The notes below the pieces were generated by a model. The model had not been told where the DNA came from, did not search any database, and worked only from the letters and a program-made list of their open reading frames with translations. From positions 1 through 64,000 of the forward strand of contig LPNG01000006.1 of NCBI GenBank assembly GCA_001543395.1: DNA of 64,000 nucleotides, written 5' to 3'. The position numbers and the translations under genes were made by a program. This DNA comes from Candidatus Alcium sp. F082. Lineage in GTDB: Bacteria > Bacteroidota > Bacteroidia > Bacteroidales > F082. The stretch's first letter is position 1. Every line of letters begins with the position of its first letter. Positions 1-64,000 of this stretch are shown piece after piece.

Positions 1-45
1 ATACTAATTCCATTTGGAATGCCGTGCAAGTAGGTTAGTTTTTAT

Positions 46-53
46 TATCTTTG
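46..53 (+). promoter_or_regulatory. -7 promoter box for the YD-repeat protein gene
   Basis: TATCTTTG matches the Bacteroidota -7 consensus TAnnTTTG. With the usual 4-nt gap the transcript would begin near 58, leaving a leader of about 26 nt before ATG 84. No convincing -33 TTG was seen. It overlaps an in-frame TTG at 51, which argues against that upstream start. Confidence 0.65.
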
Positions 54-83
54 CCGCATAATCATCTAAAACAACCATCAATT

Positions 84-1763
84 ATGAAGAAAATCATTTT
101 AGTTTTCATTATGGCTTTTGCGACAATCACATTGATGGCGCAACAAACAGCCGAACTTACAGAAGCCTTGGACAGCCTTGTAGTTACTGATATTGACGGT
201 GATTATGTAAGGGCCAAATTCAACTATGGTTACGATGGCAACAAACGCCTGAACCAAGTTATTTTCTCGAAAGTGGAAGAGCTCTCCACCGATTTGCATT
301 ACGCCGAAAAATGGCACTACGACTACGACAACAACAATCGTTGCCTTTCCTTTTCCTACTGGAATTGGGAAAACGACGACTGGTTCCTCCATCAGAAGAC
401 GGACAGCGTTTTCGACAATGCGGGCAATTGCGTTTTCGTATCGGAATTTCGATGTGCTGAAGTCGGAGCAGGACATTCCTATAACCGATTGGAATACGAT
501 TATGAAAACAACAAGTGCTTTGAGTATAGGATATACAGCCGTGGTGACTCTGACACGACTTGGGTACCTTACGAACGATTGAGATGGGAATATGACGAAC
601 TGGGTTGTTTGACGCAACAATTCCGCGACTTTACCGAGGGCTACGACTGGAAGCCCTTTAGTAAAATGGTTTACACTTACAACGACCAGCATCAACTGGT
701 TCTAGAGGAATACTTCCTTTGGAACGCCAACACGGGCACTTGGGATTCGGAAGGGAGCACCACAGAATACGAGTACAACGAAGACGGCTTCCTGTTGAGA
801 GAATATTACATTTCAAGCAACAACATAGAAAAAGAAACAAAGTATATTTATGATGAGCGCAACAATCCGATTTGGTATTATTTCTGCCAAACCACGCTTC
901 CTGATTTCATCTGGGAGCAAGACACCATCGAATTTGCTTATAATGAGAATGATAGCCTCATCTGGAAATTGGAGAACTTCACACATCATAATGGGGTGAT
1001 AGACCATCCCGTGCTATACGAATACGAGCGCGATGAGCAAGATCGCATCGTTGCAGAAACTTGTTTCGACAATTGGGCCAATGGACAACAGCCTCGCTTC
1101 AGGTACGAAAACACTTATGACGAACAAGGCCGGGTTGTCATGAAGCGTTGCAAAAGATACAGTATGATCGATGGGGCGTTGTTGGGCGATTCCTATGTGG
1201 AATATGAGTTTGACGACCAAGGAAACTTGGTTTCAGAATGGGAAGATTATCAGGACTATTATTTTCAGAACTATATGGATTTCTATTTCAGACAGAGTTT
1301 TGACTATAACACACCGTCGGACAACATATTAGGATTGGACAGGGCTTGGAACGATTTCATTGGTTTTATGACCGACCACGAATTTCGTATGGTACTTGAG
1401 GGCGAACCTTATTATTGGAAAAACGACCATTTCCCAATTCATCACAAATGGGAATCAGGGATATGGAGGTTCAGCGACCCCAATTTGCCCGACATCATCT
1501 CGCCTGTTAATGCAGACGTGGCATTGTATTACTCCAAACATTTTGAAAACCTTCCCGAAGCATCCAGTTCCCCCGCTCGTGTTTTCAACATCGAAGGCGG
1601 CTTGGCCGTCGAATGTGATGGACCTGCTGACATTATGGTCTACGATATGCTCGGTCGTGTTGTTGCACAAAAACGACAGGTTTTGCATAGCGAGTTTTGC
1701 CTCAAATCAGGACTTTATGTGGTGAAAGTGGGCGAGAGTGCCATGAAAGCGGTGGTGAAATAG
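84..1763 (+). CDS. Secreted YD-repeat-like protein with T9SS sorting domain
   Basis: The 559-aa protein opens with a signal peptide (MKKIILVFIMAF then LMAQQ). It then carries a series of degenerate YD-type repeats of the form Y-x-Y-(D/N)-x-x-(G/N), such as YEYDELG, YTYNDQH, YEYNEDG and YEFDDQG, the module found in Rhs and wall-associated proteins. The last 60-70 residues look like a type A T9SS sorting domain (YDMLGRVV, then LKSGLYVVKVG, ending KAVVK). An earlier in-frame TTG at 51 lies inside the promoter box, so ATG 84 is chosen. From this architecture I infer export across the outer membrane and anchoring or release at the surface. The repeats are too degenerate to assign a ligand or activity. 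Confidence 0.8.
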   Translation: MKKIILVFIMAFATITLMAQQTAELTEALDSLVVTDIDGDYVRAKFNYGYDGNKRLNQVIFSKVEELSTDLHYAEKWHYDYDNNNRCLSFSYWNWENDDWFLHQKTDSVFDNAGNCVFVSEFRCAEVGAGHSYNRLEYDYENNKCFEYRIYSRGDSDTTWVPYERLRWEYDELGCLTQQFRDFTEGYDWKPFSKMVYTYNDQHQLVLEEYFLWNANTGTWDSEGSTTEYEYNEDGFLLREYYISSNNIEKETKYIYDERNNPIWYYFCQTTLPDFIWEQDTIEFAYNENDSLIWKLENFTHHNGVIDHPVLYEYERDEQDRIVAETCFDNWANGQQPRFRYENTYDEQGRVVMKRCKRYSMIDGALLGDSYVEYEFDDQGNLVSEWEDYQDYYFQNYMDFYFRQSFDYNTPSDNILGLDRAWNDFIGFMTDHEFRMVLEGEPYYWKNDHFPIHHKWESGIWRFSDPNLPDIISPVNADVALYYSKHFENLPEASSSPARVFNIEGGLAVECDGPADIMVYDMLGRVVAQKRQVLHSEFCLKSGLYVVKVGESAMKAVVK

Positions 1764-1772
1764 AAAAATGCC

Positions 1773-1784
1773 TACCTTTGCCCC
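1773..1784 (+). promoter_or_regulatory. -7 box with leaderless spacing before the Ig-like protein
   Basis: TACCTTTG (1773-1780) is followed by exactly four bases (CCCC) and then the GTG start codon at 1785. If the box occupies -12 to -5, the start codon is at +1. Two other genes in the window show the same spacing (5957-5969 and 27522-27534). Confidence 0.55.
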
Positions 1785-3449
1785 GTGATTAGGAAATCAA
1801 AATATCTGTTCTATTGCCTCTCGGTGCTGCTTACGGCCTTCCTCGCCCAGCGTTGCGCCAATGCGGTGGCACCCACAGGCGGGCCCAAGGACAACATGCC
1901 GCCCGTAGTGGTCGAAGCCGTGCCCGAAAACAACAGCGTCAACTTCATCGGAAAGAAAATCGAGATTACCTTCGACGAATACATCACCCTTGAGAATGCC
2001 AACCAAAACGTGTTGATTTCACCGCCATTGAGCGAGAAGCCTGACATCAAGTTGCACAACAAGACGGTTGTCGTCAAATTCAAGGAAAGCCTGGCGCCCA
2101 ACACCACCTATACCATCAATTTCGGCTCAGCCATCAAGGACTTACACGAAGGCAACCTGTTTAAGGATTTCGTCTACAGCTTCGCCACGGGCGACCATAT
2201 CGACACCCTCTCTGTGAAGGGAAACGTCTTGACTGCCGCCGACAAGAAGCCCGTCGAGAACGCCTACGTCGGCCTTTATGCCGCCGACCTTGACAACGTG
2301 TATGACCTGCCCATGAGCGACAAGCCCAATTACATCACCAAGACTGACAAGGAAGGCAGGTTCAGCCTCAACGGACTGGCCGACAAGAACTACCTCATCT
2401 TCGCCTTAAAGGATGTGAACTCCAACCTTTATTTCGACCAACCCAACGAGGAAGTAGCGTTTTTGGACAGCTTGGTTCACCCCAACGACTCCATCAGCCA
2501 TACCTTGTATATGTTCACTGAGGTGGACTCGACGCAGGTGCTGCTGGAGAAAAAGTTGATCGAAGAAGGCCTGCTGCGTTTCGTGTTCCGCCATCCCGCC
2601 AAGGATGCCATCGTCATGACCCCCGAGATGCTGCCCGACACCTTCAACCTCGTGACCATGCATTCCGCCGAATATGACACCATTTGGTGGTATTTCACCC
2701 CCAATGTCATGGATAGCCTGTGGGTACAGGTGAAATACGACACCGTCATCAACGACTCGTCACGCTACAGCTTGAAATTCAAGGAGACTGGTGGCAACAG
2801 AAGACGCAAGACAGAACCTAAAAAACTGACTGTCAGCAACAACCTACTCAACAGGGTCGGGCTGATACCCGGGCAGGATCTTGTTTTGAAGTTCTCAGAG
2901 CCCATCATCAGCTACCAGATGAGCGACTCGGCGGTCTTCAAATGCGACTCAACGGTTTATTATGGCCGCCTCGCTTTTGAGCCTGCTGATGAATATGGCA
3001 TGAAATACCGCCTCAGCACGCCTTTCTCGGCCGACTCGAGCTACAGTTTCGAGATTCCCGACTCGGTGTTTTTGGGCATCCGTGGTCGCACCAACGATGT
3101 CATTCGTGCCGATTTCCATGTGCTTAAGGACGACGAATATGGCAACATCTACATCACCGTTGCGCCGCCCAAAGGCATGAAACAGGTCGTGGTGCAACTT
3201 ACTGACGAGAGCGGAAAGGTGTTGAAAGAAGAGGCCATCACCAAGAAACAAGAGGTGATGTTCGACTACCTCATGCCTGCCAAATACAAGCTCCGCGCCA
3301 TCCTCGATGCCGACGGCAACGGCAAATGGAGCACGGGCAACTACCACCACCACACCCTGCCAGAGACCATCCTCGACTACAAAGACCCGCTCGAATTGAA
3401 AGCCGGATGGGACATTGACTTGGAGGAAGTTTGGAACCTGGCCCAATAA
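1785..3449 (+). CDS. Ig-like domain (Big_5/SbsA-type) envelope protein
   Basis: The 554-aa protein has a hydrophobic N-terminal segment (residues 7-21) and a Cys at about residue 24 followed by the family hallmark VAPTGGPKD. The preceding residues (LAQRC) are a poor lipobox, so lipidation is uncertain. Residues about 35-140 resemble a bacterial Ig-like (SbsA, Big_5) domain, with the motifs ITFDEYITLENA and LAPNTTYTINFG. A carboxypeptidase-regulatory-like segment follows (VKGNVLTAADKKPVENAYVGLY), and a second such beta-rich segment closes the protein. Members of this family are common, uncharacterised Bacteroidota envelope proteins. GTG 1785 is the only start that keeps the signal sequence; the next in-frame GTG (1824) would remove it. 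The gene lies 21 nt after the YD-repeat gene but has its own promoter box. Confidence 0.8.
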   Translation: MIRKSKYLFYCLSVLLTAFLAQRCANAVAPTGGPKDNMPPVVVEAVPENNSVNFIGKKIEITFDEYITLENANQNVLISPPLSEKPDIKLHNKTVVVKFKESLAPNTTYTINFGSAIKDLHEGNLFKDFVYSFATGDHIDTLSVKGNVLTAADKKPVENAYVGLYAADLDNVYDLPMSDKPNYITKTDKEGRFSLNGLADKNYLIFALKDVNSNLYFDQPNEEVAFLDSLVHPNDSISHTLYMFTEVDSTQVLLEKKLIEEGLLRFVFRHPAKDAIVMTPEMLPDTFNLVTMHSAEYDTIWWYFTPNVMDSLWVQVKYDTVINDSSRYSLKFKETGGNRRRKTEPKKLTVSNNLLNRVGLIPGQDLVLKFSEPIISYQMSDSAVFKCDSTVYYGRLAFEPADEYGMKYRLSTPFSADSSYSFEIPDSVFLGIRGRTNDVIRADFHVLKDDEYGNIYITVAPPKGMKQVVVQLTDESGKVLKEEAITKKQEVMFDYLMPAKYKLRAILDADGNGKWSTGNYHHHTLPETILDYKDPLELKAGWDIDLEEVWNLAQ

Positions 3450-3478
3450 TTAATCATGCAGGGATAAGGAATTATCCG

Positions 3479-3486
3479 TATCTTTG
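3479..3486 (+). promoter_or_regulatory. -7 promoter box for the NifU-like/GGGtGRT pair
   Basis: TATCTTTG gives a predicted transcription start near 3491 and a leader of about 32 nt before ATG 3523. It probably drives both genes, since only 12 nt separate them. Confidence 0.65.
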
Positions 3487-3522
3487 CAGCCCTATTGTAG
3501 AATCAACTTAAACAGCGAAATA

Positions 3523-4215
3523 ATGATTTACACACAAGAAGTGCAACACCAATGTTGCGTGAAGAAAGGCGCCAACCATCCTTGCGCTCCGATTCCGGAG
3601 GAAGGCAAGTGGGTGCGCGTCAAAGATGTGAAAGACATCAGCGGTTTCACCCATGGCATCGGCTGGTGCGCCCCTCAACAGGGTGCCTGCAAGCTGACCC
3701 TCAACGTGAAGGACGGCATCATCCAAGAGGCTCTTGTAGAGACCATCGGTTGCTCTGGCATGACCCACTCGGCCGCTATGGCTTCTGAAATCTTGCCCGG
3801 CAAGACCGTGCTCGAAGCCCTTAACACCGACCTCGTGTGCGACGCCATCAACACCGCCATGCGCGAGATCTTCCTGCAGATTGTCTACGGTCGCTCCCAG
3901 TCGGCCTTCTCCGAAGGCGGCTTGCTCGTCGGCGCCTCGCTCGAGGACCTCGGCAAGGGCCTGCGCAGCCAGATCGGCACGATGTTCGGTACCTTGGAGA
4001 AAGGTCCCCGTTACCTCGAAATGACCGAAGGCTATTGCACCCGCATCGCCTTGGACGAGAACAGCGAAATCATCGGTTACGAATTCGTCAGCCTTGGCAA
4101 GATGATGGACTTCATCAAGAAGGGTGACGATGCCAACGAGGCCCTGAAGAAAGCCACCGGCACCTACGGTCGTTTCGCCGATGCAGCCAAATACATTGAC
4201 CCACGTAAAGAATAA
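3523..4215 (+). CDS. NifU-like iron-sulfur cluster assembly scaffold protein
   Basis: The 230-aa protein resembles the NifU/IscU N-terminal scaffold fold. It has conserved Cys positions in WCAPQQGACKL, ETIGCSGMTHSAA (compare the GCxxS signature of NifU_N) and NTDLVCDAI, plus extra Cys pairs at the N terminus (QCCVKK, HPCAP). ATG 3523 is used; an upstream TTG at 3484 lies in the promoter box. It is followed after 12 nt by the GGGtGRT gene. This pairing is a known, uncharacterised Bacteroidota and Firmicutes arrangement. A role in building or carrying Fe-S clusters for its partner is inference. Confidence 0.85.
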   Translation: MIYTQEVQHQCCVKKGANHPCAPIPEEGKWVRVKDVKDISGFTHGIGWCAPQQGACKLTLNVKDGIIQEALVETIGCSGMTHSAAMASEILPGKTVLEALNTDLVCDAINTAMREIFLQIVYGRSQSAFSEGGLLVGASLEDLGKGLRSQIGTMFGTLEKGPRYLEMTEGYCTRIALDENSEIIGYEFVSLGKMMDFIKKGDDANEALKKATGTYGRFADAAKYIDPRKE

Positions 4216-4220
4216 GGAGG
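4214..4220 (+). promoter_or_regulatory. Canonical Shine-Dalgarno before the GGGtGRT gene
   Basis: AAGGAGG overlaps the TAA stop of the NifU-like gene (4213-4215) and lies 7 nt before ATG 4228. A full Shine-Dalgarno is unusual for Bacteroidota, and I saw no comparable match before the other genes here. It suggests high or coupled translation of the second gene. Confidence 0.7.
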
Positions 4221-4227
4221 ACATACC

Positions 4228-5238
4228 ATGGCAAGAAGAGAAGTGAAATTTGAAAGTCAGGAGCGCCGCATGGCCAATGTCCTGAAAGTTTTGAACCAAT
4301 ACGGCATCAAGAGCATCGAGGAAGCCGACGAGATCTGTGAAGCCAAGGGCATCGACCCCTACAAGATGGCTGAGGAGACCCAGCCCATCTGCTTCGAGAA
4401 CGTGAAGTGGGCCTACACCTGCGGTGCCGCCATCGCCATCAAGAAGGGCTGCAAGAACGCTGCCGACGCAGCCGAAGCCATTGGCGAAGGCCTGCAGTCG
4501 TTCTGCATCGATGGTTCCGTCGCTGACGACCGTAAGGTCGGCATCGGCCACGGCAACCTCGCCGCCCGTCTGCTCCGCGAGGAGACCGAGTGCTTCGCCT
4601 TCCTGGCCGGCCACGAGAGCTTCGCCGCCGCCGAAGGCGCCATCAAGATCGCTGAGATGGCCAACAAGGTGCGCCAAAAGCCCTTGCGTGTCATCCTCAA
4701 CGGCCTCGGCAAAGACGCAGCCAAGATCATCAGCCGCATCAACGGCTTCACCTATTGCCGCACCGAGTTCGACTACTACACCGGCAAGGTGACCGTCGTG
4801 GAACGCATCCCCTATTCGACGGGTCTCCGCTCGAAGGTGAACTGCTACGGTGCCGACGACGTTCGCGAGGGCGTGGCCATCTTGTGGCTGGAGAACGTCG
4901 ACGTGTCCATCACGGGCAACTCGACCAACCCGACCCGCTTCCAACATCCTGTTGCGGGCACTTATAAGAAAGAACGCCTGTTGGCAGGCAAGCCCTACTT
5001 CTCCGTCGCCTCTGGCGGTGGCACGGGCCGTACCCTGCACCCCGACAACATGGCCGCCGGTCCCGCCAGCTACGGCATGACCGACACCATGGGCCGCATG
5101 CACAGCGACGCCCAGTTCGCTGGCTCCTCATCCGTCCCGGCACACGTCGAGATGATGGGCTACCTCGGCATGGGCAACAACCCGATGGTGGGCGCCACCG
5201 TCGCTGTCGCCGTCGCCGTGGAACAGGCTATGAAATAA
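4228..5238 (+). CDS. GGGtGRT protein
   Basis: The 336-aa protein contains the family-naming motif GGGTGRT (in SVASGGGTGRTLHPDN, about residues 261-276). It matches the uniform-length GGGtGRT family of unknown function, which is typically encoded next to a NifU-like scaffold, as here. Several Cys residues (DEICEAKG, QPICFENV, YTCGAA, FCIDG, ETECFAF) could bind a metal cluster. Codon use is strongly GC-biased, as in highly expressed genes, and the gene has a perfect Shine-Dalgarno. It is probably cytoplasmic, with no signal peptide or membrane segment. A terminator follows. The biochemical function is not established. Confidence 0.9.
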   Translation: MARREVKFESQERRMANVLKVLNQYGIKSIEEADEICEAKGIDPYKMAEETQPICFENVKWAYTCGAAIAIKKGCKNAADAAEAIGEGLQSFCIDGSVADDRKVGIGHGNLAARLLREETECFAFLAGHESFAAAEGAIKIAEMANKVRQKPLRVILNGLGKDAAKIISRINGFTYCRTEFDYYTGKVTVVERIPYSTGLRSKVNCYGADDVREGVAILWLENVDVSITGNSTNPTRFQHPVAGTYKKERLLAGKPYFSVASGGGTGRTLHPDNMAAGPASYGMTDTMGRMHSDAQFAGSSSVPAHVEMMGYLGMGNNPMVGATVAVAVAVEQAMK

Positions 5239-5260
5239 GTAAGGAGTTATCCCAAGAAAA

Positions 5261-5288
5261 AAGTCCGGTGCTAAGCATCGGACTTTTT
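5261..5288 (+). terminator. Rho-independent terminator after the GGGtGRT gene
   Basis: An 11-bp stem (AAGTCCGGTGC with GCATCGGACTT, one G-U pair) around a TAA loop is followed by seven T. It lies between convergent genes, and the A-run on the other side could let it serve the minus-strand gene too. Confidence 0.9.
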
Positions 5289-5291
5289 TTG

Positions 5292-5918
5292 TTATTCTTC
5301 ATCAGCGAGGATGACCACTCGCATCCCCACAAAGGCGTAGTTTTCTTTCAGTTGAATCAGGTCGTCATCTCTTAAGCGGATGCAGCCTTCGCTGCCACGA
5401 CCCGGTACTGAGCTCTCGTTGTTGGTGCTGCCATGGATGCCAATGCCCGAATGGCCTGGCGTCTTCAATCGCATGAACCAATGACCGTAAGAAAGGATGC
5501 TACCGCGACCATCGCCGAAGTCGTGGGTCCATTTTGAGGCATCGGCTATCTCAGTAATGACAAAGGGGTTGTCAGGCGTGCATTCCGGTGTCTTCATATC
5601 GCCCTTCTTTTCTTTTTGGCCTTTGTTTTTACCCACGCAAACGGGATAATGCACACGTTTGATGGTGTCGCCCTCCACCACCTCGCACACATAAAGGCGA
5701 TACTCGGGCTTGGAGATGAGGATGAAGCAGTTTTTCTTGTCCACCACATCAGAATAATAGGTGGCAGTATCGGCAGGGATGACGTCGATGGTATCCACCG
5801 GCATCTCCTCTACGATGACGGCTTCTTGTTGTTGGGGTTCGCTGCTCGTGGAAGTCCCGCAAGAAGGCAGGGCGAAAAACACCGCCCATAGGCTGAAAAG
5901 GAAGGTCATTTTTTTCAT
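5292..5918 (-). CDS. L,D-transpeptidase (YkuD) lipoprotein
   Basis: The 208-aa protein begins with a lipoprotein signal (MKKMTFLFSLWAVFFALPSC, lipobox ALPSC). It ends in a YkuD catalytic domain with GIGIHGSTN and the signature GSEGCIRLRDDD, which carries the nucleophilic Cys. The family forms 3-3 peptidoglycan cross-links or anchors proteins to peptidoglycan in the periplasm; the exact activity here is open. The start is ATG 5918, because upstream in-frame codons run through the divergent rlmN promoter. It is transcribed from CAAAAGTA (5937-5944, minus strand), only 12 bp from the rlmN -7 box. Confidence 0.88.
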   Translation of the reverse strand: MKKMTFLFSLWAVFFALPSCGTSTSSEPQQQEAVIVEEMPVDTIDVIPADTATYYSDVVDKKNCFILISKPEYRLYVCEVVEGDTIKRVHYPVCVGKNKGQKEKKGDMKTPECTPDNPFVITEIADASKWTHDFGDGRGSILSYGHWFMRLKTPGHSGIGIHGSTNNESSVPGRGSEGCIRLRDDDLIQLKENYAFVGMRVVILADEE

Positions 5919-5936
5919 TGGGTTTAAAGTATGCCG

Positions 5937-5964
5937 CAAAAGTACAGATTTTTCCCTATTTTTG
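5937..5964. promoter_or_regulatory. Back-to-back divergent promoters, ldt / rlmN
   Basis: The minus-strand -7 box TACTTTTG (5937-5944, seen as CAAAAGTA) and the plus-strand box TATTTTTG (5957-5964) are separated by 12 bp. The rlmN box is followed by CGGC and then ATG 5969, a leaderless spacing. Both boxes are followed by the same CGGCAT sequence. Two RNA polymerases could not occupy both boxes at once. Confidence 0.6.
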
Positions 5965-5968
5965 CGGC

Positions 5969-6985
5969 ATGGAAAAAGAAATACTTTTAGGTAAGACCCC
6001 AACTGAGATTCAGGAGGTCGTCGAGAAACTGGAACTGCCCAAGTTCACGGGCAAGCAACTGGTGGACTGGATATATCTGAAGCGTTGCGCCTCGTTTGAG
6101 GGCATGACCAACCTCAGCAAAGCCTCGCGTGCCTTGTTGTCGGAGCACTACGAGACTGGACTGCAGGCTCCCGTCAAGGAGCAAGTCTCGACCGACGGCA
6201 CGAAGAAATACCTCTTCCCTGCCGGCAATCATTTCATCGAGGCCGCCTATATCCCCGACCGTGAGCGCGCCACCCTATGCGTCTCCACGCAGGTGGGCTG
6301 CCAGATGGACTGTCTCTTCTGTGCCACGGGCAAGCAAGGCTTCCAAAAGAACCTCTCCGTGGCCGAGATCATGAACCAGATCCTCAGCCTGCCGGAGTTC
6401 GAAACGCTGACCAACATCGTCTTCATGGGCATGGGCGAGCCTCTGGCCAACTACGACAACCTGATGCGCTCGTTGGACATCCTCACGCAGGAATGGGCCT
6501 TGGGCTGGAGCCCCACCCGTATCACTGTGTCGACCAGCGGTCTCATCCCCAACCTAAAACGTTTCTTAGAAGAGTCGAAATGCAACCTCGCCATCAGTAT
6601 GCATAGTCCCTTCCACAACGAGCGCCTCAAGCTGATGCCCGTCGAGAAGACCTATCCCATCAAGGAGGTGATTCATGCCGTGCGCCAACACGACTGGCAC
6701 GGACAACGCCGCCTTTCGTTTGAATACATCATCTTCAAGGACCTTAACGCCACCAAGGACCACGTCAAGGAAATCGCGCGTCTGCTGGGCAGCACGCGTT
6801 GCCGTTTCAATCTGATCAAGTATCACACTGTTCCTGGCATCCCATTGAAGAGCCCCGACGCCGCCACCATGACCTGGTTCCGCGACGCATTGAATGAAAA
6901 GGGTATTATCGCCACCATCCGTGCCTCGCGCGGACAGGACATCGACGCCGCCTGTGGACTGCTGTCGACAAAGAATATGTTATGA
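5969..6985 (+). CDS. rlmN: 23S rRNA (adenine2503-C2)/tRNA methyltransferase RlmN
   Basis: The 338-aa radical SAM enzyme has the CxxxCxxC cluster motif (CQMDCLFC) after the VSTQVG segment. Glycine-rich SAM-binding VFMGMGEPL follows, and the C-terminal methyl-carrying Cys lies in GQDIDAACGLL. Length and motif order match RlmN. It methylates A2503 of 23S rRNA and A37 of some tRNAs. ATG 5969 sits 4 nt after the -7 box; the upstream frame (from 5918) is antisense to the ldt leader. Confidence 0.95.
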   Translation: MEKEILLGKTPTEIQEVVEKLELPKFTGKQLVDWIYLKRCASFEGMTNLSKASRALLSEHYETGLQAPVKEQVSTDGTKKYLFPAGNHFIEAAYIPDRERATLCVSTQVGCQMDCLFCATGKQGFQKNLSVAEIMNQILSLPEFETLTNIVFMGMGEPLANYDNLMRSLDILTQEWALGWSPTRITVSTSGLIPNLKRFLEESKCNLAISMHSPFHNERLKLMPVEKTYPIKEVIHAVRQHDWHGQRRLSFEYIIFKDLNATKDHVKEIARLLGSTRCRFNLIKYHTVPGIPLKSPDAATMTWFRDALNEKGIIATIRASRGQDIDAACGLLSTKNML

Positions 6986-6993
6986 TCCTTGCT

Positions 6994-7010
6994 TGACGTT
7001 GCGGCAACGT
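6994..7010. repeat. Short palindrome between convergent rlmN and carboxylase
   Basis: GACGTTGCGGCAACGTC is a near-perfect palindrome lying 9 nt past the rlmN stop. It resembles the inner palindromes of the family E repeats (GAC...GTC) at 14309 and 54802, but the outer flanks are not conserved. It may act as a weak bidirectional terminator. Confidence 0.5.
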
Positions 7011-7020
7011 CATTACACAA

Positions 7021-8628
7021 TTACATCCTGAAAACACCGAATTGTTGCGGCGGGAAGGGCTGGTTCAAGGAAGCGGCAATGCCCAAAGCCAATATCTTTC
7101 GGGTGTCGACGGGATCGATGATGCCGTCGTCCCAAAGGCGTGCCGTGCTGTAGAACGCCGAGCCTTCGTAATCGTATTTGGCCAGGATTTCCTTTTTCAG
7201 TTTCGCTATTTCATCAGTCGGTACCTCAAGGCCTTTGTACTTGTATTGGTCTTCCTTCACCGTGGCAAGGACGCTGGCTGCCTGCTCGCCACCCATGACG
7301 GAGATCTTGGCATTGGGCCACATGAACAACAGCCTCGGGCTGTAGGCACGACCCGCCATGCCATAGTTACCCGCACCAAACGAACCGCCGAAGATGACGG
7401 TGAACTTGGGCACGTTGGCATTGGAGACAGCGTGCACCATCTTGGCACCGTCCTTGGCGATGCCACCTTGTTCATACTGCTTACCCACCATGAAGCCCGT
7501 AATGTTTTGCAAGAACACCAACGGAATGTTGCGTTGGCAACACAACTCGATGAAGTGGGTGGCTTTCAGTGCCGACTCCGAAAACAACACGCCAAAGTTG
7601 GCGATAATGCCCACGGGGAAGCCCATGAGGTGAGCGAAGCCGCACACGATGGTAGTGGCGTAGCGCGACTTGAACTCCTGGAAGCGGCTACCGTCGACAA
7701 TGCGGGCGATGATCTCACGCGGGTCGACGAGCTTGTGGAAATCAATGGGGGCAAGACCATAAAGGTCGTGTGGGTCGTATAAAGGTGCCTCCACAGGCAG
7801 CATATCCAACTTCTGGCGGTGCGACTTCTCCAAAGTCTTGAAGATGTTACGGCAGATCTGCAGGGCGTGTTGGTCGTTCTCGGCCAAGTGGTCCGCCACA
7901 CCCGACACGGAGGTGTGCATCTCGCCACCACCCAACTCCTCTGCCGTGACCACCTCGCCCGTGGCCGCCTTCACCAAAGGTGGTCCACCGAGATAGATGG
8001 TACCTTGGTTACGCACGATGATGGTCTCGTCACTCATGGCCGGCACGTAGGCACCGCCAGCGGTGCACATGCCCATCACGATGGCAATCTGTGGGATGCC
8101 CATAGCCGACATACGCGCCTGGTTGTAGAAGAAACGGCCGAAGTGGTCGCGGTCGGGGAAGACCGTGTCCTGCTCGGGAAGGAAGGCGCCGCCGCTGTCG
8201 ACCATATAGACGCAAGGCAGGTGATTCTCCATGGCAATCTCCTGGGCACGGAGGTGTTTCTTCACCGTGTACTGCATATAGGTGCCGCCTTTCACGGTGG
8301 CATCGTTGGCCACGATGACGGCCTCTCTGCCTTGAATCACGCCGATGCCGGTGATGATACCCGCAGAGGGGAAGTCGTTGTTATAGGTGCCGTAGGCCGC
8401 CATCGGCGACAACTCCAGGAAAGGCGTGTTCGGGTCGATAAGCAAGTCGATACGTTCGCGGGCGAGCAGCTTGTTGCGTTTCTTGTGTTTGGCCACGGCC
8501 GCCTCGCCGCCACCCTGCATGGAGGCCGACATCGCCTCGCGGTATTGCGCCATCAAAGTGAGGAAGTTCTTCTCGTTCTGACGAAACTCCTCAGAATCGG
8601 TGCGTATATTGGATTTTAGTACCTGCAT
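7021..8628 (-). CDS. Acyl-CoA carboxylase carboxyltransferase (beta) subunit
   Basis: The 535-aa protein is a full-length biotin-dependent carboxyltransferase with N- and C-terminal crotonase-like halves. Features include [12 protein letters not shown], the acyl-CoA-site loop [11 protein letters not shown], and the C-terminal [15 protein letters not shown] and FGVFRM end. The pattern [15 protein letters not shown] with the FGVFRM terminus is closest to the methylcrotonyl-CoA carboxylase beta branch. Propionyl- or another acyl-CoA specificity cannot be excluded. No biotin carboxylase or biotin carrier gene is adjacent, so partner subunits must be encoded elsewhere. ATG 8628 follows a TATTTTTG promoter (8649-8656). 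Confidence 0.9.
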
Positions 8629-8648
8629 AGTGCTTCGATTTTCAAGCA

Positions 8649-8707
8649 CAAAAATAGGGAAAAAACCGAGAATGAAAAGTAAGATTGAAATAAATCTCCT
8701 ATCTTTG
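8649..8707. promoter_or_regulatory. Divergent promoter region, carboxylase / ftsX
   Basis: A minus-strand -7 box TATTTTTG (8649-8656, seen as CAAAAATA) serves the carboxylase. A plus-strand box TATCTTTG (8700-8707) serves ftsX, with a leader of about 39 nt to ATG 8751. The boxes are 43 bp apart, so both promoters could be used together. Confidence 0.6.
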
Positions 8708-8750
8708 CAGTTTCATTTATGATGAGGTTACTGAGTTAATCGAAGTAAAG

Positions 8751-9629
8751 ATGTCAGAGAAGAGCTCAAGCAGACGCCGTGTGGCAAGTTCCTATTTCAT
8801 GTCGATGATGAGTATCGCGTTGGTACTCTTCCTCTTAGGCGTGTTTTCCTTGCTCATGATGCATGCCCAGAAACTCTCCAACCACCTGAAGGAAAACATC
8901 GGTTTCGAGGTGGTGATGAACAGCAATGTGAAGGAAGCTAGTATACTCAAACTGAAAAAGGAACTCGACGAGATGCCTGGCGTGAAGTCGACGGAATACA
9001 TCACCAAGGAGGAGGCTATCAGCCGTTTGAGCGAAGACCTCGGCGAGGACTTTCTGCAATGGCTAGGCAACGAGGAGAACCCCTTGCTGCCCTCCATCGA
9101 CGTGCGCTTCAACGCCGACTATGCCAACAACGACAGCCTCAGCATCATCGAAGCGCAACTGCTCAAAGACCCCAACGTCAAGGAGATCTACTACCAGAAA
9201 TCCATGGTCAACTTGATCAACCAAAACGTCAAGCGCATCGGCTTCGCTTTGATGATAGCCAGCGCCGCCTTGCTCTTCATCGCCATCGCGCTGATACGTT
9301 ACACCTTGCGTCTCTCCATCTATTCCAAGCGCTTCCTGGTGCGCAGCATGTTGCTGGTGGGCGCCACCGCGTCATACATCCGTCGGCCTTTCATCAAGAG
9401 TGGCATCACCCAAGGCTTTTTCGGCGCTCTGATCGCTGACGCCATGCTGGCCTTGCTCCTCTATGGACTCATGAAACGGCTCCCCGAACTGACTTTAGTT
9501 CAAGACTATAGAATCATCATCGGCATTTTTGTCGGCATCATCGTGTTGGGCATCCTCCTCGGCGGACTCTCCACTCGCTCCGCTTTGGGTAGGTACCTCA
9601 AAGCCGATGTCGACCAATTATACGCTTAA
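8751..9629 (+). CDS. ftsX: Cell division protein FtsX (permease-like)
   Basis: The 292-aa protein has the FtsX layout. A cytoplasmic basic N terminus leads to TM1 (SIALVLFLLGVFSLLMM). A periplasmic domain of about 120 residues follows (ELDEMPGVKSTEYITKEEA), then three C-terminal TM segments typical of the MacB/FtsX permease domain. With FtsE, encoded elsewhere, it would couple septal peptidoglycan hydrolysis to division. It heads a same-strand run with DUF3098, uppP, truB and queA, an order familiar from Bacteroidota genomes. Confidence 0.9.
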   Translation: MSEKSSSRRRVASSYFMSMMSIALVLFLLGVFSLLMMHAQKLSNHLKENIGFEVVMNSNVKEASILKLKKELDEMPGVKSTEYITKEEAISRLSEDLGEDFLQWLGNEENPLLPSIDVRFNADYANNDSLSIIEAQLLKDPNVKEIYYQKSMVNLINQNVKRIGFALMIASAALLFIAIALIRYTLRLSIYSKRFLVRSMLLVGATASYIRRPFIKSGITQGFFGALIADAMLALLLYGLMKRLPELTLVQDYRIIIGIFVGIIVLGILLGGLSTRSALGRYLKADVDQLYA

Positions 9630-9630
9630 G

Positions 9631-9654
9631 GGTCCCTGAGCTTGTCGAAGGGCC
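9631..9654 (+). repeat. Family A palindromic repeat, copy 1
   Basis: A 24-bp element beginning GGTCCCTGAG and ending GTCGAAGGGCC lies just past the ftsX stop. It is inverted relative to copy 2 at 10786, so the two copies bracket DUF3098 and uppP. Other copies are at 17213, 19019, 37491, 52045 and 60344. Confidence 0.85.
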
Positions 9655-9684
9655 CATATTTCTAGACAACAAAAACAACATATT

Positions 9685-9954
9685 ATGGCAAAAGAAATAA
9701 AGAAAAAGGAAAACCTCGAAACCACTGACGAACAGAAAGTGATGCCCTTTGGCAGACAGAACTATATCATCGTGCTCATCGGCATTGCGCTGCTGGTCTT
9801 AGGCTTCATCCTGATGTTGGGCGGCGGCTCCAACGACCCCGATGTCTTCAACGAGAAGATGTTTGACTTCCAACACATCACCCTGTCGACCATTTTGATT
9901 CTGGCAGGCTTTGTCGTGGAAATCATAGCGATATTCTGGAGGGGTAAGAAATGA
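9685..9954 (+). CDS. DUF3098 small membrane protein
   Basis: The 89-aa protein has a charged N terminus, the family signature MPFGRQNYI at the start of TM1, then [14 protein letters not shown] and a second TM segment ending [11 protein letters not shown]. This is the complete DUF3098 pattern, found in Bacteroidota between ftsX and uppP. Function is unknown; position suggests a link to division or to undecaprenyl-phosphate recycling. Its stop overlaps the uppP start (ATGA, 9951-9954), implying translational coupling. Confidence 0.9.
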
Positions 9955-10784
9955 GTTGGATTCAAGCTTTAATCTTAGGTATTCTTCAAGGCCTGACGGA
10001 ATACCTGCCCGTCAGTAGTAGCGGTCACCTCGCCATCGGCCAAGCCCTCTTCGGCCTTGACGACGGCTCTTCTAACCTCACCTTCACCGTCCTGCTCCAC
10101 GTGGCCACCGTGCTCAGCACCTTGGTCATCCTGTGGAAGGAGATCGTCTGGATCTTCAAGGACCTGTTTGCCAAACAATCGTGGCGCAAATATTGCAACC
10201 TGAACGACGGCACGAAATACGCCTTCAATATCCTCATCTCCATGATCCCAGTGGCCATCGTCGGCTTCTTCTTCAAGGACAAGGTGGAAGAGGTCTTCGG
10301 CTCAGGTCTGCTCATCGTGGGCATCATGCTGCTGGTGACGGCCTCGCTGCTCGCATTCTCCTATTTCTCCAAACCGCGACAGAAAGAGAACATCAGCGGC
10401 TGGCATGCCTTCATCATCGGTATCGCACAGGCTTGCGCCGTGATGCCGGGTCTGTCGCGCTCAGGCTCAACGATTGCCACGGGCTTGCTCCTCGGCAATA
10501 AAAAGGAAAAACTGGCCCAGTTCTCCTTCCTGATGGTCATTCCTCCCATCCTCGGCGAGGCTTTGCTCGATGTCAAAGACATCTTTGAAGTCGGCTTCAG
10601 CCAAGCCATGGACGGCATCTCGCCCGTTGCCGCCATCGTCGGCTTCCTTGCCGCTTTCATCTCTGGCTGCTTCGCCTGCAAGTGGATGATCAACATCGTG
10701 AAGAAAGGCAAGCTGATTTGGTTTGCCGTGTATTGCGCTATTGTGGGTATTTTGGCCATTGTGTTACCGTATGTTCTTAATTAA
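9951..10784 (+). CDS. uppP: Undecaprenyl-diphosphatase UppP (BacA)
   Basis: The 277-aa polytopic protein carries both BacA signatures: [16 protein letters not shown] near the N terminus and [17 protein letters not shown] at about residues 165-181. It dephosphorylates undecaprenyl pyrophosphate at the inner membrane, recycling the lipid carrier for peptidoglycan and surface glycans, and can confer bacitracin tolerance. Length and motifs are normal. It is coupled to the upstream DUF3098 gene by a 4-nt overlap. Confidence 0.95.
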
Positions 10785-10785
10785 C

Positions 10786-10809
10786 GGCCCTTCGACAGGC
10801 TCAGGGACC
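10786..10809 (-). repeat. Family A palindromic repeat, copy 2
   Basis: The sequence GGCCCTTCGACAGGCTCAGG plus four bases lies between the uppP stop and the truB start, ending 6 nt before ATG 10816. It therefore occupies the place where the truB ribosome binding region would be. Confidence 0.85.
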
Positions 10810-10815
10810 TGAACC

Positions 10816-11565
10816 ATGAAAATGTTTAACTTCGAAGAAGGCGAGGTCATCCTCATCGACAAACCGCTGGACTGGACGTCGTTCGACACGGTCAACTTCA
10901 TCCGTTCCTTGCTCAACCGTTGCTACGGCATCCGCAAGCTGAAGGTTGGTCATGCTGGCACTTTAGACCCATTGGCGACAGGGCTGCTCATCCTCTGCAC
11001 GGGCAAGATGACCAAGCAAATCGACAACTATCAGGCGCAGGTGAAGACCTACACGGGCACCATCCTGCTCGGCCAGACCACCCCGACCTTCGACTTGGAG
11101 AGCGAGCCTAATGCCTTCTTTCCCACCGACGGCATCACGCCGGAACAGATTGAAGCCGCACGACAACAGTTCATCGGCGACTTGAAGCAATATCCGCCCA
11201 AGTATTCCGCTATCAAAATCAAAGGGAAACGCGCCTTCGACTATGCCCGCTCCGACGAAGAAATCGAACTGAAAGCCCGTGATGTCCGTATCGACGACTT
11301 CAAACTGAACCTCGACCGCTTCCCTGAATTGGACTTTGAGGTCACTTGCAGCAAAGGCACCTACATCCGCAGCCTCGCCAACGACTTCGGCAAGGCCTTG
11401 GGCAACGGCGCCTGTCTCACTGCGTTAAGACGTACACGCATTGGTGACTTCAAGGTTGAAGATGCATGGCCTCTCGAAAAGCTGAGACAGCACATTGTTG
11501 ACACCGGCGATGCCTATAAGGCATGGAAGAAAGAACAAGAAGAAAAAGAGCAAAAACAAGGCTGA
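10816..11565 (+). CDS. truB: tRNA pseudouridine(55) synthase TruB
   Basis: The 249-aa enzyme has the catalytic motif GHAGTLDPLATG (nucleophilic Asp), the downstream KxYTGTILLG segment and the TYIRSLANDFG motif. It makes pseudouridine 55 in the T loop of tRNAs. A Lys/Glu-rich tail (KKEQEEKEQKQG) follows the catalytic domain. A second Met two codons later (10822) could also be the start; 10816 is kept. A family A repeat sits directly upstream. Confidence 0.93.
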   Translation: MKMFNFEEGEVILIDKPLDWTSFDTVNFIRSLLNRCYGIRKLKVGHAGTLDPLATGLLILCTGKMTKQIDNYQAQVKTYTGTILLGQTTPTFDLESEPNAFFPTDGITPEQIEAARQQFIGDLKQYPPKYSAIKIKGKRAFDYARSDEEIELKARDVRIDDFKLNLDRFPELDFEVTCSKGTYIRSLANDFGKALGNGACLTALRRTRIGDFKVEDAWPLEKLRQHIVDTGDAYKAWKKEQEEKEQKQG

Positions 11566-11567
11566 CA

Positions 11568-11579
11568 ATCAGCTGATTA
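11568..11579. repeat. 12-bp perfect palindrome after truB
   Basis: AATCAGCTGATT lies 2 nt after the truB stop, without a T-run. It is too short to call a terminator; it may be a weak hairpin or a protein site. Confidence 0.35.
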
Positions 11580-11590
11580 AGAAAAAACAC

Positions 11591-11621
11591 TTGACAAAAT
11601 TTCGATTTTGTCGTATCTTTG
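11591..11621 (+). promoter_or_regulatory. queA promoter with an inverted repeat in its spacer
   Basis: A TTG at 11591-11593 (-33) and TATCTTTG at 11614-11621 (-7) are spaced by 20 bp, the best full Bacteroidota promoter in the window. The spacer holds a perfect 8-bp inverted repeat, GACAAAAT-TTCG-ATTTTGTC (11593-11612), which could be an operator. The leader to ATG 11661 is about 35 nt; no preQ1 riboswitch fold was recognised in it. Confidence 0.7.
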
Positions 11622-11660
11622 TAGTTTGTATCAATCGAAAAGCAACAATAACAGCATAAA

Positions 11661-12710
11661 ATGAAACTCTCACAATTCAAATTTAACTTGCCGAGTGAGC
11701 TCATCGCGCTGCAACCTACGCAAAACCGCGATGAAGCCCGCTTGATGGTCGTCGACCGCAGAACGGGTAAAATCGAACACCGCATTTTCAAGGACCTGGT
11801 GGATTATGTTAAAGACGGCGACGTGTTCGTCATTAATAATACTAAGGTGTTTCCTGCCAAGCTCTATGGCGAGAAGGAAAAGACCGGTGCCAAGATCGAA
11901 GTGCTGCTGCTCCGCGAGTTGGACCACGAGAGCCGCCTTTGGGATGTGCTCGTCGACCCTGCCCGTAAGATCCGTATTGGCAACAAACTCTACTTTGGCG
12001 ACGGTGACGAGCTGGTGGCCGAGGTCATCGACAACACCACCTCGCGTGGCCGCACGCTGCGTTTCCTTTACGACGGCACCTACGACGAGTTCAAGAAGAC
12101 CCTCTCTTCGCTCGGCCACACGCCCATCCCGAAGGAACTCAACCGTGAGGAACGCCCCGAAGACGCCGAGGACTTCCAGACCATCTACGCCAAGGTGGAA
12201 GGCGCCGTTTCGGCTCCCACTGCTGGCATGCACTTCAGCAAGATCCTGATGAAACGCCTCGAGATTGTGGGCGCCTCTTTCGCCGAGCTGACCCTGCATC
12301 CCGGCATGGGCAACTTCCGCGACATTGAGGTGGAAGACCTCACCAAGCACAAACCTGACTCGGAGGAGATGTATATCGACGAAGAGTGCTGCACCTTGGT
12401 CAACGAGGCCAATGCACGTCACAACAACGTGTTTGCCGTGGGTACCACCTCGCTGAAGGCCCTCGAAACGGCTATGACCATCGGGGGTAAGATCAAGCCC
12501 TACAAAGGCTGGACGAACAAGTTCATCTTCCCGCCTTACACCTTCTCGGTGGCCAACTGCATGATCACCAACTTCCACCTGCCCAAATCGCCCATGATGA
12601 TGGAGGTGGCCGCCTTCGCTGGCTACGACGTGCTGATGAAGGCGTATAAGGAAGCCATCGCACAGAAGTACCGCTTCTTCACCTATGGCGACGCGATGTT
12701 GATTATTTAA
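11661..12710 (+). CDS. queA: S-adenosylmethionine:tRNA ribosyltransferase-isomerase QueA
   Basis: The 349-aa protein matches QueA along its length: [23 protein letters not shown] at the start (shown in part), [12 protein letters not shown], the central APTAGMHFS and [10 protein letters not shown] motifs, and C-terminal [18 protein letters not shown]. It transfers the ribose of SAM to preQ1 in tRNA, the penultimate step of queuosine synthesis. It has its own strong promoter and is followed by glyS after a 61-bp AT-rich repeat. Confidence 0.95.
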
Positions 12711-12716
12711 ATGAGG

Positions 12717-12751
12717 AATTGATAATTGACAATTGACAATTGATAATTGAG
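12717..12751. repeat. Tandem AATTGA/TAATTGACAATTG simple repeat
   Basis: Overlapping copies of AATTGATAATTGACAATTG-type sequence fill the queA-glyS gap. Such repeats form weak AT-rich palindromes. No T-box or other RNA leader for glyS was recognised. Confidence 0.6.
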
Positions 12752-12771
12752 AATTTTTAAGAATTACGATA

Positions 12772-14295
12772 ATGAACCAAGAAGATTTTTTCAAGAAGAT
12801 AACCGCTCATGCGAAGGAATACGGTTTCATTTTCCCTTCGAGCGAGATTTATGACGGACTGTCGGCTGTCTATGACTACGGCCAAAACGGCGTGGAGCTG
12901 AAGAAGAACATCCGCGAATACTGGTGGAAGGCCATGGTGCAGATGCACGAGAACATTGTCGGCATCGACGCCGCCATCTTCATGCACCCCACCACCTGGA
13001 AGGCCTCGGGACACGTCGACGCCTTCAACGACCCGCTCATCGACAACCGCGATAGCAAGAAACGCTACCGCGCCGATGTGCTCGTCGAGGACTATATGGC
13101 CAAGATTGAGGAGAAGATTAATAAAGAGGTGGAGAAAGCCCGCAAACGTTTCGGCGATGCCTTCAACGAGGAGCAATTTGTGACCACCAACCCCCGCGTC
13201 CTCGAGCACAAGGCCAAGATTGAGGAAATCAGCCACCGCCTGTATGGCGCCATGGAAAAGAATGACCTCGACGCCATCAAGCAGCTCATCCTCGACCTGG
13301 AGATCGTCTGCCCCATCAGCGGCACCCGCAACTGGACTGATGTGCGTCAGTTCAACCTGATGTTTGCCACCAAGATGGGCAGCGTGGCCGATGGCTCCGA
13401 CACCATCTACTTGCGTCCCGAGACGGCTCAGGGCATCTTCGTCAACTACCTCAATGTTCAGAAGACCGGCCGCATGAAGATCCCGTTCGGCATCGCCCAG
13501 ACCGGCAAGGCCTTCCGTAACGAAATCGTGGCCCGTCAGTTCATCTTCCGCATGCGCGAGTTCGAGCAGATGGAGATGCAGTTCTTCGTACGTCCTGGCA
13601 CGGAGCTTGAATGGTTCCAACACTGGAAGCAAGAACGCCTCGCTTGGCACCTCTCCTTGGGTCTGCCCGCCGAGAAATACCGTTTCCACGACCATGAGAA
13701 GCTGGCCCACTATGCCAACGCCGCCACCGACATCGAGTTCGACTTCCCCTTCGGCTTCAAGGAGCTGGAAGGCATTCACAGCCGCACCGACTTCGACCTC
13801 TCGGCCCATGCCAAATACTCGGGCAAGAAACTCCAGTACTTCGACCCCGACACCAACGAGAGCTACACGCCTTACGTCATCGAGACCTCCATCGGCCTCG
13901 ACCGTATGTTCCTCGCCATGTTCAGCAATGCCTTCACCGAGGAGAAGCTGGAAGACGGATCGGAGCGCGTGGTGCTGAAGCTGCCGGCCATCCTTGCACC
14001 TTACAAGGTCGCCGTGCTGCCCTTGGTCAAGAAAGACGGTCTGCCGGAGAAGGCCCGCGAGATCATCGACTCGCTGAAGGCCGACTTCATGTGCCAATAC
14101 GAGGAGAAAGACTCCATCGGCAAGCGCTACCGTAGACAAGATGCCATCGGCACGCCGATGTGTGTCACGGTGGATAACGACACCTTGGTCGATAACACCG
14201 TCACCGTGCGCGACCGCGACACGATGCAGCAGGTGCGCGTCCCAATCGACAACCTGCGCAGCATGATTTTTGACGAATTGAAGCCGAAAAAATAA
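12772..14295 (+). CDS. glyS: Glycine--tRNA ligase (alpha2 type)
   Basis: The 507-aa protein is a eukaryote/archaea-like class II glycyl-tRNA synthetase, not the alpha2-beta2 type. It shows GFIFPSSEIYDGLSAVYDYG, the motif 2 region RPETAQGIFVNY with IAQTGKAFRNEI, and motif 3 around SIGLDRMFLAM. A C-terminal anticodon-binding domain begins at APYKVAVLPLVKK. It charges tRNA-Gly in the cytoplasm. The start is ATG 12772. A perfect hairpin overlaps its stop codon. Confidence 0.95.
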   Translation: MNQEDFFKKITAHAKEYGFIFPSSEIYDGLSAVYDYGQNGVELKKNIREYWWKAMVQMHENIVGIDAAIFMHPTTWKASGHVDAFNDPLIDNRDSKKRYRADVLVEDYMAKIEEKINKEVEKARKRFGDAFNEEQFVTTNPRVLEHKAKIEEISHRLYGAMEKNDLDAIKQLILDLEIVCPISGTRNWTDVRQFNLMFATKMGSVADGSDTIYLRPETAQGIFVNYLNVQKTGRMKIPFGIAQTGKAFRNEIVARQFIFRMREFEQMEMQFFVRPGTELEWFQHWKQERLAWHLSLGLPAEKYRFHDHEKLAHYANAATDIEFDFPFGFKELEGIHSRTDFDLSAHAKYSGKKLQYFDPDTNESYTPYVIETSIGLDRMFLAMFSNAFTEEKLEDGSERVVLKLPAILAPYKVAVLPLVKKDGLPEKAREIIDSLKADFMCQYEEKDSIGKRYRRQDAIGTPMCVTVDNDTLVDNTVTVRDRDTMQQVRVPIDNLRSMIFDELKPKK

Positions 14296-14308
14296 TGTTT
14301 TTCGGCTT
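14281..14308 (+). terminator. Hairpin enclosing the glyS stop codon
   Basis: AAGCCGAAAAA and TTTTTCGGCTT form a perfect 11-bp stem with the loop ATAATG, so the TAA stop (14293-14295) is in the loop. The U-rich run is inside the 3' arm rather than after it, so termination strength is uncertain. Confidence 0.55.
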
Positions 14309-14333
14309 GTAGGGACGCATTGAATGCGTCTCT
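14309..14333. repeat. Family E palindromic repeat, copy 1
   Basis: GTAGGGACGCATTGAATGCG followed by TCTCT carries the inner palindrome GCATTGAATGC. The same outline (GTAGAGAC...GTCTTTAC) with a different inner palindrome is at 54802-54831. Confidence 0.7.
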
Positions 14334-14355
14334 CATGATAGACAATCCCATAGAC

Positions 14356-14409
14356 AACGGTTGGATTTCGATTTTGCAACAAATTGAAATCCAACCGTTT
14401 ATTTTTTTT
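14356..14409 (+). terminator. Strong Rho-independent terminator
   Basis: A 14-bp perfect stem (AACGGTTGGATTTC, 14356-14369, with GAAATCCAACCGTT, 14386-14399) is followed by a T-rich run. It isolates the housekeeping run from the T9SS cargo genes. Confidence 0.85.
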
Positions 14410-14410
14410 G

Positions 14411-14488
14411 TATATTTGCGACATGATAGACAAGGCCGCTTAGGGGCTTGACAAGTTGTTTTTCGTTTGGAGAAATGTTATATTTTTG
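14411..14488 (+). promoter_or_regulatory. Two candidate promoters before the first tandem T9SS gene
   Basis: TATATTTG (14411-14418) and TATTTTTG (14481-14488) both match the -7 box. The second gives a leader of about 44 nt to ATG 14537. The first would start a transcript 70 nt further up; no RNA gene was recognised between them. Confidence 0.5.
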
Positions 14489-14536
14489 CTTTGCAAACCT
14501 CAAAAACGAAACAATAACAATTAAAAACCTAATACT

Positions 14537-17332
14537 ATGAAAAAGATTCTCGCAATCACATTATTAATGGCTATGGCCTTGTGCGGAATGGGGCAAGCAA
14601 TCCATTTCGATTTCTCCATCACCAATTCGACGGGTTACGAAATCTATTACCGCATTACAGACACAGACCTTCATCAAGTGGTGGTCACCTATCCATGCCA
14701 AAACGGCGACAATTACTGGTGGGGTTACGACAAACCCGAAGGCAAGCTCATCCTTATGGATACCGTGACTTATAATGGCACAGACTACACCCTCGTCGGC
14801 ATCGACGACTATGCTTTCTGTGGTTGCTCGGGATTGCGGGGCACATTCGAATTCCCTGAGTCCATTCAGACTATCGGCGCGGGTGCCTTCAAAGGTTGCT
14901 CCAACCTGAGCGGCAATCTTGCCATTCCTAGTGTTTTGACCCGAATTGAAGACGAAGCCTTTTCAGGATGCGCTTCCTTTACAGGCAAACTCGCCCTCCC
15001 CGACTCCATCCAATATGTGGGTAACCAAGCGTTTCTCAACTGTTCTGGTTTCAGAGGAATGATGATGCTTCCCGCAAGTTTGTCATTCATAGGAGAACAA
15101 GCCTTCAAAGGCGTAGCCTCCATCAACGCCATTAGCATTAAGGCGAAAAACGTTCCAACAACAGCAGCCAGTGCCTTCGACGAAATCCCAACATGGATTA
15201 CGATCAACGTGCCTTACGACATGAAAGAAGCCTACCAAAACACTCCTGGCTGGTCACGTTTTACCAGCAACATAGTTGAAAAATCCATTTGGACTGGCAA
15301 TGCCGAGCCTTGGACGAAAGGCAATGGCACCACCGACGACCCTTATCTCATAGAGTCTGCCGAAAACTTGGCTTGGTTGGCTAAGTCGGTCAATGAAAGG
15401 TTGGATTTGGAAATTGGTACTGGATGGAGTATGGGTGGTGGATCTTGGCCAGTTTACACTTTCCATGATATAAACGTTTATCAAGACACCTGTTTCCGTA
15501 TGGTCATTGACATAGATTTGAATAAAGGATCTATAGCATGGGCATCTATTGGAAATACACATACCATCGATGAGAATGTGTACAATGATGGAGAAATAAA
15601 TGCACCACACTATCAAAACCATCAAGGTTATTATTACACATATTTTTGTGGCCAATTCGACGGGAATAACCATGTCATCTCAAAAGCGCATTACTATTCC
15701 TCAAAAGAAAACATCGGGCTTTTCGGCATCATCGACAATGCCATAGTGAGCAACCTGACCATTGATGATCTGCTTGCCCATCCTTATTATGGCTATACTA
15801 TTGGAGGACTGGCAGCCAGAGCTAATAATTCCATCCTATACAATTGTCACACAAGAGGGGTGATTTATAATAGTGATACTGGTGGTGGCATTGTAGGGAT
15901 TGCCAACAAATGCCGAATTGAACGCTGCTCGGCTCAAATTGACTTTACTGGCTCACGTGTAGGTGGCATTGCAGGCATTTTTGTTTGTGATTCTACAAGG
16001 ACTTACTCTGACGGTATGTTTCATTGTAGTTATGTTGGCAATATCAATAGTGCCCCGCTTGTAGGTGGTATTGTGGGCTTATGCCGTAGCGTTTCAGAAG
16101 GTACGGGGAACGTTCATATTGAGAATTGCTTTAGTAGAGGCACTATAACGAAGGATTATGAATCCGATCCGGGTCCTACCTATGGTGGCCAAAGTATTAA
16201 TACCACTGATAATAAATTGGGAGGAATTGTCGGCGAGGTGGAAAGCATTGACACCTTGTTCATCTTGAATTGTTACAGCAATGATACCATCACGAGTATC
16301 CCAGCCCATTATGGTAATGCCAAATACTATGCAGGAGGAATTCTTGCCACTGCGGATGTCACCACCTCCCTTTACATCAAGAATTGCTACCACGCTGGTC
16401 CCATATCATCAAGAAACAAAGGCGGCATCCTTGCCCAAAACACCAACATGACCATTGTCAGAAACTGCTTTTTCGACAAAACCGTTGCCCCCGACGACGG
16501 CTTCGGCCTCCCGCTTGAAAGCGACTACATGAAGACAGAGGCTTTCGTCCAACAACTCAACAACGGAAGTTCGGTCTTCAGGATGGATACTGAACCTTAC
16601 GAAAACGACGGTTATCCCATCTTCGGCACCGACGGTCTCATCTTTGTCGGCGCGGAATGGTACTACCAAATCCAAAACGAGGATGGCAGCATCGCCTATC
16701 AGCACCTGCAATGTGTGGGCGACACGACCATCGGCAACGAGCGACCGAAAATCATCGTCCGCACCAACACCATCTACGACAGAAACGAACATACCGAGGT
16801 GACACATGAATATGTCTATGAAGAAAACGGCGTGGTTTATTGGTGGAACAAAACCTTGGATAAATTCACCGTTTTATATGATTTCAGTGCCGAAGTGGGC
16901 GACGAATGGACCATTGAGGTGGGCAACGAAACCATCACTACAAAGGTCTATGCCACGGAGGTGCAATACATCGGCGGCATCCCTTACAAGAAACTGACCA
17001 TCGCCGACCCCAACGAGACCTTCAACGGAAACCTCTTGAGCACCATTGGACATTCCACCAGCTTTTTCCCCGAAAAACTGATGAACCAAGGCAAAGGCTT
17101 CCGCGTGGAGGGTTTGCGCTGCTATTGGCTCAATGGCGATTTGATTCTGAAAACCACCAACGACGACTGCGATGCCATCTATGCCGAACTGCATAATGGT
17201 ATTAATGAGGACGGCCCTTCGACAGGCTCAGGGACCTTCACAGTGTATCCTAATCCAACAGACGGTATTTTGAACCTACCGCATCATCAATCTCATGGGC
17301 CAAACCTTGCACACTGGCAATATTTCGGCTGA
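14537..17332 (+). CDS. BspA-type LRR and GLUG-repeat surface protein, sorting domain frameshifted
   Basis: The 931-aa reading frame starts with a signal peptide (MKKILAITLLMAMALCGMG). Residues about 90-225 hold BspA/LRR_5 repeats (IDDYAFCGCSGLRG, IGAGAFKGCSNLSG, IEDEAFSGCASFTG). Residues about 250-700 are GLUG-like repeats (GGIVGIANKCRIERC, GGIAGI, GGIVGEVES). A unique domain of about 170 residues follows, shared with the next gene. The T9SS domain begins at TVYPNPTDGIL, after which the frame is lost and ends at TGA 17330-17332. The next frame (+1) continues RIINLMGQTLHTGNISAE and SLPSGMYFISVGGQTVKFVVK to TAA 17418-17420. A family A repeat (17213-17236) is read in frame as GPSTGSG. Without the shift the product lacks a working C-terminal signal. 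Confidence 0.8.
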   Translation: MKKILAITLLMAMALCGMGQAIHFDFSITNSTGYEIYYRITDTDLHQVVVTYPCQNGDNYWWGYDKPEGKLILMDTVTYNGTDYTLVGIDDYAFCGCSGLRGTFEFPESIQTIGAGAFKGCSNLSGNLAIPSVLTRIEDEAFSGCASFTGKLALPDSIQYVGNQAFLNCSGFRGMMMLPASLSFIGEQAFKGVASINAISIKAKNVPTTAASAFDEIPTWITINVPYDMKEAYQNTPGWSRFTSNIVEKSIWTGNAEPWTKGNGTTDDPYLIESAENLAWLAKSVNERLDLEIGTGWSMGGGSWPVYTFHDINVYQDTCFRMVIDIDLNKGSIAWASIGNTHTIDENVYNDGEINAPHYQNHQGYYYTYFCGQFDGNNHVISKAHYYSSKENIGLFGIIDNAIVSNLTIDDLLAHPYYGYTIGGLAARANNSILYNCHTRGVIYNSDTGGGIVGIANKCRIERCSAQIDFTGSRVGGIAGIFVCDSTRTYSDGMFHCSYVGNINSAPLVGGIVGLCRSVSEGTGNVHIENCFSRGTITKDYESDPGPTYGGQSINTTDNKLGGIVGEVESIDTLFILNCYSNDTITSIPAHYGNAKYYAGGILATADVTTSLYIKNCYHAGPISSRNKGGILAQNTNMTIVRNCFFDKTVAPDDGFGLPLESDYMKTEAFVQQLNNGSSVFRMDTEPYENDGYPIFGTDGLIFVGAEWYYQIQNEDGSIAYQHLQCVGDTTIGNERPKIIVRTNTIYDRNEHTEVTHEYVYEENGVVYWWNKTLDKFTVLYDFSAEVGDEWTIEVGNETITTKVYATEVQYIGGIPYKKLTIADPNETFNGNLLSTIGHSTSFFPEKLMNQGKGFRVEGLRCYWLNGDLILKTTNDDCDAIYAELHNGINEDGPSTGSGTFTVYPNPTDGILNLPHHQSHGPNLAHWQYFG
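17213..17236 (-). repeat. Family A repeat inside a coding region, copy 3
   Basis: The element is translated as G-P-S-T-G-S-G-T immediately before the T9SS sorting domain. The frame and orientation are the same as in the copies at 19019 and in polA. Confidence 0.9.
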
Positions 17333-17420
17333 AACACAACAGATTGACATTACCAGTTTGCCCAGTGGCATGTATTTCATCAGCGTGGGCGGACAGACCG
17401 TGAAATTTGTTGTAAAATAA
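17333..17420 (+). pseudogene. Frameshifted remainder of the T9SS sorting domain, gene 1
   Basis: In the +1 frame the sequence from about 17281 to TAA 17418-17420 encodes an intact end of a type A sorting domain (NLMGQTL, AETQQIDITSLPSGMYF, VKFVVK). Joining it to the upstream frame needs one +1 shift between 17262 and 17290. Confidence 0.8.
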
Positions 17421-17440
17421 ACCATCAAAAACCTAATACC

Positions 17441-19132
17441 ATGAAAAAGTTATTCGCAATTGTATTATTGATGGCCGTGGCCATGCCCACCAATGCGCAA
17501 GATGTTTATTCCGTAGGCTATTACGATGAAACCAACGGAACTGTTGCTGCACTTTACAAAAACGGCAACAGACTTTACACAGCACAATATTCAAGTCAAA
17601 CTTCAAAGGCGACAAGGGTAACCTGCAACTCACAAGGCGATGTCTTTTGGTGGGTCAACTTTTACGATTATCCAGACGGCAATTATAACCACTCGGAAAT
17701 CCGCATTAACAACCACGTTTATGCTTCAAACGAAAACCATAGGGAAGTTCATATTGCCGATATTTACTGTCTCAACGATACCATTTACTATGCTGGTTAT
17801 CAATACAACGAAGACTCTGTATTGGTGGCTACAGTATGGAAAGGAAGCGACTTTGAGACACATTGGGTCATTGGCGACGGTATCCATTCTAGCCTCATTT
17901 ATAATGTTGACATTGACAAACGGACAGGCATCCCTTATTTTTGCGGTTATGTCATAAACGGCAAGAAACGGGCCGCCATTTGGGAAGGACAAGAATTGCT
18001 GTCCACATTTGAACAAGACTCGATTTATGAACAACCGATTACAACTTCATACGCTTCCCAGATTGCCGTCGAGAATGGCCATGTATATACGATTGGCGAG
18101 TTTGAACAACAAGGATTCCCCATTCCAGCATTATGGAAAGACAATGTATTAATACGTTATGCCCAGCCTTATTACGATGTCTTACACGGAATTTGCGCTT
18201 TTGATGACTCCTATTATTATGGATATACAAGTCGTTGGCAATACTATGACGCAATATTAAAAGATTATAATTCTGAAGTATTACAATTAGAATACGCCTA
18301 CTGCATCCAATCGACTTTCACTGACATTTATGTGCTAGGCAAAGACTTTGACAATAAATTCTACGTTTGGAAAAACTTCGAAAAGCAATGCCAAATCGAA
18401 AATTGCAATGCCTTATCCGACATGTGTGTGTTAGACCCATTCTTTGAGCCTCATTCCGAATGGTACTATGAAATCCTCAACGACGACGGCAGCATCACCT
18501 ACCAGCATTTGGAATATGCTGCAGACACCACTATCGGCACCGAAAGACCCAAGATCATCGTGCGCACCAACACCATCTACGACCGCGATGCAATCACCAC
18601 AGAGGTGACACACGAATATGTCTTTGAGCGCGATGGAAAGGTGTACTGGTGGAACAAGAACTTAGAGGAGTTTACCGTATTGTATGACCTCACTGCCGAG
18701 GCAGGCGACGAATGGGAAATCAAAGTGGGAATAGAGAGCATTCTGGTGCATGTCGACAGTGTGGGCATGTTTGAATACGACAACGACACCCGCAAGATGC
18801 TGCACATCAGCGATGCCGGCAACATCTTTAATGGCGACATCGTCGTAGGCTACGGCCACATGACCAGCTTCTTCCCCGAAAGACTGATGAACCGAGGCAA
18901 AGGCTACAGCGTGGAGGGTCTTAGATGCTATTGGGTGGGCGACGCCCTGCTCTACCACAATGGCGACCAGGACTGCGACGCCATCTATGCCGAACTGCAT
19001 AATGGTATTAATGAGGACGGCCCTTCGACAGGCTCAGGGACCTTCACAGTGTATCCTAATCCAACAGACGGTATTTTGCCGCATCACCAACTTGATGGGG
19101 CAAACCTTATTGAAAGGCCGCATTTCAGCTGA
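17441..19132 (+). CDS. Secreted T9SS-family surface protein, sorting domain frameshifted
   Basis: The 563-aa frame begins with a signal peptide (MKKLFAIVLLMAVAMPTNAQ). Residues about 20-320 are a repeated beta-rich region (YSVGYYDETNG, IYCLNDTIYYAGYQ, AAIWEGQELL) suggesting a propeller-like fold. From about residue 340 (EWYYEILNDDGSITYQHLEY) it parallels the preceding gene: the same unique domain, the in-frame family A repeat (GPSTGSG) and TVYPNPTDGIL. It then loses frame at the same place and stops at TGA 19130-19132. The +1 frame continues the sorting domain to 19220. The gene is a tandem paralogue of the previous one over its 3' half only. Ligand and function are unknown. Confidence 0.78.
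   Translation: MKKLFAIVLLMAVAMPTNAQDVYSVGYYDETNGTVAALYKNGNRLYTAQYSSQTSKATRVTCNSQGDVFWWVNFYDYPDGNYNHSEIRINNHVYASNENHREVHIADIYCLNDTIYYAGYQYNEDSVLVATVWKGSDFETHWVIGDGIHSSLIYNVDIDKRTGIPYFCGYVINGKKRAAIWEGQELLSTFEQDSIYEQPITTSYASQIAVENGHVYTIGEFEQQGFPIPALWKDNVLIRYAQPYYDVLHGICAFDDSYYYGYTSRWQYYDAILKDYNSEVLQLEYAYCIQSTFTDIYVLGKDFDNKFYVWKNFEKQCQIENCNALSDMCVLDPFFEPHSEWYYEILNDDGSITYQHLEYAADTTIGTERPKIIVRTNTIYDRDAITTEVTHEYVFERDGKVYWWNKNLEEFTVLYDLTAEAGDEWEIKVGIESILVHVDSVGMFEYDNDTRKMLHISDAGNIFNGDIVVGYGHMTSFFPERLMNRGKGYSVEGLRCYWVGDALLYHNGDQDCDAIYAELHNGINEDGPSTGSGTFTVYPNPTDGILPHHQLDGANLIERPHFS
19019..19042 (-). repeat. Family A repeat inside a coding region, copy 4
   Basis: It is identical to copy 3 at 17213, again read as GPSTGSGT directly before the sorting domain. 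It lies within a 99-bp stretch identical between the two tandem genes. Confidence 0.9.
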
Positions 19133-19220
19133 AACACAACAGATTGACATTACCAGTTTGCCCAGTGGCATGTATTTCATCAGCGTGGGCGAAACGACAC
19201 TGAAATTCGTGAAACGATGA
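19133..19220 (+). pseudogene. Frameshifted remainder of the T9SS sorting domain, gene 2
   Basis: The +1 frame encodes RITNLMGQTLLKGRISAE, then SLPSGMYFISVGETTLKFVKR, ending at TGA 19218-19220. That stop overlaps the ATG of the next gene (19217) as ATGA, the usual arrangement for translational coupling. This implies the shifted tail was, or still is, translated. Confidence 0.8.
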
Positions 19221-20566
19221 AACCAAAAACCATAATCATCAGCGTGTTTTTGGCGTTGACAATCCTCACGGCCTGCCATGACGAGACAGGGTATTTCCGA
19301 GAGGCGGAGGCTGGCCTTGAACAAGGACGCCAGCACATCGCCGACAAGCAGACGGAGGCCGCCGCACAAAGTTTGAGCCAGGCCCTGCTCGCCATCGACC
19401 GATGCGACCCGACGAAGCCCGAGGTGCAACGCCTGAAAGGCCTTATCGAGGACAACCTCGGCTTCGCCTACTGGAAACACGAGCTGTTCGACGAAGCCCT
19501 TCCCCTTCACACCGATGCCGCCCAGCTGTTTCGCGCCTTGGGCAACGACACATTGTTAATGAATGCCTTACGCAATTGCGGTCGCACTGCCGCCTCGTTG
19601 GGCGACATCGACGCCGCACAACAGCACTACGATGAAGCCTTGCAACTCGCCAAGACATTGAACGACACGACGATGGAGCGAGAACTGCTATTGGACTCGA
19701 GTCTCGACGTGCTGATGGCCAAGGAAGACTATGGGCAGGTGATAGAGCGTGTCAGCCAAGCCTTGGACGAAGGTGCCGATGCCGATGCTTGCCACCTGAC
19801 CTTGGGATTGGCGCATTACTATCTGTCGCATGACAGCCTCGCCATCGTCCATCTCAACGAGGCCACCCACAGCGACAAGGCAGGTGTCCGAATGTCGGCC
19901 TACCAGAGCCTCTATTACCTCTACCAGTTTGCCGACGACTACAAGAAGGCCCTTGAATGTCACGAGCTGTTCAACGAAAACATGATGCAAGCCGACCGCG
20001 AACACCGCAGCGAACAAATGCAGCACATCAAGGCGGACTATGATCTACAGATGCAGAAAAACGCCCTCGAAGCTGAACAAAAACTGCGGAGCCTCAATCT
20101 CTACCTCATCCTCGGCGGCTTGGTCGTGGCCTTGGCCATAGTATTGCTGCTGCTGCGACAAAAAACGCTGAGTGCCAAGTTGAAAACCGAGGAGATGAAG
20201 AACCAACTTGAGCTGGAACTGAAGAAAAACAAGGTGTATGTGACCGCCCTAGCCCTCACCGAGCAAATCACCGCCTCCACCCTCGACTTCAACCTCAATG
20301 AAAACGAATGGGACGACTTCGTTGACCTCATCGACAAGGTCTACAGCGATTTCACCAAACGACTGATGGAGAAATATCCTACGCTCACCAAGAGCGACCT
20401 GCAAATCTGCTGCCTCACCAAGCAAGGCTTCAGCAACCAGGTCATCTCCATCCTGATGAACCTTCAAACCAACAGCTACGCCCGCCGCAAGTCGCGCATC
20501 AAGCAGGAAAAGATGAACGGATTGGAAGATGAACGGAGTTTTGAGGAAATCATTAATGAACTATGA
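19217..20566 (+). CDS. Membrane-spanning TPR protein with C-terminal HTH-like domain
   Basis: The 449-aa protein starts with a lipoprotein-like signal (MKPKTIIISVFLALTILTAC, lipobox LTAC). Tetratricopeptide-like helices cover about residues 25-265 (AQSLSQALLAIDRC, NALRNCGRTAASLGDIDAAQQHYDEAL). A TM helix (LYLILGGLVVALAIVLLLL) at about 295-313 precedes a coiled coil. The C terminus (LTKSDLQICCLTKQGFSNQVISI, shown in part) resembles the LuxR-like helix-turn-helix of Bacteroidota TPR regulators. I infer a one-component sensor with periplasmic TPRs and a cytoplasmic DNA-binding end. Its ATG overlaps the stop of the frameshifted tail upstream, so it probably belongs to the T9SS-gene operon. Confidence 0.72.
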   Translation: MKPKTIIISVFLALTILTACHDETGYFREAEAGLEQGRQHIADKQTEAAAQSLSQALLAIDRCDPTKPEVQRLKGLIEDNLGFAYWKHELFDEALPLHTDAAQLFRALGNDTLLMNALRNCGRTAASLGDIDAAQQHYDEALQLAKTLNDTTMERELLLDSSLDVLMAKEDYGQVIERVSQALDEGADADACHLTLGLAHYYLSHDSLAIVHLNEATHSDKAGVRMSAYQSLYYLYQFADDYKKALECHELFNENMMQADREHRSEQMQHIKADYDLQMQKNALEAEQKLRSLNLYLILGGLVVALAIVLLLLRQKTLSAKLKTEEMKNQLELELKKNKVYVTALALTEQITASTLDFNLNENEWDDFVDLIDKVYSDFTKRLMEKYPTLTKSDLQICCLTKQGFSNQVISILMNLQTNSYARRKSRIKQEKMNGLEDERSFEEIINEL

Positions 20567-20575
20567 CGGTAACCA

Positions 20576-20682
20576 CCCTTACGGCTATGTCATTCCGAGG
20601 ATTTTGAAGGCATAGATACACTCGCCATTTTGGCTCGTATGACATGCCTTCAAAATCCGAAGCGAATCTATAGCCGTAAGGG
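20576..20682. repeat. Family C repeat with 13-bp locus-specific arms (long compound hairpin)
   Basis: The outer arms CCCTTACGGCTAT (20576-20588) and ATAGCCGTAAGGG (20670-20682) are perfectly complementary. The core runs from GTCATTCC (20589) to GAATCT (20669). It contains a second perfect 15-bp inverted repeat (GGATTTTGAAGGCAT, 20599-20613, with ATGCCTTCAAAATCC, 20644-20658) and a small central hairpin (GCC-ATTTT-GGC). It lies between convergent genes and would fold into a hairpin of about 107 nt on either strand. Confidence 0.9.
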
Positions 20683-20692
20683 CAAACAAAAG

Positions 20693-23600
20693 CTAACGCA
20701 CATTCGCCTTCAAGCGGTCGGCGATCTTCTTCTTCAGTTCGAAGTACATCTGCTCCGTGTCGTTGCGCTTGTTGGGCTTGTAGAGGTTAGGATACTTGCA
20801 CGACTCGATTTCGTATTTCAGATTGTCGAACGGTCCTGAGATCTTCAGGCCGAGTCGTACGGGCAACGGCGATTGCGTCACCGAAAGATGGTATTCCGCG
20901 TTTTGGTCGAGGGTCTCGCGGCCGTCCACCGTGACCTTATATTTTCCAATGGCGATCTGCGAAGGCCACAAGTCGATTTCGTTCTTGAAGGCGGTGAGCT
21001 GCACATCGAGGCTGTCGACACGATACTCACCGTTGGTGCTCACATCAAGCATATCCGTAATCTTCGTGAAAGTGAACTTATCGTTCACGGTCAGGTTCTT
21101 GCCTTCGATGTCGGCAGCGGCACGCAAGGTGGAAATCTTGGGCTGGTAATTGGAACGGAGGTTGGTCTCCGCGCCAATGTGGAACTCGGCCTGCCCGTCG
21201 AAGGTCTTCAGCACGGGCACCAGCGTGTCGATATAAGGAATCATATGCAGCAGGTCGTTGATCTGCACATTCAGCAGATGGAAGTCCATGGCGAGGAAGA
21301 GGTTGTTCTTGCGTGGCGACTGGTACATGGCCGTGAGTTGCATCTCGGCGGCTTTGTTAGTGAAACCGATCTCCTGCAGGATGAGCGTGCCGTCCTTCAC
21401 CGTGGCCGTGCCTTTCAGGTTGTTGAGGTCGAAATTGCCGGTGATTGCCCTCTTGGTGTTAAGGATAAAGCTGAAGTCGATGCCTTCGGGGACCATGAAG
21501 GGGTCGTCCTCCTTGTTCTCTTTCGTTTCGGCAGGCTCGGTGTCGGACCTTCCCAAGCCGTTGGTGAGATCCATGATCTCATTGAGGTCGAGGTGGTTGG
21601 AGCTGAGCTGCATCTCACCCTTCATCAGGTTCTTATGGTCTTCGATCCACTCCTTGATGCCGACCACGCTACCTTGCAGGCTGAAGTCGGACTGCCCGAT
21701 ACGTAAGGTGCTCTTCTTGAAGTCAAGTTCGCTGGAGTTGAACAGGAAGTCGATATTGTTGATGCGGATGTCCTCGTCGAAGTCGGCTACCTTCAGCGTA
21801 GCATTGCTGAGCATGAAGTCGGCCGAGGGATTCCAATGGTTGAGGAAGTCGTTCTTGTTTTTGTTCTCATTCACCGAGGCATCGACCTTCAACGCGTTGC
21901 TGTTCAAGGCATAGGCCTTGCCCATGTTGGCAACAATATCCTTGCCGTCGAGGGTGATGCGTGCCTTCAGTCCTTTGGCGCTCTTGTTGGGCGTGGTGGC
22001 GATGGTTATATTAGGTGTGTTGAGATGGGCGGTGATGGTGTCGTAGACCACATCCAAGTGGCTGAACTTGAGGGCGCCATCCAAGAGCATCTTCTCAATG
22101 CCGCCCTTGAAGTTGTCGGCGCTGAGTTTGATGTCGGGGTTCTTCATGTCGGCATCGAGGGTCTTGCCCATCTTGGCTTGCATCTGGCTGGAGCTGAGGG
22201 CGACATAGGCGCCTTTCTTGCCTCTTTCCTTGGCGGAGGCAGGCAAAGTGACGTTGGCATTCAGTACAGGCGCAGTCACATGGATGGTGTCCATGTCGAA
22301 GGCAAAGCCTTTGACCTTCAGGTTGGCCTGAGCGAAGAGCCGGTTGAGGTTGTAGTCTTTCAACGACTTCATCAGCTGGTCGAGGGTGCAGTCGGTATTG
22401 AGGTTGAGGTCGGTGCGACCAGCCAACTTGATGTTTTTCGGGAGGAAGGGTTTCAGATCGGTCATCGGCACGTCGCCCGTCACGTTGAACTTGAAGCCCA
22501 AGTCACCCAACAGGTCTTTGACGGTGCCTTTGGCGTTGAGGCTCGACTGGTTGAACTTGGCGTTAAGGCCGTTGACGACGAAGTCGCCTTGTTTCTCGTT
22601 GAGGTTCAAGGTCAGCAGTCCGTCGAGGTCGATTTTCGAGAAAGGATAAGGCAGCGAGGGCACATTGACGGTGGCATCGTCGGTGGTCACCTTGGCTGTG
22701 ATCACAGGCATAAGGCTGTCGTTGACGGTGCCCACCACCTGTGCCTCAGTGATGTTCAGCTTGCCACGGTATTCTACGCTGCTCAGCGACTTTTGCAGGT
22801 TTTGAGGCAGGTAGGTCAGCACGTCCTCGATGACCAGGGTGCTGGTATTCAAGGCCAGGTCGAGGTTGATGTCGCCGTTGTCGGCAAGGGCTGCGTCGCC
22901 ATCCACATTGATAAGGTATTGGTTCAGACCGATTTGTGCCTTTTCGAGGTGGCCTTTCTTTTCTTTGAGGCTGAACTGCAAGGGCAGATTGAGGCTCAGC
23001 GTGTCGTGCTCCAGATAGTCTTCCTTGAGGTTGAGGCAGATGTCGGGCGTGGCCAGATTCAAGGTGCCGGCAATCTGGTCCATTTGGGTGACGTCGCCCT
23101 TGAAGTCAAGGTTCAGGTCGTTGACGGCAAGACGGATGGAGTCCTTCTCGAAGTTCAACGACCGGGAACGCATGTCAAGGTCTGCCTCGATGTCCTTTTC
23201 CTTGAAATTGCCGTTCAAGTCGAGGTCGAGACCCAAGGCACGGGCTTTCATCCCGTTGCGCGCATCGGTATAGAGCGCATTGGTATTTTTCAGCTTAACC
23301 TCTTCTATGTCAACGAGATAATCAAACGAGGACGAAACGGTATCTTTTTCTTTTGAGTTGAATACATCGAAGTTGTTTTGACCGAGTGTATCGGTATAGA
23401 GGTTGACGAGAGCGTCTTCGAGGATGCATTTCTTGATGACGATCTCTTTCTCTTTCAGCAGTTTCTTGATGTCCAAGGCGACGGTCAGGTTGTCGATGTT
23501 GGCCAAGGTGTCCGACGGCGAACCCTCCATCGGGTTGATAAGAGCGACATTCTCGATGTCGATGCCCACGTTGGGGAAGGTCTTGAACAGCTGGAGATCG

Positions 23601-23770
23601 GCCTTACCAAGTTGTATCTCACAGTTGACGAACTGCGGCGCGTATTTCTTGACTTGCTTGGTGAGCCAGCCCGACGAGGTGACCAATAGGGAGGCGACGA
23701 CCGCCACGATGAGGATCAGGCCGACGAGCGACGCCAGGGTGATGCCGGTGATTTTCAGTGCCTTTTTCAT
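20693..23770 (-). CDS. AsmA family protein
   Basis: The 1025-aa protein has one N-terminal TM helix (ITGITLASLVGLILIVAVVASLLV), then LTKQVKKYAPQFVNCEIQLGKADLQ (shown in part). A long beta-rich repeat body follows, typical of AsmA/TamB-like bridging proteins (VGIDIENVALINP, LAGRTDLNLNTDCTLDQL, FDNLKYEIESCKYP). It probably sits in the inner membrane with a periplasmic body that helps phospholipid or outer-membrane traffic; that role is drawn from better-studied family members. It begins 2 nt after the small lipoprotein gene ends, so the two form an operon. Confidence 0.85.
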   Translation of the reverse strand: MKKALKITGITLASLVGLILIVAVVASLLVTSSGWLTKQVKKYAPQFVNCEIQLGKADLQLFKTFPNVGIDIENVALINPMEGSPSDTLANIDNLTVALDIKKLLKEKEIVIKKCILEDALVNLYTDTLGQNNFDVFNSKEKDTVSSSFDYLVDIEEVKLKNTNALYTDARNGMKARALGLDLDLNGNFKEKDIEADLDMRSRSLNFEKDSIRLAVNDLNLDFKGDVTQMDQIAGTLNLATPDICLNLKEDYLEHDTLSLNLPLQFSLKEKKGHLEKAQIGLNQYLINVDGDAALADNGDINLDLALNTSTLVIEDVLTYLPQNLQKSLSSVEYRGKLNITEAQVVGTVNDSLMPVITAKVTTDDATVNVPSLPYPFSKIDLDGLLTLNLNEKQGDFVVNGLNAKFNQSSLNAKGTVKDLLGDLGFKFNVTGDVPMTDLKPFLPKNIKLAGRTDLNLNTDCTLDQLMKSLKDYNLNRLFAQANLKVKGFAFDMDTIHVTAPVLNANVTLPASAKERGKKGAYVALSSSQMQAKMGKTLDADMKNPDIKLSADNFKGGIEKMLLDGALKFSHLDVVYDTITAHLNTPNITIATTPNKSAKGLKARITLDGKDIVANMGKAYALNSNALKVDASVNENKNKNDFLNHWNPSADFMLSNATLKVADFDEDIRINNIDFLFNSSELDFKKSTLRIGQSDFSLQGSVVGIKEWIEDHKNLMKGEMQLSSNHLDLNEIMDLTNGLGRSDTEPAETKENKEDDPFMVPEGIDFSFILNTKRAITGNFDLNNLKGTATVKDGTLILQEIGFTNKAAEMQLTAMYQSPRKNNLFLAMDFHLLNVQINDLLHMIPYIDTLVPVLKTFDGQAEFHIGAETNLRSNYQPKISTLRAAADIEGKNLTVNDKFTFTKITDMLDVSTNGEYRVDSLDVQLTAFKNEIDLWPSQIAIGKYKVTVDGRETLDQNAEYHLSVTQSPLPVRLGLKISGPFDNLKYEIESCKYPNLYKPNKRNDTEQMYFELKKKIADRLKANVR

Positions 23771-23772
23771 GG

Positions 23773-24198
23773 TTATTCCACTTTCGTGAGATGATGCGTT
23801 GTGCCGTAGTCGTCGTGATAAACGAGTTCAGAGGAGGTAAGGGTTGAGACGGTATAGATCTTGGGCACGATGATGAAAGCGCCTACGTGTTCGTGTTTCA
23901 GCGTGGCCCCGGTCAACGTCCAGTTGAAGAGTTGTGCCTCCTCTTCCATGACATCGTCTTGTTCGTCCCAAGTGGTGCCATTGGCCTTCACGGTGTCGCC
24001 ATTGGGAAGGATGCGTTCAAATTCGGTCTCATAATAACGCTCAAAGACAGTGCCTTCCTGCCACTTGCCGTAAAGCAAGTTGACGTCGAACTCGTCTTTC
24101 GGTATTCCGCCGCCACATGAGACCAGCCCCAACAGCAGGGCAAAGAAGAAGGCGACGTTCAGACGCAGATGTTTATTGATGACACGCATATTGACCAT
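23773..24198 (-). CDS. Small lipocalin-like lipoprotein
   Basis: The 141-aa protein has a lipoprotein signal with the lipobox LVSC (FFALLLGLVSCGGG). The rest is beta-rich, with a tryptophan-containing first strand (LLYGKWQEGTVFERYY) and repeats of strand-like segments ending VYHDDYGTTHHLTKVE, as in lipocalin-like proteins of Bacteroidota. Two starts are possible: ATG 24198 (only about 4 nt after the predicted transcription start) or ATG 24189. Function unknown. It is co-transcribed with asmA. Confidence 0.7.
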   Translation of the reverse strand: MVNMRVINKHLRLNVAFFFALLLGLVSCGGGIPKDEFDVNLLYGKWQEGTVFERYYETEFERILPNGDTVKANGTTWDEQDDVMEEEAQLFNWTLTGATLKHEHVGAFIIVPKIYTVSTLTSSELVYHDDYGTTHHLTKVE

Positions 24199-24206
24199 TT
24201 TTTCTG

Positions 24207-24234
24207 CAAAAGTAAGATTAATTTTCTATCTTTG
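24207..24234. promoter_or_regulatory. Back-to-back divergent promoters, lipoprotein-asmA / nitrilase
   Basis: TACTTTTG on the minus strand (24207-24214) and TATCTTTG on the plus strand (24227-24234) are separated by 12 bp. This is the same geometry as at 5937-5964. Confidence 0.6.
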
Positions 24235-24253
24235 CATTGACAATACAAGAATT

Positions 24254-25075
24254 ATGCCTAATCTCCATCTCGCCTATATCCAAGCCGACCTCCGATGGGA
24301 GGACAAAGACGCCAACATCGAGCGTTTCGGCCGTCTGCTGGAGCAAGTGCAGCCTGGCATCGACCTCATCCTTATGCCCGAGACCTTCACCACGGCCTTC
24401 CCTGTCGACCCGAAACAATTTGCCGAGAAAGAAGACGGACCTACGATGCAATGGCTTCAGAATCAAGCCAAAGCGAAAAATACCGTCATTTGCACCACCT
24501 TCCCTCTCGTCGTCGAAGGGCACTACTACAACAGCCTTGTGTGGATGCGCCCCGACGGCAGCCATGAACTCTATTTCAAGCGTCACACCTTCACCATGGG
24601 CGGTGAGGATAAATTGGTGGAACGGGGCGAAAAGCAACTGATTGTAGAACTGAACGGTTGGCGCATCCGTCCGATGATATGCTACGATATCCGTTTCCCG
24701 GTGTGGGCCAGGAACCGCTATGTAAACGGGCAATACGAATACGATTTGGCCTTCTATCTCGCCAATTTCCCCGACTCGAGGATGATTGTTTGGAACACCC
24801 TCTTAGTGGCTCGTGCCATCGAAAACCAAGCCTATTGGGTGGGTGTGAACCGCGTCGGCGACGATGCCAACGGCCTGCATTACAGCGGCGAGTCGCAGGT
24901 CATCAACGCCCGTGGCGAGGTCATCTCCAAAGCTGAGCCTTACCAAGAGGCCGTGCTGCACTGCACCTTGGATTACGAGAAGCTGCAACATTTCCGGCAG
25001 AAATTCCCTTTGGGACCGGACTGGGACGAATTTGAAATCTCTGGTTTGCCGTCATTGCGAGGCCTCATTCCGTGA
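24254..25075 (+). CDS. Nitrilase-superfamily omega-amidase-like hydrolase
   Basis: The 273-aa enzyme shows the nitrilase triad context. Glu lies in LILMPETFTT, Lys in ELYFKRHTFTMGGE, and the nucleophilic Cys in IRPMICYDIRFPVW. These motifs fit the YafV/omega-amidase branch, which hydrolyses alpha-ketoglutaramate or related amides in the cytoplasm. The C terminus reads EFEISGLPSLRGLIP: the last residues are encoded by a family B repeat (from 25050) that seems to have displaced the normal stop. ATG 24254 follows the promoter at 24227; longer upstream frames are antisense to the neighbouring lipoprotein. Confidence 0.88.
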   Translation: MPNLHLAYIQADLRWEDKDANIERFGRLLEQVQPGIDLILMPETFTTAFPVDPKQFAEKEDGPTMQWLQNQAKAKNTVICTTFPLVVEGHYYNSLVWMRPDGSHELYFKRHTFTMGGEDKLVERGEKQLIVELNGWRIRPMICYDIRFPVWARNRYVNGQYEYDLAFYLANFPDSRMIVWNTLLVARAIENQAYWVGVNRVGDDANGLHYSGESQVINARGEVISKAEPYQEAVLHCTLDYEKLQHFRQKFPLGPDWDEFEISGLPSLRGLIP

Positions 25076-25164
25076 AGACGGAAGAAGCAATCCAGAAAAT
25101 AAGCTTTTACCCTAGATTGCTTCGTCGTTCCTCCTCGCAAATCGAAGATTCGACGGAGTCAATG
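25050..25164. repeat. Inverted pair of family B repeats
   Basis: Copy B1 (25050-25093) runs CGTCATTGCGAGG to GAAGCAATCC and includes the last codons of the nitrilase gene. Copy B2 (25113-25164) begins TAGATTGCTTCGTCGTTCC in the opposite orientation and ends CAATGACG. Together they form a large imperfect inverted repeat. The same family occurs in polA (52008) and in the GH92 gene (55821). Confidence 0.75.
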
Positions 25165-25166
25165 AC

Positions 25167-25235
25167 GCAAGCGTCACTAACAACTCTAAACTAACAACTG
25201 ACTCTAAACCCTAAACTCTAAACTCTAAACTAAAA
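25167..25235. repeat. CTCTAAACT/CTAACAACT simple tandem repeat
   Basis: Irregular tandem copies of CTCTAAACTCTAAACT and related units lie directly before the tadA start. No promoter box was seen in it. Confidence 0.65.
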
Positions 25236-25236
25236 A

Positions 25237-25677
25237 ATGCTCTCTGTTTTCTCCGACGAATATTACATGAAACAGGCTTACCAAGAGGCTCAGCAAGCCC
25301 TTGAAGCCGACGAGATACCCATCGGCGCCGTCGTGGTATGTAACAACAAAGTCATCGCCCGCGCCCACAACCAAACCGAGACGCTCAACGACGTTACGGC
25401 CCATGCCGAGATGCTGGCCATCACCGCAGCGGCCAATGCCTTGGGCGCAAAATATTTGGAAGAATGTACGCTTTACGTCACCTTGGAACCCTGCCCCATG
25501 TGCGCCGGTGCCTTGTGTCACGCCCATATAGGCAAAGTGGTTTGGGCTGCTGACGACCCCAAAAACGGCTTCTCGCGCTACGGCAAGATGCTACATCCCA
25601 AGACGAAGACAGAAACCGGCGTGATGCACGACGAATGCCTCGCCTTACTGACGGACTTCTTTAAACGGAAACGTTAA
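25237..25677 (+). CDS. tadA: tRNA adenosine(34) deaminase TadA (nucleoside deaminase)
   Basis: The 146-aa protein has the zinc deaminase motifs HAEM (His ligand and catalytic Glu) and PCPMCAGAL (two Cys ligands), with the TadA-like ALEADEIPIGAVVV start and KNGFSRYGKMLHP. It converts A34 to inosine in tRNA-Arg(ACG); a guanine or cytosine deaminase role is less likely from the motifs. It ends 4 nt inside the convergent ClC gene. Confidence 0.88.
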   Translation: MLSVFSDEYYMKQAYQEAQQALEADEIPIGAVVVCNNKVIARAHNQTETLNDVTAHAEMLAITAAANALGAKYLEECTLYVTLEPCPMCAGALCHAHIGKVVWAADDPKNGFSRYGKMLHPKTKTETGVMHDECLALLTDFFKRKR

Positions 25678-27452
25678 TCTTCAGATATTTCACTCATCAT
25701 GGCGCGGTAGGCCGAGAACACATTGGCTCGCGAGAGGTAACCCAGGTACTTTCCTCCTTGGATGACAGGGATATTATACTTGCCCGATTTCTGGAACTTG
25801 TGCACAATCTCCTCCATGGGCTCGTCGGGGTGAATGACATAATCGGGCAGCACCGCATAGTTCTGGATCGATTGGTTGTAATGACTCTCATCGAAGAGGA
25901 TGCCGCGCACGTCGTCAAACAACACATGCCCGCAGAAGAAACCTTCCTTGTCGACCACAGGGAAGATGTTGCGCTTCGACGACGACACCAAAGGCAACAG
26001 GTCGCCGAAAGTGCAATTGGGGTCAATGGGGCTGAAGTTGGTTTCGATCAACTGATTGATGGCCATCATGTTGAGGATGCTCTTGTCCTTGTTGTGTGTC
26101 ACCTCCACGCCCTTCTCGGCCACGGCATTGGTATAGATGGAGTGGTTGAAGAACAGCCTATTGATGGCGTAGGCCAAGGCCGATACGATCATCAGCGGCA
26201 CGATGAGTGCATAGCCATTGGTAATTTCGGCGATGAGGAAGATGCCCGTCAGCGGGGCATGGAGCATGCCTGCCACCAGGCCACTCATGCCTACGAGGGC
26301 AAACTTGGCCGGATCCAAGTCACCGATACCCAGATAGTTGACCAATGTGGCAAAGAACAAACCCGTGAAAGCTCCAATAAACAAGGCTGGTGCGAAGGTG
26401 CCACCCACGCCGCCTGCACCAAAGGTGAAGGCCGTGGCAAAGGCTTTCAGCAATATCATGCCGGCAAAGAGGATGATGACCACCAAATCCATGTTCTTGA
26501 ACTGCGCAAACCAGGGGTTGCCGAACACAGGGCTATAGTCGCCGCGCAAGGCCGAGTTGATGGCTTCGTAGCCCTCGCCGTAAAGTGCGGGGAAAAGGAA
26601 AATCAGGATACCCAATAGCGATCCACCGATGAGGAAACGCATCCAGGGCGACTCCACCTTCTTAAAACGCTTCTCCACCGTGAAGGTCACCTTGAGGAAA
26701 TAGGCCGACACCAGACCTGCGAAGAGGCCCAGCAGCACATAATAGAAGGCATTGGAGGGGATGAAGCCTTCGGCGATGACGGCGGGATACTCTACCGTTT
26801 GGCCCAAAAACCAATAGGCGGTCAGGATGGCGACAAACGAAGAGCAGATGATGGGCACCAAGGCGTTGAGCGACAGGTCGATCATGAACACCTCGAGGGC
26901 GAAGACGATACCCGTGATGGGGGCCTGGAAGATGGCCGCCAAGGCCGCCGCACCACCCATGCCGATGAGCAGGATGGTGTGCTTATAGTCGAGTTTGAGC
27001 AGTTGCGCGATGTTGGAGCCAATGCTACCACCCGTCGACACGCTGGGACCTTCCAATCCCACCGAACCGCCGAAGCCGACGGTCAAGGCGCTGGTGACGA
27101 TACTCGACCAGGTGCTGCTGCGATCCACCTTGCCTTTGTTCTTCGAGATGGCGTAGAGGATGCCCGGTATGCCATGGCCAACATGCTTCTTCAAGATGTA
27201 CTTGCAAAACAGGATGGTCAGCAAGATACCGATGGCGGGGCAGATGAAAAAGAGGAAATGTGCATATTGACCTTGAAAATTGAACACCAATTCACGGATG
27301 CCGTGGGCCAGCTTCTTGATGATGACGGCGGCGGCTCCAGCGAGGAAGCCTGTCGGGATGCTGAGCAACAGCATGAAGCGGCGATCCGACATGTGGGTCG
27401 CGCGCCAGGTGTTGAATTGGTCAATCCATCCGTTGAGCTTGTCCTTAAGCAC
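25674..27452 (-). CDS. ClC-type chloride channel/antiporter with CBS domains
   Basis: The protein is 592 aa from GTG 27452. It has the ClC signatures GFGGSVGLEGPSVSTGG (with the gating Glu) and GAGGVGGTFAPALFIGA, and about ten TM helices. Two C-terminal CBS domains follow (MMAINQLIETNFSPID onward and VIHPDEPMEEIVHKF). It moves Cl-, possibly with H+ exchange. The reading frame continues far upstream, but that part is antisense to exonuclease III and is not protein. GTG 27452 follows a TATTTTAG box (27472-27479, minus strand); ATG 27392 is an alternative. Confidence 0.9.
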   Translation of the reverse strand: MLKDKLNGWIDQFNTWRATHMSDRRFMLLLSIPTGFLAGAAAVIIKKLAHGIRELVFNFQGQYAHFLFFICPAIGILLTILFCKYILKKHVGHGIPGILYAISKNKGKVDRSSTWSSIVTSALTVGFGGSVGLEGPSVSTGGSIGSNIAQLLKLDYKHTILLIGMGGAAALAAIFQAPITGIVFALEVFMIDLSLNALVPIICSSFVAILTAYWFLGQTVEYPAVIAEGFIPSNAFYYVLLGLFAGLVSAYFLKVTFTVEKRFKKVESPWMRFLIGGSLLGILIFLFPALYGEGYEAINSALRGDYSPVFGNPWFAQFKNMDLVVIILFAGMILLKAFATAFTFGAGGVGGTFAPALFIGAFTGLFFATLVNYLGIGDLDPAKFALVGMSGLVAGMLHAPLTGIFLIAEITNGYALIVPLMIVSALAYAINRLFFNHSIYTNAVAEKGVEVTHNKDKSILNMMAINQLIETNFSPIDPNCTFGDLLPLVSSSKRNIFPVVDKEGFFCGHVLFDDVRGILFDESHYNQSIQNYAVLPDYVIHPDEPMEEIVHKFQKSGKYNIPVIQGGKYLGYLSRANVFSAYRAMMSEISED

Positions 27453-27521
27453 TTCTCTCTCTTTTAGGCCGCTAAAATAGGAAAAAGTATTGAGTGAATT
27501 GAAAAGAAACAACTTTTTCAG

Positions 27522-27533
27522 TATTTTCGCAGC
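27522..27533 (+). promoter_or_regulatory. -7 box with leaderless spacing before exonuclease III
   Basis: TATTTTCG (27522-27529) is followed by CAGC and then ATG 27534. The 4-nt gap would place the start codon at the transcript 5' end. The last-but-one T of the consensus is C here. Confidence 0.5.
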
Positions 27534-28295
27534 ATGAAAATCGTTAGCTACAATGTGAACGGCATCCGTGCAGCCATCAACAAGGGCCTGCTGCAATGGA
27601 TCAACGACTACCAACCCGATGTGCTCTGCTTCCAAGAGCTCAAAGCCACGCCCGACCAAATCCCATTGATGGATTTTGAGATGATGGGCTACCATCACTA
27701 TTGGTTCCCAGCGCAGAAAAAAGGCTATAGCGGCGTGGGGCTCATCACGAAACAGGAGCCTGACAACGTCGTTTATGGCATGAACGAACCCTTGTACGAC
27801 AGCGAGGGGCGTTTCCTCCGTGCCGACTTCGGCGACCTCTCGGTGGTGAGCGTCTACCATCCCTCGGGCACCACGGGCGACGAGCGCCAGGCCTTCAAGA
27901 TGGTTTGGCTCGACTTCTTCCGCAACTATGTCAATGCGCTTAGGAAAGAACGTCCCAACTTGGTGCTCTCGGGCGACTACAACATCTGTCATGAGGCTAT
28001 CGACATCCATAACCCCAAGTCGAACGCCAACTCGTCGGGCTTCCTGCCCGAGGAGCGCCAGTGGATGACCGACTTCTTGAGCGACGGCTACATCGACACC
28101 TTCCGTCATTTGGTGAAGGAGCCCAACCACTACAGCTGGTGGAGTTTCCGTGCCGGTGCCCGTGCCAAGAACCTGGGTTGGCGCATCGACTACCACATGG
28201 TGACCGACAACATGGAAAGCCGCATTGCCGGCGTGGGCATCCTGCCCGAGGTGATGCACTCCGACCACTGCCCCATCGTGCTCGATTTGAAATAA
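27534..28295 (+). CDS. xth: Exodeoxyribonuclease III (AP endonuclease)
   Basis: The 253-aa protein carries the ExoIII family motifs. These are MKIVSYNVNGIRAA at the start, LCFQELKA (metal-binding Glu), SGVGLITK, LVLSGDYNICHEAIDIHNP, RIDYHMVTDNM and the C-terminal SDHCPIVLDL. It cuts DNA at abasic sites and trims 3' ends in base-excision repair. It is divergent from the ClC gene and followed by tRNA-Arg. Confidence 0.94.
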   Translation: MKIVSYNVNGIRAAINKGLLQWINDYQPDVLCFQELKATPDQIPLMDFEMMGYHHYWFPAQKKGYSGVGLITKQEPDNVVYGMNEPLYDSEGRFLRADFGDLSVVSVYHPSGTTGDERQAFKMVWLDFFRNYVNALRKERPNLVLSGDYNICHEAIDIHNPKSNANSSGFLPEERQWMTDFLSDGYIDTFRHLVKEPNHYSWWSFRAGARAKNLGWRIDYHMVTDNMESRIAGVGILPEVMHSDHCPIVLDLK

Positions 28296-28322
28296 AGATT
28301 ATCCTATTTCAGAAAAAAACCG

Positions 28323-28330
28323 TACTTTTG
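28323..28330 (+). promoter_or_regulatory. -7 promoter box for tRNA-Arg
   Basis: TACTTTTG, followed by CAGC, predicts a start near 28335, eight bases before the mature tRNA. Confidence 0.65.
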
Positions 28331-28342
28331 CAGCGTTTTCAT

Positions 28343-28414
28343 GGCCTAATAGTTCAAGGGATAGAACGGAAGTTTCCTAAACTTTAAATCTAGGTTCGAG
28401 TCCTAGTTGGGCTA
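28343..28414 (+). tRNA. tRNA-Arg (anticodon CCU)
   Basis: A 72-nt cloverleaf can be drawn. The acceptor stem is GGCCTAA with TTGGGCT (G-U pairs at two positions), with U8-A9. The D stem is GTTC/GAAC. The anticodon stem is GAAGT/ACTTT around the loop TTCCTAA (anticodon CCT). The T stem is CTAGG/CCTAG around TTCGAGT, with discriminator A. CCA is not encoded. It reads AGG codons. Confidence 0.92.
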
Positions 28415-28424
28415 CAGCACAACG

Positions 28425-28466
28425 AAAATCCCTAATTGATTTACTATCGATTAGGGATTTTTTTTG
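28425..28466 (+). terminator. Terminator of the tRNA-Arg gene
   Basis: A 16-bp stem (AAAATCCCTAATTGAT with ATCGATTAGGGATTTT, one G-U pair) with a 5-nt loop is followed by a T-run. Confidence 0.88.
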
Positions 28467-28517
28467 GCGGGTTTAGATTCCCCTTAGGGGACGGATTGTT
28501 GCTTGTTTTTGTTAACC

Positions 28518-28563
28518 GCGGCGGCAGAAGCGGTTGCTCGGTTGTAACGCTTGCCACCGCCGC
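28518..28563. repeat. GC-rich imperfect inverted repeat
   Basis: GCGGCGG (28518-28524) pairs with CCGCCGC (28557-28563), and AAGCG pairs with CGCTT further in, giving a bulged hairpin. It resembles a dispersed palindromic element but has no second copy here. Confidence 0.5.
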
Positions 28564-28572
28564 TTTGAACAT

Positions 28573-28824
28573 TTAGGGATTCCCCCGTTCCAGCGGATTT
28601 GCAATCCGCTGGTGGTGAGCATGGGGATTTGCAATCCCCGAAATATGCGTTATGTTTTCCCATAACATATTGGTTTTATGGCCCAGCGGGGCATAGACAA
28701 TCTGGCTATGCGTCGTGCCAAGGTATATGTCGGTCAAACGGTTCATCTTGTCGTAGTGGAAGGTCTCATCTTTCCATGTTAAGGCAGTTGCGCCACTGTC
28801 AAAATTCATTTCACTATAATTCAT
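28573..28824 (-). pseudogene. Rhs core fragment (downstream copy)
   Basis: The frame encodes about 83 residues with the Rhs/YD core signature ETFHYDKMNRLTDIYLGTTH (shown in part) and no upstream Rhs body. Its C-terminal end (GIANPHAHHQRIANPLERG) is encoded by family D palindromes rather than by Rhs sequence. It shares about 188 bp at roughly 95% identity with the fragment at 29199-29528. It overlaps the end of the small membrane protein gene by 11 nt. I read it as a leftover of cassette exchange at a former Rhs locus. Confidence 0.6.
28585..28772. repeat. Duplicated segment, copy 1 (family D palindromes plus Rhs fragment)
   Basis: It starts with two palindromes sharing the core GGATTTGCAATCC inside different arms (CCAGC/GCTGG and GG/CC). 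It continues into Rhs-coding sequence. It is nearly identical to 29271-29458, with the first 56 bp identical. Confidence 0.85.
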
Positions 28825-29191
28825 ATCGAGCTAGGGTGATTATAAAGCATACCAAAGACATAATGACAAACATAAATACCAATATGCTTTTTATCCAGCC
28901 GCATTTTTCATGTTTATACTTAGTATTGTATTCTGCGAATATCTTTTCATGGTTTGGAAATAGGTCAGCGAAAAACAGTATTTCAATAATAATAGGTATA
29001 CAGAACAAGATAATAACCCACTCATTTATCTTCCTATCAAACAAGGAAAGGGTACATTCAGTCAAAGCTAAAGCATAAAAGGTAAAAGCAAAGAACATTA
29101 AATAATAGCCTTGGCCAATGTAATCACCCATGTGCATTTTTTTGTAAGCCTTGGCGATTTTGTATACACAATAATTGAAGATGTGTTTCAT
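28814..29191 (-). CDS. Small three-TM membrane protein, possible orphan immunity protein
   Basis: The 125-aa protein has three hydrophobic segments (GYYLMFFAFTFYALAL, WVIILFCIPIIIEILFF, SILVFMFVIMSLVCFII) and a basic linker. No family was recognised. The gene is visibly more AT-rich than its neighbours and lies between two Rhs fragments, starting 7 nt after the upstream one stops. Small AT-rich genes directly after Rhs tips are often immunity proteins, and membrane immunity proteins usually match toxins acting in the periplasm or membrane; assigning that role here is inference. No toxin-tip domain was seen next to it. Confidence 0.6.
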   Translation of the reverse strand: MKHIFNYCVYKIAKAYKKMHMGDYIGQGYYLMFFAFTFYALALTECTLSLFDRKINEWVIILFCIPIIIEILFFADLFPNHEKIFAEYNTKYKHEKCGWIKSILVFMFVIMSLVCFIITLARYEL

Positions 29192-29198
29192 GTTGCGC

Positions 29199-29528
29199 TT
29201 ATTTATATGGTTGATTAATCATTAACTCAGGATTAAGCCCTTCTTCAATCATTGGGGTGATTACTTTTCCCCGTTCCAGCGGATTTGCAATCCGCTGGTG
29301 GTGAGCATGGGGATTTGCAATCCCCGAAATATGCGTTATGTTTTCCCATAATATATTGGTTTTACGGCCCAGCAGGTCGTAGACGATCTGGCTGTGCGTC
29401 GTGCCAAGGTATATGTCGGTCAGACGGTTCATCTTGTCGTAGTGGAAGTTCTCCTCTAGGTTGCGAAGGTTGTCCTTCCGGCTGGCTAAATTACCAAATT
29501 TGTCGTATTCGTATGACAAATTCTGCAA
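29199..29528 (-). pseudogene. Rhs core fragment (upstream copy)
   Basis: The open frame encodes YEYDKFGNLASRKDNLRNLE and FHYDKMNRLTDIYL, classic Rhs/YD core repeats. It then passes into a family D palindrome and ends about 25 residues later (EEGLNPELMINQPYK). The same frame stays open upstream to about 29567 with no ATG and abuts the end of the next T9SS gene, so the large N-terminal Rhs body is missing. It is a decayed or truncated gene. Confidence 0.65.
29271..29458. repeat. Duplicated segment, copy 2 (family D palindromes plus Rhs fragment)
   Basis: This is the partner of 28585-28772 in the same orientation; the direct repeat brackets the small membrane protein gene. Such a direct repeat could loop out the cassette by homologous recombination. 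Confidence 0.85.
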
Positions 29529-29577
29529 ATTATTTGAGGTGACGATATTATGAGTCTTGGTATTAATGCTGTTTCCT

Positions 29578-31113
29578 TTATTCCTTTACGAATTTCCCAT
29601 TGGCCACCTCACGGTTGCCGTCAAGCAGCTTGTAGACATACAGGCCCGCATCAAGGGTATGTGTGTCCACGGTAATGAGGTTGCCTTGTTTGTCAAGCGC
29701 ACTGTCGAGCCAAATGCCGCCCTTCATGTCGAAGATTTGAAGCCTTGCATCTTGGCAATTTGTTTCGCCTATCGGGATGTTGAGGATGCCGGTGGTAGGG
29801 TTGGGATAAGCTTGGGTTACAAGATTCTCTTCTGTTTCCTGCACGACATCCCAAGTAATCTCAATATCCTCGCGCCTGAACTTCATGAGATAGAATTTGT
29901 AAAACGGCTCCCCTGGATAATAATTGCCATTATAAGAAGAAAGGAGTACACAACAGCCTCCATCATTAAAAGCGGCTGGTGAACTGGTATAGCATATCAC
30001 ATCATCGATTTTTATCACTTTTCTGCCAAGCAAATTCAATTGTTTGTCGACCAATGTGACATTCACCTGCATAACATCTCCATGATAGAGTAGACCGCTG
30101 CCGCTGAAACTGAATGCGAAGATGGTTGTGTCGTTGATATAAGAGGTTGAGGTTCCGTAAGGTGAAATGGTGCAAGAGTCGTATGGCGGAAGTGGCAGGT
30201 TGGCGTATACGTGCAATGCGGAGTCAACGATGTATAAGGTTTGGAATGAGAAATCAGATCCAATGTATTGTTGGCAGTCCAACAAAATGTGGTCGCCATC
30301 AAACCACTTGCCTTCACAAGCATTGTTAGAGATGACGTCCGCTCCGCCGAGGCGCAACATTGACTGATGGGCAATTATGTTCATGTCAGGATCCACGACA
30401 AAAATGCCTGGGCTGCCAAAATCATAACCATAATTGCCTCCCTTGACAACCATCATCAGATTGTCGGAATGAGGCTCGTATGTAATTTCCTTGATAGAAC
30501 CCACCTCAGCAAGCTCTATCGGGTTGTCAACGATTCTAATGATATCGCCCCAATCGTCAAACTCATAAAACCGCACAGCACCTCTATAATGGTTCCCCCA
30601 GTTTGTTTCTTCATAATATGACAATCTTGATGCCAATATTACCGTTCCGGCTTTTGAAACGATGCAGCGCATGATGTATCCGTCCCACGGATGATAAAAA
30701 CAATCAAATACATCGTCGTCAACATCATACATCTTTGACGAGACACATTCCAATTGTCCATCGAATACATCCACGCAAAGGTGTTTCTGGATAAAGGGAT
30801 CACATAGGCTGTCGTCACAGACACCGAAAACCATATAGTTGCCATTGCCCAACTGAACGGCAGTAAAATAACTAAGCATCATCCCTGGGAGATGTGTCTC
30901 GCGACAGGAGTAGTCACCATTTTTCGAAGCCTTGGCGATGTAGCCATCCTCAGAGCGGATTCGGCCTATGCCGATGACCGACTCGCCTCCATCAACCGAA
31001 ACCATGTCATTGAAACAAAAATTCCAATCCGCTTCTACGGGTACCACCCATTCCTGAGCCATGATAGGTTGGCTGAGGACAAGCAGGAGCGCTAGTTGTA
31101 GGAGTTTTTTCAT
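29578..31113 (-). CDS. Secreted T9SS cargo protein of unknown function
   Basis: The 511-aa protein starts with a signal peptide (MKKLLQLALLLVLSQPIMAQ). Its body is beta-rich with repeated acidic motifs (FNDMVSVDGGESVIGIGRI, YDVDDDVFDCFYHPWDGYI) that may form a propeller. It ends in a complete type A sorting domain (QAYPNPTTGILNIP, LQIFDMKG, LDAGLYVYKLLDG, NGKFVKE). Start ATG 31113 is chosen over 31119. Upstream frame is made of family D repeats read as DCKSPTSMPADCKSAG, which is not expected to be protein. A TATCTTTG promoter lies at 31219-31226, so the repeats are in a leader of about 100 nt. Confidence 0.75.
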   Translation of the reverse strand: MKKLLQLALLLVLSQPIMAQEWVVPVEADWNFCFNDMVSVDGGESVIGIGRIRSEDGYIAKASKNGDYSCRETHLPGMMLSYFTAVQLGNGNYMVFGVCDDSLCDPFIQKHLCVDVFDGQLECVSSKMYDVDDDVFDCFYHPWDGYIMRCIVSKAGTVILASRLSYYEETNWGNHYRGAVRFYEFDDWGDIIRIVDNPIELAEVGSIKEITYEPHSDNLMMVVKGGNYGYDFGSPGIFVVDPDMNIIAHQSMLRLGGADVISNNACEGKWFDGDHILLDCQQYIGSDFSFQTLYIVDSALHVYANLPLPPYDSCTISPYGTSTSYINDTTIFAFSFSGSGLLYHGDVMQVNVTLVDKQLNLLGRKVIKIDDVICYTSSPAAFNDGGCCVLLSSYNGNYYPGEPFYKFYLMKFRREDIEITWDVVQETEENLVTQAYPNPTTGILNIPIGETNCQDARLQIFDMKGGIWLDSALDKQGNLITVDTHTLDAGLYVYKLLDGNREVANGKFVKE

Positions 31114-31121
31114 GACCATAC

Positions 31122-31176
31122 CCGTTCCAGCGGATTTGCAATCCGCTGGCATAGAAGTTGGGGATTTGCAATCCCC
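31122..31176. repeat. Family D palindrome pair, copy 3
   Basis: CCAGCGGATTTGCAATCCGC and GGGGATTTGCAATCCCC occur in the same order as in the duplicated Rhs segments, but the 11 bases between them differ. It lies in the mRNA leader of the T9SS gene. A partial copy (CTGGCGGATTACAAATCC...) is at 31287-31309. Confidence 0.8.
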
Positions 31177-31218
31177 TATGTTAACTCTGGCTCTCATGGC
31201 TTTTTCATGTTTCGGCGG

Positions 31219-31226
31219 CAAAGATA
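31219..31226 (-). promoter_or_regulatory. -7 box for the T9SS cargo gene at 29578-31113
   Basis: TATCTTTG is read on the minus strand (CAAAGATA on plus). It predicts a leader of about 100 nt containing two family D palindromes. Confidence 0.55.
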
Positions 31227-31365
31227 ATGGTTTTCATACAATTAAGCAAGCCTTTTTTCTCGCATTACAAATGCTGATATTCAAGGCTGGCGGATTACAA
31301 ATCCACCAGAACAGAGATTCCTATCCAAACAATGCGTTTCATGCCTGCAAAGATAGTGAAAAGAC

Positions 31366-33231
31366 TTAAAACTGGAAGTAAATAAACGACTGCAAGTCGG
31401 CCGTGATGAACTGATAGATGACGAACACGATGAGGGCACAGACGAGTACCATCAAAGGCAAAGGCATCTTGGCAAACCAAACACGGTAACGGCGCTTGAA
31501 GTTCTCAGGCAACCAATGAATCACCATACCCAACAGGATGAGCAAAAACACATTCCAGTAGTGCAACGTGATATCCGGTATCTTGCTCAAGTCCCAATGG
31601 CCACCCATCTGGTTGACCATGTTCTTGGCCGTGTTCCAAGCCGTTTCGTTGGCCTCGGCAGGGTTGAGATTGGAGCCGCTACGGAAAAACATGAAGACGA
31701 AGGTGACGAAGACATAGTTTTGGAAGATGGCCCAGGCGTCCTGCAGCCACTGCCACGCCTTTTTGCCCCCACAGAGGTTGTAAACCATACGCACGAAGCT
31801 GCCTACAAAGATGACGGCGCTCCACACAAACAGCAGGTTGAACACAGGTTGCGGCACATAGATGCTCAACAGCCTTAACCCTATGGTGACGATAAGTATG
31901 GCCAAGGTGCGCCCATACACGCTCCATCTCTCCCAGATGTGCTGCAGCACCATGCCCAAGCCGTTCAAGCCTCCCCAGATCATGAAATTCCACGAGGCAC
32001 CGTGCCATAAGCCACCAAGCAGCATGGTGTCCATCCTGTTGATCTCCGCCCCAATCTGGCCCCGTTTCTTCGGCACAAAGATGGCGATAAGGCCCACCAC
32101 CAAGGTGACGGCACCCACGCCCAAGGCCACCCACAAGCTACCCGTGAGGAAGGTGCCGATGGCCGCTATCACGATGAGGATGCAGAAGCTGCCAAAGCCC
32201 ACCCTGCGGTTGCCACCCAAGGGGATGTAGAGGTAGTCCTGCAACCAACGCGAGAGGGAGATGTGCCAACGCTTCCAGAACTCGCTTGGGCTCTTGGCCT
32301 TGTAAGGCGACCTAAAGTTCTTTGGCAGATAGAAGCCCATCAGCATGGCCACGCCTATGGCGATGTCGGTGTAGCCCGAGAAGTCGGCATAGATCTGCAA
32401 CGAATAGCCGAACAGGGCCATCAGGTTCTCGAAACCCGTGTAAAGCAAGGGGTTTTCGAACACACGGTCGATGAAGTTGACTGCGATATAATCGCTCAGC
32501 ACGATCTTCTTCACCAAGCCGTTCATGATCCAGAAGATGGCGATGCCAAACTGGCGACGGCTGAGGAAGTATTTCCTATGCAGCTGCGGGATGAACTCAC
32601 TGGCCCTCACGATGGGACCGGCCACCAGCTGCGGGAAGAAACTGACATAGAAGCCGAAATCGAAGATGTTGCGCACAGGCTTGATGCGCCTGCGATACAC
32701 ATCCATGATGTAGCTGATGGCTTGGAAGGTATAGAAGGAGATGCCTACAGGCAACAGGATGACATCGACGCTGAAGCGGTTGCTGCCCGTGATCTCATTG
32801 CCCACCCACGAGAAGATGTCGAACACACGGAACTCGAAGCCCGTCAGGTCGTTGACGACATCGGTCAGGAAATAGGCATATTTGAAGTAACAGAGAATCG
32901 ACAAGTTGACCACCACACTGAGGGCCAAGGCAAAGGTGCGGGTCTGCTTCTTCTTCCGAGTATGCAACCACCTGCCAGCCAGGTAGTTGTAGATCGTGAT
33001 GAAGACCAAGATCAGTATGAAGAGTCCGCTGGTCTTATAGTAAAAGAACAGGCTGACGAAAAACAGATAGGTGTTGCGCAGAAGGACCTTGTTCTTCAAC
33101 AGGCTGAACAAGGCAAAGACGATGGCAAAGAAAGCCCAGAAATGGAAATGGGTGAACAAAAGGGGATGGCTCTCGTCGAAAACGAGCAAGCCCTTCAGGA
33201 AGTCCAACGCTATCTCGGGTATATTCGTCAT
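31366..33231 (-). CDS. MBOAT family O-acyltransferase
   Basis: The 621-aa polytopic protein belongs to the membrane-bound O-acyltransferase family of AlgI/DltB/PatA type. Signatures include LPVGISFYTFQAISYIMDVYR (shown in part), FFPQLVAGPIVRASEFIPQ, ADFSGYTDIAIGVAMLMGF, SPSEFWKRWHISLSRWLQDY (conserved His) and GGLWHGASWNFMIWG (catalytic His). Such proteins pass acyl groups, usually acetyl, across the inner membrane to extracytoplasmic glycans. It follows two SGNH hydrolase genes after 1 nt, forming a three-gene operon, so acylation of a surface or periplasmic polysaccharide is the likely task. The polymer is unknown. Confidence 0.9.
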   Translation of the reverse strand: MTNIPEIALDFLKGLLVFDESHPLLFTHFHFWAFFAIVFALFSLLKNKVLLRNTYLFFVSLFFYYKTSGLFILILVFITIYNYLAGRWLHTRKKKQTRTFALALSVVVNLSILCYFKYAYFLTDVVNDLTGFEFRVFDIFSWVGNEITGSNRFSVDVILLPVGISFYTFQAISYIMDVYRRRIKPVRNIFDFGFYVSFFPQLVAGPIVRASEFIPQLHRKYFLSRRQFGIAIFWIMNGLVKKIVLSDYIAVNFIDRVFENPLLYTGFENLMALFGYSLQIYADFSGYTDIAIGVAMLMGFYLPKNFRSPYKAKSPSEFWKRWHISLSRWLQDYLYIPLGGNRRVGFGSFCILIVIAAIGTFLTGSLWVALGVGAVTLVVGLIAIFVPKKRGQIGAEINRMDTMLLGGLWHGASWNFMIWGGLNGLGMVLQHIWERWSVYGRTLAILIVTIGLRLLSIYVPQPVFNLLFVWSAVIFVGSFVRMVYNLCGGKKAWQWLQDAWAIFQNYVFVTFVFMFFRSGSNLNPAEANETAWNTAKNMVNQMGGHWDLSKIPDITLHYWNVFLLILLGMVIHWLPENFKRRYRVWFAKMPLPLMVLVCALIVFVIYQFITADLQSFIYFQF

Positions 33232-33232
33232 C

Positions 33233-34510
33233 TCAATAGGCTATAGGATTTTTCTTGAGGTGCTCGATGTACTGCTCTATCAAGGCATTGTACATCAGGT
33301 CGCCCACGAGTTGGTAACCACTATTGGTGAAATGCAACCTGTCCTTCTGAGCCATGCCCGCCTTCTGCCAGGCATACATCGACTTCAGACCGCCCATCAC
33401 GTCGTACAAATCCCAAACGGCGGCATGATGTTCCTCGGCCAACTCCATGAATGCCTTCCTTGCTATGGGCGTGTTGGCGTTGACTTCATAGACCGTCTTT
33501 TTCTTCACGCGTTTCCTAAGGAAACAGTCGTTGTTGGTGACAAACACCAAGGCACAATCGGGGTTGACGCGGTGTATGATGTCGATCAGGCGGCCGTAGT
33601 TGTATTTGAAAAGGGCTTTCTCGAAGTCAGGCTGCAAAGCGTCGTTGGTGCCAATGGCCAAAATGACCAAGTCGGGGCGGATGAGCCTGAGGTCACGCTC
33701 GAAATCGTCGCTGCAACGCAGATAGGAAGACACCCGCGCCCCATTGACGCCAATGCCATGCACACTGATGCCATCGTCGCCGTTCTCCAAGAGGATGCCC
33801 GTCATGGTGTACGAGCCCTGAAGGAATTTCAAGCCAATACAGACCGAATCGGTGTGGAAGGGCAAGTCGAACACATAAGCCGATTGGGCTTCGTCGTATT
33901 CTCCCCTGATGAGCGTATCCCTATGTCTGATGGCAGGCTCGGCGCTGCCCGTCTCCGAATAGCCTATGACCGTGATCTTGTTGAAATAAAACTCGGGTGA
34001 ATGGACCGTGGGACGGCGTTCGCGACTGACGATGCTGACCGTAGCATCGGGGTCGGTGGTGGTGATGGCGGCACCCGCCAGACCCATGCGCTTGTCGCCT
34101 TCGCGGTAGACGGCATTGCGACAATAGCTCCACTCACCAGTCGAACTGACCTTGTAGTGCGAGGGGTTGTTGGTCTTTCCAGCGGAGTATGGGAACAGGA
34201 AATACTGTCCGCCCATCAACCCGGGAGCGATCTCAAGCAAATCGTCGCGAAACTGCTGTGTCGACACCCCAGCTTGGATGTGGGAGTCGCCCAGATGCAG
34301 TATATTGAGCTTGCCTTTGCCCAGGAAGACCACAGAGTCCATCTTCTGGAAGAAGCCTTCCAAGACGAGGCTGTCGCCAGGATAGCGGATATGGTTGCGC
34401 CCGAGACGGGCAAAGGGAAGCGGATCCATCGGCTTCAGCGTCGGCGCCGGCTGTGCCACAAGCCAACAAGAGGCGAGCATTAACCCTATGATAAGCAACG
34501 TTTTCTTCAT
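33233..34510 (-). CDS. SGNH/GDSL-family esterase or acetyltransferase (second)
   Basis: The 425-aa protein has a signal peptide (MKKTLLIIGLMLASCWLVAQ), which could also be a lipoprotein signal at LMLASC. SGNH blocks follow: LHLGDSHIQAG (block I Ser), a Gly block in the centre, LVILAIGTNDAL (Asn block) and DRLHFTNSGY (Asp-x-x-His). It is probably periplasmic. Next to an MBOAT protein it would transfer or remove O-acetyl groups, like PatB or AlgX-type partners; direction is not determined. It overlaps the upstream SGNH gene by 4 nt (ATGA). Confidence 0.85.
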   Translation of the reverse strand: MKKTLLIIGLMLASCWLVAQPAPTLKPMDPLPFARLGRNHIRYPGDSLVLEGFFQKMDSVVFLGKGKLNILHLGDSHIQAGVSTQQFRDDLLEIAPGLMGGQYFLFPYSAGKTNNPSHYKVSSTGEWSYCRNAVYREGDKRMGLAGAAITTTDPDATVSIVSRERRPTVHSPEFYFNKITVIGYSETGSAEPAIRHRDTLIRGEYDEAQSAYVFDLPFHTDSVCIGLKFLQGSYTMTGILLENGDDGISVHGIGVNGARVSSYLRCSDDFERDLRLIRPDLVILAIGTNDALQPDFEKALFKYNYGRLIDIIHRVNPDCALVFVTNNDCFLRKRVKKKTVYEVNANTPIARKAFMELAEEHHAAVWDLYDVMGGLKSMYAWQKAGMAQKDRLHFTNSGYQLVGDLMYNALIEQYIEHLKKNPIAY

Positions 34511-36021
34511 CGTGTTTTGAGTCCAAAGGGGTTATAGCTAGGCAGTTTGATGCGGCCCGCGGTACGGATGGAGTCTTCTCTCCAGTCGAGGTTGACAAAC
34601 TCGATGACCTTCTCGCTGGGCACATGTTGGCGCATCTTGTAGAAATCGTAATAGGTAGTCAGCGACTTGGCCAAGTTCGACCCGATCTCTTGGGCTCCGG
34701 CAAAGGTGAAATGGATGTGGTCGGGGCCGGCCAAGGCGGGGTTATGGTTAACCCATTGCGCCATCGAGCCCTCGCCGCCCATCATGTGGAACACATCCCA
34801 ATAGGCCACGCCTTTGCGGAGGCTCATCGCACGCAACGAGTCGTTCAGCTCAGGCAAGGTCTTCCAAGTGCCCATGACTCCGTTATACCTCTTGCCCATG
34901 TCGGCAGGACCGACGAAAAGCAGCATGGCATCGGGGGCGACCTGTTTCAGATAATCGATCTGATTCTCGAGCTCCTTCACATAAGCCACGATATGGCCCG
35001 TCGAGGTAATGCCGGGGATACGGTTGACGCCAAACTGCAAGAGTATGAGTCGGGTGCCAAGCAAGTCGAACGACTGCCGCATGGTGCTCTCGTCGATACG
35101 GTCGAAGAGGTTGCCTGCGCAGCCGCGCAACGGCACATTGTCGACAGCGATGCCCGGCTCACCATCAAGCAAAACGGCATAGATGTCAGCCGTGCCGCTG
35201 AAACTGATGGTGCCACGCTTCACGGGGACGGGCAGCTTCCAAGTGATCAGCGAGACGCTGTCGTTGGCTGCCAAGACCTTGGGCTCGGCCGTGATGGTGT
35301 CGCAGCGCAGCGCAGCCGCAAAGCCTTCGCTGTTGTTGCCCAAAAGCACCGACACGGTGGAGATCTCCTTCACCCTCGGCAGTGCCCTCGAGTGGCTCGA
35401 TTGGGCAAACGAGATGCTGCCGTTGCCCGTCACTTGGCTAAACTGCAACATCGGGCCATAGCGGTGGTGTGAGGCACGAGCCGCGTCGCCATAAACCATA
35501 TAACGATGCAGGTTGGAAGCCCATTGCGACACCGAGATGGTGGCCACAGGCTGTATGGCCGGGATCATATTGGGACCCGAGCCGCCAAAGAAGGACTGCA
35601 GACAGTCTCTCAGCACCGACGAAATGCGGTCCATCTCGATCTGCGAGTCACCGTAATGCATCACACGATATGTCTTCCCCTCCTCACTGGCCTGCTCGAG
35701 TTGGGCGAACAACGAGTCAAAGAAGGTGTAGTCGTCGTCAGGCAGATAGATACGGTTGGGGTTGGCCTTCAGATAATTGCGGAAGAAACGCATACTGTCA
35801 AGCAGGTTGTCGGAGCAGGTCATCTCAAAACTTCTATTGACTTTATTGAGGACTTCGTCCACATCCACCTCTTTTTGGGCAGGGGCCATATAAGCCTCGT
35901 AGGAGGGAAAATGCAACGTCCGGCCCGCGACGGCCACTCCGTCAGCTGGGAAAAAGAACCAGCACACGCCCAACAGCAACAACACGGAGAGTATAAAAAG
36001 TAAGGTACGTATCGATTTCAT
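34507..36021 (-). CDS. SGNH/GDSL-family esterase or acetyltransferase (first)
   Basis: The 504-aa protein has a single N-terminal TM anchor (TLLFILSVLLLLGVCWFFF). Its catalytic domain shows VMHYGDSQIEMDRI (block I), LILLQFGVNRIPGI (Asn block) and GPDHIHFTFAGAQEIG (Asp-x-x-His). An insertion of about 150 residues between block I and the Asn block resembles a carbohydrate-binding jelly roll, as in the second paralogue. ATG 36021 is used, following TATTTTTG (36040-36047, minus strand). It is the first gene of the SGNH-SGNH-MBOAT operon. Confidence 0.85.
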   Translation of the reverse strand: MKSIRTLLFILSVLLLLGVCWFFFPADGVAVAGRTLHFPSYEAYMAPAQKEVDVDEVLNKVNRSFEMTCSDNLLDSMRFFRNYLKANPNRIYLPDDDYTFFDSLFAQLEQASEEGKTYRVMHYGDSQIEMDRISSVLRDCLQSFFGGSGPNMIPAIQPVATISVSQWASNLHRYMVYGDAARASHHRYGPMLQFSQVTGNGSISFAQSSHSRALPRVKEISTVSVLLGNNSEGFAAALRCDTITAEPKVLAANDSVSLITWKLPVPVKRGTISFSGTADIYAVLLDGEPGIAVDNVPLRGCAGNLFDRIDESTMRQSFDLLGTRLILLQFGVNRIPGITSTGHIVAYVKELENQIDYLKQVAPDAMLLFVGPADMGKRYNGVMGTWKTLPELNDSLRAMSLRKGVAYWDVFHMMGGEGSMAQWVNHNPALAGPDHIHFTFAGAQEIGSNLAKSLTTYYDFYKMRQHVPSEKVIEFVNLDWREDSIRTAGRIKLPSYNPFGLKTR

Positions 36022-36039
36022 CTTCTTTGAAAGAAGCGG

Positions 36040-36090
36040 CAAAAATACGGAATTTGTTTGGATTGGGAACGCGCTTTTTTGTTACTTTTG
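36040..36090. promoter_or_regulatory. Divergent promoters, SGNH operon / MATE exporter
   Basis: The minus-strand TATTTTTG (36040-36047) and plus-strand TACTTTTG (36083-36090) are 35 bp apart. The MATE leader is about 25 nt. Confidence 0.55.
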
Positions 36091-36119
36091 CACCTTCAAT
36101 TTGAAGGGAAGCGTTTGTC

Positions 36120-37490
36120 ATGCCAGAACTAGATAGGACAAAAGAGTTAGAGACCAAGAGTATCAAGCGGTTATTATGGGTTTATGCCCTCCCCTCCATC
36201 GTGAGCCAAATCATCGCTTCGGTATATAATATTGTCGACCGCGTGTTTTTGGGTCAGTGCGTGGGCGCCTTGGCCATCGCCGGATTGGCCATCACCATGC
36301 CCATCATGAACATCATCCATGCCTTTGGCTCGTTGGTGGGTGTTGGCTCCTCGGCCCGTATGTCGATCGTGTTGGGCAAGAAGGACTACAAATGGGCTGA
36401 AGACATCTTGGGCAACAGTATGCTGCTGACTTTCATCTTCGGTTTCCTCTTCGTCACGGGGGGTTATCTCTTCATGGATAAAATCCTGACCATGTTCGGC
36501 GCCTCGGCTGATACCATCGCCTATGCCCGCGAGTATATGGACATCGTGCTGCCCGGTATGTTCATGACCACCGTCACCTTCAACCTGACGGGTTTGATTC
36601 GTGCCACAGGTTATCCCAAGAAGTCGATGTGGATCATGGTGAGCGGCGCCATCCTCAACATCGCTCTCGATGCCTTGTTTATCTATGCCTTGGATTGGGG
36701 CATTGCAGGTGCGGCTTGGGCCACCACCATCTCCATGAGCTGCACGGCTGTCGTCGCCATTTGGCATTTCCTGCAAAGGAGTTCGTTTATCCGATTCCGT
36801 CGTCATGCGTGGAAGCCCAAACTGTATATCTTCCGCAACATCCTGCTCATCGGCATGAGTCCCTTCTTGATGAATGTGGCGGCCTCGGGAGTGGTGGCCT
36901 TGCTCAACAGCCAGCTCATCCGCTATGGTGGCGACCTCGCTGTGGGTGCCTATGGCATCGTCAACACGTTTGGAAGCCTTAGCATCATGCTCATCCTTGG
37001 CGTGTGCCAAGGCATGCAGCCCATTGCTGGCTACAACTATGGTGCAGGGCATCCCCTCCGATTGAAATCCGTCTACTCTTTGACGTTGAAAGTGAACGTG
37101 CTGATAGGCTTTGTCGGCGCCTTGCTTGCCATGACCATCCCACGGCTTTTGCTCCGCGCCTTCACCACCGATGCCGAACTCATCGACATCGCCGTGCCCG
37201 CCATACGTTTCATGTTGGTCATGTTCCCCTTGGTGGGCTTCACCATCACCAACTCCAACTTCTTCCAGAGCATCGACAAGCCGTGGATTGCCATCGTCAC
37301 CAGCCTCTCGCGCCAGGTGCTCTTCCTAGCTCCTATGATTTACCTTATCCCACCCATCTTCGTTAATGCGGGCGGTGCCGGCCTCACGGGCGTGTGGGCC
37401 TCCATGACCATCTCCGATGTGTTGGGAGCCATCCTCGCCTTTGTCCTCATGCTCACCCAACGCCATGTGTTCAAACCTACAAATAGTTAA
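36120..37490 (+). CDS. MATE family efflux transporter
   Basis: The 456-aa protein has twelve predicted TM helices in two MATE halves. It has the N-terminal LLWVYALPSIVSQIIASVYNIVDRVFLG (shown in part), the GLAITMPIMNIIHAFGSLVGVG helix and a second-half ILGVCQGMQPIAGYNYGAG motif typical of the DinF/NorM-like Bacteroidota branch. It exports cationic or polycyclic compounds with Na+ or H+ coupling; the substrate is unknown. Two family A-type repeats follow the stop. Confidence 0.92.
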   Translation: MPELDRTKELETKSIKRLLWVYALPSIVSQIIASVYNIVDRVFLGQCVGALAIAGLAITMPIMNIIHAFGSLVGVGSSARMSIVLGKKDYKWAEDILGNSMLLTFIFGFLFVTGGYLFMDKILTMFGASADTIAYAREYMDIVLPGMFMTTVTFNLTGLIRATGYPKKSMWIMVSGAILNIALDALFIYALDWGIAGAAWATTISMSCTAVVAIWHFLQRSSFIRFRRHAWKPKLYIFRNILLIGMSPFLMNVAASGVVALLNSQLIRYGGDLAVGAYGIVNTFGSLSIMLILGVCQGMQPIAGYNYGAGHPLRLKSVYSLTLKVNVLIGFVGALLAMTIPRLLLRAFTTDAELIDIAVPAIRFMLVMFPLVGFTITNSNFFQSIDKPWIAIVTSLSRQVLFLAPMIYLIPPIFVNAGGAGLTGVWASMTISDVLGAILAFVLMLTQRHVFKPTNS

Positions 37491-37552
37491 GGTCCCTGAA
37501 CCCGTCGAAGGGCCGACTGTAAAGTAACGGCGTTTCGACAAGCTCAACGACC
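37491..37552. repeat. Family A repeat copy 5 and a diverged sixth copy
   Basis: GGTCCCTGAACCCGTCGAAG plus GGCC (37491-37514) starts right after the MATE stop. A diverged, inverted relative (GTTTCGACAAGCTCAACGAC, 37532-37551) follows. They fill the gap before the small gene at 37564. Confidence 0.75.
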
Positions 37553-37563
37553 TGCGTAATAAC

Positions 37564-37866
37564 ATGCAAATCAACAACGCCATAGTGACCGAGACCAACA
37601 CCCACATCACGGACTCCAGCCTCATCCGAAGCAAGGAGGCCATGCGTGAGTATTTGCAGGGCCTGCGCGACCACACTCCTGAAGAGATGGCGGTCAACCA
37701 GCGCGATATCGAGTCGCAGATCCGTGAATGGCGTTCGCACAACCTGTTTTATTTCTTCCACGTCTTCCGCAGCCGCACCAAAGACGTCGACCTCGAGCTG
37801 AAGCAGACCTGGTATCGCGAGCTGTTCTGCCGTGTGGTGAGTTTCTTTTACTTCTGGGACCGCTAA
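37564..37866 (+). CDS. Small conserved-looking protein of unknown function
   Basis: The 100-aa reading frame has codon use like its neighbours and a mixed charged, helical composition (LIRSKEAMREYLQGLRDHTPEE, shown in part). It ends in an aromatic-rich stretch (YRELFCRVVSFFYFWDR). No signal peptide, TM or known domain was recognised. It lies alone between repeat copies and the S46 peptidase promoter, with no clear -7 box of its own, so it may be read through from the MATE gene. Confidence 0.55.
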   Translation: MQINNAIVTETNTHITDSSLIRSKEAMREYLQGLRDHTPEEMAVNQRDIESQIREWRSHNLFYFFHVFRSRTKDVDLELKQTWYRELFCRVVSFFYFWDR

Positions 37867-37883
37867 CGAAATCGGAAAAAGAT

Positions 37884-37891
37884 TACCTTTG
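37884..37891 (+). promoter_or_regulatory. -7 promoter box for the S46 peptidase
   Basis: TACCTTTG predicts a leader of about 18 nt to ATG 37914. The longer in-frame extension upstream overlaps the 100-aa gene and is rejected. Confidence 0.6.
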
Positions 37892-37913
37892 CATCATCAA
37901 CACCCTAATATCT

Positions 37914-40049
37914 ATGAAACACAAATCCTTATTATTGACCCTTTTGGTCCTCTTCCCTGCCTTCCTCTTCGCAGGCGAAGGTATGTGGATTCCCATGCTG
38001 CTGCAATACAATGAGAAAGAAATGCAGGAGATGGGCATGAAAATCACCGCTGACGACATCTACAGCATCAACCACAGCAGCCTGAAAGATGCCATCGTGC
38101 TCTTTGGTGGCGGTTGTACGGGCGAGATCGTCAGCGACTATGGCCTGCTGCTCACCAACCACCACTGCGGCTACGACTACATCCAGAAACACAGTTCGGT
38201 GGAGCACGACTACCTCACCAATGGCTTCTGGGCCATGAACCGCGGCGAGGAGCTGCCTTGCCCCGGCCTCAGCGTCATCTTCCTCCGCGAGATGCGCGAC
38301 GTGACCGAGCAGGTGCTCAAAGGCGTCGACATCGACATGCCCGAAGACGAACGTCAAGCCCTCGTCGACAAAAACATGAAAGCCATCATCGCTTCGGTCG
38401 AGAAAGAGACCAAATACAAGGTCAGCATCAAGCCTTATTTCTTGGGCAATGAATATTATCTGTTACTCAATGAGGTTTACACCGACGTGCGTCTCGTAGG
38501 CTGCCCGCCGAGCAACATCGGTAAGTTTGGTGGCGACACCGACAACTGGGTGTGGCCCCGACATACGGGCGACTTCTCGGTCTTCCGTGTCTATGCCGAC
38601 AAAGACGGACACCCGGCCGCCTACAGCAAGGATAACGTGCCTTACAAGCCCGCCAAGCACTTGGACATCTCCCTGAAAGGCGCTGAGGAAGGCGACTTTG
38701 CCTTCGTGTTCGGCTATCCTGCCCGCACCAACGAATATCTGCCCGCCGTAGCCGTTGACCAAGAGGCCAACGTCATCGACCCCATTATGGTCGACCTGCG
38801 TGGCAAGGTGCTCGACATCTACAACAAATATCAGGAGCAAGACCCCAAGGTGCGTATCCAATACGCCTCCAAGCATGCCAGTATCGGCAACGGCTGGAAG
38901 AAATGGATGGGCGTCACCGAAGGCATCAACCACTTCCACGGCGTACAAAAGAAACATGACTATGAGAACCGCTTCCAAGAATGGGTGTTGGCCTCCCGCA
39001 GCCGCCACATGTATGTCGACCTGCTCCGTAACTTCAAAAACAACTACAAAGAACTGGAGCCTTACGAACTGGCATACACCTATATGGCTGAAGCTGGCAT
39101 GCGCATCGAGCTCGTCAACTTTGCGGGTCGTTTCGCCCGACTTTCAGCGGTGACCAAAGATACCCCACAGGATGACATCGACCGCATGGTGAACCAGCTG
39201 AAAGGCACCTCCGAGACCTTCTTCAAAGACTACTACGAGCCCATCGACCGCGAAGTCGCTGCCATGCTGCTTAAGGAATACCTCAAAGCCCAACCTGCCA
39301 ACTTCCGCCCTGCCTTCCTCAACGACATCAAGGACGTGGACGAATACGTCGACAAGCTCGTCGCCAAGTCGATGTTCACCGACAAGGCCAAGGTGAACGA
39401 GTTGCTTGACAACTTCAAGCCCAAAAACGCCAAGAAACTGGCAAACGACCCCGCCTTGCAAGTCTACCAAAGCCTTATTGGCTTCTACCGCGACGAGGTC
39501 TACGACCACATCTCAAGCATCACCAAGGACAACGACCGCCTGCGCCGCATCTACATGAAAGGCCAGATGGAGATGGAGCCCGAGAAGCGCTTCTCACCCG
39601 ACGCCAACTTCACGTTGCGTGTCACCTACGGCAAAGTGGAAGGATTCAAGCCCAAGGACGGCATGAAATACAAGCATTTCACCACACTCGAGGGCATCAT
39701 GCAGAAAGAGAACCCCGACATCTACGACTATGTGGTGGAGCCACGCCTCAAGGAACTCTACAACAAGAAAGACTATGGCCGTTATGCCGACAAGGACGGC
39801 ACCATGCATGTGGCCTTCACTGCCAGCGTGCACACCACAGGTGGTAACTCAGGTAGCCCCATTTTGAACGCCGAAGGCCAACTTCTCGGCCTCAACTTCG
39901 ACCGTTGTTGGGAAGGCACGATGAGCGACCTCATTTACGACCCCGACATCTGCCGCAACATCAGCGTCGATATCCGTTATGTGCTCTTCATCATCGACAA
40001 GTTCGCCGGAGCGGGGCACTTAATCGATGAGATGACGATTGTGGAATGA
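37914..40049 (+). CDS. S46 family dipeptidyl-peptidase, DPP11-like
   Basis: The 711-aa protein has a signal peptide (MKHKSLLLTLLVLFPAFLFA) and the S46 start GMWIPMLL. The catalytic His is in LLLTNHHCGYDYIQ, and the catalytic Ser in TTGGNSGSPILNAEG. After it comes GLNFDRCWEG, where the Arg corresponds to the position (673 in Porphyromonas gingivalis numbering, from memory) that is Arg in DPP11 and Gly in DPP7. This predicts cleavage after acidic P1 residues. It is a periplasmic exopeptidase releasing dipeptides, fitting an amino-acid-using anaerobe. A terminator follows. Confidence 0.88.
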   Translation: MKHKSLLLTLLVLFPAFLFAGEGMWIPMLLQYNEKEMQEMGMKITADDIYSINHSSLKDAIVLFGGGCTGEIVSDYGLLLTNHHCGYDYIQKHSSVEHDYLTNGFWAMNRGEELPCPGLSVIFLREMRDVTEQVLKGVDIDMPEDERQALVDKNMKAIIASVEKETKYKVSIKPYFLGNEYYLLLNEVYTDVRLVGCPPSNIGKFGGDTDNWVWPRHTGDFSVFRVYADKDGHPAAYSKDNVPYKPAKHLDISLKGAEEGDFAFVFGYPARTNEYLPAVAVDQEANVIDPIMVDLRGKVLDIYNKYQEQDPKVRIQYASKHASIGNGWKKWMGVTEGINHFHGVQKKHDYENRFQEWVLASRSRHMYVDLLRNFKNNYKELEPYELAYTYMAEAGMRIELVNFAGRFARLSAVTKDTPQDDIDRMVNQLKGTSETFFKDYYEPIDREVAAMLLKEYLKAQPANFRPAFLNDIKDVDEYVDKLVAKSMFTDKAKVNELLDNFKPKNAKKLANDPALQVYQSLIGFYRDEVYDHISSITKDNDRLRRIYMKGQMEMEPEKRFSPDANFTLRVTYGKVEGFKPKDGMKYKHFTTLEGIMQKENPDIYDYVVEPRLKELYNKKDYGRYADKDGTMHVAFTASVHTTGGNSGSPILNAEGQLLGLNFDRCWEGTMSDLIYDPDICRNISVDIRYVLFIIDKFAGAGHLIDEMTIVE

Positions 40050-40080
40050 AAAAAGGCGGTCAATCGACCGCCTTTTTTTT
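40050..40080. terminator. Bidirectional terminator between convergent genes
   Basis: GGCGGTC-AATC-GACCGCC is flanked by an A-run on the left and an eight-T run on the right, so it can terminate both the peptidase gene and the opposing LRR gene. Confidence 0.9.
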
Positions 40081-41276
40081 CATCTGTCTACCACCATAAC
40101 CCGTTTTGTCAAAACCCCTTTCTTTGTTTGGATTTTGACCATATAACCGCCTACTTCATGAGGACTGAAGTCGTACTCAAAGCGGTTTCCACTTGCTGAA
40201 GTCTCAAACAACTGTTCACCCAACATGTTATAAATGCTGATGGCTTCGATATCTTCAGCCTCAATTTGGATTGTTCCACTGGTCGGATTAGGATAAACGT
40301 TTGCCAACTGTTCATCAAGTTCTTGTACAGTATTACAATCGTCGATGATCGTGGTGAAATAGTCGTGCCAATCCGAGTTTTGGTAGGCAGAAACGCAGTG
40401 GCAAGGGACAGTGAGCTTTGTGCAGCTGAATCCCTCAAACACCTCATCGAATGAAAACACGGGCGGCACCGGTGCCAAGGAAACGACTTCAGCGAAACCA
40501 CTGCATTGATAGAATGCCCTTCCACCAATGCTTTCCAATGCGTTTCCAAGCGTCAAGGTGTCAGAAAAGCTACGGCAATTGTTGAACGCATTAGGCTCAA
40601 TACTGATCACCGAATTAGGGATGGTCAGGGAACCGGTGAAACCTGTGCAGCCATAGAAGGCAGAAGTGCCGATGGAGGTCACGGCATCGCTGAGGTTCAA
40701 ACTGGAAAAGCCAGAGCACTTATAAAACGCTGCGCTTTCGATGCGTTTCAAACCGTTGCCGATCGTCAGCGCGCCGGTAAAACCCGTGCAGCCATAGAAG
40801 GCTGACGTCTCAATGACTCTCACCGAATTGGGGATCGTCAGCGAGCCTGTGAAGCCCTTGCAGCCATAGAACGCTGCAACTCCAATGGTGTCCAAGGAAT
40901 TGCCAAGCTCAAGTTCGGTCAATCCACTGCAAGCCAAGAATGCATTTTCGCAAAGACAGATCACAGTATTGGGGATGGTCAAGCGACCCGTAAGGCTTCC
41001 ACACGATATGAAAGCGTTTTTCCCAATCCTGGTCACAGCATAGTCGTTTCCACCATAACTTATGGTTGAAGGGATAGTGAGTTCGCCAGTCGCTTCGGCG
41101 ACATCAACCGGTCCTACAAGCGTAACGGAAACACCATCAGCATTGATTTGGTAATACAAATTCCCAATGTTGAAAAGCTCTTGTGCTTGCAGATGCGTTA
41201 TCCCCATCACTCCCATAAAAAGGAATGACAGCACAGCATATGCTGCTTTTTTGCATAATGATAAATCCCTCTTCAT
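40080..41276 (-). CDS. BspA-type leucine-rich-repeat T9SS cargo protein
   Basis: The 398-aa protein has a signal peptide (AAYAVLSFLFMGVMGITHLQAQ, shown in part) and about eight LRR_5 repeats of the form IxxxAFxGCxGFTGxLTIPNSV, covering residues about 65-300. It then has a complete type A sorting domain (NVYPNPTSGTIQIE, ISIYNMLGEQLFE, GGYMVKIQTKKG, KRVMVVDR). BspA-type proteins bind host or matrix proteins in oral and gut species; the ligand here is unknown. Unlike the tandem genes at 14.5-19.1 kb, its sorting domain is intact and has no repeat insertion. Confidence 0.85.
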   Translation of the reverse strand: MKRDLSLCKKAAYAVLSFLFMGVMGITHLQAQELFNIGNLYYQINADGVSVTLVGPVDVAEATGELTIPSTISYGGNDYAVTRIGKNAFISCGSLTGRLTIPNTVICLCENAFLACSGLTELELGNSLDTIGVAAFYGCKGFTGSLTIPNSVRVIETSAFYGCTGFTGALTIGNGLKRIESAAFYKCSGFSSLNLSDAVTSIGTSAFYGCTGFTGSLTIPNSVISIEPNAFNNCRSFSDTLTLGNALESIGGRAFYQCSGFAEVVSLAPVPPVFSFDEVFEGFSCTKLTVPCHCVSAYQNSDWHDYFTTIIDDCNTVQELDEQLANVYPNPTSGTIQIEAEDIEAISIYNMLGEQLFETSASGNRFEYDFSPHEVGGYMVKIQTKKGVLTKRVMVVDR

Positions 41277-41298
41277 AATCGTAAGGTATTAGTCATGC

Positions 41299-41317
41299 CT
41301 GCAAGGAGGGTTTGCAG
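41299..41317. repeat. Short inverted repeat upstream of the LRR gene
   Basis: CTGCAAGGAGGGTTTGCAG has 6-bp arms (CTGCAA/TTGCAG). It sits in the position of a regulatory site for the LRR gene, which has no recognisable -7 box. Confidence 0.3.
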
Positions 41318-41346
41318 TGGATGAACGTCGTTTCAAATAGGGTTTA

Positions 41347-41874
41347 TTATCTCCCGAAGATCTTGCCCAAGCCGCCGAGGATACTACCGAGGCCGCTGTT
41401 GCTCTTGCCTTGCGTGGCGCCGAGGATGGTGCCCAGCATGCCAGCCAAGTTACCGGCATTGACGCCGCCGCTCTGCTGACCCTTGCCGAGGAGGGCGAGG
41501 AGGCTCGGGGCGATGGAGGCCATGATCTTGCTCACCAGGCCAGAGACCACGCCGCTCTTCTTTGAGATGCCGTCCAACACATTGTTGAGGTCGCCGCCAA
41601 AGATGTGGCTCAGGATTTTGCCACCGTCGACGAGGTCGGCACCCTTCAGGTTGTTGACGATGTTGCCCGCATTGACGGCATGGTCGCCGAGGGCCTTGGC
41701 CAAAGCCTCAGCGCCGCCAGGCGTGGAGGCGTTTTTCTGCATGGCACCCAGCAGTGAGGGCAGTGCATTGGTGATGACGGAAGACACTTGCTTCGAGTCG
41801 ATGTTAAGGTTTTCTGCGATGGCGCCGACGGCATCATTGCCCGTCAAAGCACCTAAGATGTTCGTTAAGTCCAT
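41347..41874 (-). CDS. DUF937 domain protein
   Basis: The 175-aa protein is rich in Gly, Ala, Leu and Ser. It has the DUF937 outline: MDLTNILGALTGNDAVGAIAE at the start (shown in part), VSSVITNALPSLLGAM, a central HIFGG segment, and repeated GSILGGLGKIFG turns at the end. No signal peptide or TM was seen. Function unknown. A TACATTTG box (41916-41923, minus strand) precedes it. Confidence 0.82.
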   Translation of the reverse strand: MDLTNILGALTGNDAVGAIAENLNIDSKQVSSVITNALPSLLGAMQKNASTPGGAEALAKALGDHAVNAGNIVNNLKGADLVDGGKILSHIFGGDLNNVLDGISKKSGVVSGLVSKIMASIAPSLLALLGKGQQSGGVNAGNLAGMLGTILGATQGKSNSGLGSILGGLGKIFGR

Positions 41875-41963
41875 ATTATAAAATTTTAGGAATTGTAATT
41901 CGTTCTCTTGGACTGCAAATGTAACAAAGAAATAGAAAATACAAGAATAAAAACCAATATTTT

Positions 41964-42992
41964 TTATGGTTCTTCCAATGGCAAGGCAAGCTCAATGATG
42001 TCGACAGCCCTACCACCTACGATGCCATAACCGTTGGTGACATTGGAATAGGTATGGATAGGCTCGGACAAGATTTGTAGATATTCATCGCCTTGGTTGC
42101 AAGTGTACAGGTAGTTGTAGTATTCCTTTGAGAGGTGTTCCACCATGAAAGACACTTTGAAGAAGTCGGGGTCGAAATCTTCAGCCAACTCACAATCGAA
42201 GTAAAGCTCCACTTTTATGCGATAGGAACCACCATCGAAGAGCCTGTCGGTGAACACACCCTCAGGACGGGTGTCGAGGTCGCTGGCATCGATGAAATCA
42301 TTCTCTGTCATCACAGGCTCAAAGATGGGATCATCATAGTCGAAACTGATATAACGCTTGTTTTGACCCACCCACGTGTCTCTACCCCTCCTCGTGATGA
42401 GCCTGAAATAATCCGCCGTCCCTGGATTGGGGTCAGTGACGGTAAAGGTCAGGTTCATAGTCCCTCTTATTTCCAAAATAGTGGTGTCGGGCACGTAGTC
42501 TTGGATTTCGTCATTATAGTGATACGGATGGCTTGAATGCCATTCCGTCACTTCCACCTCCATTGGGCAATCCACAAATCTAGGCAAGGCGCTGGTCGTG
42601 CCTTCCGCGTCGTCGTAGCCATTGGCCGAGGCCTTGATCTGGACAATGTCGCCCTCTTGCGGGCGATAGTCGTTGAAAAGGTAGGGAATGAGCCTATAGT
42701 CATTCATTTCGTAATTGTGCCAAATGGTGTCGGCAGAAGGGGTCAACTCGCCAATGTGGTTACCGTTGATATAAAGCGAAGCCACGAGGTCGTCGGGAGC
42801 CTGAGTGTTTTCGTCATAGTCCAAGAAGAAGTAGCTCTTGCTGATATAGGCTTTTACGGGTTCGTCGGTTCCCACAATGCTGTTGACGACCAGCTTAGGG
42901 TCGGTCTGCTCGCCATTGAATTCGATTTGCTTCTCGCAGGAGGACAGGAGTAAACAGGACGTTATTGCGATAATCCAGCCGTTAACCCTCAT
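41964..42992 (-). CDS. DUF4249 lipoprotein, TonB-receptor partner
   Basis: The 342-aa protein begins MRVNGWIIAITSCLLLSSC, a lipoprotein signal with the lipobox LLSSC. It then follows the DUF4249 pattern (KLVVNSIVGTDEPVKAYISKSYFF, shown in part; EGDIVQIKASANGYDDAEGTT; FMVEHLSKEYYNYL). DUF4249 proteins are encoded next to TonB-dependent receptors and are thought to be their surface lipoproteins. An earlier ATG at 43148 would add 52 residues encoded by palindromic repeats, so ATG 42992 is preferred. Confidence 0.85.
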   Translation of the reverse strand: MRVNGWIIAITSCLLLSSCEKQIEFNGEQTDPKLVVNSIVGTDEPVKAYISKSYFFLDYDENTQAPDDLVASLYINGNHIGELTPSADTIWHNYEMNDYRLIPYLFNDYRPQEGDIVQIKASANGYDDAEGTTSALPRFVDCPMEVEVTEWHSSHPYHYNDEIQDYVPDTTILEIRGTMNLTFTVTDPNPGTADYFRLITRRGRDTWVGQNKRYISFDYDDPIFEPVMTENDFIDASDLDTRPEGVFTDRLFDGGSYRIKVELYFDCELAEDFDPDFFKVSFMVEHLSKEYYNYLYTCNQGDEYLQILSEPIHTYSNVTNGYGIVGGRAVDIIELALPLEEP

Positions 42993-42999
42993 TGCGGGC

Positions 43000-43104
43000 T
43001 TGACCCGCAAATCACGATTCGACGATGCGAAGCGAGTCAATCTCCTGAGCGATAGGGATTCCTTCGCGAATAGGAGATGGCGGATCCTTGTCCGCCATGA
43101 GGGT
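43000..43104. repeat. Cluster of short palindromes between receptor and DUF4249 genes
   Basis: Three palindromic units lie in a row: GCGGGCTTGACCCGC (near 42996-43010), TCCTTCGCGAATAGGA (near 43059-43074) and GATGGCGGATCCTTGTCCGCC (near 43076-43097). The last has the family D plan (variable arms around GGATnnTTGTCC). They appear to have been inserted between the genes of one operon. Confidence 0.6.
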
Positions 43105-43152
43105 GAAAGGCGTAATGGTTGATAATCCCAGTTGTGTTTTTGTATCATTGTT

Positions 43153-45561
43153 TTAGAATTTAAAGCTATAACTAACCGAAGGAATAATCGGGAACAGGCT
43201 GGCCTGCATCAGGACTTTCTTCTCTTGATGGGTGTTCTCGTCGAAGCCGTAACTCGTATACACCAAGAACGGATTGTTGTGGTTGTAGGCATTGTAGACG
43301 CTGAGGTTCCAGGTACGGATGCCGTGTTTCTTCTGCTTGTGGAAGTTCATGCTCACGTCGAGGCGGTGATAATTGCCCATGCGGAAGTTGTTGCGTTCGA
43401 GGGCTTGGATGTAAGGAATGTAATCCCAGTCGGGTAAGCCTTCGTAGATTTGGGTGCCAAGGGTACCGCAGTTGCCGCTGCTGAATACCCAGGTGCCGCT
43501 CAGATCGAAGCGGTCGCTGAACTTATGCTGCACCGTGATACTGAGGTCATGACGGCGGTCGTATTTTGCGGGGAACACCTTGCCCTCGTTGATGGTCATG
43601 CCTTCGCGGTCGAACTGCCGTTTGGCATGTGCCCAGGTGTAGCCCACCCAGCCCGTGGTCTTGCCGAAGCTACGTTGCACGAGGAACTCCACACCATAAG
43701 CCCAACCTTTGCCAAGGCACACCTTGTTCTCCCATGTCTCCGACGAGCCGAAGAACGAGGCGCCGTCTCTGTATTCCAAGAGGTTGTCCATACTCTTGTA
43801 ATAGCCTTCGAGTGAGATATCGAAGAGATGCGGCAACTCATAGAAAGCACCCAGCGACACTTGATGGGCATTCATCGGGACAATGTTTTTCGTCACTGGA
43901 ACCCAGAGGTCGGTGGGCAGGCTCAGGCTACTGTTGGAGAGCAGGTGGACATATTGCGTCATGTAGGCATAACCCGCCTTAAGCGAGAGGTTGGAGGCCA
44001 GCATCACGCTGGTGCTGAGACGGGGTTGCACGCTCTGGTAGGTCTTGCCCTCCACGGTAAAGGTGGAGTAATGCACACCTGCGTTCACTCGGAAGATGTC
44101 GCCCAAGGTCATGTTGTCCTCGGCATAGAGCGCGGTCTCATGGGCGAAAACGTTGGATGAGCCGACGATGGTGTCGACGTTGAAGTCGCCACTGTTGATT
44201 TTCAGCGACTGCACCTCGGGACGGAACTGGTGGTAGGTGTAGCTACCGCCAAAACGGATCTCATGGTTAGGCAAGGGCGTGTAATCGAAGTCGACTTTGG
44301 CGGTCAGGTCGTTGATGCCCGACTTGTAGGCCATGTTATACCCGTTAAAGACAACGTTTTGGTAATTCTGATAGCTTGCCTCTTCTTTGATTTCCATGCC
44401 AAGGTTGTGACGGTATTGCGTGTAGTTGACCGAGGCATCCATGAAGAGCTGCTGCGACATGACATGGTTCCAGCGAAGGGCCGACACCTTGTTACCCCAT
44501 TTCCAGTTGAGCCCCATATTGTCGGTGTATTGGACGTCATCATAGGCATAGTCCCTGTATTTCACTCCGAAATAGATGGCGTCGTCACCCGAATAGAAGC
44601 TCAGATAAAGACGGTCCTTGTCGGAGATCTTCCAATTGAGCTTGCCGTTGAAGTCGTAGAAATAGTATCCAGCCTTGAGCTTGCTCATGTCATCCTGGTA
44701 GCGTCGTGCAATCCAGAGGGCGGGCTTCATTAGCAGGTCGCTGTAGGTGCGGCGGAAGGAGAGGTTGAATGAGAGCTTGTCCTTCACGATGGGGCCTTCG
44801 AAGTTGAGTTTGGAAGAAATCAAGCCCACGCTGACATTGCCATGGTATTGCTGCATGTCGCCTTCCTTCATGCGGATGTCGACCACCGACGAGAGGCGAC
44901 CACCGAAATGTGCCGGGAAGCTGCCTTTGTACAAGGTGACATTCTTCAAGGCATCAGGGTTGAAGACGGAGAAGAAACCCATCATGTGGTTGACGTTATA
45001 GACGGGCACGCCGTCGAGGAGCAACAGGTTCTCGTCGGGACCGCCGCCACGCACATACATGCCTGCAGAGGCTTCCGAGCCGTTCTGCACACCGGGCAAC
45101 AGCTGGATGGCTTTCAACACGTCGGCTTCGCCAAACAAAGTCGGGATGCTCTTGATCTGTTGCACGGGCAGCTCTATCACACTCATCTGGGGGCTGCGGG
45201 CACTCACCGTGGCACGGGTGGCCTCCACAACCACTTCATCGAGCTCGATGTTGGTGGTGAGGGCGAAGTTCATGGTGAGGTTTTCCTTCAGTTCAAAGGC
45301 TTCGTTTCGCTGGTTGTAGCCCACATACGACACTTGCAGGTCCACCTGACCTTGGTTCAAGGTCAATGTGTAGAAGCCGTAACTATTTGTAGCACAGCCT
45401 TTGCCTGAGTTCTTGTCAAATACAGTTGCCCCGATGAGCGTCTCCTTGCTGGCGGCATCCATCACGTAGCCGCTGATGGTGCGCTTTTGGGCAAAAGTTG
45501 GCATACATGCCAATAAAAAGCCGATGGCAATCAACCATCGGCTCAATAAACTATGTTTCAT
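43153..45561 (-). CDS. TonB-dependent receptor with carboxypeptidase-like N-terminal domain
   Basis: The 802-aa outer-membrane protein has a signal peptide (LIAIGFLLACMPTFAQ). A CarboxypepD_reg-like domain follows (RTISGYVMDAASKETLIGATV, shown in part), then a plug domain (VLKAIQLLPGVQNGSEASAG, MYVRGGGPDENLLLLDGVP). A beta-barrel ends in an aromatic residue (VSYSFKF). It imports an unknown ligand using TonB energy. It lies downstream of an S41 peptidase and a small barrel gene and upstream of DUF4249; the order suggests peptide or siderophore-like uptake, which is inference. Confidence 0.9.
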   Translation of the reverse strand: MKHSLLSRWLIAIGFLLACMPTFAQKRTISGYVMDAASKETLIGATVFDKNSGKGCATNSYGFYTLTLNQGQVDLQVSYVGYNQRNEAFELKENLTMNFALTTNIELDEVVVEATRATVSARSPQMSVIELPVQQIKSIPTLFGEADVLKAIQLLPGVQNGSEASAGMYVRGGGPDENLLLLDGVPVYNVNHMMGFFSVFNPDALKNVTLYKGSFPAHFGGRLSSVVDIRMKEGDMQQYHGNVSVGLISSKLNFEGPIVKDKLSFNLSFRRTYSDLLMKPALWIARRYQDDMSKLKAGYYFYDFNGKLNWKISDKDRLYLSFYSGDDAIYFGVKYRDYAYDDVQYTDNMGLNWKWGNKVSALRWNHVMSQQLFMDASVNYTQYRHNLGMEIKEEASYQNYQNVVFNGYNMAYKSGINDLTAKVDFDYTPLPNHEIRFGGSYTYHQFRPEVQSLKINSGDFNVDTIVGSSNVFAHETALYAEDNMTLGDIFRVNAGVHYSTFTVEGKTYQSVQPRLSTSVMLASNLSLKAGYAYMTQYVHLLSNSSLSLPTDLWVPVTKNIVPMNAHQVSLGAFYELPHLFDISLEGYYKSMDNLLEYRDGASFFGSSETWENKVCLGKGWAYGVEFLVQRSFGKTTGWVGYTWAHAKRQFDREGMTINEGKVFPAKYDRRHDLSITVQHKFSDRFDLSGTWVFSSGNCGTLGTQIYEGLPDWDYIPYIQALERNNFRMGNYHRLDVSMNFHKQKKHGIRTWNLSVYNAYNHNNPFLVYTSYGFDENTHQEKKVLMQASLFPIIPSVSYSFKF

Positions 45562-45614
45562 TACACGTGCATTATGATGGTTATTCTAACCTTTGTAACG
45601 CATTGGCTGCAGAA

Positions 45615-46652
45615 TTATTGCATAATCCAGTCCGCAGCCGTCTCAATCACGTTGTCGAGGCCTAGTGCAGTGGCAACAGGGTCAAGGATGACGCGCTCAT
45701 CGGGCGGCACGCCGTTCTCGTAGTTGTGGCCAGCCATGTCGAGGGTGCGGCTTGTGCTGAAACGATAGGTCCAACCGTTGGGTAGCATGCCGCCGTTGGG
45801 CAAGCCCATGCCACCACCGGTGTAGTCACCAAAGAGCTTCACGTTGTCGTAGCCTTGGGTGCAGACCGAGAAGAACGAAGTGGCGCTATACGAACCACGG
45901 TCGATAAGCACGGCGACAGGCTTGATGTAAGGATTATTACCAAGCAGACTGCTGTCGGCGGCATACACCGTCACAGGATCTCCGAAATCATTATGGCCAG
46001 CGCCCTTTTTCACCTGAGTGGTGTAGAGCGGCTGCTTGTGGTTATCGAAGATGCTGAGAAGCTGCTGCACATTGGCAATGGAGCCACCACCATTCTGACG
46101 CAAGTCGATGATGAGGCCCTTGCAATCCTTGTATTGATTGAGCACATACTTCAGGTCATAATCGCTGATATCATTCGAGAACGAGGTATAACGCAGATAA
46201 GCCACTTGGCCATCGCGAATGCTATTGTGGGCAAAGCTCCCCGTGGTGTGATAATTGACGGTCAAATAGTTAAGCAATACAACGTCGGGGTCGATGTTCT
46301 TTTCGGCATACATCTTATAATACACCGAATCGTTGCGCGACACATCGAAGCTTGAGAACAAGTTGGTGTGACCGTCGCGAAGCGTGTTGAGCATGTCGGC
46401 GCAAACTTTGAACAGCTCTTCATCGCTCATGTCGTCGTTCACCATAGGGCGATACACTTCGCGCACCGAGTCCCAATTGATGTTTTTCACATCGAAGAAG
46501 GTGTATTTCTGGTCTACTTGGTTCCAGAGGTAATCGAACACGTTGACGGGATTCTTGGGCTCGTCGGGCAACATCACAGCACTTTCACAAGAAGCGAAGG
46601 CGAGTGCCACAAGGCACAATAAAAGGGTATGTATCTTTTTCATGGCTTTCAT
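45615..46652 (-). CDS. S41 family peptidase (lipoprotein)
   Basis: The 345-aa protein has a lipoprotein signal (TLLLCLVALAFASC). A tail-specific-protease catalytic domain follows, with LRDGHTNLFS, GLIIDLRQNGGGSIANV, the nucleophilic Ser region LIDRGSYSATSFFSV and the GGGMGLPNGGMLPNGW loop. There is no obvious PDZ domain, as in the short Bacteroidota S41 branch. ATG 46652 overlaps the preceding stop (TGATG); ATG 46643 is an alternative. Peptide trimming for the neighbouring TonB receptor is a plausible inferred role. Confidence 0.87.
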   Translation of the reverse strand: MKAMKKIHTLLLCLVALAFASCESAVMLPDEPKNPVNVFDYLWNQVDQKYTFFDVKNINWDSVREVYRPMVNDDMSDEELFKVCADMLNTLRDGHTNLFSSFDVSRNDSVYYKMYAEKNIDPDVVLLNYLTVNYHTTGSFAHNSIRDGQVAYLRYTSFSNDISDYDLKYVLNQYKDCKGLIIDLRQNGGGSIANVQQLLSIFDNHKQPLYTTQVKKGAGHNDFGDPVTVYAADSSLLGNNPYIKPVAVLIDRGSYSATSFFSVCTQGYDNVKLFGDYTGGGMGLPNGGMLPNGWTYRFSTSRTLDMAGHNYENGVPPDERVILDPVATALGLDNVIETAADWIMQ

Positions 46653-47512
46653 CAGTTGACTTTGAACATAAAGTTAAGGTTAAAGGAATGGAGGGCGGTG
46701 TCGTAGCGGTAGGTTCCCTTCTTGCCCGTGGTGATGTAATCCCAGCGGTAGCAGAAACCGACGCGGTTGCCGTTGAGCAAATTGAGGTAGAGTCCCAACT
46801 CGGTGTCGGCACCAGGGAAAAATTTGCCAAACGACTCATTGTCGCCAAACAAGGCATCAGTGACTCCTGTGTTAATGGTCGGGTTGCCAATATAAGAGTA
46901 GCTTGGGCGCATAGCCATACCATGCAAGGGAAGGTTCAACTTGAAATAGGTGGTCATCCAAGGATGGTTTTGGGCTTTGTTGAAAGCGAAATCGTATTGC
47001 ACCATGCCCGTTGCACCGATGTTGCCAAACAAAGAGACGCAAGTGGAGGCATTCTGCAATTCTGGGAGAGCCTTGATGTCAAGCATACCTTGCAAGGTGC
47101 CACCAACCCACAAACGCAAACGGTTCTTGTAGGCCTCGTGGACCCTGTAGAGAACCTCGGTGGAAAGGTTAAGGTCGATCACGGAACCAGCAGGTTCAGT
47201 GGTCGCATTTTGAAACAAATGGAAAGCGGGACGCACATGGTAACGGCCCCATTCAATCGTGACGCCAGCACCAGCATTCATGCCGTAGCCAAAATAGCTG
47301 AAGGGAACAGTACCATTGTCGTAGCAATTCGCGACATTCAGGCCTGACGACAAGTCCAACCAAACGGGGACACGGGTTTGGTTAGGATAATAAACGAGTG
47401 GTTTCACTTCGTTGGATTTCTCAGCAACAGCGTAGCTTTGTGCCCACGTGTTTGCCGATAGCAGCATTGCAACTGCCAACAATAACGAAATTTTAATGGG
47501 TTTTTGTAACAT
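46652..47512 (-). CDS. Outer-membrane beta-barrel-like protein of unknown function
   Basis: The 286-aa protein has a signal peptide (ISLLLAVAMLLSANTWAQ) and a body of alternating amphipathic strands (VWLDLSSGLNVANCYD, GMNAGAGVTIEWGRYHVRPAFHLF, RLRLWVGGTLQGMLDI, GLYLNLLNGNRVGFCYRWDYI). The last strand ends with SFNLNFMFKVN, typical of a small outer-membrane barrel. No named family was recognised. ATG 47512 is chosen because the upstream part overlaps the TATTTTTG promoter (47540-47547, minus strand). It is the first gene of a four-gene run with S41, TonB receptor and DUF4249. Confidence 0.75.
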   Translation of the reverse strand: MLQKPIKISLLLAVAMLLSANTWAQSYAVAEKSNEVKPLVYYPNQTRVPVWLDLSSGLNVANCYDNGTVPFSYFGYGMNAGAGVTIEWGRYHVRPAFHLFQNATTEPAGSVIDLNLSTEVLYRVHEAYKNRLRLWVGGTLQGMLDIKALPELQNASTCVSLFGNIGATGMVQYDFAFNKAQNHPWMTTYFKLNLPLHGMAMRPSYSYIGNPTINTGVTDALFGDNESFGKFFPGADTELGLYLNLLNGNRVGFCYRWDYITTGKKGTYRYDTALHSFNLNFMFKVN

Positions 47513-47539
47513 TTGGATAAAGTTTGTTGAAAATCGTTG

Positions 47540-47586
47540 CAAAAATACGGCTTTTTATCATTTCTCAACAATTATCCGTATTTTTG
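47540..47586. promoter_or_regulatory. Divergent promoters, barrel cluster / metG
   Basis: The minus-strand TATTTTTG (47540-47547) and plus-strand TATTTTTG (47579-47586) are 31 bp apart. The metG leader of about 75 nt contains a nested palindrome (47598-47632). Confidence 0.6.
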
Positions 47587-47597
47587 CACCCGTTTTT

Positions 47598-47632
47598 ATC
47601 CCCCCTAAAGGGGTGCCCAAAGGGCGGGGGAT
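47598..47632. repeat. Nested C/G-rich palindrome in the metG leader
   Basis: ATCCCCC (47598-47604) pairs with GGGGGAT (47626-47632), and inside are CCCCTAAAGGGG and GCCCAAAGGGC. It lies between the promoter and the metG start, so it would fold in the mRNA leader. Confidence 0.65.
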
Positions 47633-47665
47633 TAACGGAACACCTTTAAATTTAAATTTTACACT

Positions 47666-49744
47666 ATGGAATCAACGAACAAACCCTCAATCCGTGAAAA
47701 CGGATTCAAGCGTTACACAGTAACCACGGCCTTGCCATATGCCAACGGCCCTGTCCACATCGGTCACCTTGCCGGCGTCTATATCCCCGCCGACACCTAT
47801 GTTCGCTATCTGCGAATGCGTGGCGAGGACGTCTTGTTTGTCGGAGGTTCCGACGAGCACGGCGTGCCGATTACCATCAAAGCCGAAAAGGAAGGCTGCA
47901 CGCCTCAAGACATCGTGGACCGCTATCACGAGATCATCAAGAAGTCGTTCGAGGAGCTGGGCATCAGCTACGACATCTACTCGCGCACCTCTTCTAAGAT
48001 GCACCGTGCCACGGCCCAAGAGTTCTTCAAGAAACTTTATGATGAAGGAAAGTTCATCGAGAAGGAGACGGAGCAATATTTTGACCCTGAACGTCAGAAG
48101 TTCCTTTCCGACAGATATATCGTGGGCACTTGCCCGAAATGCGGTGCCGACGGTGCCTATGGCGACCAATGTGAGAAATGCGGCTCTTCTTTGAGCCCCG
48201 ACGAACTCATCAACCCGCACTCGCAACTCAGCGGCGCGGCCTTGGTGAAGAAGCCGACCAAACACTGGTACCTGCCTCTCGACCAATATGAGGGCTGGCT
48301 CCGTGAATGGATCCTCGAAGGCCACAAAGAGTGGAAGAGCAACGTCTACGGCCAGGTGAAGAGCTGGCTCGACGGCGGTTTGCAACCTCGTGCCGTCACC
48401 CGCGACCTCGACTGGGGCGTCCCCGTCCCGATTGAGGGTGCCGAAGGCAAGGTGCTGTATGTGTGGTTCGATGCCCCTATCGGCTACATCTCCAACACCA
48501 AGGAAATTTGCGAAAAACGTGGCGAAGACTGGGAGAAATGGTGGAAAGACCCAGAGACCAAGCTGGTGCATTTCATCGGCAAGGACAACATCGTGTTCCA
48601 CTGCATCATCTTCCCCTGCATGATGAAGGCCTACGGCGACTATATCATGCCCGACAACGTGCCCGCCAACGAGTTCCTCAACCTCGAGAACGACAAGATC
48701 TCGACCTCGCGCAACTGGGCCGTGTGGCTCCACGAATACCTGCAGGAGTTCCCTGGCAAGCAGGATGTGCTGCGTTATGTTTTAACCGCCAACGCTCCTG
48801 AAACCAAGGACAACAACTTCACTTGGAAAGACTATCAAGACCGCAACAACAACGAGTTGTTGGCCATCTTTGGCAACTTCGTCAACCGCACGTTGGTCTT
48901 GACACATAAATACTATGAAGGTGCTGTGCCTGCTTTAGGCAACCTCAACGACACTGACAAGGCCGTCATCGAAGAGATGAACGCCTATCCGCAGAAGATT
49001 GGTCACCTGCTGGATACTTACAAGTTCCGCGAGGCCCTCTCCGAGCTGATGAACTTGGCCCGTCTGGGTAACAAGTACCTCACCGACAACGAGCCTTGGA
49101 AGCAAATCAAGACCGACCCCGAGCGCGTGAAGACCGTGATGGCTGTCTCGTTGCAAATAGTGGCACACTTGGCCCTTCTCAGCGAGCCTTTCCTGCCTTT
49201 CAGCGCAAAGAAATTGCAACAGATGATTGGTCTGGAAGTGAAGGGTTGGAATGATGCCGAGAACACCGTTCTGTTGCCTGAAGGTCATGTCATCAACCAA
49301 CCTGAACTGTTGTTCGAGAAGATCGAAGACAGTGTGGTGGCCGCCCAGCTGCAGAAGTTGGAAGACACCAAGAAAGCCAACCAGTTAAACGCTTGGAAAC
49401 CAGCCGAGGTGAAGCAAAACGTAAGCTTCGACGACTTCATGAAAGTGGACGTCCGTGTGGGTACCATCCTTGAGTGCCAGAAGGTGCCGAAGGCCGACAA
49501 GCTGCTTCAGTTCCTCATCGACGACGGCATGCAGAAGCGCACCATCGTGAGTGGCATCGCCAAGTACTACACTGAACCCGAGAAGCTGGTGGGCAAGCAG
49601 GTTTGCTTCGTCGCCAATTTCGAGCCGCGCAAGCTCAAAGGCGTGGTCAGCGAAGGCATGATCCTCTCCGCCGAGGACAAGGACGGCCGCCTCGTGCTGC
49701 TGACGCCGAGCGATTTGGTCACGCCGGGATGTAGCGTCGGTTGA
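47666..49744 (+). CDS. metG: Methionine--tRNA ligase
   Basis: The 692-aa class I synthetase has the HIGH motif as PVHIGHLAG and a four-Cys zinc knuckle [18 protein letters not shown]. The KMSKS equivalent is [14 protein letters not shown]-terminal OB-fold tRNA-binding domain begins at [14 protein letters not shown], as in dimeric MetRS. It charges initiator and elongator tRNA-Met. ATG 47666 is used. Confidence 0.95.
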
Positions 49745-49768
49745 GTTCCCCCCAATGTCACACGGTCA

Positions 49769-49824
49769 GCCTCCCATGTCATTCCAACGGGGGCTAGTGC
49801 GAAAGCATGGAATCTATGGGAGGC
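49769..49824. repeat. Family C repeat with 9-bp locus-specific arms
   Basis: Arms GCCTCCCAT (49769-49777) and ATGGGAGGC (49816-49824) are perfectly complementary. The core runs from GTCATTCC (49778) to GGAATCT (49815). The core boundaries match those at 20589/20669 although the arms are unrelated. Confidence 0.88.
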
Positions 49825-49852
49825 GGTTCAAAAAGCAAAGACCTTGTTTGAC

Positions 49853-49920
49853 GGCTTCATAAAACATAGATCCCAAGCCACCGCACAGACCAGCGTGGGG
49901 ATGACATGCTTTATGAAGCC
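49853..49920. repeat. Family C repeat with 15-bp locus-specific arms, inverted
   Basis: Arms GGCTTCATAAAACAT (49853-49867) and ATGCTTTATGAAGCC (49906-49920) match at 14 of 15 positions. The core, read on the minus strand, starts GTCATCCCC and ends GGGATCT. With the copy at 49769 it fills most of the metG-polA gap (49745-49977), which holds no gene. Confidence 0.85.
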
Positions 49921-49977
49921 TGCTTTAACGAATAACAAATATATTGAGTCCTGCCCCTATTTGGGTGAAAGGATAAA

Positions 49978-52974
49978 TCAATGTGCCTCCAGCCAGTTCG
50001 CGCCTGTGTTCATCTCCACGATGACCGGCACCGACAATGGCAGGGCATTCACCATCTTATCGTTGACAATGGATTTCAGCGTGTCGAGTTCGTCGAGATG
50101 CGCATCGAAGACCAATTCGTCGTGCACCTGAAGAATCATCTTCGACTGCATCTTCAAGCGTTCCAACTCCTGATGAATGCCGATCATGGCGATTTTGATC
50201 ATGTCGGCCGAGCTACCTTGAATGGGCGCGTTGATGGCGTTGCGTTCGGCGAAGCCACGCACCACGCTGTTGGAGCTATTGATGTCGCGCAGGTAACGGC
50301 GGCGGCCTAAGATGGTCTCGGCATAGCCGCGTTCACGCGCCAAGGCGATGCTGCGGTTCATGTATTCCTTGATGCCCGCATATTCCTCGAAGTATTTCTT
50401 GATGATGTCGGCTGCCTCGCTGCGCGAGAGCTCCATGCGCTCGGCAAGACCGAAGGCCGACATGCCATAGATGATGCCGAAGTTGACGGCCTTGGCACGG
50501 CTGCGCTGTTCTTTGGTGACTTGATCCATGGGCACATGAAACACCTTGGCCGCCGTGGCGGCATGGATGTCGTGACCTAGGTTGAAGTCGTTGACCATAG
50601 CAGGGTCTTGGCTCAAATGGGCAATGATACGCAATTCGATTTGGCTGTAGTCGGCAGCCAAAAGGGTGTATTCTGGGCTACGCGGTACAAAAGCACGACG
50701 TATCTCACGGCCTTTCTCGGTGCGTACAGGGATGTTCTGCAGGTTGGGGTTGTTGGAACTCAAGCGCCCCGTGGCCGTCACGGCCTGGTTGTAGGAGGTG
50801 TGGATCAGGCCATCTTTAGGGTTGACCAAGGCCGGCAGGGCATCCAGATAGGTCGACTTCAGCTTGGTGAACGAGCGGTAGTCCAAAATCATCTGGATGA
50901 TAGGATGCTTATGCGATAGCTTCTGCAGCACATCCTCGCCTGTGGCATATTGTCCCGTCTTGGTTTTCTTTGCCTTTTCATCAATGCGTAGTTTCTCGAA
51001 AAGCACTTCGCCCAATTGTTTCGGCGAGGCGATGTTGAAAGGCATGCCAGCGGCTTTGTAGATCTCTTCCTCAATCTTGTGGATCTCGACGCCAAAGGCT
51101 TCGCTGATTTGCTGCAGGTTCTCCGTGTCGATACGCACGCCGTTGGCCTCCATGCGACTCAAAACAGGCACGAGCGGCATCTCAATCTCATAAAACAGTT
51201 TCTCCACGCCGTTTTCCTTGAGCAGGGGCAACAGCTTCTCGTAGAGTTGCAGCGTGATGTCGGCGTCTTCGGCAGCGTATTCCTTCACCAACTCCACTGG
51301 CACCTCACGCATAGTCTTTTGCATCCTTCCCTTGCCGATAAGGTCTTCGATGGGGATGGTGAGATAGTTGAGGTAGACCTCGGCGAGGTAGTCCATGTTG
51401 TGGCGTTGCTCAGGCTCGAGAAGGTAATGGGCCAGCATGGTGTCGAACAGTGGACCTCTCACGCTGATGCCGTATTGCGCCAACATGGAGATGTCGTATT
51501 TCAGATTCTGCCCTATCTTCATGATGCTCTCGTCTTCAAACAAAGGCCGCAACAGCTCCAGTTTCTTCTGGCATGCTTCGCGTTCGGCGGGCATGGACAG
51601 ATACCACGCCTCGTGTGCCTTGATGGCGAAAGAAAGGCCGACCAACTCAGCAGAGTACACGTCGATGTTGGTGGTCTCAGTGTCAAAGACAAAGTATTTT
51701 TTCACTTCGCCGTCCATGTCATACCGACTGAAGCAGCCCTTAGATTCGCTCACTCGTTCCTCGTTCGGAATGACATGGGCTGCGGAAGGAGCGTATCTAT
51801 GGACGGCGGAGCCCGATAAAAGCTCTACCAAAGCCTTAATGTCAGCATCGCTTTCCACAAGCTTATAGTCGTGGGCCACCGTCTTGGCCGAGTCCTTGTC
51901 GGAGAACTCCAAGATACCACTATTGTCGCCTTGGTTGAAGAGGTCAAACTCACCAGAGGGAGTGGAGGTGGAGAACAAATCGGGTGTTTGACTTTCCGCA
52001 GTTTCCCTAGATTGCTTCGTTCCTCGCAATGACGGTGAGGCTGAGGTCCCTGAGCCTGTCGAAGGGCCGTCCAAAGTGGATTGTTTCCCTTTATAATCCT
52101 CCAAGAAACGTTTGGCAAAGGTCCTGAACTCCAGTTCCTCAAAAAGGGCCATCAGCGCTGGTACATCGGGCTCCTTGGCACGGAGTTCTTCCTCGTTAAA
52201 TTCAACGGGTACCTCAAGGTTGATGGTAGCCAGGCTCTTCGACATCAGGCCTTGCTCAGCGAAGTTGACGACATTCTCTTTCTGCTTGCCTTTCAGCTCG
52301 TCGGCATGGGCGATGAGGTTTTCCACACTGCCGTATTTCCCCACCAGTTGTGCCGCCGTCTTCTCGCCAATGCCAGGGATGCCCGGGATGTTATCTGCGG
52401 CATCGCCCCAAAGGCCAAGGATGTCGATGAGTTGCTTGGGCTCTTGTATACCGTAGCGTTCGCAAACCTCTTTAGGTCCCCACACCTGTGCTGGCTCGCC
52501 GAACTTGGCGGGTTTATAGAGCAGGATCTTATCCGTCACCAGCTGTCCGAAGTCCTTGTCGGGCGTCATCATATAGGTGAGGAAGCCTTGTTGCTCGGCT
52601 TTTTTCGACAGGGTGCCGATAACGTCGTCGGCCTCGTAGCCTTCCACGCCGTAAACGGGTATGTTGAAGGCTTCGATGAGTCGAATAATATAAGGTATGG
52701 CATCGCGGAGGTCATCAGGCATCTTCTCGCGGTTGGCCTTGTACTCGCTATATTCGGCCTGCCGTTGGGCGGTGCCAGCCACGTCGAAGGCCACACCGAT
52801 ATGGGAGGGCTTCTCTTTTTGCAGAATCTCGTAGAGCGAATTCAAAAAACCGATGATGGCGGAGGTATTGACGCCTTTCGAGTTCATGCGAGGGTTCTTA
52901 TTCATAGCAAAGAAAGCCCTGTAAATCAACGCATAGGCATCTAACAAAAATAGCTTTTTCTCAGTGGTTTCCAT
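49978..52974 (-). CDS. polA: DNA polymerase I, with three in-frame repeat insertions
   Basis: The protein is 998 aa from ATG 52974 (ATG 52989 would add five). The order is 5'-3' exonuclease (LFLLDAYALIYRAFFAMN, GYEADDVIGTL, DNIPGIPGIGEKTA), then 3'-5' exonuclease (YFVFDTETTNID, NLKYDISMLAQYG, NMDYLAEVYLNY), then polymerase (DYSQIELRIIAHLSQDP, AKAVNFGIIYGMSAFGL, QVHDELVFD). The exonuclease DxE is present. The linker after the 5' nuclease holds a family A repeat (GPSTGSGT, residues about 303-310) and a family B repeat (SLRGTKQSR, about 314-322). A family C repeat (HVIPNEERVSESKG, about 400-413) lies just before the 3'-5' nuclease motif. These help explain a length greater than the roughly 930-950 aa I expect for relatives. 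It follows mnmA and the rluA-like gene in one operon. Confidence 0.93.
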   Translation of the reverse strand: METTEKKLFLLDAYALIYRAFFAMNKNPRMNSKGVNTSAIIGFLNSLYEILQKEKPSHIGVAFDVAGTAQRQAEYSEYKANREKMPDDLRDAIPYIIRLIEAFNIPVYGVEGYEADDVIGTLSKKAEQQGFLTYMMTPDKDFGQLVTDKILLYKPAKFGEPAQVWGPKEVCERYGIQEPKQLIDILGLWGDAADNIPGIPGIGEKTAAQLVGKYGSVENLIAHADELKGKQKENVVNFAEQGLMSKSLATINLEVPVEFNEEELRAKEPDVPALMALFEELEFRTFAKRFLEDYKGKQSTLDGPSTGSGTSASPSLRGTKQSRETAESQTPDLFSTSTPSGEFDLFNQGDNSGILEFSDKDSAKTVAHDYKLVESDADIKALVELLSGSAVHRYAPSAAHVIPNEERVSESKGCFSRYDMDGEVKKYFVFDTETTNIDVYSAELVGLSFAIKAHEAWYLSMPAEREACQKKLELLRPLFEDESIMKIGQNLKYDISMLAQYGISVRGPLFDTMLAHYLLEPEQRHNMDYLAEVYLNYLTIPIEDLIGKGRMQKTMREVPVELVKEYAAEDADITLQLYEKLLPLLKENGVEKLFYEIEMPLVPVLSRMEANGVRIDTENLQQISEAFGVEIHKIEEEIYKAAGMPFNIASPKQLGEVLFEKLRIDEKAKKTKTGQYATGEDVLQKLSHKHPIIQMILDYRSFTKLKSTYLDALPALVNPKDGLIHTSYNQAVTATGRLSSNNPNLQNIPVRTEKGREIRRAFVPRSPEYTLLAADYSQIELRIIAHLSQDPAMVNDFNLGHDIHAATAAKVFHVPMDQVTKEQRSRAKAVNFGIIYGMSAFGLAERMELSRSEAADIIKKYFEEYAGIKEYMNRSIALARERGYAETILGRRRYLRDINSSNSVVRGFAERNAINAPIQGSSADMIKIAMIGIHQELERLKMQSKMILQVHDELVFDAHLDELDTLKSIVNDKMVNALPLSVPVIVEMNTGANWLEAH
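51733..51783 (-). repeat. Family C repeat inside polA, with 7-bp arms
   Basis: On the coding strand, arm GCAGCCC and arm GGGCTGC bracket a core from GTCATTCC to GAATCT. The total length is 51 bp, exactly 17 codons, with no stop in the polA frame (AAHVIPNEERVSESKGC). Confidence 0.88.
52008..52035 (-). repeat. Family B repeat inside polA
   Basis: TAGATTGCTTCGTTCCTCGC followed by AATGACGG is read on the polA strand as part of SPSLRGTKQSRE. It lies 9 bp from the family A copy at 52045. Confidence 0.85.
52045..52068 (+). repeat. Family A repeat inside polA
   Basis: Read on the polA strand, it encodes GPSTGSGT in the same frame and orientation as the copies in the tandem T9SS genes. Confidence 0.9.
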
Positions 52975-53004
52975 AGTGTTTCTGTTCATAAGAAGTGAGT
53001 ACTA

Positions 53005-53697
53005 TCACTGCAATAAGGTGGTAAATGCTGTCCAAGGCGCCACCTCGGGCAAGGGAGCCGTAATCTCTATTTGTTCCTTTGTCACGGGATGCTCGAAGGC
53101 GATATGCCAAGCATGCAGGCTGATGGACGCATCGGGGTTGCTCCGCGGGTAGCCGTATTTCAAGTCGCCACGGATGGGACAACCGATATGGGCCAATTGG
53201 CAACGAATCTGATGGTGTCTTCCTGTAAACAGCTCGACTTCAAGCAAATAAAAAGTGTCTGACTTTCCAACCACACGATAGCTAAGTCGCGCCAACTTGG
53301 CTTCTTTGGTGCCTTCGGGCACGACAAACGACTTGTTCATCTTCTCGTTCTTGACAAGGTAGTCCTCCAACACGTCGGCTTGCTTGGGCGGGTGGTTCTT
53401 CACAAGGGCAAGGTAGGTCTTGCGGAAGTCGCGGTCTTTCACCTTCACGGTCATGCGCGACAGGGCTTTGCTCGTCTTGGCGAACACCACAGCACCACTC
53501 ACAGGGCGGTCGATACGATGGACTAGGCCAGCGAACACATTGCCCGGCTTGTCGTATTTCTCCTTGATGTATTCCTTCACATCGTCGAGCAGGCAAACGT
53601 CACCCGTTTTGTCGCCTTGCACGATTTCGGACGGCAGTTTGTTCACCACAATGAGGTGGTTGTCTTCGTAGAGGATTCTATCAGCAATTTTATTCAT
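53005..53697 (-). CDS. RluA-family RNA pseudouridine synthase
   Basis: The 230-aa enzyme has LIVVNKLPSEIVQGD and the catalytic motif GLVHRIDRPVSGAVVF (Asp after HRI). GRHHQIRCQLAHIGCPIRGDLKYG follows (shown as the conserved RluA segment, in two pieces GRHHQIRCQLAHIG and CPIRGDLKYG). There is no S4 domain, so it is a short RluA/RluC-like protein; the target uridine in rRNA or tRNA cannot be assigned. ATG 53697 overlaps the mnmA stop by 8 nt (ATGAATAA); a TTG three codons earlier is less likely. Confidence 0.88.
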   Translation of the reverse strand: MNKIADRILYEDNHLIVVNKLPSEIVQGDKTGDVCLLDDVKEYIKEKYDKPGNVFAGLVHRIDRPVSGAVVFAKTSKALSRMTVKVKDRDFRKTYLALVKNHPPKQADVLEDYLVKNEKMNKSFVVPEGTKEAKLARLSYRVVGKSDTFYLLEVELFTGRHHQIRCQLAHIGCPIRGDLKYGYPRSNPDASISLHAWHIAFEHPVTKEQIEITAPLPEVAPWTAFTTLLQ

Positions 53698-54763
53698 TGG
53701 TCTCAATAATTACTCCGCTACCAATAACATAAGGCTCTGTCTCATGATACACCACGCCAAACTGTCCCGGTGCCACACCCGAGATGGCCTCCTCGGAGAC
53801 AATGTCGGCACCACGCTCGGTGAGGCGGATATGGCCATAGGTGAACTCCGGCTGGTGACGTATCTTGAAGCGAATGCGCTGTCCGTCGACGAACTGCAAG
53901 GCAGGATTCATCGGTTGCAGGTCGCCCATAGGAACGATGTTGGTGTACTGCGCCACGGGGTCGTAGCCTTGCGACACATAGACGATGTTGTTCGGGATGT
54001 CTTTCTTGACCACAAACCACGGACCACCGCTGAGGCCCAAGCCCTTGCGCTGCCCAATGGTATGGAACCAAAAGCCCTTGTGACGACCGAGTTTCTTGCC
54101 CGTTTCCAACTCCACGATGTCGCCAGGCATCTCACCGAGATACTCGCGGATGTAGTCATTATAGTTGATTTTGCCCAAGAAGCAAATCCCTTGACTGTCA
54201 TGGCGTTCCGCACTCGGCAACTTGTACTGTGCGGCTAAGCGGCGCACTTCAGGCTTGGGTATGTCACCGATGGGGAAGATGACCTTGCTCAGCTGGGCGT
54301 AAGTGATACGACCCAAGAAATAGGTCTGGTCCTTGAAGGTGTCGGCCGCCGTGCCGAGCCAGAAGATGCCGTTTTCATCCTCCCATGAGCGGGCATAATG
54401 TCCAGTGGCGATCTTATCGAAGTTGTGACCTTCTTTCTCCTCAAAAGCACCGAGTTTGATCCAGCGGTTGCACATCACGTCGGGGTTGGGCGTGAGGCCC
54501 TTGCGCACCATTTCCATGGTGTATTTTCCGACGGTCTCGAAATACTCGTGCTGCAGGTCCACGATGTCGAACTTGCAGCCGTATTTCTTGGCGATATAGG
54601 TTGTGATTTCAATGTCCTCCTCCGACGGACAGCTCGACAGGTCTTCCTTGCCTTCCATACCGATTTTGATATAGAAGATATGCGGGTCGTAGCCCTGCTC
54701 CTTGAGCAGCGGCACCACCACGGAGCTATCGACGCCCCCCGAAACCAACGCGGCAATATTCAT
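53690..54763 (-). CDS. mnmA: tRNA-specific 2-thiouridylase MnmA
   Basis: The 357-aa protein has the PP-loop SGGVDSSVV near the N terminus. The catalytic Cys are in NPDVMCNRW and DSQGICFLGKINY, and a C-terminal beta domain includes PWFVVKKD and GVAPGQFGVVYHE. It thiolates U34 of tRNA-Lys, -Glu and -Gln. It heads the mnmA-rluA-polA operon, with TATTTTTG at 54781-54788 (minus strand) and a leader of about 13 nt. Confidence 0.94.
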   Translation of the reverse strand: MNIAALVSGGVDSSVVVPLLKEQGYDPHIFYIKIGMEGKEDLSSCPSEEDIEITTYIAKKYGCKFDIVDLQHEYFETVGKYTMEMVRKGLTPNPDVMCNRWIKLGAFEEKEGHNFDKIATGHYARSWEDENGIFWLGTAADTFKDQTYFLGRITYAQLSKVIFPIGDIPKPEVRRLAAQYKLPSAERHDSQGICFLGKINYNDYIREYLGEMPGDIVELETGKKLGRHKGFWFHTIGQRKGLGLSGGPWFVVKKDIPNNIVYVSQGYDPVAQYTNIVPMGDLQPMNPALQFVDGQRIRFKIRHQPEFTYGHIRLTERGADIVSEEAISGVAPGQFGVVYHETEPYVIGSGVIIETNE

Positions 54764-54801
54764 GGGTTAGATATTTTCTGCAAAAATAGGTATTTTTCGG
54801 T

Positions 54802-54831
54802 TTGTAGAGACATTGCGCGCAACGTCTTTAC
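54802..54831. repeat. Family E palindromic repeat, copy 2
   Basis: TGTAGAGACATTGCGCGCAA followed by CGTCTTTACA lies between the mnmA promoter and the end of the GH92 gene. It shares outer bases with the copy at 14309 but has a different inner palindrome. Confidence 0.7.
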
Positions 54832-54835
54832 ATCA

Positions 54836-57211
54836 TCATTCCGTCATCGAATATGGTTTATCCTCGGGTTTCAAACCGCGCTCAAGGTTGGGCGTGCTGT
54901 CCATTTCAAAGACCAGCTCCCCACCTTGCATCAGCTGCTCATGGGTGAGGTACAATTTGTTGATCTCCTGCCCATTGAGCGTCACCTTTTGCACATAACG
55001 GTTTTCATCATTCACATTAGGTGCCTTGATTTCCAATGTCTTGCCATTGCCCAAGCGTACTTTCAGATAGGGCAAATAAGGTGCACCAAATACATATTGG
55101 TCGCTGCCGGGACAGACGGGATAAAAGCCCATTGCGGAGAAGATGTACCACGCCGACATCTGGCCGCAGTCGTCGTTGCCGCAGAGGCCGTCTATGTTGT
55201 TTTTGTAGAAGCGGTTCATGATCTCGCGCAGCCAGTATTGGGTCTTGTAAGGTTGTGAGGTCCAGTTGTAGAGGTAGGCGATATGGTGTGCGGGTTCGTT
55301 TCCATGGTTGTAGCATCCCATCAAGCCCTCTTCGGTGACATCTTCGGTGTTCTCAAAGAACTCGGGCGGCAGTTGCATGACGAACAAGGTGTCGAGGTTG
55401 TGGATGAACTGCGCATCGCCGCCCATAGCCTCGATGAGCCCCTTTACATCCTGTGGCACATAGAACGAATACACCCAGGAGTTGCCTTCAACAAAGCCTT
55501 CGCCTTCGGTGTCGAAGAGGCTGAAGGGCGTCTTCCAAGTGCCGTCGCTCATCTTGGGACGGGCAAAGCCCAACTCCGTGTCGAAGGTGTTGCGCCAATT
55601 GGCAGCGCGTTGTTTGTAGATGTTGGCCATCTCTTGGTTTCCAGCCTTTAGAGCGGCTTGGTAGATGGCCCAATCGTCATAGGCATATTCCAAAGTGATG
55701 GAGACACAGCCGTTGTTCTTGTCGAAGGGGACATAACCGAGCTGTTGATAGTCATCAAGGTTCACATAATATGGACAAGTTGAACTCTGTTGCATGGCTT
55801 TTAGCATATCTTTTTCATCTGGATTGCTTCGTTCCTCGCAATGACGGACTACGTCCTTGGCATAAGCATCCGACAGCACCGACACGGCGTGGTAGCCAAT
55901 CATGCACCAGTTGTCGTTGCCCATGTGCGACCACACGGGCAGTAGTCCGTGGACGCTCTGCTCGCTGTGTTTCAGCATGGATTTCACCATGTCGGCATTG
56001 CGTTGAGGTTGCAGTACATTGAAGAGCGGATGCAGGGCGCGGTAGGTGTCCCAAAGCGAGAACACGGTGTAGTTGGTAAAGCCCTCGGCTTGGTGGATGT
56101 TGTGGTCGAGGCCGCGATATTGTCCGTCCACATCCATATAGATGGAGGGATTGATCATGGTGTGGTAAAGCGAAGTGTACAGCATAGCCTTCTGGTCTTC
56201 CGTGCCTTCTGCTTGCAAGATGGAGAGTTCTTTGTTCCATTTGGATTGCGTTTCGGCCAACAAATGCTCAAAGTTGCGACCGTCAGTTTCGGCGTGGAGG
56301 TTGCGCAAGGCGCCCTCGGTGCTGGTGGCGGAGAGGGCAACTTTTATCTCCAAGGTTTGAGGATTGTCGAAAGTGAAATAAGCCACAATCTTGCGCCCTG
56401 TCATCTCTGGGAAGTTGTGTTTGACATCGAACTTACCCCAGCCGCCATTGTATTTGGGCTTTTCCAGCTCACGGTAACCATAGTCCTTGATGGGTTGGTT
56501 GAAACTGATGGCGAAGTAAGTGTAATTCGTTCTCGCCCAACCATTGGTGATGCGGTAGCCCGTCAGCAAGGTATCGTTTTCCGCGCGGAGGTTGGCCCAG
56601 AGGGTCTTGCCGTCGTAGTTGTAGATGCCGTGCTGCAAGTCGAGGATGATGCTGCCGTCTTGGCCTTCTGGATAGGTATAGCGATGGATGCCAGCGTGTT
56701 CCGTGGCCGTCAGTTGTGCTTTGATGCCATAATCCTGCAAAAACACCTCATAGTAACCCGGCACGGCTATTTCCGTGTCATGGCTGAAACGCGAGCGGTA
56801 GCCTATATCGGGATTGGTTTGTGTGCCAGGATTGAACTTGATTTCACCAGAGACGGGCATCACCAAAATGTCGCCCAAGTCGGAGTGCCCTGTGCCGCTG
56901 AAATGGGTGTGGCTGAAGCCTACGATGGTGCTGTCTTTGTGCTGATAGCCAGCGCAATACTCATATACCCGAGGTTGGTAAACGCCGTCGATGTTGTGCG
57001 GCACAGTGTCGGTGTCGGGGCTGAGCTGCACGATGCCGAATGGCGCACAAGCCCCAGGGAAGGTATGCCCCATGCCGTTCGTCCCGATGATGGGGTTGAC
57101 GTATTGGATATAATCGGCAATGTTGTCGTTTTCGGTGGTGGCCTTTGGCTTTTCGTTACAGCCTATGGCCATTAGACCCAAAACAAACAACAAAAAATGG
57201 ATTTTTTTCAT
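54836..57211 (-). CDS. GH92 family glycoside hydrolase (alpha-mannosidase-like)
   Basis: The 791-aa lipoprotein (MKKIHFLLFVLGLMAIGC) has a GH92 N-terminal domain (YVNPIIGTNGMGHTFPGA, PFGIVQLSPDTD) and a catalytic (alpha/alpha)6 domain. The latter shows YTVFSLWDTYRALHPL, ALEYAYDDWAIYQ-like sequence (TLEYAYDDWAIYQAAL), MGCYNHGNEPAHHIAYLYN and GLCGNDDCGQMSAWYIFSAMGFYPVCPG, cited in short pieces. GH92 enzymes are Ca2+-dependent exo-alpha-mannosidases acting on N-glycans or yeast mannan. A family B repeat is read in frame as HCEERSNP at about residues 455-463, in a loop of the catalytic domain. The gene stands alone, with no SusC/SusD pair. Confidence 0.9.
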   Translation of the reverse strand: MKKIHFLLFVLGLMAIGCNEKPKATTENDNIADYIQYVNPIIGTNGMGHTFPGACAPFGIVQLSPDTDTVPHNIDGVYQPRVYEYCAGYQHKDSTIVGFSHTHFSGTGHSDLGDILVMPVSGEIKFNPGTQTNPDIGYRSRFSHDTEIAVPGYYEVFLQDYGIKAQLTATEHAGIHRYTYPEGQDGSIILDLQHGIYNYDGKTLWANLRAENDTLLTGYRITNGWARTNYTYFAISFNQPIKDYGYRELEKPKYNGGWGKFDVKHNFPEMTGRKIVAYFTFDNPQTLEIKVALSATSTEGALRNLHAETDGRNFEHLLAETQSKWNKELSILQAEGTEDQKAMLYTSLYHTMINPSIYMDVDGQYRGLDHNIHQAEGFTNYTVFSLWDTYRALHPLFNVLQPQRNADMVKSMLKHSEQSVHGLLPVWSHMGNDNWCMIGYHAVSVLSDAYAKDVVRHCEERSNPDEKDMLKAMQQSSTCPYYVNLDDYQQLGYVPFDKNNGCVSITLEYAYDDWAIYQAALKAGNQEMANIYKQRAANWRNTFDTELGFARPKMSDGTWKTPFSLFDTEGEGFVEGNSWVYSFYVPQDVKGLIEAMGGDAQFIHNLDTLFVMQLPPEFFENTEDVTEEGLMGCYNHGNEPAHHIAYLYNWTSQPYKTQYWLREIMNRFYKNNIDGLCGNDDCGQMSAWYIFSAMGFYPVCPGSDQYVFGAPYLPYLKVRLGNGKTLEIKAPNVNDENRYVQKVTLNGQEINKLYLTHEQLMQGGELVFEMDSTPNLERGLKPEDKPYSMTE
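55821..55847 (-). repeat. Family B repeat inside the GH92 gene
   Basis: GGATTGCTTCGTTCCTCGCA followed by ATGACGG is a near copy of the one in polA (52008). Here it is read in a different frame, as RHCEERSNP. Confidence 0.88.
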
Positions 57212-57236
57212 GGCCTACAGAATTGATACAATTTGC

Positions 57237-57265
57237 AAAGGTATGAATTAATTTCGTAGTTTTGC
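57237..57265. promoter_or_regulatory. Back-to-back divergent promoters, GH92 / dnaG
   Basis: The minus-strand TACCTTTG (57237-57244, seen as CAAAGGTA) and plus-strand TAGTTTTG (57258-57265) are separated by 13 bp. This is the third pair with such tight spacing. Confidence 0.6.
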
Positions 57266-57281
57266 AACACAAAACACAACG

Positions 57282-59231
57282 ATGGCCATACCAAGAGAGA
57301 CAGTGGAGCAAATCCTGCAAGCCGCTCACATTGAGGAGGTTGTAGGCGAGTTCGTCACGCTGAAGAAGCGTGGGTCGAACCTGTGGGGCAATTGTCCTTT
57401 CCACAATGAGAAGACGCCATCGTTTAGCGTCAATCCAGCGCGCAACATCTTCAAATGCTTCGGCTGCGGCAAGGCGGGCGACTCGGCCAAGTTCCTCATG
57501 GAACACGAGCATTTCACCTATCCCGAAGCGCTGCGTTATTTGGCCAAGAAATACAACATCAAAATCGAGGAGAAACAACAGACTGCTGAGGAGATCATGC
57601 AGCAGAGCATCCGCGAGAAGATGTTCAATATCAACGAGTTTGCCGACAAGTATTTCGTTGATACGCTGTGGAATACCGATGAGGGCAAGACCATAGGCCT
57701 TGAGTATTTCCGCGAGCGCGGTTATTTCGACCCTATCATCCAAAAATTCCATCTCGGTTACAATCCTGCCAAATGGGACGCCTTTACCGAACATGCCAAG
57801 AAAAACGGCTATTCAGAAGAGTTGCTGGAACAAATCGGTCTGTCTATCATAGGCAACAACGGCCTCTACGACCGCTACCATGGCCGTGTGATGTTCCCCA
57901 TCCACAGCCTCACAGGGCGCGTCATTGGTTTTGGTGGACGTATCCTCGTCAACGACAAGAAAAGCCCGAAATACCAGAACTCGCCCGAGTCGGAGATCTA
58001 CGACAAAAAACAGACGCTCTATGGCATCTATTTCGCAAAAAATGCCATTGCCCGTCAGGATGAATGCATCCTCGTGGAAGGTTATTTCGATGTGTTGCGC
58101 ATGCACCAAATCGGCATCGAGAATGTGGTGGCCAGTAGCGGTACCTCACTGACTATGGAGCAGATCCGCCTCGTGAAGCGTTACACGAAGAACATCACCA
58201 TGCTTTATGACGGCGATGCGGCGGGTATTCATGCTGCCTTGCGTGGCACCGACATGATCCTCTCAGAGGGGATGAACGTCCGTGTGGTGGTGCTGCCTCC
58301 CGAACACGACCCCGACACCTTTGGCAAGGAGTTTTCGGTAGAGTATGTCAGCAACTACTTGAAAGAAAATGCGAAAGATTTCATCCGCTTCAAGACAGAA
58401 TTGCTGTTAAAGGACGCTGAAAAAGACCCTATCAAGCGCGGACAGGTCATCCGTGACATCGTGGAGACCATCTCCGTCATCCCCGACAGCATTTTCCGCA
58501 TCACCTACGTGAAGGAATGCAGCCGCCTCTTGGACATGCCCGAGCAGACGCTCACCAACGAGCTGAATAAGATTCTCAGGGCGAAGTTGAAGAAAAACCT
58601 GGGTATCGAGGACAATGTGGTTCCCGAGCCCGATACCACCACGCCCAAGCAGGAGGAGACCGTCGAGGACCAACTGCCAGCGGGTTATTATCAGGAACGA
58701 GAACTGGTTAGGCTGCTGCTCATGTTCGGTAAGGAGATGATTGTTGACGAGCGTACGGACGAGCAAGGCGAGAAGGTGTATGAGCAAGTCTCTGTCGCTC
58801 AACAGATTATCGATGACTTGAAAATGGATGGATTTGTGTTCACCAATGTCGTCAATAAAAAGATTTTTGACATCTTTGACAAAGCCCTTGACGAAGGTTA
58901 CATCCCTGATGATCAGGTTTTCACGTCGAACGAGGATGAAACCATCGCCCAATTGGCCGCCGACCTGCTCTTTTCACCTTACAAGCTTGACCAATGGGAT
59001 AAATACAGCATCTTTGTAACCCAGGAAGAGAACAACCTGAGAAACACTGTATTATCTTCGCTTTACCGCTACAAGGACCTCATCATCGAAGAGCGTCGCA
59101 AGGCCGTCGAAGAGGAGTTGAAAAACGCCACGGAAGCCGCTGACCAGATGATCCTGCTCAAACAAAAGAAAGAACTTGACGATATCCGCAAGCAAATAAA
59201 TAAGGAGTTGGGTATTGTCATAGCAAAATAA
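57282..59231 (+). CDS. dnaG: DNA primase DnaG
   Basis: The 649-aa protein starts with a zinc-binding domain (CPFHNEKTPSFSVNP, KCFGCGKAGDSAKF). A primase core contains the Toprim motifs LVEGYFDVLRMHQIG (catalytic Glu) and TMLYDGDAAGIHAA (Asp-Gly-Asp). Its C-terminal helical region (from about residue 460) is the helicase-interaction part and is poorly conserved, as usual. It makes RNA primers at the replication fork. ATG 57282 follows the -7 box by 16 nt. Confidence 0.95.
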   Translation: MAIPRETVEQILQAAHIEEVVGEFVTLKKRGSNLWGNCPFHNEKTPSFSVNPARNIFKCFGCGKAGDSAKFLMEHEHFTYPEALRYLAKKYNIKIEEKQQTAEEIMQQSIREKMFNINEFADKYFVDTLWNTDEGKTIGLEYFRERGYFDPIIQKFHLGYNPAKWDAFTEHAKKNGYSEELLEQIGLSIIGNNGLYDRYHGRVMFPIHSLTGRVIGFGGRILVNDKKSPKYQNSPESEIYDKKQTLYGIYFAKNAIARQDECILVEGYFDVLRMHQIGIENVVASSGTSLTMEQIRLVKRYTKNITMLYDGDAAGIHAALRGTDMILSEGMNVRVVVLPPEHDPDTFGKEFSVEYVSNYLKENAKDFIRFKTELLLKDAEKDPIKRGQVIRDIVETISVIPDSIFRITYVKECSRLLDMPEQTLTNELNKILRAKLKKNLGIEDNVVPEPDTTTPKQEETVEDQLPAGYYQERELVRLLLMFGKEMIVDERTDEQGEKVYEQVSVAQQIIDDLKMDGFVFTNVVNKKIFDIFDKALDEGYIPDDQVFTSNEDETIAQLAADLLFSPYKLDQWDKYSIFVTQEENNLRNTVLSSLYRYKDLIIEERRKAVEEELKNATEAADQMILLKQKKELDDIRKQINKELGIVIAK

Positions 59232-59239
59232 AAAAACCG

Positions 59240-59247
59240 TATTTTTG
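59240..59247 (+). promoter_or_regulatory. -7 promoter box for map
   Basis: TATTTTTG, 8 nt after the dnaG stop, gives a leader of about 15 nt to ATG 59267. Confidence 0.6.
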
Positions 59248-59266
59248 CAGCCAAAATAATAGCATT

Positions 59267-60121
59267 ATGTTTACCATGCGTAGAAGATGGCGTGTGCCGG
59301 CCGGACAGGAACCGACAGCATTGGACAAAAAGGTGATGGCGATGGAGGCCAAAGGCGCTTTGGTACCCAAACGCAGCCTCATCCGCACCCCCGAAGAGAT
59401 TGAAGGCATCAGAAAGAGTGGCGTCATCAATACGGCCATCCTCGACCTCGTGGGCGAGAAGATCCATGCGGGTATGAGTACCTTGGAAATCAATGACCTG
59501 GTGCATAACTACACCATCGAGCATGGTGCCCTCCCGGCCACCTTGGGCTACGAAGGCTACCCCAAGAGCGTTTGCGTCTCCATCAACGAGGTGGTCTGCC
59601 ACGGCATCCCTTCTGCCAAGGAAATCCTCAAGGAAGGTGACATCGTCAATGTGGACTGCACCACAATCTTAAACGGTTTTTATGCCGACGCCTCGCGCAT
59701 GTATGTCATCGGTCAGACCACGGCCCGCAAGCAGAAGCTGGTCGATGTGGCCAAGGAATGCCTCTATGTAGGCATGGAAGCCGCCAAGCCTTTTGGTTTC
59801 GTTGGCGACATCGGTAACGCCATCCAACAACACGCCCATAAGAACGGCTTCAGTGTGGTGCGCGACCTCTGCGGCCACGGTGTAGGCGTCAAGTTCCACG
59901 ACGACCCTGAGGTGCTGCACTACGGAAAGAAAGGCACGGGTATGCTACTCGTCCCCGGCATGGTGTTCACCATTGAGCCGATGATTAACATGGGCACATG
60001 GAAGGTCTTCATCGACAAGGCCGATGGCTGGACCGTCATCACCGAAGACGAACTGCCCTCAGCCCAGTGGGAGCACACCTTCTTGATGACCGAGACAGGA
60101 TTGGAAATCCTGACACATTAA
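59267..60121 (+). CDS. map: Type I methionine aminopeptidase
   Basis: The 284-aa enzyme has the metal ligands in VNVDCTTILNGFYADASRMY (two Asp), CGHGVGVKFHDDPEV (His), FTIEPM (Glu) and QWEHTFLMTE (Glu). A basic N-terminal extension of about 40 residues (MRRRWRVPAGQEPT, then KKVMAMEAKGALVPKRSLI) precedes the catalytic domain; I recall the same extension in other Bacteroidales MetAPs, where it may touch the ribosome. It removes the initiator Met. ATG 59267 is kept; ATG 59276 is an alternative. Confidence 0.93.
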   Translation: MFTMRRRWRVPAGQEPTALDKKVMAMEAKGALVPKRSLIRTPEEIEGIRKSGVINTAILDLVGEKIHAGMSTLEINDLVHNYTIEHGALPATLGYEGYPKSVCVSINEVVCHGIPSAKEILKEGDIVNVDCTTILNGFYADASRMYVIGQTTARKQKLVDVAKECLYVGMEAAKPFGFVGDIGNAIQQHAHKNGFSVVRDLCGHGVGVKFHDDPEVLHYGKKGTGMLLVPGMVFTIEPMINMGTWKVFIDKADGWTVITEDELPSAQWEHTFLMTETGLEILTH

Positions 60122-60127
60122 AGCTTT

Positions 60128-61738
60128 TTATTTCTTTACGGTAATCTTTTCTTGACACACCCTTCCATCAGCGGCGGTGAGGCGCAACACATACAAGCCT
60201 TCTGCCCAATCGCTGACATTGATTTCATTTGCATTTTTGAGGGTCTTCACCAACTGACCCAAAGCATTGAAAACCTGCACTTCAATAGGATCAAAGCCTT
60301 GGATGTTTAACACTTCCGATGCAGGATTCGGATAAACCGTCAAGGTTACCGAGCCCGTCGAAGAGCCGTTTTCTTCAACCGCATCATATCCCGTTTGGAA
60401 CGCCCTTGGTTGTCCCGATTCAATCCAAGTGCCATCGTCAAACTCACAGGCAAACATATACTCATAATAGGTGTCTTCCTCCAAGCCCTCAAGCACAGCC
60501 TCCACATAGCCGTCGGTGGGCACGTCAACCTCAATCCATTCGTTTTCATCCCATTTCAAGTACTTGAAATACGCCCTCGCAAAATGGTCGTTGCCTTGAT
60601 GGATCCATGCCGACAGTTTGGCAGAATGCGGGGTAATGTCGGAGGCATCATAGAGGATGAAACTCGCCAAGCCATGGATGGGATAGCCGTTGTTGCTGCC
60701 ATTGTCCATCACGAAAGCATGCGAGCTTTGGTCGAGTTGGTTCTTGAACTGCTCGGTCTTCATCTCGTCGGAGGTCATGCCCGTGCCATAACCATTGTTG
60801 CCGCCTGCAGAAGTCAAGAAGAAACAATTGCTGACATTGATTGCATTTTCGCCCTTAGTCGGGTCGATGGGACTGACCATGCCAAAGATGCCGCCCGACG
60901 TGCCACCGCTGACCTGCCCGACATTGTAGCATGAATAGATAGACACTTCCGCCGACTCCACCGTGGCGGCCAAGATGCCACCCGAGATGCCCATCAGCAC
61001 GGCACTGGCGTTGATGGCACCCGTGTTATAACAACCTTGGATAGAAGCACTTTCACGCGCGAAGCAAACCACACCGCTTGCCACGGCGGCACCCATGAAG
61101 TTGCTATTCGTCACCGTCACCGTTGCCGACGACGCGCATTGCACCACCCTACCGTCCTGCACTCCTGCCACCACTCCGGCAGCGCCACAGAACGTACCGC
61201 TATTAGTGACACTGACCGAGCCCGAGAAGCTGCATCGGTAGACCAAAGCACCGGCCGCAATGCCGCCCACTACACCCGCAGCACCCATACCCGTGGAGAT
61301 GACCGTGCCACTCACCGAAAGATTGCTGACATAATGGTCTTCACCACCTACAGCGGCAAACAAACCCGTCAAATCGGCATTGGACTGGATGCGCAGATTC
61401 TCAATCTGATGATAGCAACCATCAAAACGACCTGCGAAATAGAAGCCATTCATACTGTAATTCACATTGCCAATAGGCGTCCAATCGAGGTTGTTCAGGT
61501 CGAGATCGTCGGTAAGCAGAAAATACTCGTCCTCGAAAACGCCCTGTCCTGAGGATTGATAGCCCTCGTTAACTTTCTCTGCGAGATAGGCCAAATGGGC
61601 TGCCGTCTCAATGAGATAGGGATTGTTCATTGTGCCGTCACCTTGGGACCAAGGCTCCGATGAGCCGTCCCATACACTGGTAGCCATTAGATTGAATGTC
61701 AATGCGATGGCAAAAACGGAAAGTAGAATTTTCTTCAT
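60128..61738 (-). CDS. GLUG-repeat T9SS cargo protein
   Basis: The 536-aa protein has a signal peptide (MKKILLSVFAIALTFNLMA). A GLUG-type beta-solenoid covers residues about 25-330 (GTMNNPYLIETAAHLAYLAEK, shown in part; GVVGGIAAGALVYRCSFSG; GISGGILAATVESAEVSI; GGTSGGIFGMV). A fibronectin-like domain of about 90 residues (SDITPHSAKLSAWI, YYEYMFACEFDDG) and an intact type A sorting domain (LTVYPNPASEVLNIQ, VQVFNALGQLVKTL, EGLYVLRLTAADG) follow. A diverged family A repeat (60344-60367) is read as GSSTGSVT right before the sorting domain. Domain order matches the frameshifted protein at 14537, whose C-terminal signal is broken. Surface adhesion is a guess. Confidence 0.83.
   Translation of the reverse strand: MKKILLSVFAIALTFNLMATSVWDGSSEPWSQGDGTMNNPYLIETAAHLAYLAEKVNEGYQSSGQGVFEDEYFLLTDDLDLNNLDWTPIGNVNYSMNGFYFAGRFDGCYHQIENLRIQSNADLTGLFAAVGGEDHYVSNLSVSGTVISTGMGAAGVVGGIAAGALVYRCSFSGSVSVTNSGTFCGAAGVVAGVQDGRVVQCASSATVTVTNSNFMGAAVASGVVCFARESASIQGCYNTGAINASAVLMGISGGILAATVESAEVSIYSCYNVGQVSGGTSGGIFGMVSPIDPTKGENAINVSNCFFLTSAGGNNGYGTGMTSDEMKTEQFKNQLDQSSHAFVMDNGSNNGYPIHGLASFILYDASDITPHSAKLSAWIHQGNDHFARAYFKYLKWDENEWIEVDVPTDGYVEAVLEGLEEDTYYEYMFACEFDDGTWIESGQPRAFQTGYDAVEENGSSTGSVTLTVYPNPASEVLNIQGFDPIEVQVFNALGQLVKTLKNANEINVSDWAEGLYVLRLTAADGRVCQEKITVKK
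60344..60367 (+). repeat. Family A repeat inside a coding region, diverged copy
   Basis: GGTTACCGAGCCCGTCGAAG followed by AGCC differs from the consensus at a few bases. On the coding strand it keeps the same frame, giving GSSTGSVT before the sorting domain. Confidence 0.7.
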
Positions 61739-61757
61739 GGTTTTCGGATTTTCCGTG

Positions 61758-61816
61758 CAAAGTTATAAAACATTTCGCCGAAAAACGCGTTATCTCCTTA
61801 TAAATTCGTAATTTTA
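61758..61816. promoter_or_regulatory. Divergent promoter region, GLUG protein / porZ
   Basis: The minus-strand TAACTTTG (61758-61765) serves the GLUG protein. TAATTTTA (61809-61816) is a weak plus-strand -7 candidate for porZ, 20 bp before ATG 61837. Confidence 0.45.
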
Positions 61817-61836
61817 CGGCCAAATTGTTTACCTCT

Positions 61837-64000
61837 ATGAACAAACTGAGATCTACCCTCCTCATAGCCGCATGGCTCATCTCCACTTTCGCCATCGCCC
61901 AAGAAGGCGTCTCCATCGGCAACTGGCGCACCCATCTGCCCTACCAGAAAGTCATCGCTGTTGAGCCTGTCGGCAGCAAAATCTATGCAGCCACAGAGTT
62001 TGAGTTGTTTTACTACGACACGCAAGACAACTCCATCAACATCAAGAACAAAATCAACGGGCTGTCGGATATCGGCATCAGCACCATACGCTACAACCAT
62101 AGCCAACGCAAGCTCTTCATCGCCTATACCAATGCCAACGTCGACCTGATCTGCTCCGATGGGCGCATCAAGAACATGAGCGACATCAAAGACAAAAACA
62201 TCATGGGCAACAAGAGCATCAACAACGTCTTTTTTGACGGTGACCTCGCCTATGTGGCTTGCGGCTTTGGTATTGTGGTCTTTGACTTGAAGAAAGAAGA
62301 GGTTAAAGACACCTATTACATCGGAAACCAAGGTGATGCCGTGAATGTGACCGATATCGCCTTCTTCAACAACCGCATCTATGCCAGTACCGACGACGGT
62401 CTGTATTATGCCTCACTCGACGCACAAAACCTGGCCAACTATGCAGCCTGGCATTTCGACAACACCTTGATCCATCCTCATCTGGCCTACACCGAGATGG
62501 AGGTGTTCAATGGGCAGCTGCTGATCAATTTTGACGGTGGCTTTAATGCCGACACGGTTTTCGTTCATAACGGCAGCCAATGGGGTTACTTCCACAAAGA
62601 CGAAGTGACACAAAGATATGAGCTGCGCGCCTATAACGACCGCCTCATCATGACCAACCGTTACGGGATCAAGGTCTATGACCGCAACAACAACGAGATT
62701 CACAACTTCTTCTCGCCTGGCGGCAACATCGTCCCGCTTTCGACTGCCGTTGACCAAAACGGAGACTACTGGATTGGCGACAGCTCACGAGGCCTCATAA
62801 AGACTAGCGACGGATGGAACAACATGGACGTGAAGCCCAACGGACCCGCCTCAAAGAATGTCTTTGAACTTCAAGCTTTTGGCGACCAAGTATGGATTGC
62901 CACAGGCGGTCATGCCGCCAACTGGGGCAAACGTTATATGGCAGAAGGTGTCGCCCGTTTTGACGGCATGTGGACCATCTTCAACCGAACCACCCTCTCC
63001 GATTTCGACCAATACTCCGACTTTGTCTGTACCGCCACCGACCCCAACGATCCCACTGTCACTTACGTCGGCACCTGGGGCTATGGCGTCTTGAAATTCA
63101 AAAACGATGCATTGGAAGAGGTGTACAACGCCGACAACAGCACCCTTGACTACTGGGTGCAAGACCATAACCTCATCAACATCAGCGGCTTGGCCTTCGA
63201 CAGCAAAGGCAACCTCTGGGTGGCCAACACAGGCGCCGTCAAAGCTCTCTCGGTGATGGATCGCCACGGCATCTGGCGCGCCTACAACCTGGGTGGCAGC
63301 CTTAGCGGCATCGATATCGGCACCATGCTTGTCGACGACAATGACTACAAATGGATCACCCGACGCAATGGTGAAGTCATCGTCTTCAACGACAACGGGA
63401 CGCTCGACAACACCGCCGATGACCGCACGATGAACCTCACCACCGCCAAAAACCACGGCAACCTGGCTGGGTCGGTCACCTGCCTCATCGTCGACAACAA
63501 TGGCCGCGTGTGGGCGGGTTCCGACAAAGGGCCTTGCCTGTTTGAGGACTCGAAAAAGATCTTCAACAGCTCCGACTATGATGCCACACAAATACGTGTG
63601 CCCCGCAACGACGGTACCGACCAATATGACTACCTGTTTGCCGGATCCAGCGTGCTCTCCATGGCCACCGTGAAAGGCACCAACCAGATTTGGTTTGGTC
63701 TCGAAACGGGTGTCTACCTGATGTCGTTCGACGGCAAACCCAAACAGATCCATCATTTCAACACCAACAACAGCCCCTTGCTCGACAACGCGGTAAACAC
63801 CATGGCCATCGACAAGAGCGGTGAGGTGTTCTTCGGCACCAGCTCGGGCATCATCTCCTATAGAGGCGAGTCGGCCACTCCTGAGCCTCATGTCAGCAAT
63901 GTGGTGGCTTATCCCAACCCCGTCAGGATGGGCTATAATGGATATGTCGGCATCAAGGGTTTGGTCTCCAACTCCCTCGTCAGAATCACCACTGTCGACG
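61837..64000 (+). CDS. porZ: T9SS component PorZ (beta-propeller), 3' end outside the window
   Basis: The frame stays open for 721 codons to the window edge. It has a signal peptide (LLIAAWLISTFAIAQ). The PorZ start GNWRTHLPYQKVIAV is followed by repeated propeller blades (GDLAYVACGFGIVVFDL, NRIYASTDDGLYYASL, NGDYWIGDSSRGLIK, GNLWVANTGAVKALSV, NGRVWAGSDKGPCLFE, GEVFFGTSSGIISY). The region after the propellers (VVAYPNPVRMGYNGYVGIKG) matches the PorZ C-terminal domain. In P. gingivalis PorZ is part of the surface attachment complex with PorU, PorV and PorQ and delivers anionic LPS to cargo. The stop codon is not in the window. It is divergent from a T9SS cargo gene. Confidence 0.85.
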   Translation, partial: MNKLRSTLLIAAWLISTFAIAQEGVSIGNWRTHLPYQKVIAVEPVGSKIYAATEFELFYYDTQDNSINIKNKINGLSDIGISTIRYNHSQRKLFIAYTNANVDLICSDGRIKNMSDIKDKNIMGNKSINNVFFDGDLAYVACGFGIVVFDLKKEEVKDTYYIGNQGDAVNVTDIAFFNNRIYASTDDGLYYASLDAQNLANYAAWHFDNTLIHPHLAYTEMEVFNGQLLINFDGGFNADTVFVHNGSQWGYFHKDEVTQRYELRAYNDRLIMTNRYGIKVYDRNNNEIHNFFSPGGNIVPLSTAVDQNGDYWIGDSSRGLIKTSDGWNNMDVKPNGPASKNVFELQAFGDQVWIATGGHAANWGKRYMAEGVARFDGMWTIFNRTTLSDFDQYSDFVCTATDPNDPTVTYVGTWGYGVLKFKNDALEEVYNADNSTLDYWVQDHNLINISGLAFDSKGNLWVANTGAVKALSVMDRHGIWRAYNLGGSLSGIDIGTMLVDDNDYKWITRRNGEVIVFNDNGTLDNTADDRTMNLTTAKNHGNLAGSVTCLIVDNNGRVWAGSDKGPCLFEDSKKIFNSSDYDATQIRVPRNDGTDQYDYLFAGSSVLSMATVKGTNQIWFGLETGVYLMSFDGKPKQIHHFNTNNSPLLDNAVNTMAIDKSGEVFFGTSSGIISYRGESATPEPHVSNVVAYPNPVRMGYNGYVGIKGLVSNSLVRITTVD

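Follow-up and report, generated by a model that had tools for sequence, protein, structure and literature searches.

Hairpin repeats with a near-constant internal loop and variable stems appear to be an undescribed version of a known family of bacterial repeats

The stretch of DNA analysed here (the window, 64,000 nucleotides) comes from an uncultured Bacteroidales genus, probably of the rumen. It carries four repeat loci, which the initial annotation described as four single elements with common core ends and inverted arms. Re-reading of the coordinates placed all four cores and arms as claimed, and all four loci are hairpins, but two of the four, locus 1 and the locus in polA, are nested pairs. 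At locus 1 (20576–20682) the outer element, ATGTCATTCC...GAATCTAT, occupies positions 20587–20671 on the plus strand (read directly). Its outer arms are CCCTTACGGCT on the 5′ side (20576–20586, plus strand, from reading and folding) and AGCCGTAAGGG on the 3′ side (20672–20682, plus strand, read directly), and these pair with each other. The nested element runs opposite to the outer one, and its core, which on the minus strand reads ATGTCATACGAG...GTATCTAT, is at 20612–20645 (pattern match and reading). Its arms, also assigned to the minus strand and read directly, are in plus-strand letters GGATTTTGAAGGC (20599–20611) and GCCTTCAAAATCC (20646–20658).

Locus 2 lies on the plus strand and consists of the core ATGTCATTCC...GGAATCTAT (49776–49817, pattern match and reading) between the directly read arms GCCTCCC (49769–49775) and GGGAGGC (49818–49824). 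Locus 3 is on the minus strand, and its core (49866–49907, pattern match and reading) is opposite to that of locus 2, so that the two form a head-to-head pair. The arms of locus 3 in plus-strand letters are GGCTTCATAAAAC (49853–49865, read directly) and GCTTTATGAAGCC (49908–49920). The earlier statement that the inverted arms pair with each other is correct, with the amendment that the arms of 49853–49920 include one non-Watson-Crick pair. At loci 1–3 the open frames on either side converge, with their 3′ ends towards the repeats. No T run follows the arms at any of the four window loci when read by eye, and intrinsic terminators were rejected on this ground.

The fourth locus is within an open frame on the minus strand (49978–52989) that we take, from its sequence, to be polA (DNA polymerase I). 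The 1003 aa open frame continues through the insert, at about amino acid positions 394–428. The outer element ATGTCATACC...GTATCTAT (51716–51800, plus strand) contains the nested element, and its plus-strand arms CTTCGCCGTCC (51705–51715) and GGACGGCGGAG (51801–51811) are paired at 10 of 11 positions. The nested core is on the minus strand (51740–51776), with the AT on one side reading TT, and its minus-strand arms are in plus-strand letters GCAGCCC (51733–51739) and GGGCTGC (51777–51783); all were read directly. Single-strand folding of the four window loci against shuffled sequences gave z = −10.8, −3.4, −5.7 and −5.4. An Rfam search of the window at the gathering threshold yielded tRNA only and no match for the hairpins.

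The rule shared by the window loci is AT-GTCAT...ATCT-AT with the arms outside. What stays constant in the hairpin is the internal loop, which is asymmetric (AT-GTC-AT / AT-CT-AT) and lies between two paired stems that vary. Bases inside GTCAT and ATCT vary as well, and do so in pairs (TCC/GGA, CCC/GGG, ACC/GGT). The inner stem and its loop are variable, most AT-to-AT cores measure 31–45 nt, and the tail is CT. A scan blind to loop content was made over 2.55 Mb of DNA, a figure that includes overlaps and DNA partly fetched with the pattern itself. GTC/CT was present in 88 of the 89 hairpins with a 3x2 loop; there were no hairpins with 3x3, 4x4, 4x3 or 3x4 loops, and two with a 2x2 loop. TGTC is found in every copy, as set by the search pattern. 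The first two stem pairs, A-T and T-A, were read directly at the window loci (GTCAT...ATCT), but the AT pairs were preset in the search patterns and in the AT frame of the loop-blind scan, which is therefore not an unbiased test of them. In 16 rich genomes the symmetrised tag ATGTCAT..ATGACAT is found at 14 sites versus 1049 asymmetric matches, and ATAGAT..ATCTAT at 46 sites (reversed control, 25). By eye, one or two per symmetric-tag set resemble the element. The loop is constant, and both stems vary as matched pairs.

Nesting is frequent. In two genomes, G000 and G020, 21 of 119 pattern matches are flanked on both sides by another element's ends within 40 nt, and nested units are mostly in opposite orientation (19 versus 2). 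Among the pattern matches, 16 close pairs are head-to-head, with the two GTC tags on the outside (6 in G000 and 10 in G020), and two stand-alone pairs, both in G020, have the tags inside. Integron-like attC arrays were set aside because the runs of copies in one orientation in G020 had the look of repeated gene contexts.

Arm complementarity far exceeds chance, as comparison with shuffled partners bears out. In two genomes 111 copies have an inner stem, and 100 of these have an arm score of at least 5; with shuffled partners the mean number is 6.8 and the highest 14 (200 shuffles). The mean perfect arm is 6.18 bp in G000 (51 pattern matches) versus 1.29 with shuffled partners, and 4.65 bp in G020 (68 pattern matches) versus 1.28, the matches in both genomes including a few chance strings. 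Watson-Crick pairs occur at arm positions 1–6 in 86–93% of the 111 copies. The view that the arms are not ordinary direct duplications is upheld. As to the criteria for MITEs, paired ends are present, and the flanks are 4–22% diverged from empty sites in the relative G002, too far to read a short direct duplication.

That the arms differ between loci is true to the extent that there are 56 distinct 6-nt arms among the 111 copies. However, the arms fall partly into sub-families, the commonest 6-nt arm (GCAGCC) being found in 16 copies, and uniqueness of the arm at each locus is rejected. The arms also follow core relatedness: in G020, arm similarity correlates with core similarity (r = 0.33, p = 0.001), and core similarity shows no correlation with the flank 25–32 nt away (r = −0.03). 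The arm-core correlation is only moderate, and in G000 the far flank is weakly correlated with core similarity (r = 0.12, p = 0.003).

Copy number is patchy, with 26 of the 99 genomes searched rich in copies. The core (GTCAT...ATCT type) turned up in many phyla. The comparison of arms between records used 80 of 117 core-bearing stretches. In 27 records of the group, with membership assigned by title, a perfect arm of at least 4 bp is present in 26 of 36 copies (2.6 expected); at least three of these records are G020 or G011 contigs and so are not independent of the 111-copy arm count. In records from other bacteria, such an arm is found in one of 52 copies of the same core (0.27 expected). Because the core outside the lineage is without paired arms, the outer stem appears to be an addition specific to this lineage.

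The core is that of a described family, the CGTC-tagged REP superfamily, which includes dRS3, RPE-4 and RPE-6 (Di Nocera et al., 2013; PMC3733652). These REPs carry a CGTC, TGTC or CCTC tag at the 5′ foot of the stem, an 8–9 bp stem, a 4–5 nt loop and a tail that is mostly CCA. They are apparently without a dedicated transposase, and REPs in DNA polymerase I genes are listed (PMC3733652). The repeats reported here share with them the GTC tag (in the TGTC variant), the AT first stem pairs, the palindromic core, the predominance of head-to-head pairs, and location at gene ends and inside replication/repair genes, including that for DNA polymerase I. They also share the lack of a dedicated transposase beside the copies, as judged here from Y1_Tnp genes and a distance of about 2 kb. 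They differ in that the tag is enclosed by a second, variable stem (100 of 111 copies) and is not terminal or unpaired, the tail is CT, the loops are longer, the units nest and the outer stem covaries between copies. Complementary arms also flank REPs that are inserted in palindromes (H. neapolitanus CGTC-1 dimers, T. roseum GTAG-23, A. variabilis GTAG-15; PMC3733652), but there one consensus palindrome serves each family, unlike the many distinct arms found here. The initial annotation knew of no described element with this rule; that is incomplete as regards the core, and the variable outer stem does set these repeats apart. The hairpins look like members of a known bacterial repeat family in a form not described before. 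A literature search on core strings gave none related among the matches listed. Further searches of the available literature found no paper joining REP palindromes with template switching, or REPs with rumen Bacteroidales.

There is also a resemblance to GTAG REPs served by RAYT/TnpA-REP, which in excerpts of PMC8266576 and PMC6006769 show a hairpin with an unpaired guide tag and a CT beside the structure; the same excerpts describe the bulge as important in E. coli REPs. Unlike these, whose RAYT gene is flanked by the repeat, the repeats here have the tag GTC, and no Y1 transposase gene was found within about 2 kb of a copy. None of 20 Y1_Tnp neighbourhoods in six rich genomes contains an element (PF01797 genes, the only family searched, at a distance of about 2 kb). 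One Y1 gene is 2.4 kb from an element in contig C110 of G000, and another is about 3 kb from elements in contig C14 of G020.

Empty orthologous sites bear on the origin of the arms. G002 sites devoid of any GTCAT..ATC element were compared, with both arms required at 8 of 9 bases and with flanks that diverge by 4–22%. Both arms were already present in one of 13 comparisons (11 distinct G002 sites). In this case (L099) the empty site reads GTAGAGACG-CGGCGCGCCA-CGTCTCTAC, and the element is placed at its tip. At another site (L064) each side matched at 7 of 9 bases, a level that the arms of other elements often reach as well. Several ortholog sets were left out as too diverged. Both arms together are thus rarely found in empty sites, and insertion into existing hairpin tips, one of the processes suggested initially, is rejected as the general rule.

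Among sites in coding sequence, the insert in polA is missing from G002 and G011, whose polA genes contain neither whole arm and no such hairpin. This comparison is limited by DNA divergence of about 14–18%, as measured over the aligned part that follows the insert. The outer end of the right arm (GGCGAAG) is similar to GTCGAAG in G011. In species with an empty DUF2779 site the left arm is present in 0/10, and the right arm, GGCTGC, in 2/10 as host codons. These DUF2779 counts and the two empty polA genes leave flank-derived arms unsupported as the sole cause. The left arm of the radical-SAM site, CTTTGGAA, matches host codons shared by the five empty species compared (exactly in one, with 1–3 differences in four), and the inverse arm, TTCCAAAG or TTCAAAAG, is found in none of the five. 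The match could instead reflect target choice by similarity, because arms like CAGGCTTTTGAAGGC are found at other places too. Of 18 species that have no element at the GT39 site, four carry GGTCTT, part of the right arm, as host sequence, and none carries AAGACC. At the radical-SAM and GT39 sites, then, there is a likeness to host sequence in one arm and to the inverse of that sequence in the other.

Arm changes between species include paired ones. At the radical-SAM coding site at least 20 double changes from one Watson-Crick pair to another are found over five arm positions in 23 species (two of the 25 occupied species were dropped), and position 2 is mismatched in 9 of the 23. Allele exchange between species may inflate this count, because species carry different contents at one site. 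The interior is also inverted between species, clearly at two coding sites and more weakly at a third. The radical-SAM interiors of G000 and G023 are identical at 79 of 86 positions when inverted versus 54 of 89 in direct alignment, and the GT39 interiors of G000 and G087 at 84 of 86 versus 54 of 91. For DUF2779, G113 compared with the 16 species having a cleanly delimited interior gave 28–36 of 41–43 inverted versus 21–28 of 43–47 direct, which could instead be due to replacement by a related unit.

A somewhat better than even case can be made that these repeats are CGTC-tagged REPs in a lineage-specific two-stem form, spreading as a hairpin, with arms kept matched by template switching. The unit would be one hairpin with an outer stem of about 6–13 bp, free to vary in sequence, followed by AT, the near-invariant asymmetric internal loop (GTC / CT), AT again and a variable inner stem. 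It may spread as a single-stranded hairpin, with a nuclease that takes GTC as guide and cuts at CT, much as TnpA-REP follows a GTAG/CT rule. After insertion, replication template switching between the arms would copy one arm onto the other, so that the stem would stay paired as it drifts in sequence. Such switching could also extend the stem, through an inverted copy of one host flank, and occasionally flip the interior. Template switching, also named in the initial annotation, fits the paired arm changes and the interior inversion between species, though these fall short of proof. Excerpts of PMC8604942 report that it homogenises the arms of inverted repeats and inverts spacers, and those of PMC8794818 that it creates and maintains hairpins. 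Arm homogenisation, paired multi-base changes and spacer inversion in such reports (PMC8604942, PMC8794818, PMC7202029, as excerpted) are like those seen here, but they concern yeast genes, RNA genes and E. coli and not a dispersed mobile repeat, and the connection would be by analogy. The near-absence of symmetric tags counts against template switching, since switching through the loop should yield more of them. Either recognition may need the asymmetry, or the switch points may fall in the outer stem. A wider claim, of a mobile hairpin in which only the five-base asymmetric loop and its AT borders are fixed, and which drifts in matched stems, nests, lengthens into the host and flips by hairpin-templated replication with no transposase of its own, is tentative and rather unlikely.

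Three other explanations were weighed. A loop that stays constant between two covarying stems resembles an RNA-protein motif, and the hairpins might be a functional RNA, for 3′ end protection or protein binding at a GUC/CU loop, with stems kept by compensatory mutation. The location of loci 1–3 between convergent 3′ ends and the folding scores agree with this. However, where copies lie in coding sequence (polA, radical SAM, DUF2779 and GT39), their arms are mostly still paired and the reading frame continues through them, which makes selection for a stem, as the initial annotation also proposed, less natural. Interior inversion moves the loop to the other strand, and the missing Rfam match and patchy copy number likewise argue against an RNA motif, which is improbable.

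A structure-specific enzyme, HUH or other, that reads the GTC/CT loop and cuts, inserts and flips the hairpin would account for the constancy of the loop, the scarcity of symmetric tags, the nesting and the inversion, and arm matching would be a by-product of hairpin-templated repair. TnpA-REP enzymes do cut at CT guided by GTAG, according to excerpts of PMC8266576. This seems a shade less probable again: no candidate gene came to light, the Y1_Tnp genes examined have no element within about 2 kb, and such genes are found in element-rich and element-poor genomes alike. Arms that were hairpins before insertion, with a one-stem CGTC REP entering any hairpin tip, other REPs included, are the least likely source. 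The two empty polA sites bear no such hairpin, a single G002 comparison in 13 shows both arms, and the arms correlate with core relatedness; L099, the common nesting and the REPs described within constant-sequence palindromes (PMC3733652) are on its side.

CGTC REPs are widespread and apparently have no transposase of their own (PMC3733652). The two-stem repeats record their own mutation in drifting paired stems and flipping interiors, and their arms may copy host codons, which would add to this record. The lineage offers a natural setting in which to study how template switching acts in wild bacteria, and tag recognition as well because the conserved part is reduced to the internal loop. Inside genes such as polA, the copies also contribute in-frame peptides and so shape the proteins.

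The four cores reported in the initial annotation are found in the window at the positions claimed, as borne out by direct reading with rechecked coordinates. They do share a constant part, but this is better written AT-GTC-AT ... AT-CT-AT, an internal loop between a variable outer stem (the arms) and a variable inner stem. Two of the four loci are nested pairs: the hairpin at 20576-20682 encloses another, oppositely oriented element, and in polA (51705-51811) an element with the GCAGCCC arm is enclosed by an outer element. The elements at 49776 and 49866 (loci 49769-49824 and 49853-49920) form a head-to-head pair between two converging open frames. The polA copy extends the reading frame in step. 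A second, different REP of the GTCATTGCGAG...GCAATCT type is present in polA at 51985-52041 and is translated in frame as SLRGTKQS (amino acid 320 on), about 70 codons ahead of the main element. At window positions 49754-49768, in stretch L047 of the window's genome (G000) and in stretches L066, L072 and L118 of G020, another genome of the genus, a full element of the GCCTCCC-arm family is directly preceded, at an almost fixed spacing, by half an element (ATGTCA... or ATGTCATTCC, then about 5 nt).

The pattern ATGTCATN14-44ATCTAT gives 51 matches in G000 and 70 in G020; the reversed pattern, used as a control, gives 0 and 1. Arm statistics were taken on the 51 and 68 matches with flanks (119). 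The mean perfect arm is 6.18 bp in G000 and 4.65 bp in G020, against 1.29 and 1.28 with shuffled partners, so the complementarity proposed for the arms withstands comparison with shuffling. When the 111 matches whose inner stem spans 2 bp or more are kept, 100 copies reach an arm score of 5 (200 shuffles: mean 6.8, maximum 14); the eight dropped comprise about four chance-like strings as well as L043, L054, L085 (one copy) and L113, which look like real copies. Arm positions 1-6 are Watson-Crick paired in 86-93% of copies, a share that drops to 52% by positions 11-12 (28-34% after shuffling), and all four pair types are present at 11 of 12 positions. The observation is real and strongly non-random. 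The added stem is not restricted to one core type, since a GTCATTGCGAG-type core at G000 C69:37002-37032 (L058) carries a perfect 16-bp outer arm. The interior of 38-nt-type cores (e.g. G000 C65:23713-23753) often consists of two near-repeats, TGCGNNGGC, with NTG between, direct and not inverted. Same-orientation runs of elements, with 200-1400 bp spacing and repeated surroundings, are found in G020 at C15:49466-52086 (L161), C19:12232-13822 and C21:149273-151050. These resemble small genes duplicated into an array, with an element at the end of each.

A loop-blind hairpin scan of 2.55 Mb, overlaps included (outer arm at least 6 bp, AT on either side of any loop, inner stem at least 3 bp), gave 89 hairpins of the 3x2 class, 88 of them GTC/CT, an exact share that is biased because part of the scanned DNA had been chosen for holding the pattern. 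The 2x2 class gave 2 hairpins and the other sizes tried gave 0. Stretches L181-L240 of G002 (a further genome of the genus), the polA loci and the Y1 loci were chosen independently of the pattern. In 16 element-rich genomes there are 1049 asymmetric matches (spacer 14-44) versus 14 ATGTCAT..ATGACAT sites (spacer 14-36), and 46 ATAGAT..ATCTAT sites versus 25 reversed-control matches (spacer 14-36); by eye, one or two sites per symmetric-tag set are element-like. The tag hardly ever occurs in symmetric form, which calls for selection, some requirement of recognition, or switch points confined to the outer stem.

The core is a CGTC-tagged REP, as such repeats are described in PMC3733652, where REPs inside palindromes, with one consensus per family, and REPs in DNA polymerase I genes are also reported. 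In those repeats the tag is terminal, whereas here it is enclosed by the outer stem; tested on this point, the element is therefore classed as a variant rather than an ordinary member. The accessible text of RepRanger (PMC12306157) and of the HuH survey (PMC6006769) holds no mention of enclosed tags; the survey describes unusual structures next to genes of Bacteroidetes subclass 2.6. This is a known core with a new enclosing stem, and its unusual evolutionary behaviour is open to testing.

A search of 99 genomes of the genus showed 26 with 23-84 matches and the remaining 73 with 1-18; among the matches listed for element-poor genomes, many strings resemble chance coding sequence. The genus probably lives in the rumen, judging by record names such as RUG and rumen MAG. 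In a scan of named genomes, ATGTCATTCCN8-24GGAATCTAT was found in at least 117 stretches from many phyla, of which 80 were used. These gave 36 copies in 27 records of this group, at least three of which are contigs of G020 or G011 (also of this genus), and 52 copies in other records, including other Bacteroidota; records were assigned by title ahead of the arm computation, and one contig-end copy was dropped. Among the matches listed, perfect arms of 4 bp or more occur in 26/36 group copies (2.6 expected) and 1/52 copies elsewhere (0.27 expected). Thus, on this sample, the outer stem is a lineage addition to a widespread core.

At a radical-SAM coding site, arm positions 2, 3, 4, 6 and 7 carry Watson-Crick pairs that differ between species. 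Mismatched cells at these positions number 9, 4, 3, 0 and 1 of 23 species; G097, which has two elements, and G059, where a nested remnant is present, were excluded. Double changes among paired species number at least 4, 2, 6, 2 and 6 on a three-gene tree with several weakly supported nodes, counts that could be inflated by allele exchange between species. G000 and G089 sit near each other on the tree, yet have different contents at this site. Interiors are also found inverted. The 86-nt G000 composite at the radical-SAM site is inverted in G023 and G087 with flanks unchanged (identity to G000 79/86 and 80/86 inverted, 54/89 direct), and G101 versus G023 gives 79/86 inverted and 56/90 direct. 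In what we take to be a GT39-like glycosyltransferase gene, G087 versus G000 gives 84/86 inverted and 54/91 direct. In a presumably DUF2779-like gene, G113 matches 16 other species at 28-36 of 41-43 positions inverted and 21-28 of 43-47 direct (G066, G102 and G111, with interiors not cleanly delimited by script, were left out), a pattern that could also reflect replacement. Among the 119 matches, nested neighbours within 40 nt are in opposite orientation in 19 cases versus 2 in the same.

The polA site is empty in the close relatives G002 and G011, whose polA sequences are 98% and 93% identical to that of the window in the part after the insert. Neither whole arm is present in either; at its outermost end the right arm reads GGCGAAG, similar to GTCGAAG of G011. 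The DUF2779 site is occupied in 20 species, 16 with exactly GCAGCC/GGCTGC. In ten empty species the left arm is found in 0/10 and the right arm in 2/10, as host codons (Gly-Cys) that are mostly retained, in some form, 3′ of the arm in occupied species. Thus the unit itself seems to bring the inner portion of the outer stem, although the DUF2779 site leaves some doubt. In G066 and G111 (L340, L348) an in-frame duplication covers the element's 3′ half together with the right arm, giving two copies of GATGACATGGCTGCT at a spacing of about 33 nt.

The outer part of the arms looks host-made at the radical-SAM and GT39 sites. The former is occupied in 25 of 30 species examined, and its left arm coincides with host codons (Ala-Leu-Glu) common to the five empty species, where CTTTGGAA is exact in one and has 1-3 differences in four; its reverse complement, the right arm, is found in 0/5. 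The GT39 site holds the element in 12 of 30 species, with perfect pairing over 18 bp in G087. There the right arm extends into host Val-Phe codons (GGTCTT in 4 of the 18 species that lack the element); the left arm repeats it in inverted form (AAGACC in 0/18). Alternatively, at both sites a unit may have picked a target resembling its own arm. The GT39 site (L300-L329; window-genome copy L096, around 1904) is a hot spot, where species other than the 12 have pairs of the GTCATTGCGAG type, hairpins of the CCCCCTTAAAAGGGGG type or repeats of the CCTGAAAGGGC type.

Insertion into the tips of existing hairpins, one of three origins proposed in the initial annotation, has an example in L099, where both arms pre-exist in G002 as a ready hairpin (8/9 bases each side), but this is the only one in 13 comparisons. 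These come from 20 G000/G020 sites for which G002 (covered to about 55%) offers close anchors; 13 of the 20 are without a GTCAT..ATC element there, at 4-22% flank divergence, and represent 11 distinct G002 sites because L053 and L109, and L051 and L062, are each one site. At the L053/L109 site the right arm has an 8/9 match, away from the junction. For L043, L054, L055 and L064, 7/9 bases match at one arm or at both, a level that arms of other elements often reach as well. The G002 counterpart (L239) of L099 (G000 C121:46259) has GTAGAGACG...CGTCTCTAC, resembling another short hairpin repeat, and in G000 the element occupies the tip of that repeat. Elements with more closely related cores also have more similar arms (Mantel r 0.29, G000; r 0.33, G020; p 0.001 in both); for flank farther out, r is -0.03 in G020, with a weak correlation in G000 (r 0.12, p 0.003). 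Selection to keep a stem was also proposed; for an RNA stem this is less natural inside coding sequence. Template switching in replication is described as homogenising inverted-repeat arms and inverting the spacer in yeast genes (PMC8604942), and as creating and maintaining RNA hairpins (PMC8794818). Both signatures, arm homogenisation and spacer inversion, are present here inside coding sequence. Replication template switching is the best reading, and would keep the arms paired and invert the interior. The proposal fits in arm upkeep and interior inversion, but leaves the origin of new copies unexplained.

TnpA-REP cuts at CT with GTAG as guide, according to PMC8266576. By analogy, GTC opposite CT in the loop makes a TnpA-REP-like enzyme possible. 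Y1 genes showed no element within about 2 kb at 30 loci and in 20 stretches from six rich genomes, one G015 Y1 match being left out; the neighbourhoods hold two chance-like matches in L150 and two weak matches without the element's form in the 20 stretches. The nearest distances seen between a Y1 gene and an element are 2.4 kb (G000 C110) and about 3 kb (G020 C14).
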